Below are positions 1-36,677 of a stretch of DNA of 36,677 bases, piece after piece. How positions within the stretch are numbered: position 1 is the first letter of the stretch; every line of letters begins with the position of its first letter. Location of the stretch: positions 1 through 36,677 of the forward strand of contig JAFPVW010000168.1 in NCBI GenBank assembly GCA_017395215.1, written 5' to 3'. This DNA is from Prevotella sp. Lineage in GTDB: Bacteria; Bacteroidota; Bacteroidia; Bacteroidales; Bacteroidaceae. The notes below the pieces were generated by a model. The model saw nothing but the letters and a program-made list of their open reading frames with translations, was not told where the DNA came from and ran no database searches. The position numbers were made by a program, and so were the translations under genes.

Positions 1-156
1 ACGTCATCAGCTTTCAACCGCAAGCACCGCTTACGTTCACCAAGTTCCACCCAGTCGGCAGCCCTGAAGCTGTTGGAGTATGACCTCATTACCCGCAAGG
101 AGAAAATCTACGCTCTCAGCGACCCGCTGCTGAGCCTATGGCTGGACAATTTGTAA
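1..156 (+). CDS. C-terminal fragment of an AAA-type ATP-binding protein
   Basis: The reading frame is open from base 1 and ends at TAA 154-156, giving the last 51 residues of a protein whose start lies outside the window. The fragment contains the pattern ALKLLEYDLI followed by YALSDPLLSLWL. It resembles the winged-helix C-terminus of the archaeal-type ATPases (AAA family, ATP-binding protein) that are common and multicopy in Bacteroidales, where a helix-turn-helix module ends in a phrase like 'DPLLxLWL'. No catalytic motif is inside the window, so the family call rests on the tail alone. It converges on the minus-strand operon ending at 396, with a repeat cluster between them. Confidence 0.55.
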   Translation, partial: TSSAFNRKHRLRSPSSTQSAALKLLEYDLITRKEKIYALSDPLLSLWLDNL

Positions 157-173
157 CAAGAGCATCAGCTGAC

Positions 174-385
174 ACGGACTTCTTTCCTGCATCGGACTTT
201 ACGGACAGCCACGGACTTGTTTCAGCGCCTAAAAGTCCGAAAAGCCCGTTGACTCCGTGGCTTTGAGAGTCCGTAAAAGTCCGTTGAGTCCGTAGCAGGA
301 AAAAGTCCGCAAAAGTCCGTTGAGTCCGTGGCAGGAAAAAGTCCGTTGAGTCCGATGCACAGAAAGTCCGTGGCAGGAAGGAGTC
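174..385. repeat. AGTCCG repeat cluster with inverted copies
   Basis: This is most of the 239-base spacer between two convergent genes. From about 230 to 375 the unit AGTCCG recurs at 9-10 base spacing, in longer composite units such as AAGTCCGTTGAGTCCGTGG followed by CAGGAAAA. From 174 to 215 the same word occurs in the opposite orientation (CGGACTT, CGGAC), so the left part can pair with the right part. No open gene is supported here. A role as a bidirectional terminator or a mobile-type intergenic repeat is inference. Confidence 0.75.
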
Positions 386-395
386 AGCGGCGGCG

Positions 396-1640
396 TTACT
401 TCATGATGAAGTTGATGTACATACCCGTCACATAGGCCATGTAGGGATTGCCGTCCATGTCGGGTGCATACATGCCAAATTCCTTCAGTTCGGTGGCAAA
501 GCTCGTTGACTCGTAGTCGATGAGGTAGACGTCGAGCAGCATCGTGCCAGCCTCGTCGGCATCCTCGTCCTCAATCTGGCGCAGGCCGATGTAAGCCACG
601 TTGCTCTCGCTGGTCGAGGCGGCGTCGAAGTTACGGTTCACGCCCGTCACCTTCAGGATGGTCAGCTCAGCAACAGCACCAACACCCGTGTGCAGGCTAT
701 AGGTGCCGGGCAGCTCCTCGTAGGTAGCCTCGCCGGTGAAGAAGTTCTTCAGCGTCGACTGCAGGGCGGGAGTCAGCTTGCCATTCTCGAAGGTCAGTTG
801 GTCGGCGGCGTTGAATACGGGGAATGCGTCGCCGTAGGTGGCCATGCCACCCCAGGCGGCATCCATTGCAGCCTTGTCGGTGACGAGCTTGCTCATGGTC
901 CATGACTTCTCGTAGAACTTCTTGGCAGGAGCAGGCGTAACCTCGCCCACCTTCTCCATCAGGAAGTTGATGTACATACCCGTCACATAGGCCATGTAGG
1001 GATTGCCGTCCATGTCGGGTGCATACATGCCAAATTCCTTCAGTTCGGTGGCAAAGCTCGTTGACTCGTAGTCGATAAGATAGACGTCGAGCAGCATCGT
1101 GCCGGCCTCGTCGGCATCCTCGTCCTCGATGGTGCGCACGCCGATGTAAGCCACGTTCGATTCACTGGTCGAGGCGGCGTCGAAGTTACGGTTCACGCCC
1201 GTCACCTTCAGGATGGTCAGCTCAGCAATGGCACCGACACCCGTGTGCAGACTGTAGGTACCGGGCAGTTCCTCGTAGGTGGCGTTGCCGGTGAAGAAGT
1301 TCTTCAGCGTCGACTGCAGGGCGGGAGCAATCTGTCCGCCGCCGATGGTCAGCTGGTCGTTGGCATTAAAGGCGGGGAAGGCGTCGCCGTAGGTGGCCAT
1401 GCCGCCCCAGGTGGCATCCATTGCAGCCTTGTCGGTGACGAGCTTCTTCATCTTCCATACGCCCTCGTAGGCAGCGCCTGCCTCGGTGGCGTCGTAAGCC
1501 TCGATGTAGTCGAGCTGCGAGGCGGGAATGTCGATGACCTCACCACCCTGTTTGTAGATCTTGATGCCCTGTGCGCTGGTGGTGGAGGCACAGAAGAAGG
1601 CAGCCACGAGGGCTACGCAGGAAAGTATAATCTTTTTCAT
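396..1640 (-). CDS. Secreted protein with two near-identical tandem domains, function unknown
   Basis: 414 residues. A signal peptide covers residues 1-23 (cleavage near TSA-QG), followed by a short stretch of the kind 'IKIYKQGGEVIDIPASQLD' that often starts secreted Prevotella proteins. Two copies of one domain follow, at about residues 60-235 and 245-414, with a period of 185 residues (555 bp). Each copy has the same landmarks: LVTDKAAMDA, PALQSTLKNFF, ELPGTYSLHTG, DEDADEAGTMLLDVYL. A lipocalin-like beta fold is possible, but I do not recognise the family. Its ATG overlaps the stop of the upstream gene by four bases, so it is probably co-translated as the last gene of the SusCD operon. The very high identity of the copies points to recent duplication or gene conversion. 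Confidence 0.8.
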   Translation of the reverse strand: MKKIILSCVALVAAFFCASTTSAQGIKIYKQGGEVIDIPASQLDYIEAYDATEAGAAYEGVWKMKKLVTDKAAMDATWGGMATYGDAFPAFNANDQLTIGGGQIAPALQSTLKNFFTGNATYEELPGTYSLHTGVGAIAELTILKVTGVNRNFDAASTSESNVAYIGVRTIEDEDADEAGTMLLDVYLIDYESTSFATELKEFGMYAPDMDGNPYMAYVTGMYINFLMEKVGEVTPAPAKKFYEKSWTMSKLVTDKAAMDAAWGGMATYGDAFPVFNAADQLTFENGKLTPALQSTLKNFFTGEATYEELPGTYSLHTGVGAVAELTILKVTGVNRNFDAASTSESNVAYIGLRQIEDEDADEAGTMLLDVYLIDYESTSFATELKEFGMYAPDMDGNPYMAYVTGMYINFIMK

Positions 1641-2122
1641 TTCTTGACGATTTTAAATGATGACTTGTTGGTTTTTACAATGTAGACGCCAGCCTTGAGG
1701 CCGGTGGTTGAGAGAGAGACGCTGCCGTCCTGACCGACGCGGGCACTCAGTACCTGACGGCCACCGAGCGCGTAGACCTGAGCCAGACTTCCTGGCTCGG
1801 CGCCACTGATGGCAATTTCGCCCGGAGCAAGGCGGAACGACGGTTCGGCCACAGCCTTCACCTCCTCGACAGCCGTCGTGGTAGGTTCGGTCTCGCGGAC
1901 GGTCACCTTCTTCAGCTCGCTCCATGTGAAGGCGGTCACTTGCTCGCCATAACGCAGTTCGTAGCCGTCGGCCACTGTCTTGATGACGGGCTTCTGGCTG
2001 GCGCCGATGGCAATGGTCTCGCCTCCCGCGCTCTCTACGACGAGACACCATTGTGCATCTGCGGCGTGAGCTGTCAGCGTCGCGGCCAGCAGAAGCAACA
2101 GAAAGTAGAGTTTTTGCTTCAT
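1637..2122 (-). CDS. Secreted protein with type IX sorting-like C-terminus
   Basis: 161 residues. The signal peptide is residues 1-20 (LLLLLAATLTAHA-AD). Residues 24-75 form a small beta-rich segment (LVVESAGGETIAI ... FTWSELKKVTV) seen at the start of many Prevotella secreted proteins. Residues 100-161 match the type A C-terminal sorting domain pattern: an ALGGRQV strand, GLKAGVYIVKT, then a Lys-rich end (KIVKK). Such domains direct export through the type IX secretion system and are normally cleaved at the surface. Nothing catalytic is visible between the two parts, so the protein is little more than a short head plus sorting tail. It overlaps the downstream gene by ATGA, which implies translational coupling. 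Confidence 0.75.
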   Translation of the reverse strand: MKQKLYFLLLLLAATLTAHAADAQWCLVVESAGGETIAIGASQKPVIKTVADGYELRYGEQVTAFTWSELKKVTVRETEPTTTAVEEVKAVAEPSFRLAPGEIAISGAEPGSLAQVYALGGRQVLSARVGQDGSVSLSTTGLKAGVYIVKTNKSSFKIVKK

Positions 2123-2138
2123 AGAGAATTTTGTTTTT

Positions 2139-2166
2139 AATTAATAATTAATAATGTATAATGCAT
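2139..2166. repeat. Four AT-rich heptamers (AATTAAT-like)
   Basis: The 49-base gap between two minus-strand genes reads as four consecutive seven-base units: AATTAAT, AATTAAT, AATGTAT, AATGCAT. The period of seven matches the purine-rich heptamer arrays elsewhere in the window, although the unit sequence differs. It sits 17 bases upstream of the start of the sorting-domain gene and could influence its translation. Confidence 0.5.
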
Positions 2167-2171
2167 TTTTG

Positions 2172-2372
2172 CTATTTGGCATTCTGTTCGTACTCGGCCT
2201 GCTGGGCAGCCACGACGGCGCTGTCCTCGGCAGTCATGGGTTCAGGGTCGGGGACGCGGATGTGGGTTTTGTTGCCAGTGTTGATTTCCACTTCCTCCTC
2301 CACACGCTCGCAAGAGCTGACTGTCGTCGCAGCCAGTGAGGCTATCATTACGATATACAGTAGTTTTTTCAT
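2172..2372 (-). CDS. Small lipoprotein, function unknown
   Basis: 66 residues. An N-terminal hydrophobic segment (LLYIVMIASLAATTV) ends in the lipobox SSC at residue 20, followed by an acidic, probably unstructured mature part (ERVEEEVEIN ... QQAEYEQNAK). Lipid anchoring is predicted from the lipobox. The acidic residues just after the cysteine resemble the surface-export signal described for Bacteroidota lipoproteins, which would place it on the outer face of the outer membrane. It lies 30 bases downstream of susD on the same strand, so it is probably an accessory of the SusCD system. I do not recognise a named family. Confidence 0.7.
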   Translation of the reverse strand: MKKLLYIVMIASLAATTVSSCERVEEEVEINTGNKTHIRVPDPEPMTAEDSAVVAAQQAEYEQNAK

Positions 2373-2402
2373 TATCTCGATGTCTTAAAAGCGTTTTCTT
2401 CT

Positions 2403-3824
2403 TTAGTAAATATCATCATAGCCAGGGTTCTGGACCAGACCAGGCTGGAGGGTGATGTCCATAACGTTAATGGGCCAGGTGTACATATACTTGCGAGTCC
2501 AGTACTTCATACCCTGGTCGGCCACCCACCATTCGGGCCGTCCGTTGCGTTTCAGCTCAAACCAGCGGTCGCCGTTCTCTAAGTAGAACTCCTTGCGGCG
2601 CTCGTTGAGAATGGCCTGAATGAGCGGCGTCAAGGGCTTGCCCGTGGCATCCTCCTTGACAAGTGCTGTCGGGTCGACGGGCGGCAGGGTCAGATTGTTG
2701 TACATATACATGCCCGTGATGCGGTTACGGCGGAACTGGTTCAGTTCAACGAGCGCACTGTCGGGCATATTCAGATGATAGGCACATTCCATCGAGATGA
2801 AAGCCATCTCAGCCGAACGCATGCCCGTGAAAATAAGCTTGCGGTTGGTGCGCTTGCGGTTGAAGAAGAGGTTGTTCTTACGACGGATGTCGTTGGTACC
2901 CTCAGCAAAGAGACTGACATATCTGGCACTCAGCGGCCTGCGCTCCAGCGAACTCATGCCACCGGTGATTCCCAACGGCTGATAGGCAATGCGGTCGGCC
3001 ATGAACAGGCGGTTGCCCACCAGCCCATACTGCGTGCTCATCATCTTTACGTAGTCGTCGCCCGACAGCAGGGGATGCTTGTCGAGCACCAGCCGGGCCT
3101 CGTCGCGGGCTTCCCGCCAGCGTCCGCACCAGTGGTAAAGGCGGGCCAGATAGCCGTGAAGCACGTCATGGTTGAAGAGGTACATCTCGTTCTGTATGTC
3201 GCAGTCCAAGGCCTTCCTGAGGTCGCTCTCCGCCTGGTCGATGGTCTCCTGAACAGTAGAGCGTAACGGCTTGGCCTCCATGTCGAACTCGGTGACAATG
3301 GGCACGCCCAGCTGGGCATCGTCGGCCAAGGGTGGCGCACAGAACTCGCGCAGCAGCTGATAGTAGCACACGCCCCGGATGGCATAGGCCGTGCCGACAA
3401 TGTCCTGTCCGTCGCGGCTGTCGCGGTCTTCCTGATATTCCCCTAAGATAATGTTGCAGTTGCGAATCGTCTCGTAGAGGCTTCTGTATCTTCCCTGCGC
3501 GCCGTCAATGAGAGCGCCTGCATATTTGGCCATGTGGTCGTTGTCGGCACCTAAGTTGGCCTCCATATTATCGGAGATCTCTTCGAAGTCCATTGACTCT
3601 TGGAAACAGCCAACAACATGGCCTAAGACACCGATGTCAATCTGATAGCACAAATCGTGTACCAAGGCCGAGAAGTCTTCGGTTGACTTGGGGATGGTGC
3701 GGTCGTAGGGTTTGATGTCGAGATAGTCTTCACAGGAGCAGAAGACCCCCACCCAGCCTCCCCCTACAAGGGGGAGGAGGAGATACCATGCTCGCAGGAT
3801 TTTTTTGCAGATATTCTTTATCAT
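2403..3824 (-). CDS. SusD/RagB family substrate-binding lipoprotein
   Basis: 473 residues, slightly short for the family. After the lipobox (FCSC, lipid Cys near residue 31) comes the typical SusD opening CEDYLDIKPYDR, then TPR-like helices (GTAYAIRGVCYYQLLREF) and the C-terminal hallmark NERRKEFYLENGDRWFELKR. SusD proteins are surface lipoproteins that cap a SusC transporter and bind the substrate. The adjacent protease suggests peptides rather than glycans here (inference). Oddity: the hydrophobic core of the signal peptide (LLLPLVGGGWVGV) is encoded by a copy of the palindromic repeat family seen elsewhere in the window, bases 3744-3780. A 69-base spacer holding another copy separates it from susC. 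Confidence 0.93.
   Translation of the reverse strand: MIKNICKKILRAWYLLLPLVGGGWVGVFCSCEDYLDIKPYDRTIPKSTEDFSALVHDLCYQIDIGVLGHVVGCFQESMDFEEISDNMEANLGADNDHMAKYAGALIDGAQGRYRSLYETIRNCNIILGEYQEDRDSRDGQDIVGTAYAIRGVCYYQLLREFCAPPLADDAQLGVPIVTEFDMEAKPLRSTVQETIDQAESDLRKALDCDIQNEMYLFNHDVLHGYLARLYHWCGRWREARDEARLVLDKHPLLSGDDYVKMMSTQYGLVGNRLFMADRIAYQPLGITGGMSSLERRPLSARYVSLFAEGTNDIRRKNNLFFNRKRTNRKLIFTGMRSAEMAFISMECAYHLNMPDSALVELNQFRRNRITGMYMYNNLTLPPVDPTALVKEDATGKPLTPLIQAILNERRKEFYLENGDRWFELKRNGRPEWWVADQGMKYWTRKYMYTWPINVMDITLQPGLVQNPGYDDIY
3744..3780 (-). repeat. Family A palindrome forming the SusD signal-peptide core
   Basis: Read on the minus strand this is the stem CCCCCT-TGTA-GGGGG followed by the G-rich tail GAGGCTGGGTGGGGG, the same layout as the copies at 3858, 11226-11408, 11638, 21583, 21681 and 23014. 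It is in frame within susD and supplies residues of about 16-27 of the signal peptide. Confidence 0.8.
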
Positions 3825-3857
3825 AAAATGCTGTTTTTATTCTTATCATTCTAATTA

Positions 3858-3893
3858 CTCCCCTCCCTCACAGGGAGGGGTTGGGGGTGGGTC
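3858..3893 (+). repeat. Family A palindrome in the susC-susD spacer
   Basis: An 8-bp perfect stem (CCCCTCCC, loop TCACA, GGGAGGGG) is followed by the tail TTGGGGGTGGGTC. It occupies about half of the 69-base gap and ends directly at the susC stop codon. In the transcript it could form a hairpin that changes the ratio of susC to susD message. That is inference; the repeat identity itself is clear from the sequence. Confidence 0.8.
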
Positions 3894-6800
3894 TTAAAAT
3901 CCAACATTAACTCCAAATGAAAAACTGCGGCTCATAGGATAGACAGCTCCCGGCGACTCAGGGTTCATGCCCTTGTAGGCGGTAATGACCCAAAGGTTGT
4001 TGGCCGTGAAACTGACACTCAGGTTGGTAGCATAGATGCGGTGAACCCAGCTGTCGGGCAGGCTGTAGGTCATCGACAGCGACGAAATCTTCCAGTAGGA
4101 GGCATTCTCGTAGTAGGCGCCGTCGTTAACCTTCGAATAGCTAATCTGCTGACGGTCCAGATTGAGCGCTGCTCCGTGGGCATCAATCAGCCGGGGATAG
4201 CCGTCGGTCACGGGGTTGTCAGACGTCCAGTGATAGGCGGCATCCTTCACCACATTGTTATGTGCGGTATAGATGTCGTAGCGTGTATTGGCCACATAGT
4301 TGTTAGTGGGGCGCATGATGCTGCTATAGGTACTGTGCGGACGGATGTAGTTCGTCTTCTTGGCACCTAACGAGAACGTCGAGTTGGCACTGAGCGACAG
4401 GCGTTTCCACGACACGCTGGTAGAGACTCCACCCGTCCAGGGATAGCTGCCCATGCCGATGTAGACCAGATAGTTCTCCCAGTTGTAGGGGTCTGACTCG
4501 TCAGCGTCGCTTCGTTTCTGATAGGTGTAGAATCCCGTCGCGGGGTCAATACCCTCCAATTTGCCGCTGAAGACCATGCCAAGGGGATAGCCCACATGGA
4601 TGTCGCCGTAGATGCCGCCCGTGGGCGACTCATACTTGGTCAGCACATTCTGGTTGTAGGCAATGTTGCCGTTCAGGCTCCAGCGCCAGTCCTTGGTCTT
4701 CAGGGGAGTGCCGCTGAGCATCACTTCAAAGCCTTGGTTCACCTGCTCACTGGTGTTATAGCTCTGTTCTGTGAATCCGGTAGTGGAAGGAACCAAAACC
4801 CGAGTCACCAAATCGTAACCCTCGCGGCGATAGAAGGACAAGTTGACGTTGAGCCGGTTCTTGAGGAAGCCCATATCGAGGCTGCCGTTGTAGTCGCGGG
4901 TTCGCTCCCAGCGCAGATGAGGGTTCGGGGGTGAACTGACATGCCCCATACGGTAAGCCTGGGTGTCGCTGTTGCGGAACGTTGACGAGTAGCCCATGAT
5001 AAGCACCGGATAGACGCTCTTGTTGACACCACCGGTGACACCGGTTGATAGTCGGACGGTGGCATGGCTGACGATGTGCTTGATGTTTTGGAGCCACCGC
5101 TCCTCGTCCATGTTCCAGGCCAAGCCGAAGCTCCACGTCATGTTGAACTGCTCCTTGGAGCCAAAGTTGTTGGAGCCGTCGGAGCGGGCAGTGACATTGG
5201 CCACGTAGCGGTTCATCAGCACGTAGTCCAAGGCACCATAGAACGAGGCCATGGCGTTCTCAATGCGGCTTTGCTGGCTCAGTGAGTTGACTATCATCTG
5301 GTAGCTCTGCATATCCGTCTCACTGAAGGTGCCTGAGGGACCTACGACTAACAGGGGCAGCGAGTGGTTGCCGGTGACGGGGTCGTAGCCATAGACCTTG
5401 CGGGAGACTGACTTGGCGTAGCTGTTGCTGACCTCGGTACCTACCAAGGCACTGATGCGATGAATGTCATTGAAGGTCTGGCCGTAGTTCAGCTGGGCAC
5501 GCAGCTGCCAGTTGCGGTTGGAGGTGCTGGACTGGGTCATACTGCCGTAGATGCGCTGTGAGAGCATGTTGGAGCCTTCGAAAGGCCGGTCCTGCCAGGC
5601 GGTATAGGTGTCCTGGTTCACCTCGTTATCAGAAGCATCAGTCGTATAGCTGTAGGAGGCCAGTCCGTAGAGACGGAAGTGCTCGCCTAAGCGCCAGGTG
5701 ATGTCACCGCGCAGGTTAACGCCTGAGCTGGTTGCCACCTGCTCGGTGCCGTCAATCTCGCGCATGACGTTGACACCGTTGGGCGGCAGGACAGCCATGA
5801 CGTCGCCGTTGACCTTAGGCAGCGAAAAGAAAGTCTCGTCGCCCCGGTAGGAACCGTCCTCGTTGTAGGGTTTCTCATATGGATTAGCAAAATAAGCATA
5901 GTCAAACATGTTCAGCCCAAAGCCTGTTGCAGCCGCCAGACTCTTCAGATAGCTATACGAGACATCGAAGTTCAGCGAGACGGCCTTCGAGGGCGTGGCC
6001 GAAATCTTCGACATGAAGTTGGCGCCATCGGAGGAAGATTTCTTGACAATACCCTTGTTAGTAGACATGCCTCCTGAGACGTAGTAGGTCATTTTATCCG
6101 TACCGCCAGAGAGGCTGACGCTCTGTGTCGTGCTGACGGTGTTGCGGAACAACTCCTGGAACCAGTCGGTATTGGTCTGCTTCAGTTCCTCGATGTAGGC
6201 ATCCTGCTCGGCGGTGCTCATGCCCGCAAACCTACCGTAGCCCGAGCGTATCTGGCCGATGATGCCGATGCGGGGGAACCACGCGCCGCTCTCAAAGCCC
6301 TTCTTCGAGAACTCGTCCCAGATGCTCTGCTCGTAGGCCAGCTTCTCTTCGGTGTTCATCAGGTTGTGGTCACGTGAGGGAGCCGTCTGCACGGTGACGT
6401 TGCCGCTATAGCTGACGTGGATGTTACCAGCCTGGCCTTTTTTCGTCGTGATGACGATAACACCCGACTGCGCCTGCGAGCCGTAGATGGCAGCAGCGGC
6501 AGCGTCCTTCAGCACGGTGATACTCTCAATGTTCTGCGGAGCAATGCCTGCCACGCCGTTGGCATAGAGGGTTGAGAAGTCGCCCGAACGGATATACATG
6601 TTGCCCATCGCGGGGATGTTCTTCTGCAAGGGTACGCCGTCGACCACCCACAGCGGCTCGTTGTTGCCGGTGATGGAGGCCGTACCACGGATGCGAATCT
6701 TGGCCGACTCACCGGGGCGGCCGCTGACAGCCTGCACGTTGACGCCCGCCAGCTTGCCCTGCATGAGCATGTCGACGTTGGCCAGTGGCTGGTCCTTCAG

Positions 6801-7214
6801 TTCCTTGTCGGTGAGGATGCCCACGGAGCCGGTCGACTTGCGGATGTCGGTCTGCGAGTAGCCCGTGACGACCACCTGGTCGATGGTGGCGGTCTCGTTC
6901 TCCAAGGCGATATCGCCCGTCATGGCACGGTTGACGCGGATGGTCTTTGACTTCATGCCGATGTAGCTGATGGTGAGCGTGGCACCCTTGGCAGCCCAGA
7001 GCGACGCCTTGCCGTTGACGTCGCTGACGACGCCTAACTGCTTGTCGGAGGCCTTGATGGTGGCACCGGGCAGCGGTTCGCCGTTCTCGTCGACGATGGT
7101 GACGTCGATCTTCACCTGGGCGTCGCCGGCAGGGTTCTGGGCGAATAGCTGTCCCGTCGGAGAAGCGATGGGGACGGCGGCCGTCAGCAGGAAGAGTAGC
7201 AGCAGTTTCTTCAT
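3894..7214 (-). CDS. SusC/RagA family TonB-linked outer-membrane transporter
   Basis: 1106 residues. The signal peptide is residues 1-25. A carboxypeptidase-regulatory-like domain follows at about 35-110 (VDENGEPLPGATI, ISYIGMKSK), then the TonB-box region (IDQVVVTGYS), the plug with the SusC hallmarks LAGVNVQ, IRIRGTAS, LWVVDGVPLQ and ITVLKDAAAAAIYGSQAQSGVI, and a large beta-barrel ending in Phe (SFGVNVGF). The protein imports a substrate captured by SusD, powered by TonB-ExbBD. It starts three bases after the stop of the protease gene, so protease and transporter are co-transcribed. The substrate cannot be read from the sequence; the protease neighbour favours peptides. Confidence 0.95.
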   Translation of the reverse strand: MKKLLLLFLLTAAVPIASPTGQLFAQNPAGDAQVKIDVTIVDENGEPLPGATIKASDKQLGVVSDVNGKASLWAAKGATLTISYIGMKSKTIRVNRAMTGDIALENETATIDQVVVTGYSQTDIRKSTGSVGILTDKELKDQPLANVDMLMQGKLAGVNVQAVSGRPGESAKIRIRGTASITGNNEPLWVVDGVPLQKNIPAMGNMYIRSGDFSTLYANGVAGIAPQNIESITVLKDAAAAAIYGSQAQSGVIVITTKKGQAGNIHVSYSGNVTVQTAPSRDHNLMNTEEKLAYEQSIWDEFSKKGFESGAWFPRIGIIGQIRSGYGRFAGMSTAEQDAYIEELKQTNTDWFQELFRNTVSTTQSVSLSGGTDKMTYYVSGGMSTNKGIVKKSSSDGANFMSKISATPSKAVSLNFDVSYSYLKSLAAATGFGLNMFDYAYFANPYEKPYNEDGSYRGDETFFSLPKVNGDVMAVLPPNGVNVMREIDGTEQVATSSGVNLRGDITWRLGEHFRLYGLASYSYTTDASDNEVNQDTYTAWQDRPFEGSNMLSQRIYGSMTQSSTSNRNWQLRAQLNYGQTFNDIHRISALVGTEVSNSYAKSVSRKVYGYDPVTGNHSLPLLVVGPSGTFSETDMQSYQMIVNSLSQQSRIENAMASFYGALDYVLMNRYVANVTARSDGSNNFGSKEQFNMTWSFGLAWNMDEERWLQNIKHIVSHATVRLSTGVTGGVNKSVYPVLIMGYSSTFRNSDTQAYRMGHVSSPPNPHLRWERTRDYNGSLDMGFLKNRLNVNLSFYRREGYDLVTRVLVPSTTGFTEQSYNTSEQVNQGFEVMLSGTPLKTKDWRWSLNGNIAYNQNVLTKYESPTGGIYGDIHVGYPLGMVFSGKLEGIDPATGFYTYQKRSDADESDPYNWENYLVYIGMGSYPWTGGVSTSVSWKRLSLSANSTFSLGAKKTNYIRPHSTYSSIMRPTNNYVANTRYDIYTAHNNVVKDAAYHWTSDNPVTDGYPRLIDAHGAALNLDRQQISYSKVNDGAYYENASYWKISSLSMTYSLPDSWVHRIYATNLSVSFTANNLWVITAYKGMNPESPGAVYPMSRSFSFGVNVGF

Positions 7215-7217
7215 ATA

Positions 7218-10200
7218 TTACTGATGTTTTACGATGTCAATGTCGAACGTCTCGGGTCGTACGAGGTGGTCGAGGAAATAGTAGCGGATGGCGTTCTGGT
7301 AGTAGGGACCGTAGAGGCCGTGCCCCTGTTCGGGGAACAGCATCATGTCGAAGCGCTTGCCGGCCTTCTGCAGAGCGTCGGCCATGCGGACGGTAGAGGC
7401 CACAGGTACGTTCTCGTCGACCTCGCCGGTCATCAGCAGCAGGCGGCCTTTCAGGTTTCCGGCCAGCTCCATAGCCGTCGGAATCTCGCGGCCATAGCCT
7501 TGGTAGGTCTCGGCCCACCACTGGATGTAGGCGTGGTTGTCGTAGTTGCCCGATGCAGCCACGCCGACCTTGTAGAAGTCGGGATAGGTGAGCATGGCGG
7601 TGACGGTCTCGAAACCGCCGCCGGAGTGGCCATAGATGCCCACGCGTGTGGTGTCGATGAAGCTGTACTGGCGGGCCAGCGCCTCGATGGTGTGGCGATC
7701 GTCGGCCAGAGGGTAGTCGCGCAGGTTGCCGTAGCCGTAGCAGTAGAAGTCGCGGTCGCGAAGGGGCGACGAGCCTCGGGGCTGCACGTTGATGACGACG
7801 AAGCCCAGCTCGGCCAGCGACTGGTTGCCGTTGTCGTCGACGGTGAAGCGGCGGGGTATCTGGTCGTCCTGCGGACCGGGATAGACGTTGGTGATGATGG
7901 GGAGTTTCTGGTGATGGGTGCGCTCGAGCTTGCTCGCTTTGCTTGCAAAGAAGGGTGAAGGGTGAAGGGAGGACAGACTGTCACGGAGTGTACTCGGCAG
8001 ATACATCACGCCGTAGAGGTCGGTCACGCCGTCGGCGGCCTTGACGCTGACGAGCGTGGGCTTCACCCAACCGGCTTTCAGATAGGCGGCCTCATCGGAG
8101 CGGAAGAACTCGTAGTGCTTCTTGGGCGAGTCGAGACTGACGACGTTGTAGACGGGCGGCATGTCCATGCGCGAGTACTGGTCGATGGCCCAGTGTCCGT
8201 CGCGCGACAGCTGCAGCGAGTGCTCGCCGTTGCCATAGCTGAGCAACTGCTGGCCACGCCCGTTAAGACCTACCTTATAATAATAGGTATAGTGCGGGTC
8301 GCCGTCCTCCTGGCCGTGGCCGATGAAGATAATCTGGCGCTGAAGGGTATCGATCTTCTCAATACGCCCGGCCACTAAGCGGTCGCCCTGGGTGACTCGG
8401 TTCAGCAGACGGCCGGTCTGGCCGTCGTAGAGGTAGTAGTTGCCGCGACCCGTGCGGTCGCTCCACCAGAGCACCTGGCGACCGTGGTCGAGCAGATGGT
8501 AGTGGAACATATTGACATTGACGTGAGGCCGGCACACCTCGCTTATGACGACGCTGACGTCGCCCGTCTGGGGGTTGATGCGGCAGAGCTCCAGCGTGTC
8601 GACGGAGCGGCTGCGGCGCACGAAGTACTGGCTGTCGCCCTCGCGGTCGAAGTCGAGCTGGATATGGTAGTCGGCATTAGGGGCGATGGGCAGCAGGCGG
8701 CCCTCCTGGGTGTCGGCATTGTACCAGTAGAGGCGGAAGCGGCGTATGGCGTTGCCACCGGGCAGAGGCATCTTCTTCTGCTCCAGCCGGGCGGGCTGCT
8801 CCATCTGGTGGACGAGGTTCAGATAGCCCACGGCTGTGTCGTCGTAGACCATGCAGAAGTAGGAGTGGCCGCGCCAGAAACCCGAGGGCTGGCGCTCGCT
8901 GAGTTCGTCCTTGGCACTGCGGCCGCAGTAGGAGGCGTAGTCGCAGCCGTCGGTGGTCAGCTGCGTGACAGTGCCCGTCTGGTTGTTGCGGACGTGCAGG
9001 TTGTAACGGTCGCCGAGCATGGTGAAGGCCGAGTCGGCGGTGTGGTTCGAGGAGCCATAGCCGAAGCCCCTGCGGCCGCGGTCGTCTTCCTTGACGGGAT
9101 ATTCCTTCAGGTAGGCATCGACGACGGCCTGGTCGTAGGCGGCAGTCTTGCCCGTGCGGGCATCTACCAAATATTTCTTGCCCTCGTGCCTATAGGTGAC
9201 GAAGGGCGTGCCCTCAACAAAACTGGGCGAGGGCGACAGGTGGTAGGTATTGACATTCTTCTCGCTGACGGCCTCGGCACGGTACCAGCCCTCAGCCGAC
9301 AGCAGCCGCTCGACAGCCTTCAGCATGTCGACCGTACCGCCACTGATGCTGCCCTTGGCGTCGTCCATGGGTCGGACAGTCTCCATCAGCAGGTCCTTGA
9401 TCTGGGCGGCCTTCAGGTAGGGGAAGTAGCTGCGCAGCAGGGCGGCAATAGCCGTGACGACGGGAGCCGAGAGCGACGTGCCCTGCGAGAGGCTGTACTT
9501 GTCGCCGGGGAAGACGGAGGCCATATACGTGCCTGGGGCGAAGAGATGGACGGTCTTGCAGCCGTAGTTCGACATCTTGGCACAATGGCCCTGTTCGTCG
9601 CTGGCGCCGATGCGGAGGAAGTTGGGCAGAAAACGGCCCATGCGGTCGACACCCGACGGATAAGAGGGAATGGTGTCGAGGTTACAGCTGTTGTTGCCGG
9701 CGGCACAAATCACCAGCACGTCGCGGTCGGCAGCATAGCGGATGGCGTCGTTCACCATGCGCTCCTGCGGCGAGTAGTACTTGCCGAGGCTGATGTTGAT
9801 GACGCGGGCACCGTTGTCGACGGCGTAGCGGATGCTCGAGGCGATGTCCTTGTCGTACTCGTCGCCATCGGGACTGGCGCGGACTATCATCAGGCGGGCC
9901 ACGTCGGGGGCAATACCGTCGAAGCGGCGGTCCTGCCGGGCGTCACCGGCAATGATGCCGGCCACGAACGTGCCGTGCTCACAGCCCTCGACGGTCAGCG
10001 TCGGGTTGCCGTAGAAGCGGTCGTCGGCATCGTCCATGTTGTCGCCCATCAGCAGGCGCTTGTCCTGGTCATGCTCAATGCCGTAAATATTCTTCTCCAT
10101 CTCGGCCAGACGGGTCAGCGACAGCGAGTCGAGGTTGTCCTTCGACCTGTTGGCTATCTCGTAGTAGCGCAGATAGTTGTCGATATTGGCCTTCTTGCGC

Positions 10201-10676
10201 ATGCGGAGATAGAAGTCGTACTCCTGCTTGTCGGCGGCAGAGTCGCGACTGGCCGTGTTCTTGTATTTAGGATACAGGCGCTTGAACTGGCGGTACTCCT
10301 CGGTGCCGGCACTGGTCATGTTGAACTTTCCGTCGGCGGTGCCGAGGAAGTTCCAGCCGTGTACGTCGTCGGTATAGCCGTTCTGGTCGTTGTCGCGACC
10401 GTCAGCGCGCTCGCCGGGGTTCGTCCACAAGGCTCCCTTGAGGCTGACGACTGTCGTGTCGACACCAGAGTCGACGATGCCTACCACCACCGGCCCGGCG
10501 GGCGTCTTCCCGTTTTTCTTCAGCAGGTCGAGCGCAGCCTGCACATTGGCGCCCTGGCGCTCCGCCGTATAGTTCTTATGCCAGCCGGCAAAGTCCTTCA
10601 ACGACTCTGCCGACTGTGCCGCCCCCGGGAGTGCGGCTGTCAACATATAAAAAGCAATAAGTGATTTGGCCTTCAT
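7218..10676 (-). CDS. Fusion protease: subtilisin (S8) joined to prolyl-oligopeptidase/DPP IV-like (S9)
   Basis: 1152 residues from the ATG at 10676, chosen because it opens a clear signal peptide (MKAKSLIAFYMLTAALPGAA) just downstream of a good promoter; a longer reading from 10736 would cross that promoter. Residues 60-460 form an S8 domain with Asp69 (VDSGVD), His234 (CEHGTFVAG), oxyanion Asn328 (AAGNN) and Ser401 (GTSLSAP), and an insert of about 130 residues between Asp and His. Residues 500-860 look like the beta-propeller of S9 enzymes. The C-terminal hydrolase has Ser1018 (YGHSGGG), Asp1087 (GEVDENVP) and His1119 (EQGHGLYG). Both triads look intact, so one exported protein could combine endoproteolysis with X-Pro-type dipeptide release (inference). 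A heptamer repeat encodes a low-complexity stretch ahead of the hydrolase. It is first in the SusCD operon. Confidence 0.9.
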   Translation of the reverse strand: MKAKSLIAFYMLTAALPGAAQSAESLKDFAGWHKNYTAERQGANVQAALDLLKKNGKTPAGPVVVGIVDSGVDTTVVSLKGALWTNPGERADGRDNDQNGYTDDVHGWNFLGTADGKFNMTSAGTEEYRQFKRLYPKYKNTASRDSAADKQEYDFYLRMRKKANIDNYLRYYEIANRSKDNLDSLSLTRLAEMEKNIYGIEHDQDKRLLMGDNMDDADDRFYGNPTLTVEGCEHGTFVAGIIAGDARQDRRFDGIAPDVARLMIVRASPDGDEYDKDIASSIRYAVDNGARVINISLGKYYSPQERMVNDAIRYAADRDVLVICAAGNNSCNLDTIPSYPSGVDRMGRFLPNFLRIGASDEQGHCAKMSNYGCKTVHLFAPGTYMASVFPGDKYSLSQGTSLSAPVVTAIAALLRSYFPYLKAAQIKDLLMETVRPMDDAKGSISGGTVDMLKAVERLLSAEGWYRAEAVSEKNVNTYHLSPSPSFVEGTPFVTYRHEGKKYLVDARTGKTAAYDQAVVDAYLKEYPVKEDDRGRRGFGYGSSNHTADSAFTMLGDRYNLHVRNNQTGTVTQLTTDGCDYASYCGRSAKDELSERQPSGFWRGHSYFCMVYDDTAVGYLNLVHQMEQPARLEQKKMPLPGGNAIRRFRLYWYNADTQEGRLLPIAPNADYHIQLDFDREGDSQYFVRRSRSVDTLELCRINPQTGDVSVVISEVCRPHVNVNMFHYHLLDHGRQVLWWSDRTGRGNYYLYDGQTGRLLNRVTQGDRLVAGRIEKIDTLQRQIIFIGHGQEDGDPHYTYYYKVGLNGRGQQLLSYGNGEHSLQLSRDGHWAIDQYSRMDMPPVYNVVSLDSPKKHYEFFRSDEAAYLKAGWVKPTLVSVKAADGVTDLYGVMYLPSTLRDSLSSLHPSPFFASKASKLERTHHQKLPIITNVYPGPQDDQIPRRFTVDDNGNQSLAELGFVVINVQPRGSSPLRDRDFYCYGYGNLRDYPLADDRHTIEALARQYSFIDTTRVGIYGHSGGGFETVTAMLTYPDFYKVGVAASGNYDNHAYIQWWAETYQGYGREIPTAMELAGNLKGRLLLMTGEVDENVPVASTVRMADALQKAGKRFDMMLFPEQGHGLYGPYYQNAIRYYFLDHLVRPETFDIDIVKHQ
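7951..7971. repeat. Heptamer array (GGGTGAA) inside the protease gene
   Basis: Three seven-base units (AAGGGTG, AAGGGTG, AAGGGAG) lie in frame and encode the HPSPF stretch of the protease. Immediately left, at 7936-7950, is the small palindrome CTTTGC-TT-GCAAAG. Together they form a low-complexity insertion (SLHPSPFFASKASKLE) between the propeller and the hydrolase domain. Confidence 0.65.
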
Positions 10677-10700
10677 TTCTCTTGTTTCTTTTTTCAAGCT

Positions 10701-10732
10701 GCAAAGGTACGAAATATCCAGCAAACAGCAAA
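10701..10732 (-). promoter_or_regulatory. Bacteroidota-type promoter of the protease-SusCD operon
   Basis: On the minus strand the -7 box TACCTTTGC (10701-10709) and a -33 box TTTG (10729-10732) are separated by exactly 19 bases, matching the Bacteroidota consensus TTTG-N19-TAnnTTTG. It lies 24 bases upstream of the chosen protease start, which supports that start over the longer reading. Confidence 0.85.
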
Positions 10733-10748
10733 ACAAAACACAAAATAA

Positions 10749-12338
10749 TCATTCACCCTGCACTTGTGCGGCAGGCCAGTTGACGAGGAACAGCCGGTCA
10801 GTGGCACGGGTGAAGGCGGTGTAGAGCCAGTGCAGATAGTCGGGGCCGAGCATGTCGTCGGTCATGTAGCCCTGGTCGATGTAGACGTGGCTCCACTGGC
10901 CGCCCTGTGCCTTGTGGCAGGTGACGGCGTAGGCGAACTTCACCTGCAGGGCGTTGTAGTAGCGGTCCTCTTTCAGCTTTTTCAGGCGGTCAGCCTTGAA
11001 TGGCACGTCGGCATAATCCTCCATCACGCGGTTGTAGAGCTGCTGTTGCTGCTCGCGGGTGAGCGACGGCGATTCGGAGGTGAGCGTATCAAGCAGGACC
11101 ATCGCCGTGAGCTCGTAGTCATCGAAGTCGGGGAACGACAGCGTCACCTCGGCAAAACGAAAACCGTGCTGCTCGTGAACATTTCGGATGCGCTGGACGA
11201 CAGCGATGTCACCGTTGGCAATGAAAGCCCCCTCCAAACCTCCCCCTGTAGGGGAGGCTTCCTTTCCGCCCCATCCCTCCAAACCTCCCCCCGAAGGGGA
11301 GGTTTCATTTCCCCCTCTTCGGGAGGGGGTCAGGGGGAGGCTTTCACCTCTACGGGAGGGGGCCAGGGGGAGGCTTTCACCTTTACGGGAGGGGGCCAGG
11401 GGGAGGCTATAGTTATTCTTCACAATCATCAGGCGGTCGCCCCGGCAGAGTTCCTCATCGCGGTCGAGGACGGTCGAGCGGATGCCCTGATTGTAGATGT
11501 TGGCACGCTTGTTCGAGCGGGTGATGACGATGGTGTCGTCGATGCCCGTCCGGCTATAGCTGGTGGCAAGCGACTCTATCAGCTCGTCGCCGGGCACCAC
11601 CTTGACGTCGGAGAAGCCGGCAAGGCTGATTCGGGGAGCTCCCACCCAGCCACCCCCCGCAGGGGACGCTTCCTCACGGAAAAGGGTTCTGATTCTCGTC
11701 GCATTAAAAAGAATACCCGACTCCTGCGACTGGCGGAGTACCTCGCTGAGATTAGCCTCGCTGACCGTCATGCCATAGCCCCTAAGCACCGACGCCGACA
11801 GTGCCGGGCTCTCTGTCTCGCCCACCGGCGGCAGCTGGGCGGGATCGCCAATGAGCAGCATGCGGCAATTATTGTCTAAGCCATAGACGAACTCCACGAG
11901 ATCGTCAAGCAAGCATCCTGAGCCAAAAACCGACTCGCCCAGTCCCTGGTTGGCAATCATCGACGCCTCGTCGACGATGAAGAGCGTATCGCGCGCGGTA
12001 TTGAAGTTCAAGCTGAAACCGCCCTCCAACGACTTCTGGCGGTAGATGCGGCGGTGGATGGTGTAGGCGGCACTGCCGGCATAGAGCGAAAATACCTTTG
12101 CAGCGCGGCCTGTCGGTGCCAGCAGCACCAGTTTCTGGCCGAGAGCCGTCAAGGCCCGCACGATGGCAGCTGCCAGTGTCGTCTTTCCCGTTCCCGCCGA
12201 CCCACGGAGAATCATTACCGCCCGGCTGTCAGCATCGACCAGGAAGTCGGCAAAAACGCCGATAGCCCGTTCTTGCTCCGCGGTAGGGGGGAATCCAAGC
12301 GACTGCCTGATGCGATATTTTATTTCATCATTGACCAT
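10749..12338 (-). CDS. RecD-like ATP-dependent DNA helicase (superfamily 1) with repeat-derived insertions
   Basis: 529 residues. Walker A is residues 46-53 (GSAGTGKT), Walker B 121-126 (IVDEAS), motif III 163-172 (IGDPAQLPPV), and the C-terminal UvrD-like motifs are VTCHKAQGGQW and YTAFTRATDRLFLV. This is the Bacteroidota AAA-family/UvrD-C helicase related to RecD2; DNA unwinding in repair is expected, but the exact role is unknown. Two low-complexity inserts interrupt it: about 223-237 (ASPAGGGWVGAP) and 311-371, the latter with three 11-residue units (SLPLAPSRKGE-like) and two SPSGGGLEG-like units. These are translated palindromic repeats; the enzyme core reads through on both sides, so the gene is probably functional. 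It is transcribed divergently from the DUF3822-rsmD pair. Confidence 0.9.
   Translation of the reverse strand: MVNDEIKYRIRQSLGFPPTAEQERAIGVFADFLVDADSRAVMILRGSAGTGKTTLAAAIVRALTALGQKLVLLAPTGRAAKVFSLYAGSAAYTIHRRIYRQKSLEGGFSLNFNTARDTLFIVDEASMIANQGLGESVFGSGCLLDDLVEFVYGLDNNCRMLLIGDPAQLPPVGETESPALSASVLRGYGMTVSEANLSEVLRQSQESGILFNATRIRTLFREEASPAGGGWVGAPRISLAGFSDVKVVPGDELIESLATSYSRTGIDDTIVITRSNKRANIYNQGIRSTVLDRDEELCRGDRLMIVKNNYSLPLAPSRKGESLPLAPSRRGESLPLTPSRRGGNETSPSGGGLEGWGGKEASPTGGGLEGAFIANGDIAVVQRIRNVHEQHGFRFAEVTLSFPDFDDYELTAMVLLDTLTSESPSLTREQQQQLYNRVMEDYADVPFKADRLKKLKEDRYYNALQVKFAYAVTCHKAQGGQWSHVYIDQGYMTDDMLGPDYLHWLYTAFTRATDRLFLVNWPAAQVQGE
11226..11408. repeat. Five family A palindromes clustered in the helicase gene
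   Basis: Two copies read on the minus strand (about 11226-11260 and 11271-11305, 45-base period). Three read on the plus strand (from 11318, 11351 and 11384, exact 33-base period). Each has a short C/G stem with loops such as TGTA, CGAA or TTCG and a G-rich tail AGGGGGAGGCT. Both periods are multiples of three, so the helicase frame is kept throughout. Confidence 0.85.
11638..11673 (-). repeat. Single family A palindrome in the helicase gene
   Basis: On the minus strand the copy reads as a C-rich arm, loop, GGGGG arm and the tail TGGCTGGGTGGGAGC, close to the susD copy at 3744. It encodes the insert SPAGGGWVGAP at about residues 225-235, in frame. The stem is partly decayed, which suggests an older insertion. 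Confidence 0.7.
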
Positions 12339-12355
12339 TATTCAGATTTTTTTCG

Positions 12356-12364
12356 TACCTTTGC
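12356..12364 (+). promoter_or_regulatory. -7 box of the DUF3822-rsmD promoter
   Basis: TACCTTTGC lies 26 bases upstream of the ATG at 12391. No good TTTG is found at the expected -33 spacing; the nearest is a weak TTG near 12331. It faces the minus-strand box at 12368-12376 only three bases away, so each start site should fall in or next to the other promoter's -7 box. Confidence 0.75.
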
Positions 12365-12367
12365 GGC

Positions 12368-12376
12368 GCAAAGTTA
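12368..12376 (-). promoter_or_regulatory. -7 box of the helicase promoter
   Basis: Read on the minus strand this is TAACTTTGC, 29 bases upstream of the helicase ATG at 12338. A TTTG on the minus strand at 12401-12404 gives a 24-base spacing, longer than the usual 19-20. It is arranged head-on with the plus-strand box at 12356-12364. Confidence 0.65.
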
Positions 12377-12390
12377 CGAAAAATAATTGA

Positions 12391-13236
12391 ATGGAAGAAA
12401 CAAACCGTATGATAAATAGCAGCCGGCGCATGTATATCCGCATCGGGGAGTACCATCTGTCGTTCTCGACCATCGACACGGAAGACACAGAAAACCCCAT
12501 CAGCTACGAGCCTTACGTGGTGAAGAGCAACATGTCGATAGCAGCCAACCTGCGCGAGGCGCTGAAAGGTGCCGGACTGAAACAGATGGGCATCGTCAAG
12601 GCTGTAGTACTGATTGACGCGCCGATACTGCTGATTCCCGTGGAGGCATTCGAGGAGCAGAATATGGACGAGATGTTCAGGCACTCCTTCCCGAACAGGA
12701 AACAGGAACAGGTGCTATACAACGTGCTGCCCGACCTGAACACTGTTGCCGTTTTCTCCGTGAACAAAGACTTGAAGCTGGTGCTCGACGACAACTTTGC
12801 CGACGTGAAGATAACGGTCGCCATGCAACCCGTGTGGCGGCACCTGCACCGCCGCTCGTTCTTCGGGGCAAGAAACAAGCTCTACGGCTACTTCCACGAA
12901 CAGGAACTCGACATATTCTCGTTCCACCAGAACAGATTCAAGTTCTATAACCGCTTTGAGACCCACCATGAACGCGATGCCCTCTACTTCCTGCTCTACG
13001 TGTGGAAGCAACTGGCACTGAACAACGAGCACGACGAGCTGCACTTGTTAGGCAGCTTCTTCGGCTATGACACACAGGCCGACCGCGACAAGCAGAAATG
13101 GCTGACCGACGAGCTGCACCGCTATCTGCAGAATGTCTACACCATCAACCCCTCGGCAGAGTTCAACCGCGCCCCAGTCACGAAAATCAAGGGCATGCCC
13201 TTCGACCTGATGGCGCTATTCACAAAAGGACAATGA
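12391..13236 (+). CDS. DUF3822 family protein
   Basis: 281 residues with no signal peptide or membrane segment. The protein matches the Bacteroidota-restricted DUF3822 family in length and layout: an N-terminal beta-rich half (YIRIGEYHLSFSTID), a middle segment (VYNVLPDLNTVAVFSVNKDL equivalent at about 110-130) and a C-terminal half with FYNRFETHHERDALYFLLYV and LLGSFFGYD. The fold recalls the actin-like ATPase superfamily, but I cannot show catalytic residues. In this phylum the gene typically sits next to rsmD, as here, where its TGA overlaps the rsmD ATG (ATGA). The molecular role is unknown; linkage to rRNA methylation is by context only. Confidence 0.85.
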   Translation: MEETNRMINSSRRMYIRIGEYHLSFSTIDTEDTENPISYEPYVVKSNMSIAANLREALKGAGLKQMGIVKAVVLIDAPILLIPVEAFEEQNMDEMFRHSFPNRKQEQVLYNVLPDLNTVAVFSVNKDLKLVLDDNFADVKITVAMQPVWRHLHRRSFFGARNKLYGYFHEQELDIFSFHQNRFKFYNRFETHHERDALYFLLYVWKQLALNNEHDELHLLGSFFGYDTQADRDKQKWLTDELHRYLQNVYTINPSAEFNRAPVTKIKGMPFDLMALFTKGQ

Positions 13237-13790
13237 GAATTATCACAGGCAAATACAAGGGGCGCCACTTCGACATACCGCGTACGTTCAAGGCCCGTCC
13301 GACGACGGACTTTGCCAAGGAGAACATCTTCAACGTGCTGAATGCCTATTTGGACTTCGACGGTGCCACGGCCCTCGACCTCTTCTCGGGTACGGGCAGC
13401 ATCACGCTCGAACTGCTGTCGCGCGGCTGTAGCCGCGTAGTCAGCGTCGAGCAGGACCGCGACCACCACCGCTTTATCAAGCAATGCTTGGAAAGCCTCA
13501 GCCTCAGCCAGGGGACAGTTCTTCCTATCCGTGGCGATGTGTTCCGTTTTGTCAGGAGTTGCAAGCAGCAGTTCGACTTTATCTTTGCCGACCCGCCCTA
13601 TGCGTTGAAGGAACTGCCGGCCATCCCCGGCCTCATCCTTGAGAAAGGACTGCTGAAGGAGGGCGGCGTCTTCGTCTTCGAACACGGCAAAGACCACGAC
13701 TTCTCCAGTCACCGCTGCTTCCGCGAGCACCGTGCCTATGGCAGCGTAAACTTCAGTATCTTTACATCAGAATGTGACGAAAGCCGTTAG
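13233..13790 (+). CDS. rsmD: 16S rRNA (guanine966-N2)-methyltransferase RsmD
   Basis: 185 residues. The start is the ATG at 13233, which overlaps the DUF3822 stop; it yields the canonical RsmD opening MRIITGKYKGR followed by RPTTDFAKENIFN. The SAM-binding motif is LDLFSGTGS at residues 48-56, an acidic ribose-binding residue follows in SVEQD (71-75), and the N-methyltransferase motif DPPY is at 120-123. The enzyme methylates G966 of 16S rRNA using S-adenosylmethionine during small-subunit assembly. Length and motif order are normal. Its last 24 bases overlap, tail to tail, the end of the minus-strand barrel gene, so no separate terminator fits between them. Confidence 0.95.
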   Translation: MRIITGKYKGRHFDIPRTFKARPTTDFAKENIFNVLNAYLDFDGATALDLFSGTGSITLELLSRGCSRVVSVEQDRDHHRFIKQCLESLSLSQGTVLPIRGDVFRFVRSCKQQFDFIFADPPYALKELPAIPGLILEKGLLKEGGVFVFEHGKDHDFSSHRCFREHRAYGSVNFSIFTSECDESR

Positions 13791-15431
13791 TCCGGCCCAG
13801 CGCTCCCGATGGGTGTCGGACTGGGCCGACGGCATCGGCGCGGTAGACGGGAAGCCGATGGTGCCCTTGTAGACGACGTCGTCAGAGCGGTGGCCGTCGG
13901 CAAGATAGGCTTTGGCATTCAGACCTACGGCCATCCGGCTGAACTGGTGCTGCCAGGTAACATCGACCGACAGCCGGTCGAGGTCGGCACAGCGGAAGGC
14001 GTAAGGCGCAAAGGCGTGCTGGAAGTCGAGGTGGGCTATCTGCTGGTTCTGCATCTCAACATCATACTGGTGGGTGCCGACGGTCTGACGGCCATAGAGC
14101 AGGCTGAGACTGACGGCATCGCGACGGCCCTGCCAGTCGAAGGCTGCCGCGACGAAGGGCGTCAGCGTCTGCAACTTGATGCGGTAGCCCGCCGAGGCAT
14201 AGCACTCCTCATACGTGTCGGCGGTGACGCCGCCCTGCAGGCTCACTTGCACACGACCCTGCCGTCGGGTGGCACGCAGGGAACCCGTCAGCCGGCTGAC
14301 GTCGCGGCTGTAGTTCTGGCGGGTGTCGATGGTGTGGAAGTCGTAGATGTTGTTCTCCTTGTCGATGAGGTATTCCTCGATGATGTTCTCGTAGCCCTTG
14401 CGGAACAGGAAACGCCCCGTACCCATCAGTTCGAAGCGCCATGCCTGCAGTGGTTCGTAGGTCAGACGCAGCAGCGGACTGACCGTGTGCGTCCGCGACT
14501 CGTAGAGGTTGTAGATGTCGCTCTCCTCAGTCTCCATGCGGTCGTAGGCGTAGTCGGCAGAGAGGTGTAGCCGCAGCTTGCCCTGCCGTGGCGAGAGGTA
14601 CTGCAGGCAGCCGTTGAACTCGTCGATATAGTACATGCGCGACTTGCCGAAGGAGACGCCGCTCTGGCGCGTGTCATAGAGTCCGAAGCCGTAGCAGACG
14701 AAGAAGCGATCCTGCTGGCCGGGACGCCAGTAGCGCAGCTGCATGTGCTGCTTGTTGCGCCCGTAGCCCAGGTCGAGCATCAGCAGGTGGCTGCCCATCT
14801 GCCGGGCGGCACCGGTGCCGAAGCGCAGCCACGTGGTGTTGTTCAGCGCCCTGGGGTCGGTCAGGCGGTAGGCCTGTTCGCCGTAGAACGAGCCTTTCAC
14901 ACCGAGCGTCCACTCACCGAGCGCCAGCCCGTAGTTACCCTCGGCATAGTAGCTGTCGAACTTGAAGTCGCCGCCGCAGGAGTCGGTGGAGACGTAGGGG
15001 AAGTACAGCTCCGGCAGTCGTGTGGCACTCCAGCCGATGCCGCGGTGCTTGCCCTGGGCATACTGGATGCAGCCCGAGAGCGTGCCACTGCGGAGCGTGC
15101 TGTACTCGCCGTAGGCACCGACGCGGTAGTCAGTGGAGCCACGGCCCTCGTAGGGTGTGAAGTCGCCCTCGCCGTCGGCACCGCTCAGTCCGGCATAGAC
15201 GATGGCCGTGTGGTGGCTCAGCAGCGTGTCGTGGCGGGCCGCCCACTCCGTGAAGGCTGGGTTGGCATACAGCGTCATGTCGCTCTCAGCCGCAATGTCG
15301 GCACGGAGCGCCTGGTGGCGGCCTTCCGACGGCGACAGCGTGCAGCCGGCGCGGTCGAGCAGCGACTGCGCCGACAGCGGGCAGTAGCAGGCCAGGAGCA
15401 GGATTGTGGGAAGCAGATATGTCTTGTGCAT
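13767..15431 (-). CDS. DUF6850-type outer-membrane beta-barrel protein
   Basis: 554 residues. The signal peptide is residues 1-21 (LLACYCPLSAQS), followed by a chain rich in alternating aromatic and polar strands and ending in a terminal Phe (LTAFVTF), the usual beta-barrel assembly signal. The sequence lacks a TonB plug. Size, context and the opening LLDRAG fit the Bacteroidota barrel family named DUF6850, which occurs next to DUF4876 lipoproteins and TonB-dependent receptors. It abuts the receptor gene with no gap and is the last gene of this four-gene operon. Its role is unknown; a structural or accessory part in uptake by the neighbouring receptor is inferred. It overlaps rsmD by 24 bases in convergent orientation. 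Confidence 0.75.
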   Translation of the reverse strand: MHKTYLLPTILLLACYCPLSAQSLLDRAGCTLSPSEGRHQALRADIAAESDMTLYANPAFTEWAARHDTLLSHHTAIVYAGLSGADGEGDFTPYEGRGSTDYRVGAYGEYSTLRSGTLSGCIQYAQGKHRGIGWSATRLPELYFPYVSTDSCGGDFKFDSYYAEGNYGLALGEWTLGVKGSFYGEQAYRLTDPRALNNTTWLRFGTGAARQMGSHLLMLDLGYGRNKQHMQLRYWRPGQQDRFFVCYGFGLYDTRQSGVSFGKSRMYYIDEFNGCLQYLSPRQGKLRLHLSADYAYDRMETEESDIYNLYESRTHTVSPLLRLTYEPLQAWRFELMGTGRFLFRKGYENIIEEYLIDKENNIYDFHTIDTRQNYSRDVSRLTGSLRATRRQGRVQVSLQGGVTADTYEECYASAGYRIKLQTLTPFVAAAFDWQGRRDAVSLSLLYGRQTVGTHQYDVEMQNQQIAHLDFQHAFAPYAFRCADLDRLSVDVTWQHQFSRMAVGLNAKAYLADGHRSDDVVYKGTIGFPSTAPMPSAQSDTHRERWAGLTAFVTF

Positions 15432-18209
15432 TTACAGGTTGAAGTTAAAATAGAGTTCCAGTCCGAAGTAGGGGTCGTGCCATTCGCGCTGCGTCACCTT
15501 GCTGCCCGAGAGGTACTTGGGGCTGATGTCGAGCAGGCCGTTGACGAAGAACGAGAGCTTGGTGCCCTTCTTGAATTCCTTGGTGGCCTTCAGGTTCCAC
15601 AGCAGCGAGACGGGTTTCTCGTTGCGGGCGTAGCTGACGGGCAGGATGGTGCGGCGGAAGTAACGGAAGGTGCCGTCGTCGGCAGCTATCTGGCTGCGGA
15701 TGTCGTCGCCGACGGCGAAGCGGTTGCCCTCGGTGTCGATGTATTCCGTGGGCAGGTAGTCGTGGTTGTCCTTATACTGCGACGTGTTGAGCCAGACCAC
15801 CTGGAAGAAGTTCGTCAGGAAGAGCCTGAACCGGGGGATGTGCGTGTTGAGCCAGATGTTGGAGTTGAGCCGCCTGTACTGGTTGCGGGCACCGTTGTCG
15901 TAGATGCAGACGTAGGGGAACTCGCGCCCGCCAATCTTCACGGCGGGATAGTAGTAGAGCGGCAGCGACGAGGCGTAGTCGGTCTGGTAGTAGGCGCCGT
16001 TCACCTCGACCGTGGTCAGCAGGGGTTTTATTTTTGGCAGTATGAGGCGGTACTCAATGCCGCGCTTGGTCACCTTGCTGGAGTTGCGCACCTGCTGCGA
16101 CGTGGTGAAGATGCTGTACGACTCCTTCATGTAGTCGCTCTTCTGTGGTGTGCGCCCGTCGATGCTGACGCCGGGGCGCAGTGTGGTGTAGAGGTCGTAG
16201 GTCAGCGGGTAGTACTCGGTGAAGTACTCGAAGCCCTGGTCCGACTGCTCGTAGAAGGCGGTCAGCGAGAGACTCAGCCCGTGGTAGTCGAGGTCCCAGC
16301 CCGCCTCCATCTTGCGGTTCTTGTTGGCTCGCAGGTCGCGGTTTGCCACGTCGTAGATGTTGGTGTAGGTGATGAGGTGGCGGTACTGCGGGTCGTTGGT
16401 GTAGGCATTGAGCATATAGAAGTCCTTGTAGAGCTTCTCGGGGTAGAGGTAGTCGAGCGTGGGTGTCTTGCTCTCGGTGCCGAAGCCGATGCGGAAGGTG
16501 TTCCGCAGCGTCTTGCCGACGGTGTAGGAGAGGTTGACGCGCGGGTCGGCCAGCACGTGGTTGTGCAGGTAGTAGTCCGTGGGCAGGTTCAGCAGCATCG
16601 AGGCGCGACCGCCGACGGAGAGCTGCACGATGTGCTGCCGGCTGTCGTCGTAGATGAAGTCGGCCTGGGCGTAGAAGGCGCCGTTGCCTAAGGCCGGTAT
16701 GGCCCAGTTGGGGCGCGGGCGCATATAGCTGTTGTCGTAGGGGAAGGGAGGGCGCGCCTCGTCCTCGATGACGGCGCCGTCGCCGTGGTTCTTCACGTTG
16801 GTGTATTCGGCGCCATACTGCAGGTTAAGCATCGTGTTCCTGAACAGGGGCAGGCGTGAGGTGGCGTTCAGCTGGGCGTAGATGTTAAGGGGCTGGTTGT
16901 CGATGTAGAAGTCGCTGTAGTACTTGCGCGGCAGGTAGATGCCCTCGTGCTCGCCCTCCTCGTAGGCCAGCGGCATATTCATAGGCCCGGAGCCTGAGAG
17001 CACCAGCCGGTGGCGGGTGATGCGGTCGCGGGTGTAGTCGGCCTGCAGCGTCAGCTCCAGCTGGTCGAGCCACGTCTTGCCGAGGGTCAGCCCGCCCTTC
17101 ATCATCAGGGCCGTGCGGCTGTAGTCGGCTTTGTAGGTCTCGTCGTATTCGTAGGTCAACTCGTCCTTCTTCATCTTGCTCACGGTGACGGTCTGGCTCA
17201 GCCGGCCGTCGAGGTTCAGGCTGTACGTGCCCAGCTTCACCTTATTATTATAATAGAGCTGCCCGGTGAGCCGCGAGAACTTGTCCATCTCCTCGCGGAT
17301 GTCGTCGATGGCGTGCAGGAAGTCGGCGCCGACATGCAGCGTACCAGCCTTCTCGCCCAGACGGAAGCCCTTGCCGGCATAGACGAGCTTGTTCTTCAGG
17401 TCGCTCTTCAGCCGGACGCGGAGCGGGGTGACGCCGTGCTTCGACGAGATGCTAATCATGCCGCTCGACAGGTTGCCGTAGCGGGCCGACGAGATGCCGC
17501 GTGTGAACTCCACGCTCTGGATGTGGTCGGTCGATATCATGCGCATGTCGGCACCCTGGTTGATGCCCGTCCGGCTGCGCACCTCGCCGTCGTAGCTGCC
17601 GCTGCCCTCGGTGATGCCCACGAGCTGCGAGCGGATGCCGTCGTTGGTGAGGGGGGCGCCGTCGGTGACGATGCCCACGCCGAGCGACGTGTTGGCGTCG
17701 CTGCCCACCTGGCGGCTGCTGATCTGCGAGAACTGCGTCAGGTTGTTCTCCTTGTAGACGCTGCCCGGCAGCAGCAGCATGACGTCAGCCAGCGACGTCG
17801 GCTGGATATACTCCAGGGCGGCCTCGTCGACGACGACCTTGCCCTTGCGGCTCTTCTTGGCCATGACCTCGAACTCTGGCAGGGCAAAACTGCTGCTCAC
17901 GAGGCGCAGCGAGAGGTTTGCGTCGGCGGTCAGCGTCAGCGGGCGCTTCAGCTTGGCATAGCCTAAGCACTCCACCTCGAGCGTGTGCCGGCCGACGGGG
18001 ACGCCGCGCAGCTCGAAGCGCCCGTTGATGTCGCACAGCGTGCGCAGTTCCTGGTTCTGAATACTGACGATGGCGAAGCTTGCCGCCTCGCCATCGTGGT
18101 CGGTTGTGACCTTGCCCCTCACCGTGCAGGTCTGCCCGAAGGTTGCGGCAGCCATGCACAGCAGGAGAAGGGTCAGAGAGAGAGTTTTCTTTCTAAGTAC
18201 TATGAACAT
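15432..18209 (-). CDS. TonB-dependent receptor with carboxypeptidase-regulatory-like domain
   Basis: 925 residues. The signal peptide is residues 1-25, and a carboxypeptidase-like beta-sandwich covers about 27-105 (VRGKVTTDHDGEAASFAIV, CDINGRFELRGVPVGRHTL). The plug follows (ALEYIQPTSLADVMLLLPGS; SVEFTRGISSARYGNLSSGMI), then a long barrel ending LELYFNFNL. It differs from the SusC family: no SusD partner and no SusC hallmark motifs. TonB receptors of this type import metals, metal chelates or other scarce ligands. The HMA protein and DUF4876 lipoprotein encoded just upstream favour a metal-linked substrate, which is inference. It starts six bases after the DUF4876 stop. Confidence 0.92.
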   Translation of the reverse strand: MFIVLRKKTLSLTLLLLCMAAATFGQTCTVRGKVTTDHDGEAASFAIVSIQNQELRTLCDINGRFELRGVPVGRHTLEVECLGYAKLKRPLTLTADANLSLRLVSSSFALPEFEVMAKKSRKGKVVVDEAALEYIQPTSLADVMLLLPGSVYKENNLTQFSQISSRQVGSDANTSLGVGIVTDGAPLTNDGIRSQLVGITEGSGSYDGEVRSRTGINQGADMRMISTDHIQSVEFTRGISSARYGNLSSGMISISSKHGVTPLRVRLKSDLKNKLVYAGKGFRLGEKAGTLHVGADFLHAIDDIREEMDKFSRLTGQLYYNNKVKLGTYSLNLDGRLSQTVTVSKMKKDELTYEYDETYKADYSRTALMMKGGLTLGKTWLDQLELTLQADYTRDRITRHRLVLSGSGPMNMPLAYEEGEHEGIYLPRKYYSDFYIDNQPLNIYAQLNATSRLPLFRNTMLNLQYGAEYTNVKNHGDGAVIEDEARPPFPYDNSYMRPRPNWAIPALGNGAFYAQADFIYDDSRQHIVQLSVGGRASMLLNLPTDYYLHNHVLADPRVNLSYTVGKTLRNTFRIGFGTESKTPTLDYLYPEKLYKDFYMLNAYTNDPQYRHLITYTNIYDVANRDLRANKNRKMEAGWDLDYHGLSLSLTAFYEQSDQGFEYFTEYYPLTYDLYTTLRPGVSIDGRTPQKSDYMKESYSIFTTSQQVRNSSKVTKRGIEYRLILPKIKPLLTTVEVNGAYYQTDYASSLPLYYYPAVKIGGREFPYVCIYDNGARNQYRRLNSNIWLNTHIPRFRLFLTNFFQVVWLNTSQYKDNHDYLPTEYIDTEGNRFAVGDDIRSQIAADDGTFRYFRRTILPVSYARNEKPVSLLWNLKATKEFKKGTKLSFFVNGLLDISPKYLSGSKVTQREWHDPYFGLELYFNFNL

Positions 18210-18215
18210 TAGCGT

Positions 18216-19493
18216 TTACTTGTTGCGCCAGCCCTTGGGGAATGCGGTCTGGATGAGTCCGGCGGCCTTGCGCTCGTTGACGTCCTGCATGTCCTCGGCA
18301 CTGTTGTTGGTGTCCTTGTAGAAGGTCTTGTCGCCCACCTTGATTTCCTTGCGGATGCAGAGTTCCTGGCGGTGGCAGCCGTTGACGAGGAACTTGCCGC
18401 GGTCCACGGTCTCGGGCACCACGCGGGTCTTCACGTCCTGAGGCACATCGCTGGTCTGGATACCGTCGATGATGTTGTCGGTCTCAACGGCCAGGATGTG
18501 GATGTCGATGTCACCCTCGGGCGTGGTCTCAGTGGCCTCTACGTGGGTCTTCGACAGCGTGGTGTGGCTGTTGACGAAGGCATCGATGGTCGACTGCTGG
18601 CCATTCTCTAAGCGGAACATCACGGGCGACACATAGCCACGGGGCTGGAAGAAGAAGCCGTAGGAGTCGCCATTCTCGCTGATGAGCACGTTGGGCACGT
18701 CGGGGTTGTCCACGTCGTTGGCATCGGGACCGTAGTACACCTCGAAGTCGGCACCGCTCAGGTCGACGGCGTGGTCGTAGGCTATTTCGCCATTCACCAC
18801 CTCAGAGTGGTTGATGGCGGTGAAGGCTATCACCAGTTTCTCGCCGGGGTTCACGGCGTGCTCCTTGCCCGAACCGGGAATGGTGATGAAGCCGCCGATG
18901 GGCACCTGCGTGGGATAGTAGCTGTCGTACCACAGCTGCTTGTTCTGCCAGGAGAGGTGCATCGTCACGCCGATGCTCACGCCGTCGGCATAGAGCACGT
19001 CCTCCGTGGGGTTGAACAGCACGATGTACTGGTCGGGGTGCATCATGCGGCCCGAGTTGGTCTCGCCGTTGAAGAAGACCTCGCTGAAGATGAAGTCGCG
19101 GCCCAGGGCACTGGCGGGCAGCGAGTTGACGTAGCCCTCGATGAGCTGGCCCTCGGTGTTGACGTTCACATTCTCCATGCGGAGCGAGATGACGACGTCC
19201 TCGTTCTGGGCGTTCTTCAGGCTCTTCTCAATCGCCACATTATAGACGCCCATGGGCAGCGATGCCGTCACCGAACCATTGGCGTCGAGGGGGAACGAAC
19301 GAGTGTCCTGGTTACGTACTTCGGTGAACAGTACGGGCGTTCCGGCCAGCGTGGCCACATCGAGCGCACCAGCCACCTTCGGGATGGCGTTGAACGTCAC
19401 GTTGATGTTCTTCTCGGCCTCGTCGTCGGAGCACGAAGCCAGCAGCACTGGGCAGACAAGCGCTGCCAGTGCAATTCTAAGGAATTGCTTCAT
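18216..19493 (-). CDS. DUF4876 family lipoprotein
   Basis: 425 residues. A lipoprotein signal peptide ends at Cys20 (LLASCSDDE), and the aspartates after the cysteine are compatible with surface export. An N-terminal Ig-like or CarboxypepD-like strand set at about 30-115 (TLAGTPVLFTEVRNQDTRSF; SLPMGVYNVAIEK) is followed by a lamin-tail-like region (DFIFSEVFFNGETN; DQYIVLFNPTEDVLYADGVSI). This layout matches DUF4876 proteins of Bacteroidota, found in operons with a TonB receptor and a DUF6850 barrel exactly as here. A substrate-capture role comparable to SusD is plausible but unproven. It lies 19 bases downstream of the HMA gene. Confidence 0.85.
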   Translation of the reverse strand: MKQFLRIALAALVCPVLLASCSDDEAEKNINVTFNAIPKVAGALDVATLAGTPVLFTEVRNQDTRSFPLDANGSVTASLPMGVYNVAIEKSLKNAQNEDVVISLRMENVNVNTEGQLIEGYVNSLPASALGRDFIFSEVFFNGETNSGRMMHPDQYIVLFNPTEDVLYADGVSIGVTMHLSWQNKQLWYDSYYPTQVPIGGFITIPGSGKEHAVNPGEKLVIAFTAINHSEVVNGEIAYDHAVDLSGADFEVYYGPDANDVDNPDVPNVLISENGDSYGFFFQPRGYVSPVMFRLENGQQSTIDAFVNSHTTLSKTHVEATETTPEGDIDIHILAVETDNIIDGIQTSDVPQDVKTRVVPETVDRGKFLVNGCHRQELCIRKEIKVGDKTFYKDTNNSAEDMQDVNERKAAGLIQTAFPKGWRNK

Positions 19494-19512
19494 TCTATGT
19501 GTTAATTAAGTG

Positions 19513-19881
19513 TTACTCCTGGGTCTTCTTCTCGTGCTTGCCGCAGCCCTTGCCGCCGCACTCGTGCTTCTCTTCCTTGCCTTCGTGCTTCTTGCAGCCG
19601 CCCTCGCAGCACGACTTGGCCACCTCGGCCTCGAACTTGGCGTCAGCCAGAGCCTTCTGCAGAGCCTCGACGCTGGTTTTCTCGGCATCGAAGCTCACGC
19701 TGACGGCGTGGCTCTCTAAGTCCACCTTCACCTCGCTGACAGCCTCGTTGGCCTTCAGTGCCTTCTCTACGCGGTTGGCGCAGTTCTGGCAGTGCATGTT
19801 GGCTACCTTGAAATTAACTTTCTCTGCCAGCACGTTCATGGCGAACAGTGCGGCCATCATCATCATTACAATCTTTTTCAT
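19513..19881 (-). CDS. Secreted HMA-domain metal-binding protein with Cys/His-rich tail
   Basis: 122 residues from the ATG at 19881; upstream in-frame residues belong to the promoter region. The signal peptide is residues 1-19 (MMMMAALFAMNVLA-EK). The HMA fold (about 20-88) carries the metal motif MHCQNC (M-x-C-x-x-C), and a Cys/His/Lys-rich tail at 90-122 contains CCEGGC and CGGKGCGKH. HMA domains bind Cu(I), Zn(II) or similar soft metals; this one acts outside the cytoplasm. The metallothionein-like tail suggests a sink or relay with several binding sites. It is first in an operon with a TonB receptor, which points to metal acquisition or metal protection. The metal cannot be told from the sequence. 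Confidence 0.9.
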   Translation of the reverse strand: MKKIVMMMMAALFAMNVLAEKVNFKVANMHCQNCANRVEKALKANEAVSEVKVDLESHAVSVSFDAEKTSVEALQKALADAKFEAEVAKSCCEGGCKKHEGKEEKHECGGKGCGKHEKKTQE

Positions 19882-19916
19882 TTTCCTTTGTTGTTTTGTT
19901 ACGTTGTTTTGACGGT

Positions 19917-19948
19917 GCAAAGGTACAATGATTTTGACGGCCGTGCAA
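19917..19948 (-). promoter_or_regulatory. Promoter of the HMA-DUF4876-TonB operon
   Basis: On the minus strand, -7 box TACCTTTGC (19917-19925), with TTGC at 19945-19948 where TTTG would stand at exactly 19 bases spacing. It is 35 bases upstream of the chosen HMA start. A nearby imperfect palindrome (TTGACGG ... at 19933-19946, GACGGCCGT core) could be a regulator site, but no family match is claimed. Confidence 0.75.
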
Positions 19949-20025
19949 TACCTAAAACTAAGGTTTTTCAACAATTGGCAACAAAGGCAGGCTAACGAAA
20001 CGCACTAATCACTAGTAGGTAGGCG

Positions 20026-21446
20026 TTACATCAGTGGAGCCAGCAGCCGGATAAGGCTTTCAAACAGACGAACCATGAACTTCGGATTCATACGCTCGGG
20101 CAGTGAGGACAACTGTACCGACTGGGCTTCGTCGTCGAGGAACACCTGCTTCATCTGCAGGGCCGTCTTCCCGCCGTAGAAGAAGGCATTGGCCTCGAAG
20201 TTATTCTCAAACGAACGGAAGTCGACGTTCGTTGACCCGCAGGTCGAGATGCTGTCGTCGCACACCATCAGTTTCGAGTGCAGGAACCCGCCTTCATAGA
20301 GACTTACCTTCACGCCGGCCTCCTCAGCTTCGCGCAGATAGCTGCGCCCAGCCCAGTCGACAAACCAAGAATCGTTCTTCTTAGGTACCAACAGTCGTAC
20401 ATCGACGCCCGCTACGGCTACCGTCTTCAGGGCGAACAGCACGGGATCGGTAGGCAGAAAGTAGGGCGTTTCAATGAACACATACTTTCTGGCTCCCATG
20501 ATGATGCGTACAAAGCCCTGCATAATCTCCGGGTAAGGCACCACGGGACTGCTGGTGACGACCTGGAGGAGGGGTCTTGGTGAAGGGTGAAGGGTGAAGG
20601 GTTTACGTTAGGATAGTACTTGCGGTCATTGAGCAGGGTGCGGTCGACGAAATACCAGTCGATGAGGAAGGCGCGCTGCATGGCATAGACACCTGTTCCC
20701 GTCACGCGCACCATTGTGTCGCGCCATTCGTCGGAGACATAGCGCAGGGCGATGTTCATGCCACCGATGAAGCCTGTCCGTCCGTCGACAACCATTAACT
20801 TTCGGTGGTTACGGTAGTTCACCTTGCTGGTGAACGAAGGGAAGCGCACGGGCAGGAACGGAGCCACTTCGATGCCTTCCTCGCGCATTCGCTCGAAGAA
20901 GCGGTGGGGCACCTGCCAGCAACCTACGTCATCGTAGATAAGCCTCACTTCCACACCTTGGCGGGCTTTCGCGATTAGGGCGTCGGCCACGAGACGCCCC
21001 AGTGCATCATCCTCCATGATGTATATGTCGATGTGGATATGGCTGCTGGCCTGGGCGATGGTTCTCATCAGGTCAGGAAAGAACTGGTAGCCGTCGGTAT
21101 AGACCTCCACCTCGTCGGTCTGGAAAGGCAGTGACAGGCTCTGGCCTGCAAACAGGTCGATGACGGGTTTGTGCTCCTCGGGCAACCGCAGGTTCTGCTG
21201 CTCCACGAATCCCAGCATCGACCGCTTCGACAGTTCGTCGAGCTGGCGCTGGTTGACGAGCCGTTCTTTGCGGGTGTTCCTGCCGAAGAACAGATAGAGG
21301 ATGATGCCGGCCACAGGTACGAACCAAATCACCAGTGTCCATGCCATCGTCTTGGCGGGCTGGCGGTTGTCCATCACAACGTGGGTCACTGTCAGTACGA
21401 CGATGATGTAGTAGATGATAGCCAGTATGATGTTCAGTTCGTGCAT
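20026..21446 (-). pseudogene. cls: Cardiolipin synthase (phospholipase D family), frameshifted at a heptamer repeat
   Basis: Two overlapping frames together make one cardiolipin synthase. The upstream part (21446 to about 20600) has two N-terminal membrane helices (IILAIIYYIIVVLTV; LVIWFVPVAGIILYLFFG) and the first HKD motif HRKLMVVD. The downstream part (to stop 20026) has FIETPYFLP, the second motif HSKLMVCD and the family-typical ending FMVRLFESLIRLLAPLM. The reading frame breaks exactly at three copies of GGGTGAA (20579-20602). Unmodified, the product stops at 20427 without motif two and would be inactive. Adding one heptamer or removing two restores the frame. The ATG at 21446 is preferred; a GTG at 21452 overlapping the queE stop is possible. 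Phase variation, a fixed pseudogene or a sequencing error all remain open. Confidence 0.88.
20579..20602. repeat. Heptamer array (GGTGAAG x3) at the cls frameshift
   Basis: Three perfect seven-base units plus a partial fourth. The flanking protein sequence is consistent with cardiolipin synthase in one frame before the array and another after it. Unit length 7 means each gain or loss of a unit moves the frame by one base. Confidence 0.9.
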
Positions 21447-21448
21447 CG

Positions 21449-22051
21449 TCACTTGAAGTTGGCAAGCTTATGGATTTGCAGCGACAGCCGCCACTGCGGA
21501 TGCTCCTTGATATAGTCTATACATTGTTGTATGATACGCGTGTTATGCTCCGCGTCGCCCGTGTCGCAGGGCTGGAGGTAGAGCCACCCCCCTTCCCCCT
21601 CCCGGAGGAGGGGGAGCCAAGCGGACTGTTGCTCCACGTCTTCAGGTGAAGTGAAAATCACTTTTAGTTCATCGGGAGTTCTCCCCCTCCTCCGGGAGGG
21701 GGTTGGGGGGAGGCTTTTTGGCGACACCGTCAGCCAGTCGAGGTTCTGGGGGGCAGGGCGCGTGCCGTTGCTCTCCATTGCCACCTCGAAGCCGTGCTGG
21801 TGGAGTAGGTCGATGAAAGCCTCGTCCACCTGCAACGTCGGTTCACCGCCAGTGAGCACCACGAAGCGGGCGGGATATTGTGCTATTTCCGCCACAATCT
21901 CGTCTTCGGTCATCTCGCGGAACGTGTCGAACTCCGTGTCGCAGAACGGACAACGCAGGTTGCAGCCCGCAAAGCGGACGAACACCGCCGCCCGTCCCGT
22001 GTTGTGACCCTCACCCTGCAGCGAGTAGAAGATGTCGTTAATCCTTCTCAT
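21449..22051 (-). CDS. queE: 7-carboxy-7-deazaguanine synthase QueE (radical SAM)
   Basis: 200 residues from the ATG at 22051, which gives the family opening MRRINDIFYSLQGEG. The radical-SAM cluster motif is Cys30, Cys34, Cys37 (CNLRCPFC), followed by VLTGGEPTLQ (64-73) and ESNGTRP (93-99). QueE converts 6-carboxytetrahydropterin to 7-carboxy-7-deazaguanine in queuosine precursor synthesis, using a 4Fe-4S cluster and SAM. Two repeat-derived inserts, about residues 113-124 (SLPPTPSRRRGR) and 145-156 (WLPLLREGEGGW), lie in frame between the core motif region and the C-terminal strand, and the protein continues normally (LYLQPCDTGD). It overlaps queD by 14 bases and is translationally coupled to it. 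Confidence 0.94.
   Translation of the reverse strand: MRRINDIFYSLQGEGHNTGRAAVFVRFAGCNLRCPFCDTEFDTFREMTEDEIVAEIAQYPARFVVLTGGEPTLQVDEAFIDLLHQHGFEVAMESNGTRPAPQNLDWLTVSPKSLPPTPSRRRGRTPDELKVIFTSPEDVEQQSAWLPLLREGEGGWLYLQPCDTGDAEHNTRIIQQCIDYIKEHPQWRLSLQIHKLANFK
21583..21618. repeat. Family A palindrome in queE (second insert)
   Basis: CCCCCTCC-CGGA-GGAGGGGG stem with a C-rich flank on the left, which is the G-rich tail read on the minus strand. It encodes the in-frame insert at QueE residues of about 145-156. Confidence 0.8.
21681..21715 (+). repeat. Family A palindrome in queE (first insert)
   Basis: CCCCCTCC-TCC-GGGAGGGGG stem followed by the tail TTGGGGGGAGGCT. Orientation is opposite to the copy at 21583, so the two face each other about 60 bases apart and could also pair with one another. 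It encodes QueE residues of about 113-124. Confidence 0.85.
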
Positions 22052-22370
22052 ACCAGGCGATGTTCCCCTCACACTCTTGCACCATAGCCTTATAGCAGTA
22101 GGGCACGCGCTCCACCACCCAGCGGGCGAGGTTCTCGGCCGTGGGGTTGAAGGGCAGCACGTCGTTGAGCACCTGGTGGTCGAGCGGTTTCTTGACGAGC
22201 CGTTTGATTTCGCTGAAGTCGATGACCATGCCGTTGCGGTCAAGCTGCTCGGAGCGGCAGTAGACGACGATGATCCAGTTGTGGCCGTGTACGCGCGTAC
22301 ACTTGCTCTCGTAGTCGAGGTCGAGCCTGTGGCAGGCCGAAATCTCTATTTTCTTCTGAACGTAGTACAT
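22038..22370 (-). CDS. queD: 6-carboxytetrahydropterin synthase QueD
   Basis: 110 residues, normal for the bacterial family. Zinc ligands are His14 (SACHRL), His28 and His30 (VHGHNW), and the catalytic Cys24 stands four residues before the HGH motif (C-x3-HGH). LDHQVLND and FNPTAENLARW are the family's usual C-terminal landmarks. The enzyme turns dihydroneopterin triphosphate into 6-carboxytetrahydropterin, the substrate of QueE, so queD and queE encode consecutive steps of the queuosine precursor pathway. It lies 37 bases downstream of dnaG and overlaps queE by 14 bases. No riboswitch-like element is visible in the short gap. Confidence 0.95.
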   Translation of the reverse strand: MYYVQKKIEISACHRLDLDYESKCTRVHGHNWIIVVYCRSEQLDRNGMVIDFSEIKRLVKKPLDHQVLNDVLPFNPTAENLARWVVERVPYCYKAMVQECEGNIAWYEKD

Positions 22371-22407
22371 CCTATATCCTTTTTTTACCTTTTTATTCTT
22401 TATACCT

Positions 22408-24351
22408 TTACATCATCACGTCGCTGCCGAGACGGCGGGCAAGGAGGTCGCGTAGCTGCTGGGTATCCTTGTATTCCTCCATCAGTTGCATGATGCGCTC
22501 CATGTCGCCAGTGGCCTGGCGCATGGCCATCTGGATTTCCTTCAGCCGCTGGCCGACGATGTCCATACGGAAGTCCATAATCAAATGGACGATACGCTGA
22601 CGCAGTGAACCCTCGCGGGGTTTCAGCACGAAACGTCCGCCGAGTTGGTGGCGGTCGACGGCCAGCCGGGCCGCCGTCTGACTCACCTCGATGTCGGGGT
22701 GGTTCATGAAGTAGCTCTCGGCCTTGAAGCCCTCGTCGCCGCTGTGGGCCACGGCCTCAGCCAGCATCTGGTTGTAGAGCGGATTCGAGAAGGTAAGCCC
22801 ATCTTGTCCCAGGTCGTAGGCGATGTACTGCGCCACGTTGAAGTTGGTGGTGCTGCCATCGTCCATTTCCACGTCGGCGTAGATAATCTCCTCGCCGTGG
22901 CGGACGACCTCGCGCATGAGGAGGTGTTCGATAGACGCACTTCCTGTCCCTCCCGAAGGAAGAGTAGTCTGGGGACTCTGCTGTGGATTCTCATGGGAAG
23001 TGGCATCCTCGTTCCCCTCCTTTTGGGAGGGGTTAGGGGTGGGCTTACTATCCCTGATAAATTTATTCATCGACGAAATCAGCGTCTGCTCCTTCAGTCC
23101 GAGGCGCGAGGCCAGGTCGCTGAGGTAGGTGGAGCGGAGGATGGCATCGGGAATGACCGATATGCTTTTGACGATGCCGCTGATGGCCTCGGAGCGCTTC
23201 ACGGGGTCGCTGACGCCCTCAACGGTGAGGTGCGTCTTGAAGCCGATGAAGTCCTGCTGGTTCTCTTCGATATAGCGCTTCAGCTCGTCGGTGGAGTGCT
23301 TGCGTGCAAAGGAGTCGGGGTCGTCGCCGTCGGGCAGCAGCAGCACCTTCACGTTCATGCCCTCCTCGAGCAGCATGTCGGTGCCGCGCATGGCGGCGTG
23401 GATGCCCGCCTCGTCGCCGTCGTAGAGCAGCGTGATGTTGTTGGTAAACCGCCGCAGCATCTTGATCTGGTAGATGCTGAGGGCGGTGCCCGAGTTGGCC
23501 ACCACGTTCTCGATGCCTGCCTGGTGCATGGCGATGACGTCGGTATAGCCCTCGACCATGAAGACGCGGTCCTCCTTCACAATGGCCTTCTTGGCCTGGA
23601 ATATGCCGTAGAGCTCGCGCTCCTTATGGTAGATGTCGGAGTCGGGTGAGTTGACGTACTTCTGCGCCACGCCCTTTGTCCGCGAATCGAGCACGCGGCC
23701 GCCAAAGGCCACCACCTTGCCCGAGACGTTCAGCCAAGGGAAGATGGCACGACCCGAGTAGCGGTCGTACCCACCCCGCTCATTCTCCAAGCAGAGACCT
23801 GTCTTCACGAGGAACTCCTTGTTGTAGCCCTTGGCCGTCGCTGCTGTGTAGAGCGCGTCGCGCTTCTGCGGCGAGTAGCCCAGCTGGAACTTCTCGATAA
23901 TGTCGTCGCGGATGCCTCGGCTGCGGAAGTACTGCTTGCCGATGGCTATGCCGTCGGGGTCGTTCTTCAGCACGCTGTGGAACCAGTCCTTCGCCCACTC
24001 GTTGACGATGAACATCGACTCGCGCTCGTTCTGTTGCTGCCGCTCCTCGTCGGTCAGCTCCTTCTCTACAATCTCGATGTTATACTTCTTGGCCAGCCAG
24101 CGCAGCGCCTCGGGGTAGGTTATCTGCTCGTGCTCCATCAGGAACCCGGCGGGCGTGCCGCCCTTGCCGCAGACGAAGCAGTGGCAGATGTTTTTGGCCG
24201 GACTGACCATGAACGACGGGTTGCGGTCGTCGTGGAACGGACACAGACCCTTGTAGTTCACGCCGCTCTTGCGGAGCGTCACGAACTCACTGACGACGTC
24301 GACAATCTGCGCCGCGTCGATGATTTTGTCTACTGTCGCGCGGTCAATCAT
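22408..24351 (-). CDS. dnaG: DNA primase DnaG
   Basis: 647 residues from the ATG at 24351 (MIDRATVDKII); an upstream ATG at 24396 is rejected because it would read through the promoter. The zinc finger has Cys37, His40, Cys58 and Cys61 (CPFH ... CFVC). The primase core includes GYSPQKRDAL and GRAIFPWLN, and the Toprim metal site has Glu267 (VEGYTDV) and Asp311/Asp313 (LYDGDEAG). The enzyme makes RNA primers for replication. Residues of about 435-471 are a low-complexity linker (SKPTPNPSQKEG ... TTLPSGGTGS) encoded by one clear and one decayed copy of the family A palindrome, sitting exactly between the polymerase core and the C-terminal helicase-binding domain. Confidence 0.96.
   Translation of the reverse strand: MIDRATVDKIIDAAQIVDVVSEFVTLRKSGVNYKGLCPFHDDRNPSFMVSPAKNICHCFVCGKGGTPAGFLMEHEQITYPEALRWLAKKYNIEIVEKELTDEERQQQNERESMFIVNEWAKDWFHSVLKNDPDGIAIGKQYFRSRGIRDDIIEKFQLGYSPQKRDALYTAATAKGYNKEFLVKTGLCLENERGGYDRYSGRAIFPWLNVSGKVVAFGGRVLDSRTKGVAQKYVNSPDSDIYHKERELYGIFQAKKAIVKEDRVFMVEGYTDVIAMHQAGIENVVANSGTALSIYQIKMLRRFTNNITLLYDGDEAGIHAAMRGTDMLLEEGMNVKVLLLPDGDDPDSFARKHSTDELKRYIEENQQDFIGFKTHLTVEGVSDPVKRSEAISGIVKSISVIPDAILRSTYLSDLASRLGLKEQTLISSMNKFIRDSKPTPNPSQKEGNEDATSHENPQQSPQTTLPSGGTGSASIEHLLMREVVRHGEEIIYADVEMDDGSTTNFNVAQYIAYDLGQDGLTFSNPLYNQMLAEAVAHSGDEGFKAESYFMNHPDIEVSQTAARLAVDRHQLGGRFVLKPREGSLRQRIVHLIMDFRMDIVGQRLKEIQMAMRQATGDMERIMQLMEEYKDTQQLRDLLARRLGSDVMM
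22945..22971. repeat. Decayed family A copy in the dnaG linker
   Basis: GTCCCTCCCGAAGGAAG keeps the stem and the GAA-type loop, but the tail is degenerate. It encodes TLPSGGTGS in DnaG. Its decay relative to the copy at 23014 suggests it is older. Confidence 0.5.
23014..23045 (+). repeat. Family A palindrome in the dnaG linker
   Basis: CCCCTCC-TTTT-GGGAGGGG followed by the tail TTAGGGGTGGGCT, closely like the copy at 3858. It is in frame and encodes PTPNPSQKEG of DnaG. Confidence 0.85.
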
Positions 24352-24364
24352 CCTCTTTTTTCGT

Positions 24365-24397
24365 GCAAAGATAAAAAATATTCTGGAGAACGCCAAA
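24365..24397 (-). promoter_or_regulatory. dnaG promoter
   Basis: On the minus strand, -7 box TATCTTTGC (24365-24373) and -33 TTTG (24394-24397), spacing 20 bases, 14 bases upstream of the dnaG ATG. This is the likely promoter for dnaG-queD-queE-cls. Confidence 0.75.
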
Positions 24398-24415
24398 GAA
24401 TTCCAGTTTTTTTCT

Positions 24416-24424
24416 TACCTTTGC
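24416..24424 (+). promoter_or_regulatory. -7 box for the plus-strand metal module
   Basis: TACCTTTGC, 21 bases upstream of the ATG at 24446. No TTTG is found at the expected -33 spacing. It is back to back with the dnaG promoter inside a 94-base divergent spacer. Confidence 0.75.
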
Positions 24425-24445
24425 ACCCGAAAAGCGCTACTGACG

Positions 24446-24874
24446 ATGAAGACGAGGAAAATATGCACATCAATGACGGCCCTGCTGCTCGCGCTGTTGG
24501 TGATACAACTGACGGTGGGAGTGACCTTTGCGCATTGTATGCATTCGGGCCGCAACTTCATTGTCAGCACGACTGAGATGGCCGGCAGGGTCAAGGCCAT
24601 GATGCCGATGGGCGACAAATGCGCCAATACAGACTGTGCCGGGATTGGGCACCGTCAGTGTATGGAGTATAGCGTCAAGCACCTGTCGGCATCGGTCGAG
24701 GCTCCAGTGTTCCATCAGGACTTCGTCGCCGTCCAACCGCTTTTATTCACGTTCTGGGACCTTGTTCCTCCAACGGCCGAAGGTGCCGCACTTCCACAGG
24801 ACGTATTCTGTCCTGACAAAGTGCCGATTCCCCCACGGGCTTATCTGGCACACATCCGTGTTCTTATCATTTGA
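24446..24874 (+). CDS. Small secreted Cys/His-rich protein, possibly HYC_CC_PP-like
   Basis: 142 residues from the ATG at 24446, which opens a signal peptide (residues 1-29, LLLALLVIQLTVGVTFA) just below a promoter. The mature part begins HCMHSG and carries further paired cysteines and histidines (CANTDCAGIGHRQC) and a late proline pair (VPIPPRAYL). This spacing recalls the small Bacteroidota secreted proteins named for HYC, CC and PP motifs that precede TonB receptors, but the exact motifs differ, so the family call is tentative. With a metal-type receptor and an HMA protein immediately downstream, a metal-binding accessory role is likely. A 99-base gap with a short hairpin separates it from the receptor gene. 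Confidence 0.65.
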   Translation: MKTRKICTSMTALLLALLVIQLTVGVTFAHCMHSGRNFIVSTTEMAGRVKAMMPMGDKCANTDCAGIGHRQCMEYSVKHLSASVEAPVFHQDFVAVQPLLFTFWDLVPPTAEGAALPQDVFCPDKVPIPPRAYLAHIRVLII

Positions 24875-24906
24875 TTCCCTGCGCCGATTCTTTCCATTAA
24901 AGAGTG

Positions 24907-24928
24907 GGCAGGACGAGTGTTTCCTGCC
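24907..24928 (+). other. Short hairpin ahead of the second metal-type TonB receptor gene
   Basis: GGCAGGA, 8-base loop, TCCTGCC: a perfect 7-bp stem in the 99-base spacer, 46 bases before the receptor ATG. No T-run follows, so it is not a standard terminator. It could act in message processing or translation control, with no direct support beyond the fold. Confidence 0.35.
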
Positions 24929-24973
24929 GCCAACAAGCGTAAGTTTTCAAATGAATAAGAACAAACCATATCA

Positions 24974-26989
24974 ATGAACAATAGTTTTAGCAAGAAACTG
25001 GTCGCAGTGCTTGCCGTTTGTTCCGCGTCGCACGTCAGCGTGCTGGCGCAGAACGACAGCGTGGCCACCCTCGACGACCAGACACTGAAAGAGGTGCAGG
25101 TGGTGAAACGCCGCTCGAGCACCATCAAACTGCGCAACGTCGACAACGCCACCCTCATCACAAGCAACGAACTGCTGAAGGCGGCCTGCTGCAACCTCGG
25201 CGAGAGCTTCACCACCAACCCGTCGGTCGACGTGAACTACAGCGACGCCGCCACGGGAGCCAAGCAAATCAAACTGTTGGGACTCTCGGGCACCTACGTG
25301 CAGATGCTCACCGAGAACCTGCCCAACTTCCGCGGTGCCTCGGCTCCCTACTCATTGGGCTACACGCCCGGCCCCTGGATGAAGAGCATCATGGTATCAA
25401 AGGGTGCCTCCTCCGTGCGCAACGGCTATGAGTCGATCACCGGCCAGATCAATGTGGAATACCTGAAGCCCGAGGACGACGAGGGCGTCACCGTCAACCT
25501 CTACGGTAACACGAAGAGCAAATTGGAGGCCAATGCCGACGGCAACATCCACTTGGGACAGGTGAACACCGAGATACTGGGGCACTACGAGAACGACTGG
25601 GGGCACCATGACGACAACGACGACGGATTCCTCGACCAGCCTAACGTGCGGCAGATACACCTGCAGAACCGCTGGGACTACCTCGGTCCGGTCTACGTCT
25701 TCCACGGCGGCATCGGCGTGCTCGACGAGCAGCGCGACGGCGGGCAGAACCACCACACGGCGCCCAACGTCCACAATCCTTTTAAGATAGGTATTGAGAC
25801 CCGCCGATACGAGGCTTACATGAAGCACGCCTTCATCCTCGACGCCGACCACGGCACGAACATCGCGCTGATGGCCAGCGGCTCACTCCACGACCTCGAC
25901 GCCGAGTACGGGCTGAAGGCCTACAACGTCGACGAGAAGAACGGCTACCTGCAGCTGATGTACGAGACGAACCTCACCAAGCTGCACAACCTCTCGGCCG
26001 GCCTTTCGCTGAACCACGACTATTTAAGTGAAAAGATAAAAGTGAAAAGTGAAGAGCAGGCGAAGTGGAGGGAGACGACACCCGGCGCCTACCTGCAGTA
26101 CACGCTGAACATCGAAGACAAACTGGTGGCGATGGCTGGTCTGCGGGCTGACCACAGCTCACACTACGGCACGTTCGTCACGCCCCGTCTGCACGTGAAG
26201 TACGCTCCCTCGAACTACTTCACCGTCCGCATCTCGGCAGGCAAGGGCTACCGCACGCCCTTCGCGCTGGCCGAGAACAACTTCCTGCTGGCCAGCGGGC
26301 GGCAGCTGGTGGTCGACGACCTGGAGCAGGAGCGCGCCTGGAACTACGGCGTCTCGACGTCGGTGAGCATCCCCATCGCCGACAAGCTGCTGAAGATCAA
26401 CGGCGAGTACTACTACACGCACTTCAGCCGGCAGATGGTCATCGACTACGACAGCAATCCGCAGATGATCCGTCTCACCAATCTCGACGGCCGCTCTTAC
26501 TCGCACACGTTCCAGATAGACGCCTCCTACCCCATTGTCAACGGACTGGAGCTGACGGCGGCCTACCGTCTGAACGACGTGCGCACCACCTACGGCGGCG
26601 AGCTGCGCGAGAAACCGCTGCAGAGCAAGTACAAGGGGCTGCTGACGGCCAGCTACAAGACGCCGCTCGGCCTGTGGCAGTTCGACGCCACCTTCCAGCT
26701 GAACGGCGGCGGCCGTATGCCCGACCCTTACACGAAGGCCGACGGCACGCTCAGCTGGGACAAGCGCTTCCCCGCCTACGGACAGCTGAACGCTCAGGTG
26801 ACGCGCTGGTTCCGCCACTTCTCCGTCTACGTGGGCGGCGAGAACCTGACGGGCTACCGCCAGGACAACCCCATCATCAACGCCTCTGACCCCTGGAGCA
26901 GTGAGTTCGACCCGACGATGGTGTGGGGTCCCGTTCACGGCCGTATGTTCTATGCTGGCATCCGCCTGAACTTCGGGAAGCGTCTCTGA
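24974..26989 (+). CDS. TonB-dependent receptor of the metal-associated type
   Basis: 671 residues. The signal peptide is residues 1-25 (VSVLA-QN), with the TonB-box region LKEVQVVKRR near 38-47 and no carboxypeptidase-like domain. The plug holds the subtype landmark ELLKAACCNLGESFTTNPSV with an adjacent Cys pair, then GAKQIKLLGLSG, VQMLTENLPNFRG and SSVRNGYESITGQINVEY. Histidine-rich patches follow (HYENDWGHHDDNDD; HHTAPNVHNP). The barrel runs to GIRLNFGKRL. Receptors with this CC signature occur next to HMA proteins in Bacteroidales and are linked to copper or other transition metals; the metal is not proven here. A heptamer repeat encodes EKIKVKSEEQ in the barrel. It lies between the small Cys/His protein and an HMA gene. 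Confidence 0.92.
   Translation: MNNSFSKKLVAVLAVCSASHVSVLAQNDSVATLDDQTLKEVQVVKRRSSTIKLRNVDNATLITSNELLKAACCNLGESFTTNPSVDVNYSDAATGAKQIKLLGLSGTYVQMLTENLPNFRGASAPYSLGYTPGPWMKSIMVSKGASSVRNGYESITGQINVEYLKPEDDEGVTVNLYGNTKSKLEANADGNIHLGQVNTEILGHYENDWGHHDDNDDGFLDQPNVRQIHLQNRWDYLGPVYVFHGGIGVLDEQRDGGQNHHTAPNVHNPFKIGIETRRYEAYMKHAFILDADHGTNIALMASGSLHDLDAEYGLKAYNVDEKNGYLQLMYETNLTKLHNLSAGLSLNHDYLSEKIKVKSEEQAKWRETTPGAYLQYTLNIEDKLVAMAGLRADHSSHYGTFVTPRLHVKYAPSNYFTVRISAGKGYRTPFALAENNFLLASGRQLVVDDLEQERAWNYGVSTSVSIPIADKLLKINGEYYYTHFSRQMVIDYDSNPQMIRLTNLDGRSYSHTFQIDASYPIVNGLELTAAYRLNDVRTTYGGELREKPLQSKYKGLLTASYKTPLGLWQFDATFQLNGGGRMPDPYTKADGTLSWDKRFPAYGQLNAQVTRWFRHFSVYVGGENLTGYRQDNPIINASDPWSSEFDPTMVWGPVHGRMFYAGIRLNFGKRL
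26027..26054. repeat. Heptamer array (AGTGAAA) inside the TonB receptor gene
   Basis: Four units: AGTGAAA, AGATAAA, AGTGAAA, AGTGAAG. They encode a charged Lys/Glu stretch (SEKIKVKSEE) likely to sit in an exposed part of the barrel. The reading frame continues normally. Confidence 0.75.
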
Positions 26990-26995
26990 TAACGA

Positions 26996-27014
26996 GCCCC
27001 CTAAGTTAGGGGGC
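26996..27014. other. Perfect palindrome between receptor and HMA genes
   Basis: GCCCCCTAA-G-TTAGGGGGC, six bases after the receptor stop and 13 before the HMA ATG. It may attenuate or stabilise the message between the two genes. There is no T-run, and the downstream gene seems to belong to the same operon, so complete termination is unlikely. Confidence 0.7.
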
Positions 27015-27027
27015 ATAAATAAGAATT

Positions 27028-27360
27028 ATGAAAAAGTCATTCGTAACATTCGCCCTGATGCTGATGGCACTGGGCACACAGGCAAAAGTCGTCAAGACAC
27101 TGGTAGTAACCACTCAGCCGCAGATGCACTGCGACGGCTGCGAGACAAAGATCAAGGGTAACCTCCGCTTCGAGAAAGGCGTGAAGACCATCGAGTGCAA
27201 CATCGACGCTCAGCGCGTCACCATCACCTACGATGCTGACAAGACGAAGCCCGAGACGCTCATCAACGCCTTCGGCAAGTTCGGCTACAAGGCCACCGAG
27301 GTGAAGGAAGAGAAAAGCGGAGAAGCGAAAAGCGAAAAGGGAGAAAAGGAGAAGAAGTAA
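27028..27360 (+). CDS. Secreted HMA-domain metal-binding protein
   Basis: 110 residues. The signal peptide is residues 1-19 (ALMLMALGTQA-KV). The HMA fold (about 21-90) has the metal motif MHCDGC, and the usual closing strand GKFGYKATEV. Residues 92-110 are a Lys/Glu tail (EEKSGEAKSEKGEKEKK) encoded by degenerate heptamers, in contrast to the Cys/His-rich tail of the other HMA protein at 19513-19881. It probably carries Cu(I) or another soft metal in the periplasm. It follows the TonB receptor by 38 bases and completes the plus-strand metal module. It converges on the esterase gene with only 36 bases between. Confidence 0.9.
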   Translation: MKKSFVTFALMLMALGTQAKVVKTLVVTTQPQMHCDGCETKIKGNLRFEKGVKTIECNIDAQRVTITYDADKTKPETLINAFGKFGYKATEVKEEKSGEAKSEKGEKEKK

Positions 27361-27404
27361 TCTCCCTTCACCCTTCACTTCTTCACCCTTCACCCCTCAC
27401 TTCT
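27309..27404. repeat. Opposed heptamer arrays at a convergent gene junction
   Basis: Bases 27309-27357 are purine heptamers (GAAAAGC, GGAGAAG, CGAAAAG, CGAAAAG, GGAGAAA, AGGAGAA) coding the tail of the HMA protein. Bases 27364-27404 are pyrimidine heptamers (CCCTTCA, CCCTTCA and variants) reaching into the esterase 3' end. GAAGAAGT (27350-27357) pairs with ACTTCTTC (27377-27384), so the junction can fold in both transcripts and may act as a shared terminator. Confidence 0.65.
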
Positions 27405-29112
27405 TCAAGTACTTCGCCAGTTCGCTCTTGTTCTGGCGGAGTCCCTTGGCAAACGACTGGGCGTTCATCTGGGCGCCCAGTTTTGATGTGTGGGTGTGGT
27501 CCTGCTTGAAGTACTTGGCCCCGGCCTTCTCCTTCAGCTCGGCAATCTTGGCCTTGGCCTTCTCCTTGTCCTGCGGCAGCTGCTTCACGGCAAACTTCTT
27601 GTCGAGGAAGTCGGCGCTGATGTTGTGCAGGTCGACGAACTCCACGCCCGTCTCAGCCACTACCTCGCGGTACCACTTGCCATACGACCCGTCGCGGCGC
27701 TCCACCCGTCCACCGGGCCACTCGTTGCGCGGCGTCAGCGAGACGAGGATGGGCGTGGCGCCCTTCTCGCGCACGTCGTCGATGAACTTCTTCAGATACC
27801 AGCCGAAGGAGTAGACCACCTCGTAGGTGCCGTTGTCCAGCTTATAGACGTGGAGCGTATCCTGACTGCCGGGGATGACGCCGCGCGCCTTCTGGTCGGT
27901 GATGGGGCAGATGTCGTTATGGCCGAACTGTATGGTGACGAAGTCGCCGGGCTGCAGCGAGTTGTAGACCTCGTCCCACAGTCCTTCGCGCAGGAAGCTG
28001 CGCGTGGAGCGGCCGGCACGGGCTGCGTTGAAGAGCGTGATCTTCGACTCGTCGAAGACGGTCTGCGCCTGCGAGGCCCAGCCCCACATGCCGTCGTCCT
28101 CCTTGTCGGCATTCTTCACGGTGGAGTCGCCGGTGAAGAACACCACGGGTTTCCCCTTCTCTCGCTTCACAGGCTTCACGGCCAGCGGCACGTTCTGCAT
28201 CATCTGCTGCAGCGGCCTGAGCTGCGGGGCACGGCTCTCCCAGAGTCCCTCGGCAGCCGAGCGGGCATTCATCTCGGCGCCGAACTTCGAGGTGTGTATC
28301 TTGTCGCCCAGGAAGTGGTACTTCTCCTTCCACGGGCTGTAGGAGTCGAGCTTCGCGCCGCTACGCTCGTTCAGGTCGACGAAGGGCACACCCTCCACGG
28401 CGGCGATGTAGGCCGCCCACTCCGTCTGCGGCTTGCGCACAATCTTGCCCGTCCGCTCGTCGTAGGCGTCGCGGGGCGTCAGCGACATCAGGATGGGGTT
28501 GGCACCCTTGTCCCTGATTTCGCTGATGTAGCGGCGCAGGTAGTTGCCGTAGCTGTAGACGGTGTCCTGCCGCTGTGTGCGCTGGTTGAAGCCGACGTAG
28601 CAGGTGTCCATGTCGACGCCGGGGATGACGGCGCGCGCCCGCCGCTGGTCGAAGAACTCGCCGTTGTCGTTATGGCCTATCGAGACGATGACCCAGTCGC
28701 CGGGCTTCAGCGCCTGACGGATGGCTGGCCACAGGTCGGTGTAGAACGTGCGGGTGGACATACCGCCGAGGGCCTGGTTCTCGACGCTGATCTTCTTGGC
28801 GTCGAAGTACTTGGGGAAGTAGTAGCCCCAGCCCCACTGTCCGTTGTTGCCGTTGCCCAGGGTACCGTTGCGCATCGTCGAGTTGCCGACGAGGAACATT
28901 ACGGGGTTGCTGCCCTGGCGGGTCGAGCCGGGCTTGGGGCGTGACATCAGGGCCTTGGCTATCGAGTCGGGCGTGTTGTCGACCACCTTGTTCACGTCCT
29001 CTATCGGGTCGGGCAGGTTGTCGAAGCCCTGAGCCTTTGCGGTGAAGGGTGAAAGGTAAAGGGTGAAGGGTGAAAAAGCGAGAAGCGCTGTCAGCAGTAG
29101 TTTCTTGTTCAT
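27397..29112 (-). CDS. Secreted esterase with two SGNH/GDSL domains (rhamnogalacturonan acetylesterase-like)
   Basis: 571 residues from the ATG at 29112, which opens a signal peptide ending AKA-QG near residue 28. Domain one (about 70-295): Ser78 in VGNSTMRN, GGMSTRTF, Asn148 (GHND), Asp270/His273 (GDKIHTS). Domain two (about 322-560): Ser330 in TGDSTVKN, RAGRSTRSF, Asn399 (GHND), Asp538/His541 (QDHTHTS). The four SGNH blocks are present twice, as in CE12-like pectin deacetylases that remove acetyl groups from rhamnogalacturonan. In domain one the block I Asp is replaced by Asn (GNS), though the nucleophile remains. The signal-peptide core (AFSPFTLYLSPFTA) is encoded by heptamers. It has its own promoter, and no pectin lyase is nearby. 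Confidence 0.9.
   Translation of the reverse strand: MNKKLLLTALLAFSPFTLYLSPFTAKAQGFDNLPDPIEDVNKVVDNTPDSIAKALMSRPKPGSTRQGSNPVMFLVGNSTMRNGTLGNGNNGQWGWGYYFPKYFDAKKISVENQALGGMSTRTFYTDLWPAIRQALKPGDWVIVSIGHNDNGEFFDQRRARAVIPGVDMDTCYVGFNQRTQRQDTVYSYGNYLRRYISEIRDKGANPILMSLTPRDAYDERTGKIVRKPQTEWAAYIAAVEGVPFVDLNERSGAKLDSYSPWKEKYHFLGDKIHTSKFGAEMNARSAAEGLWESRAPQLRPLQQMMQNVPLAVKPVKREKGKPVVFFTGDSTVKNADKEDDGMWGWASQAQTVFDESKITLFNAARAGRSTRSFLREGLWDEVYNSLQPGDFVTIQFGHNDICPITDQKARGVIPGSQDTLHVYKLDNGTYEVVYSFGWYLKKFIDDVREKGATPILVSLTPRNEWPGGRVERRDGSYGKWYREVVAETGVEFVDLHNISADFLDKKFAVKQLPQDKEKAKAKIAELKEKAGAKYFKQDHTHTSKLGAQMNAQSFAKGLRQNKSELAKYLKK
29041..29075. repeat. Heptamer array forming the esterase signal-peptide core
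   Basis: Five units: GGTGAAG, GGTGAAA, GGTAAAG, GGTGAAG, GGTGAAA. On the minus strand they encode SPFTLYLSPFT, hydrophobic enough to serve as the h-region. Degenerate units continue to about 29089. Confidence 0.8.
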
Positions 29113-29145
29113 TGTAGTTTGTTCTTTGGTTCTGTTAATGATTCT

Positions 29146-29154
29146 GCAAAGGTA
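29146..29154 (-). promoter_or_regulatory. Esterase promoter -7 box
   Basis: TACCTTTGC on the minus strand, 33 bases upstream of the chosen ATG; TTGG at 29174-29177 stands at the -33 position with 19 bases spacing. Supports starting the protein at 29112 instead of the longer frame from 29220. Confidence 0.75.
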
Positions 29155-29210
29155 AGACTTTTCCTGCAATCCACCAAGAGAATCTTGGAAAATCGAAAAA
29201 AGGCGGTGGG

Positions 29211-29280
29211 TTTTGCCCAAAACCCGGCGCCTTTTGCCCGTAACCCGCCGCCTTTTTGGCGAAACCCGCCACGTTATGCC
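29211..29280. repeat. 21-base direct repeats with an inverted flank
   Basis: Three full units and a partial fourth start at 29211, 29232, 29253 and 29274. Each begins TTTTGCCC or TTTTTGGCG and contains AACCCGCCGCC-like text. An inverted copy (AAAAAAGGCGGTGGG, about 29196-29210) lies directly to the left. Confidence 0.75.
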
Positions 29281-29367
29281 GAGGTGTCGGTTCAGGTGTC
29301 GGTTCCCGCTTCCAAAGGCTGGCCGGCGCAGCGGTTTCTACTCATTCCAGATGCCATTTTTCACTAT

Positions 29368-29482
29368 ATAATTGTCATTTGCACTTTATATCCTACACTC
29401 CCGACACTTCCTACACCTAAAAAAGTTCAACAAGTGCAGGAAGTGTCGGAAGTGTAGGATGTTTCCTGCGATTGACAATTAT
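29368..29482. repeat. 115-base composite palindrome
   Basis: Inner arms 29391-29416 and 29434-29459 match at 24 of 26 positions around a 17-base loop. Outer arms ATAATTGTCA (29368-29377) and TGACAATTAT (29473-29482) match perfectly. Both inner mismatches become G-U pairs in minus-strand RNA. The inner arms consist of 9-base units (AAGTGTAGG-like). It is not placed as a terminator for any neighbouring gene. Confidence 0.8.
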
Positions 29483-29563
29483 GGAACCTGCCCCAAGCGC
29501 CCCAAAATATTTTGATTTGAAACTTTTTTCAGGGAAAAGGGCGCAAGAATGAAAAAAAATGAC

Positions 29564-29572
29564 TATCTTTGC
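29564..29572 (+). promoter_or_regulatory. -7 box of the TMEM43-DUF5687 operon
   Basis: TATCTTTGC, 58 bases upstream of the ATG at 29631. No matching TTTG at -33. It is the only good -7 box seen before this run of seven closely spaced genes. Confidence 0.7.
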
Positions 29573-29630
29573 GGCGTATTTGCATCAACCGGAACGTAAA
29601 CATTATCAATAACAACAAAAAATTAGTATT

Positions 29631-30962
29631 ATGGCTTACACAGAAACAACAACAACAGGTTACGGAACTCGGGTGGGAAACTCGTTCAGGAGTATCGGCT
29701 CAGGGTTCATTATGTTCTGTCTGGCCACAGCCCTGCTGTGGTGGAACGAAGGTCGCGCCGTGAAGACCGACAAGATGCTGAACGACGCCGAAAAGGTGTG
29801 CATCGACATGGAGAACCCCAACAAGCTCGACCCGGCCATGGAGGGTGAGCTGGTGTGCGCATCGGCACTGGCCACGACCGAGGACGTGCTGACCGACGAC
29901 AAGTTCGGCCTCAGCGAGACGGCCATCGGCCTGCAGCGCCGCGTGGAGTACTACCAGTGGGTGGAGCACGCCCAGAGCCAGAGCGAGGACAAGCTGGGCG
30001 GCAAGGAAGTGACCACTACCACCTACACCTACACGCTGGAGTGGACGTGGGCACCGGTGAACAGCACGCAGTTCAAGGACCCTGCCTACCAGACGCGCAA
30101 CTTCACGCTGGCTCAGGTGGAGGACGGCGAGCAGTGGGCCGAGAACGTGAAGTTCGGCGCCTACAAGCTGCCCGAGTCGCTGTTCCACTCGATGACGAGC
30201 CGCGAGGCCGTGGTGCTCGACCTGAACAAGGACCTGCTGGCACAGTATGACAAGGCTTGCCGCGACATCGACCTGCGCATCAACGGCAAGGCCGTGACGA
30301 CGAACAACGCTAACGCTACCACCGCCGTGCCCGACTCGGTGAAGACGGTCATCAGCGACAGCATTCCCCAGGACAACAAGGTTGACCTCGACTACGTTCA
30401 CCAGCAGGGCAACGTGCTCTACATCGGCCGCACGCCGGCTGCACCGCAGGTAGGCGACGTCCGCGTGACGTTCGAGAAGATTGTGCCCGCCAAGGTGACC
30501 ATCATCGCCAAGGTGAAGGGCGACACGTTCACGAAGTTCAAGGCCAAGAACGGCAAGACGTTCCAGACGCTCGTCATGGGCGTTCAGGACTCGGCTGAAA
30601 TTTTTGAGTCGGAGCACGCCGCCAACAACACGTGGCTCTGGATTCTCCGCATCATCGGCATCATGCTGGTCATCGCCGGTCTGAAGGGCATCTTCGGCTT
30701 CCTCGAGACCATCCTCAAGGTTGTGCCGTTCGTCGCCAACATCTTCGGCTGGGGCGTCGGCGTGGTCTGCACGGTGGTGGGCGTCGTCTGGTCGCTCATC
30801 GTCATCGCACTGGCCTGGCTGTTCTACCGTCCGCTGCTCGGCATCGGTCTGCTGGCACTGGCTGGATTCCTCATCTGGGTGTTCGCCTTCAAGGGCAAGG
30901 ACAAGCTGAAGGAGATGGCCGCCAGACGCCGCCAGCAGCCGCAAGTAGAACCTGCTCAATGA
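29631..30962 (+). CDS. TMEM43 (LUMA) family membrane protein
   Basis: 443 residues. One membrane helix lies near residues 23-40 (GSGFIMFCLATALLWWNEG) and a cluster of three or four at about 338-425 (LWILRIIGIMLVIAGL; VGVVCTVVGVVWSLIVIALAW; GIGLLALAGFLIWVFAF), with a long soluble domain of about 300 residues between. This N-terminal anchor, long loop and C-terminal helix bundle matches the TMEM43 family (PF07787), shared by some bacteria and animals. The biochemical role is unknown in bacteria. It leads a seven-gene operon with three exported proteins, an ABC-type exporter and a BspA-like protein, which suggests an envelope function. Its stop codon is the first triplet of the heptamer array that forms the next spacer. 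Confidence 0.88.
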   Translation: MAYTETTTTGYGTRVGNSFRSIGSGFIMFCLATALLWWNEGRAVKTDKMLNDAEKVCIDMENPNKLDPAMEGELVCASALATTEDVLTDDKFGLSETAIGLQRRVEYYQWVEHAQSQSEDKLGGKEVTTTTYTYTLEWTWAPVNSTQFKDPAYQTRNFTLAQVEDGEQWAENVKFGAYKLPESLFHSMTSREAVVLDLNKDLLAQYDKACRDIDLRINGKAVTTNNANATTAVPDSVKTVISDSIPQDNKVDLDYVHQQGNVLYIGRTPAAPQVGDVRVTFEKIVPAKVTIIAKVKGDTFTKFKAKNGKTFQTLVMGVQDSAEIFESEHAANNTWLWILRIIGIMLVIAGLKGIFGFLETILKVVPFVANIFGWGVGVVCTVVGVVWSLIVIALAWLFYRPLLGIGLLALAGFLIWVFAFKGKDKLKEMAARRRQQPQVEPAQ

Positions 30963-31001
30963 GAAGTGAGAAGTGAGGAGTGAAAAGTGAAGAGTGAGAT
31001 G
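30960..31001 (+). repeat. Six heptamers spanning from stop codon to next start codon
   Basis: TGAGAAG, TGAGAAG, TGAGGAG, TGAAAAG, TGAAGAG, TGAGATG. The first TGA is the TMEM43 stop (30960-30962) and the ATG of the sixth unit is the next start (30999-31001), so the intergenic sequence is made entirely of repeat. Its purine-rich nature also supplies the translation-initiation region. Confidence 0.9.
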
Positions 31002-31676
31002 AAAAAACTCATGATAGTCCTGCTGGTGGCCATCGGCTGCCAGCAGGTTTTTGCCCAAGCGAGTACGTGGAAACACGGCAGCCACAGCTACACGCAGAAG
31101 GGAACGCTGACTGCCGACAAGTATGACCGTGCGGCCACGGGAACAGTGACGTTCACCAACGTGCCCTCGGACTATAAGGAGTTTGAGGCGCTCTACCAGC
31201 AGTTCTTAGGCAAGACGCCCCACGGCACTGCCGCCCTGATGGTGATGGCGATGGAGATGTACGGCCGCAACCCGCAGGAGGGTGAGCGCTGCATCCGCCT
31301 CATCAACTACCCGACGAACGTCAGTTCCGTGCTGCCACGCCTGAAGGACAAGCTGCAGGCCAAGGCCGACGACAGCTACGGTCAGCGCTACCTGCCCGCC
31401 GCCGTGCTGAAGGGAGCCACGCCGCAGAACGGCTATGCGCCCTCGCTGCCCTACACCGTCGAGATGAAGGCCAGCGTGAACAAGCACCAGGAGCTGCAGT
31501 TCTCGGGCGAGGGCACGGTGATGTACCTCTACGTGATGGGCAAGGGCTGGGACACGGAGCAGCGCTCGGTGGAGATTATCCTCGAGCCCGAAAGCCAATT
31601 GTACAAGGTGTTCAACTGTCCGTCGCTCTATACCGGCTGCAAGCGCATCCGCGGCAAGTGGGCCGGACTAAAATAG
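30999..31676 (+). CDS. Secreted protein, function unknown (possibly DUF6935-like)
   Basis: 225 residues from the ATG at 30999; an in-frame GTG at 30987 lies inside the heptamer array and is less likely. The signal peptide is residues 1-19 (LMIVLLVAIGCQQVFA-QA). The body contains a compact conserved-looking stretch, LGKTPHGTAALMVMAMEMYGRN, followed by CIRLINYPTN and FLKGATP-like VLKGATPQNGYAP. These recall a Bacteroidota family of unknown function that I believe is named DUF6935; treat the name as tentative. Two cysteines near the end (FNCPSLYTGCKRIRG) may form a disulfide. It is the second gene of the TMEM43 operon, 10 bases before the next gene. Confidence 0.7.
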   Translation: MKKLMIVLLVAIGCQQVFAQASTWKHGSHSYTQKGTLTADKYDRAATGTVTFTNVPSDYKEFEALYQQFLGKTPHGTAALMVMAMEMYGRNPQEGERCIRLINYPTNVSSVLPRLKDKLQAKADDSYGQRYLPAAVLKGATPQNGYAPSLPYTVEMKASVNKHQELQFSGEGTVMYLYVMGKGWDTEQRSVEIILEPESQLYKVFNCPSLYTGCKRIRGKWAGLK

Positions 31677-31686
31677 GTGATTGCAG

Positions 31687-32856
31687 ATGAAGACCATCAG
31701 GACTGTGCTCACCCTTGTCTGCGCGCTCGCCATGACAGCCGCCAGCGCCGCCGAGCCGCTCTCGAACTCTGAGGTCGACGCCCGCTGGCGCAAGACCGCC
31801 ATCAAGGTGGCGGGCGGCGGCGCGGCGCCCAACGTCGTGACGCTGCTCAAGGCTTTCCACCAGGCACTGCCCACGTGGGTGGTGGGCGAGGTGCTCGACC
31901 AGAACGACCACCCCGCCAAGGGTACCAGGCGCAACGGCTCGACCCTGACACTGGAGAGCGACGAGGAGGACGAGATGACCATCATCATCGACCCGGGCAA
32001 CGGCTATGCCGAATACTCGGCGCTGACTGACGTCGACCAGATGTCGTGCTGCGTGTGGCGCCGCTCGAACGGCCACCGCATCTTCGCCGTCAGCCTCTAC
32101 GAGCAGCACGACCCCGTGCAGCATCTGCTCTGCTGGTACGACTACGACCCGCAGACGCAGACCATGAAGGCCGAACAGAGCCCCATCGACAAGTACAAAA
32201 AACCCTTCAAGAATCTGGAAATCGGCTGGAGTCTGCCCAGGAAGGGCACCGACTTCGTCATCCACGAATACTACCTCTTCCCCGACGAGGCCTACGTCGA
32301 CCGGGTGTACAGCTGGGACGGCATGGAGCACCACTTCGGGAAAATGACGATTGGCGACTTCGAGTTCCAATACTTCGACGAGGACGAGTGGAACAAGGCC
32401 AGCGAGAAGGGCTTTACGGAGATGGACATCGTCGACTTCGACAACAGCGGCTACCCCGTCCTCTGCATGAAGAAGGAGGACAACAACTGGATAGCCTTCG
32501 GCGAGTTCAAGGGCAAGATGCTGACGCTGGGTGTCAACGACGAGATGCACAGTCTGGAGGGAATCTTCCACGTGGCGCCAGAGCAGGATGCGCCCTGGAC
32601 GGAGAAGGACGTGGTGGCCATGACGAGAGACTTCTTGCACAACACTTACTACGCCGTCTTCCAGAATGGCAGCATAGGCTACTTCGTCACCGATGCCCCC
32701 GAGGAAGACGATGAAGGCAACGTGATAGGCTACACGCCGAAGATCAAGGGCTACGGTGCCAAAGACGAGAGCATACACATCATTAACGCCAACAAGGCCG
32801 GCAAAGTGAAGCTGGAACCGCAGTGGCGGAAGTTTGAATTCAGGAAATCAAAATAA
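31687..32856 (+). CDS. Secreted protein, paralog of the next gene, function unknown
   Basis: 389 residues from the ATG at 31687. The signal peptide is residues 1-22 (LALAMTAASAA-like ALAMTAASAAEP). The protein shares a clear backbone with the lipoprotein encoded next: a VVTLLKAFHQALPTWV helix, a GNGYAEYS strand, WRRSNGHRIFAVSLYE, YDYDPQTQTM and SLPRKGTDFVI, in the same order. The C-terminal half (EMDIVDFDNSGYPVLCMKK) is not shared and has its own acidic, possibly ion-binding, strands. No catalytic motif is recognised. The pair probably arose by tandem duplication, with one copy soluble and the other lipid-anchored. It lies in the TMEM43 operon with a 7-base gap to the next gene. Confidence 0.75.
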   Translation: MKTIRTVLTLVCALAMTAASAAEPLSNSEVDARWRKTAIKVAGGGAAPNVVTLLKAFHQALPTWVVGEVLDQNDHPAKGTRRNGSTLTLESDEEDEMTIIIDPGNGYAEYSALTDVDQMSCCVWRRSNGHRIFAVSLYEQHDPVQHLLCWYDYDPQTQTMKAEQSPIDKYKKPFKNLEIGWSLPRKGTDFVIHEYYLFPDEAYVDRVYSWDGMEHHFGKMTIGDFEFQYFDEDEWNKASEKGFTEMDIVDFDNSGYPVLCMKKEDNNWIAFGEFKGKMLTLGVNDEMHSLEGIFHVAPEQDAPWTEKDVVAMTRDFLHNTYYAVFQNGSIGYFVTDAPEEDDEGNVIGYTPKIKGYGAKDESIHIINANKAGKVKLEPQWRKFEFRKSK

Positions 32857-32863
32857 CAGACGT

Positions 32864-33928
32864 ATGAAAAAGACTGCTTTATACCTGTTGGCAGCACTGG
32901 CGCTGACAGGCTGCAAGAAGACGCAGGCAACGGCCGACGGAGACGCTGCGCAGCAGAGTACAGAACAAGCCGGCGCCACACAAGCCGAGGCCGACAAGCT
33001 GCTGACCCCTGAGCAGATAGCCCAGCAATGGGCCAAGGGAGGCGCCGTCAGCGTGAAGGGCGGCGGCGAAAAGCCCGACATCGTCACGTTGGTGAGCGCC
33101 TTCAACAAGGCGTGGCCGACAGACGTGACGACAACCCTGTTGGAGTCGGCCAAGGACCCGAAGTTCACCGAGTATGTCAACGAGGATACTGGCGGCGGTA
33201 TGGCGTGCGACCGTGGCAACGGCTACGTGAGCGTCAGCGCCGGCGATACCGATGAGGACTGTATGGAGGCTGCCGTCTGGAAACGGAAGAACGGCCACCG
33301 GCTCTTCATCATCAATCTCGTGTCGACCAATCCCGACAACCGCTCCCTGCCCGAGAAGCAGGCTCTCTGCATCTACGACTACGACCCGAAGACCGAGACG
33401 ATGACACCCGAGGAGAACGCCGTCAGCAAGTTCCGCGCCTCAGCTGACGACCTGAAGCTGATGTACCGCCTGCCCAGGAAAGGCACAGACCTGACCATCG
33501 GCGAGGCCAACGAAGAGAGAGAGGACGCGCTCTGGCACTTCTTCGAGTGGAACGGTTCACAGTTCTCGGAAGCCATCGCCTATACGGAGAAAGAGCTGAC
33601 AAAGAAGATTGAGGGCTCGTGGATGTGCAAGGACAGCGATGAGCCCATGCTGACGTTCAACATCGTCGCTGACGATGCCAACGGTCCGCAGATAGAGGAC
33701 TGCGCCATCTACGGCAGCACGGAGTACGATGCCTTTGTCTACACATGGGACGGCACACTCATCATCTCGGAGAACGGCGATTCGGGGGAAGACAGGAATC
33801 CCGCCATCTACTGCCAGTTCCGCCTGACCAAACAAGACGAGCTGACCGGCACCTACTACCTGCGCCAGAACGGCGGCAATGAAACCAAAGGCACCATCAC
33901 CCTAAAACGCGGCAACCCCGCCTGGTAA
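32864..33928 (+). CDS. Lipoprotein paralogous to the preceding secreted protein
   Basis: 354 residues from the ATG at 32864. The signal peptide ends in the lipobox LTGC (Cys18), and a Gln/Ala-rich spacer (residues 20-50) follows. The shared domain then repeats the landmarks of its neighbour: IVTLVSAFNKAWPTDV, RGNGYVSVS, WKRKNGHRLFIINLV, YDYDPKTETM, RLPRKGTDLTI. A different C-terminal part with a strand-rich module (SWMCKDSDEPMLTFNIV ... CQFRLTKQDELTGTYYL) resembles small beta-barrel domains seen in many Bacteroidota lipoproteins. Membrane anchoring separates it from its paralog. Function unknown. The DUF5687 gene starts six bases downstream. Confidence 0.78.
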   Translation: MKKTALYLLAALALTGCKKTQATADGDAAQQSTEQAGATQAEADKLLTPEQIAQQWAKGGAVSVKGGGEKPDIVTLVSAFNKAWPTDVTTTLLESAKDPKFTEYVNEDTGGGMACDRGNGYVSVSAGDTDEDCMEAAVWKRKNGHRLFIINLVSTNPDNRSLPEKQALCIYDYDPKTETMTPEENAVSKFRASADDLKLMYRLPRKGTDLTIGEANEEREDALWHFFEWNGSQFSEAIAYTEKELTKKIEGSWMCKDSDEPMLTFNIVADDANGPQIEDCAIYGSTEYDAFVYTWDGTLIISENGDSGEDRNPAIYCQFRLTKQDELTGTYYLRQNGGNETKGTITLKRGNPAW

Positions 33929-33934
33929 ACGACG

Positions 33935-35293
33935 ATGCTGAAACTACTTCTGAAACTCTGGGCCGACCAGAAACGGCGCGACTTCAAATGGGGCCGCTTT
34001 CTGGGCGAAGCGTACTTCTTTACGCTGTTTATGATTGTCAGCTGCACCGTCACCTACGTCATCTACGAGGAGACGGGGGCGGCTGAAGGCATGGAGGTGG
34101 CTATTCCCTTCATTGCCGCAGGACTCATCATACCCGACTTCGTCAACAAACTGCTGATGAAGCACGACGAGACGGTGATGGACCACTACCTGAAGAGCAA
34201 GCCCATACCCGAGCGGTCGTGGAACCGGTTCCTGCTCACGACCAACCTGTTCTCGTTCTGGAACTGGGCCTTGCCCGTACTGCTGCTGCCGTTCTGCGTG
34301 CTGTTCCTGCCCTGGCAACTCATGATTCCCGCGTTCCTGCTGCTGCTGGGCGTATCGTTCGTGGGCGGCGTGGCCATCACGGCCTTCTGCAGGGCCAAGG
34401 GCTGGACCAACAAGTGGCCGGTGCTGGTGGCGATGCTCATCTGGCAGATTATTGCCTTCATGTACTCGCTGACCTCCATCTTCATGCCATGGGGCATCCA
34501 CGTGGCTGTTTTCCTGCTGCTCTGTGCCGGAGCCGTCGCCGTGTTCTACAACTACCTCTGCGAGCTGCGCCGCTACGACGAGTCGAAGGCGCGGGCCGAC
34601 CGCCTGTTCCTCGGTGCCTCGTCGCTCTTCTCGATGGAGTACATCAGCGTGCTGCGTTCCAAGCGGCTGCGCGTGGCGACGCTCATCCTGCCGCTGGTGT
34701 TCGTGTTCAACAGCTATACCCAGCAGGTCAACGGGCTGAACGTCATCTTCTACATGATGCTGATGTTCGCCATCTTCTCGCCGTCGATGATGCTGGGCCA
34801 GTGGGTGTTCGGCATCGAGGGCAACTACTTCGACGGTCTGTGGACGAAGCCCGTCAGCATCCGCGAAATCCTGGGCAACAAGTTCCGCTTCTACGCCCTG
34901 CTCAACATCGTCCCCACGCTGATGGTGGCACCGCTCATCTGGATGGCCGGCCTGTCGCCGTGGCTGCTGTTGGCCACGTGGCTGTTCACGGCTGGCTTTG
35001 CCAACCTGTCGCTGATGCCCACGGCCCTCATCTCGTCGCGCATCGAACTATTCCAGTCGGCCTTCTTCAACTATCAGGGGGCCTCGCTCTCGGTCAACCT
35101 CTACGGCTTTGTGGTCATCATCCCCATTGCCCTCTACTGCCTCTTCACGTGGCTGCTGTCGCCTGAGACCTGCGCCATCGTGCTTGCCTTGACGGGCATC
35201 GTCGGTTTCGCGCTCTATCCCGTCATCATCGGCTGGCTGTCACGCACCTACGAGCGCCGCCGCTACGCGTGTTTCGAACGTTACAGACAATAA
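33935..35293 (+). CDS. DUF5687 family membrane protein, probable ABC exporter permease
   Basis: 452 residues with about ten predicted membrane helices, for example AYFFTLFMIVSCTVTYVIY, ALPVLLLPFCVLFLPW, WQIIAFMYSLTSIFMPWG and LYGFVVIIPIALYCLFTWL. Length and layout match DUF5687, a Bacteroidota family found beside an ABC ATPase, as here (the ATPase starts seven bases downstream). The soluble opening KRRDFKWGRFLGEAYFF and the middle FLGASSLFSMEYISVLRSKRLR loop probably contact the ATPase. The pair would form an export complex in the inner membrane. The cargo is unknown; neighbouring exported and lipid-anchored proteins are candidates or partners (inference). Confidence 0.85.
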   Translation: MLKLLLKLWADQKRRDFKWGRFLGEAYFFTLFMIVSCTVTYVIYEETGAAEGMEVAIPFIAAGLIIPDFVNKLLMKHDETVMDHYLKSKPIPERSWNRFLLTTNLFSFWNWALPVLLLPFCVLFLPWQLMIPAFLLLLGVSFVGGVAITAFCRAKGWTNKWPVLVAMLIWQIIAFMYSLTSIFMPWGIHVAVFLLLCAGAVAVFYNYLCELRRYDESKARADRLFLGASSLFSMEYISVLRSKRLRVATLILPLVFVFNSYTQQVNGLNVIFYMMLMFAIFSPSMMLGQWVFGIEGNYFDGLWTKPVSIREILGNKFRFYALLNIVPTLMVAPLIWMAGLSPWLLLATWLFTAGFANLSLMPTALISSRIELFQSAFFNYQGASLSVNLYGFVVIIPIALYCLFTWLLSPETCAIVLALTGIVGFALYPVIIGWLSRTYERRRYACFERYRQ

Positions 35294-35300
35294 CAAGACT

Positions 35301-36008
35301 ATGGAAATCAAGATACAAAACCTCGTCAAGCAGTACGGTAAGAACACCGTGCTTGACATCCCCGAGCTGACCATCGGCCCGGGCGAACTGGTGGGCCTCG
35401 TGGGCAACAACGGCGCCGGCAAGACCACGCTGATGCGACTGATGCTCGACCTCATCGAGGCCACCGACGGCTGGGTGGAAACCGACGGCCAGCGTGTCGA
35501 CCAAGACGTGACGTGGAAGTCGTTTACCGGCTCGTTCATCGACGGCCGCTTCCTCATCGACTTCTACACGCCCGAGGAGTACTTCGCCTTCATTGCCCGT
35601 GCCTACGGCATCGACAAGGACACGCTCAACAGCCGTCTGGAACAGTACCAGCCGCTGATGCACGACGAGATTCTCGGCACGAAGAAGTACCTGCGCCAGT
35701 TCTCGGAAGGCAACCGCCAGAAGACGGGCATCATCGGCGCGATGGTCATCAACCCCAAGGTGCTCATCCTCGACGAGCCGTTCAACTACCTCGACCCGTC
35801 GTCGCAGATCACCGTGGCCAAGCTCATCCGCCAGATGAACGAGCAGCTTGGCACGACGGTCATCATCTCGAGCCACAACCTGAGCTTCGTCTCAGAAATC
35901 TCCACCCGCATCCTGCTCCTGGAGAAAGGCCGCATCATCAAGGACCTGAGCAACCACGACGGCAGCGCCACCAAGGAACTGGAAGACTACTTCAACACAG
36001 CGGAATAA
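35301..36008 (+). CDS. ABC transporter ATP-binding protein paired with DUF5687
   Basis: 235 residues. Walker A is residues 35-42 (GNNGAGKT), the signature position 134-138 reads FSEGN instead of LSGGQ, Walker B is 154-159 (VLILDE) with catalytic Glu159, the D-loop is YLDP and the H-loop His is residue 192 (SSHNLSF). A clear Q-loop glutamine is not visible in the segment SFTGSFIDGRFL, where it would be expected. The subunit powers the DUF5687 permease from the cytoplasmic side. The signature departure (Ser and Gly kept, Gln lost) occurs in some exporter ATPases and need not abolish activity. It is followed 21 bases later by a BspA-like gene. Confidence 0.92.
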   Translation: MEIKIQNLVKQYGKNTVLDIPELTIGPGELVGLVGNNGAGKTTLMRLMLDLIEATDGWVETDGQRVDQDVTWKSFTGSFIDGRFLIDFYTPEEYFAFIARAYGIDKDTLNSRLEQYQPLMHDEILGTKKYLRQFSEGNRQKTGIIGAMVINPKVLILDEPFNYLDPSSQITVAKLIRQMNEQLGTTVIISSHNLSFVSEISTRILLLEKGRIIKDLSNHDGSATKELEDYFNTAE

Positions 36009-36029
36009 CCAACAATTCACCAAACAATC

Positions 36030-36677
36030 ATGAATATGAAGAAATTTACACTGAAAAGACTGGCTGCCATGACAGTTGTCGCATGGATGAGCCTGAGTAC
36101 ACAAGCCGCAGACTTCGTTGTAGGCAACATCTCGTATGACATTACTGATGACAAAGGCAAGGTTGTTGCCGTCGTTGCCGGCAGCAGTAAGTACACGGGC
36201 AGTGTGACAATCCCCGCTACCGTGACCAGTGGCGGTACGACGTACACCGTCAAGCGGATTGGCAACTATGCCTTTGAAGACTGCACAGACCTGACGGCGG
36301 TAACACTGGGCAGCAACATTGAGCAGATCGGCTATCGCGCCTTCCGCAACTGCACCAGTCTGAGCAACATCAACTGGCTCAACAGCATCCGCCAGCTGGA
36401 AGGACAGGCGTTCATCGGCTGTACCTCGCTGACGAGGGCCGAGCTGAGCGGTAGCCTGGAGGACATGGACGCCAGTGTCTTCTCCGACTGCATCAACATC
36501 ACGGCGGTCACCGTCAACGACGGCTGTGCCGTCATAGGCGAGAGTGCCTTCAGCGGCTGCACCAAGCTGAAGAGCATCAGCATCCCCAACAGCGTCACCT
36601 CCTTGGGCACCAGCGCCTTCAACGGCTGCAAGGCCCTGCTGACGGCCACCATCGGCAACGGCGTGAAGCGCATCAGC
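36030..36677 (+). CDS. BspA-like leucine-rich repeat surface protein (3' truncated by window)
   Basis: The first 216 codons of a gene that continues beyond the window. A signal peptide ends near STQA-AD (residue 26). A short beta module follows (ISYDITDDKGKVVAVVAG), then repeats of about 23 residues with the LRR_5 pattern IGNYAFEDCTDLTAVTLG, FRNCTSLSNI, FSGCTKLKSISIPNSV and FNGCKALLTATIG. These are typical of BspA-type proteins of Prevotella and Tannerella, which sit at the surface and can bind host proteins or other bacteria. Type IX or other surface export cannot be judged because the C-terminus is missing. It follows the ABC ATPase by 21 bases and may be part of the same operon. Confidence 0.93.
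   Translation, partial: MNMKKFTLKRLAAMTVVAWMSLSTQAADFVVGNISYDITDDKGKVVAVVAGSSKYTGSVTIPATVTSGGTTYTVKRIGNYAFEDCTDLTAVTLGSNIEQIGYRAFRNCTSLSNINWLNSIRQLEGQAFIGCTSLTRAELSGSLEDMDASVFSDCINITAVTVNDGCAVIGESAFSGCTKLKSISIPNSVTSLGTSAFNGCKALLTATIGNGVKRIS

Follow-up and report, generated by a model that had tools for sequence, protein, structure and literature searches.

Family A, a repeat found in the window (the whole analysed stretch of 36,677 nucleotides from Prevotella sp.), consists of directed units of ~45 bp which occur as inverted pairs, their hairpins facing inward and their tails outward, and the stretch between the arms was conserved host sequence in five of the pairs tested. We lean towards the interpretation that family A is REP-like and non-autonomous and inserts where protein loops tolerate it, the first copy directing where a second one goes. 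In-frame palindromes were already known; what is new here is the directed pairs straddling host sequence and the sharing of their slots with an unrelated repeat. The carrier is a rumen-type gut bacterium.

Family A copies in the window

In agreement with a preliminary description of this DNA, which had reported at least eleven copies lying mostly within genes, 11 copies in both orientations were recovered between positions 3743 and 23046, of which 10 overlap long ORFs (one in the SusD-like gene, six in the RecD-like helicase gene, two in queE and one in dnaG), the remaining copy being intergenic, between SusC and SusD. The motif CTCCC-N0-9-GGGAG gave 12 both-strand matches (6 sites), in excess of Markov chance (means of 0.38 to 1.06, maximum 6, in three sets of 100 Markov sequences), and a longer hairpin-plus-tail motif matched 5 times (4 copies) but in none of the 300 Markov sequences. 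The features are as follows:

2403..3824, minus strand: susD-like gene, host (ORF, Pfam SusD)
3743..3777, minus strand: left arm of the SusD pair, coding WYLLLPLVGGGWVGV, part of the signal peptide of the SusD-like protein
3857..3896, plus strand: right arm of the SusD pair, between the SusC stop and the SusD start
10749..12338, minus strand: RecD-like helicase gene, host (ORF, Pfam)
11229..11257, minus strand: copy in the RecD-like slot, which is empty or otherwise filled in orthologs
11270..11305, minus strand: copy in the same slot (motif and ortholog alignment, as for the next four)
11309..11342, plus strand: copy in opposite orientation, same slot
11343..11375, plus strand: tandem copy, same slot
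11376..11408, plus strand: tandem copy, same slot
11636..11670, minus strand: single, degenerate copy elsewhere in the RecD-like gene, its second site, EEASPAGGGWVG
21449..22051, minus strand: queE, host (ORF; best fold match QueE)
21580..21616, minus strand: arm at QueE slot 2 (motif, ortholog comparison)
21617..21679, minus strand: host core of QueE (DELKVIF...), enclosed by the two arms and conserved across those QueE orthologs that were read; strand 127-132 in the structural model
21680..21715, plus strand: arm at QueE slot 1 (motif, ortholog comparison)
22408..24396, minus strand: dnaG, host (ORF, Pfam)
22936..22970, minus strand: decayed arm in the DnaG linker, partner of the arm at 23010 and lying on its hairpin side (profile score 11.4)
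23010..23046, plus strand: arm in the DnaG linker; L043 has the same insert, and L062 a similar one

DnaG and SusD are among the hosts named in the preliminary description; the copy in dnaG has the decayed partner listed above, and the repeat in SusD encodes part of its signal peptide. Another SusD-type start with a repeat pair is present in L032. In the QueE model an intact strand lies between the two inserts, whose average pLDDT values are ~56 and ~62. The host proteins most likely tolerate the peptides encoded by family A inserts rather than benefit from them.

The repeat unit and its distribution in the genome

The genome searched is a 3.6 Mb draft, 85% complete and with an estimated contamination of 5.87%, whose named relatives are Prevotellaceae. 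A profile search of the whole genome, as proposed in the preliminary description, was performed with a covariance model built from 33 copies and returned at least 148 matches at E<=0.001, a number which represents a lower bound because 150 of the 1118 candidates were scored. The strict family A motif occurs 98 times in the genome, as compared to 7 times for its reversed control.

The unit often has the order GTAA/GTAT-like tag, C/G hairpin and G-rich tail, strong copies being GGGAGGGGNNGGGGGTGGG. A GTA[AT] sequence is located within the 14 nt preceding the stem in 49 of 109 profile hits versus 6 of 105 control windows. The hairpin and G-rich tail of the plan originally proposed for the repeat are retained, whereas its reading as a lone palindrome is not, the unit being directed and coming in inverted pairs. 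Four G runs (at least 3 G, short loops) are found in 78 of the 109 profile hits, the profile itself having been built from such copies, and in 2 of the 11 window copies. Scanning of the window against Rfam yielded no family at threshold, and the self-folding of five single arms was no better than that of shuffles (z from -1.07 to 0.06).

Pair orientation

Among the 47 close neighbours within 300 bp of each other in this genome, 45 are arranged tail-outward (-+), one is -- and one ++, with no +- case. The 283 loci from other genomes contain 91 hits and 32 pairs, 28 of which are -+ (27 distinct, L060 and L101 being one genome), three ++, one -- and none +-; these loci were picked around queE and the hosts of this genome, and are not an independent sample. 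A separate scan of this genome identified 38 tail-outward pairs, 2 tail-inward pairs and 3 same-direction neighbours, and ~15 of the 109 copies are solitary while lying away from contig ends. The preliminary description mentions neither the tail-outward pairing nor the host codons enclosed by the arms, nor the slots shared with an unrelated repeat.

Host sequence between the arms

Family A segments are mostly absent at the same places from the QueE, RecD-like helicase, DapF, PyrG, GltB and alanine racemase orthologs, which bears out the earlier view of them as in-frame insertions. The same segments at the same sites in distant genera had been named beforehand as the mark of ancestral coding sequence; the QueE proteins of Segatella, Leyella, Hallella, Bacteroides and Phocaeicola have no family A inserts, and this check does not refute the view of them as insertions. 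The comparison covered 67 of 80 loci and the window for QueE, 28 of 29 loci for GltB and 45 of 61 matching ORFs for DnaG; 6 of 29 loci were left out for DapF (wrong frame), 2 of 29 for the RecD-like helicase, and 1 of 29 each for PyrG and alanine racemase. The nearest empty orthologs are too diverged to define target-site duplications.

The five pairs found to enclose conserved host sequence are those of QueE, DapF and PyrG and two in GltB. The DapF core is present in all 23 readable orthologs, the PyrG core in 28 of 28, and the GltB host cores in the alignment rows shown, 28 for pair 6593 and 27 for pair 8093; a third GltB pair (4702) did not align. The inserts in QueE, DnaG, PyrG, GltB, DapF and alanine racemase amount to insertion scans made by nature in enzymes required for growth.

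One-armed relatives and slot turnover

The left arm of the DapF pair occurs alone in 2 of 23 orthologs (L183 and L189), in whose loci a profile scan detected no other copy, and the left arm of GltB pair 8093 occurs alone in L246; therefore, arms can arrive one after another. Combined with the strict tail-outward rule, these one-armed relatives provide a sequence of steps for a mobile repeat that can be put to the test. Two further candidates were rejected: GltB pair 4702 in L244, for which the profile scan located the partner further away, and L256, which had been seen from the peptide only and in which the profile finds no copy.

The slot of GltB pair 8093 is occupied by different repeat kinds in this genome, L243 and L244, and in other species an unrelated heptad repeat rich in purines takes up the QueE, RecD-like, DnaG and PyrG loops. 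The repeat type per QueE slot was counted by eye, as was what the slots hold in the alignments of the RecD-like helicase and DnaG; an assignment of L014 as UvrA was not used, Pfam having given no match. Where slots hold different repeats in different species, alignments and trees, as well as gene calling, can be misled in rumen metagenomes. In the Nostoc tRNA-Leu intron, inverted purine heptanucleotide repeats lie on either side of a stem, and these heptads resemble the second repeat type in QueE, although they are situated in intron RNA there and in protein-coding slots here.

Interpretation of the paired arrangement

In the interpretation that we lean towards, a trans-acting enzyme would insert copies by working on a folded single strand, a resident copy would guide the next one, inverted, onto its own hairpin side, and selection would retain insertions that keep the frame open and lie in loops. 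At some sites, arm, spacer and arm would move together, in the manner of a REP doublet. More tentatively, pair building may be a process used by two unrelated repeat types, acting on position and strand geometry through an enzyme other than a known RAYT; a second repeat would then be set mirror-wise on the hairpin side of the first, leaving the host codons between them untouched, and G-rich hairpins and purine heptads would use the same process and the same loops.

It is rather doubtful that family A is an ordinary REP doublet (REPIN-like) which moves whole, carrying a spacer of its own, and that host cores enclosed by arms are rare accidents. Such movement fits alanine racemase, where 27 of the 28 readable orthologs lack arm, spacer and arm (51 aa) as one block, which is identical in L273, and also L045, where the copies at 5179-5293 and 6662-6776 have a common 71-nt spacer; the gamma-type spacers of L004 and L010 are likewise similar, and doublets are a common form among published REPs as far as the available text of PMC3733652 goes. 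However, such movement does not fit the QueE, DapF, PyrG and two GltB pairs with their conserved host codons, nor the one-armed relatives, and the 38 spacers of this genome have 7 short mutual matches (11 to 21 nt, E<=0.05).

Local template switching, by which one arm is copied during replication as the inverted other and stems grow in place, is quite unlikely as the origin of the pairs, even though QueE arms match within species far better than across species (619 versus a maximum of 423 in 5000 permutations, L048 being dropped in the motif split) and L061 and L081 possess near-perfect irregular QueE arms of 60 and 53 nt; this within-species match fits local copying or co-replacement. When arms of the same kind are compared (23 of 38 pairs), identity in this genome is 0.804 within and 0.798 between pairs (p 0.60), the expectation if arms are drawn from a pool, the difference across all 38 pairs (0.767 versus 0.703) arising because kinds match within pairs. 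Furthermore, pairs mix kinds (e.g. delta/alpha in GltB), and the family is dispersed genome-wide with one consensus, which local copying cannot give.

Mobilisation of family A as canonical REP elements by resident Y1 (RAYT-type) transposases appears improbable. The genome encodes two Y1_Tnp genes, and the hairpin with its 5' tag and the inverted doublets are REP-like, but both genes are flanked by other palindromes, a GTAG tag is found in 2 of 109 hits, and family A was encountered at none of 31 Y1-transposase loci sampled among the matches listed (flanks up to 1.5 kb; the sample is part of those matches and the draft is 85% complete). A Y1 transposase as cognate enzyme is unsupported by these loci.

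Very little probability is given to selection favouring a long stem in RNA or DNA, in which single copies would be harmful and pairs survive by folding together: the QueE pair does form one stem (-90.1 kcal/mol, z -8.3), yet tail-inward pairs, which would give an equal stem, are rare or absent, and complementarity within pairs shows no excess. The chance that the segments are ancestral coding sequence of low complexity, or arose as an artefact of assembly, is negligible, despite the draft status and estimated contamination of the genome, given that the sites are empty in orthologs and that independent assemblies contain the same insert (the DnaG insert in the window and L043; the PyrG right arm in this genome and L226).

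Comparison with known repeat systems

Literature searches retrieved no account of family A in Prevotella or Bacteroidales, in line with the preliminary description. In the available text of PMC3733652, GTAG/CGTC REPs are short tagged palindromes in many copies, forming inverted doublets 20-100 bp apart, some being in frame within genes (DNA repair genes among them), and dimers with the tag inside tend toward variable spacers. Family A resembles them in being a short tagged palindrome and in its copy number, inverted doublets and in-frame cases, and a palindrome of 20-50 nt in many copies, a feature of a GTAG REP, is present. It differs from GTAG REPs in its GTAA/GTAT-like tag, its long G-rich tail and the lack of a flanking RAYT at the sampled Y1_Tnp loci, and from CGTC REPs (CGTC tag, 8-9 bp stem, CCA tail) in that the CGTC tag is missing from the aligned copies, whose tail is G-rich; that portion of PMC3733652 does not mention spacers made of host codons. 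As in REPIN/BIME doublets, where two inverted REPs surround a linker (PMC8266576, in the portion available; see also PMC3116915 and PMC2817692), family A forms close-range pairs of inverted units, although its linker is often host coding sequence and no cognate RAYT was found at the 31 sampled loci.

The comparison to Rickettsia palindromic elements (RPE) made in the preliminary description was apt, both being in-frame insertions in housekeeping protein genes, and in-frame GTAG/CGTC REPs are closer still (PMC3733652, which in its available part equates RPE-4 and RPE-6 with CGTC REPs). RPE are, according to the accessible portion of PMC10969869, single inserts of ~150 bp in frame in unrelated housekeeping genes, from which family A is set apart by description through its ~45 bp arms in directed pairs.

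Family A copies in the window and in other genomes

The eleven family A copies placed in the window by the preliminary description were borne out (3743-23046), ten of them overlapping long ORFs and the remaining one being located between SusC and SusD. These copies are above chance expectation: the simple stem motif generated 12 both-strand matches, whereas 300 Markov sequences averaged 0.38 to 1.06 and never exceeded 6, and a longer motif generated 5 window matches against 0 in Markov sequences. Genome-wide (a 3.6 Mb draft in 211 contigs, 85% complete, 5.87% contamination), the strict motif was matched 98 times versus 7 for the reversed control, and scoring of 150 of the 1118 candidates with a covariance model retrieved at least 148 matches (E<=0.001). 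The distribution of family A across the bacterial family is patchy: the strict motif was present in 54 of 201 genomes (this genome counted in) and in 13 of 30 genera. The reversed control was equally frequent in several of the 201 genomes, as it is also matched by a sister form of the repeat.

Aligned copies have the general order (often) GTAA or GTAT, C-rich stem arm, short loop, G-rich stem arm and G-rich tail. Of 109 hits, 49 had GTAA or GTAT within 14 nt upstream of the stem, versus 6 of 105 control windows, and just 2 had GTAG. Four G runs with short loops were present in 78 of 109 hits of a profile that was itself built from such copies, and in only 2 of the 11 window copies; based on this sequence pattern, strong copies could form G-quadruplexes. 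Several kinds, named alpha, beta, gamma and delta in the current work, are distinguished by loop and tail.

Paired arrangement

Neighbouring copies within 300 bp in this genome were inverted with their tails outward in 45 of 47 cases, the other two being head to tail, one per direction, and none tail-inward; the starts of neighbours were 39 to 289 bp apart. A looser scan of 41 stretches retrieved 38 tail-outward pairs and 5 others, 2 of which were tail-inward. In 283 loci from other genomes (two of the 283 coming from the same genome), 28 of 32 neighbours were tail-outward, 4 had the same direction and none was tail-inward. Of the 33 copies lacking a strict partner, 9 are accompanied on their hairpin side by an inverted partner that is more distant or weaker (3 of these 9 being extra copies within arrays), 4 are members of the two tail-inward cases, 5 are located at <=110 nt from a contig end and approximately 15 are solitary. 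When arms (single copies of a pair) of the same kind were compared in this genome, likeness within a pair was no higher than between pairs (p 0.60), and the arms therefore look drawn from a pool rather than copied from each other.

Host genes and the sequence between the arms

Twenty-six of 38 pairs are entirely contained within an open frame of >=250 codons, some of these frames being possibly spurious, and the arms are translated without interruption, for example as KTHPQPLPVREGSxY or xxTPLPHREGQGVGL. Hosts named by Pfam include DapF, PyrG, GltB, an alanine racemase fused to a Mur ligase domain, a family 2 glycosidase, an ABC transporter, a TRCF/Mfd-like helicase, an RND pump, FeoAB, SusD, DnaG and a RecD-like helicase; a fold match supports the QueE identity of a further host. 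In two SusD-type genes (window 3743-3824; locus L032, 2084-2231) the repeat encodes the hydrophobic part of a lipoprotein signal peptide.

In QueE, the arms flank a conserved DELKV strand which is also present in insert-free relatives. All 23 readable DapF orthologs conserve the 50-residue stretch between the arms; 2 of them (L183 and L189, with exactly one copy each in the profile scan) contain the left arm and none the right. The PyrG core is shared by all 28 orthologs; in one relative, L226, both arms are present, the left being of a different kind. Conserved host sequence is likewise enclosed by the GltB pairs at 6593 and 8093, the third GltB pair not being alignable. At 8093, arm kinds vary among this genome, L243 and L244, and L246 contains the left arm alone; elsewhere inside GltB, an additional single family A arm is found in this genome and two others, apparently at the same place in each (L242 3494, L243 4313, L244 3524). 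A second gltB, 84% identical, is located on contig C130 of this assembly and represents a paralogue or contamination.

In the alanine racemase, by contrast, the entire 51-residue insert (arm, spacer and arm) is lacking in 27 of the 28 readable orthologs; L273 has an identical one, and L045 contains one element in two copies with a common spacer. Considering these two cases together with the pairs enclosing host sequence, two modes are therefore distinguished: individual arms on either side of host codons, and doublets enclosing a spacer of their own. Structure modelling of QueE shows the inserts as low-confidence loops flanking an intact core, which would explain why they are tolerated.

Slots shared with other repeat types

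Both QueE slots (protein loops where repeats insert) are filled in 37 of 67 sequences, mostly by purine heptads unrelated to family A, which was counted by eye in 7. An inverted-repeat match score of >=14 was reached by 19 of the 37 slot pairs within a sequence versus 9.8% across species, a direct match by 1 of 37, and the within-species match total was above all 5000 permutations. The RecD-like slot, the DnaG linker and the right PyrG site contain family A, purine heptads or nothing. In 68 inverted pairs outside family A, the left arm was clearly purine-rich in 15, pyrimidine-rich in 1 and neither in 52. The purine-heptad type may thus obey a direction rule too, the majority of pairs being uninformative.

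A third repeat type, TPDSKTIEAPSGAVGGA, occurs twice in a PyrG (aa 134-166 and 295-323; L026, 13410-15251), and a similar peptide was found in L217.

Possible mechanism and relation to known repeats

The comparisons document insertion, retention of the reading frame, directed pairing, host cores between arms, relatives with a single arm and turnover of slot contents. The QueE pair folds into a single long stem. Selection alone fails to account for the missing tail-inward pairs, because such pairs would fold equally well. We propose that a trans-acting, nuclease-like enzyme would recognise the folded strand, and that the first copy would guide placement of the second. Two Y1 transposase genes are present in this genome (L001, 1235-2349; L002, 1069-1997), each flanked by its own palindrome (TCACACGGGGACAGTCCCC... 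and AATTGGGGTCGGTTCCGG), distinct from family A. Among 31 Y1 transposase loci of the genus sample, a subset of the matches, family A was present in the fetched flanks of 0, and some other inverted repeat spanned the gene in 21.

Inverted doublets and in-frame REPs inside genes are already described (PMC3733652), and RPE (PMC10969869) represent a precedent for in-frame repeats in genes. Family A is best filed as a distinct form of this already known class. No account of it in Prevotella or Bacteroidales was found in searches of open-access literature, and one may exist elsewhere. Palindromic candidates in Bacteroidetes, without names, are listed in PMC8040213.

Other repeats in the window

A cardiolipin-synthase-like gene (20026-21452) is split across two overlapping frames close to an array of GGTGAAG heptads (approximately 20575-20600); as a heptad does not correspond to a whole number of codons, changes in heptad number would shift the frame. 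An intergenic inverted repeat of 49 nt, with 17 nt between its arms (29368-29482), is made of another short repeat. Units resembling AGTCCGTTGAGTCCGTGGC form a tandem array at 233-365, and the gene at 396-1640 has two similar halves, with a repeat of 300 nt at 93% identity.
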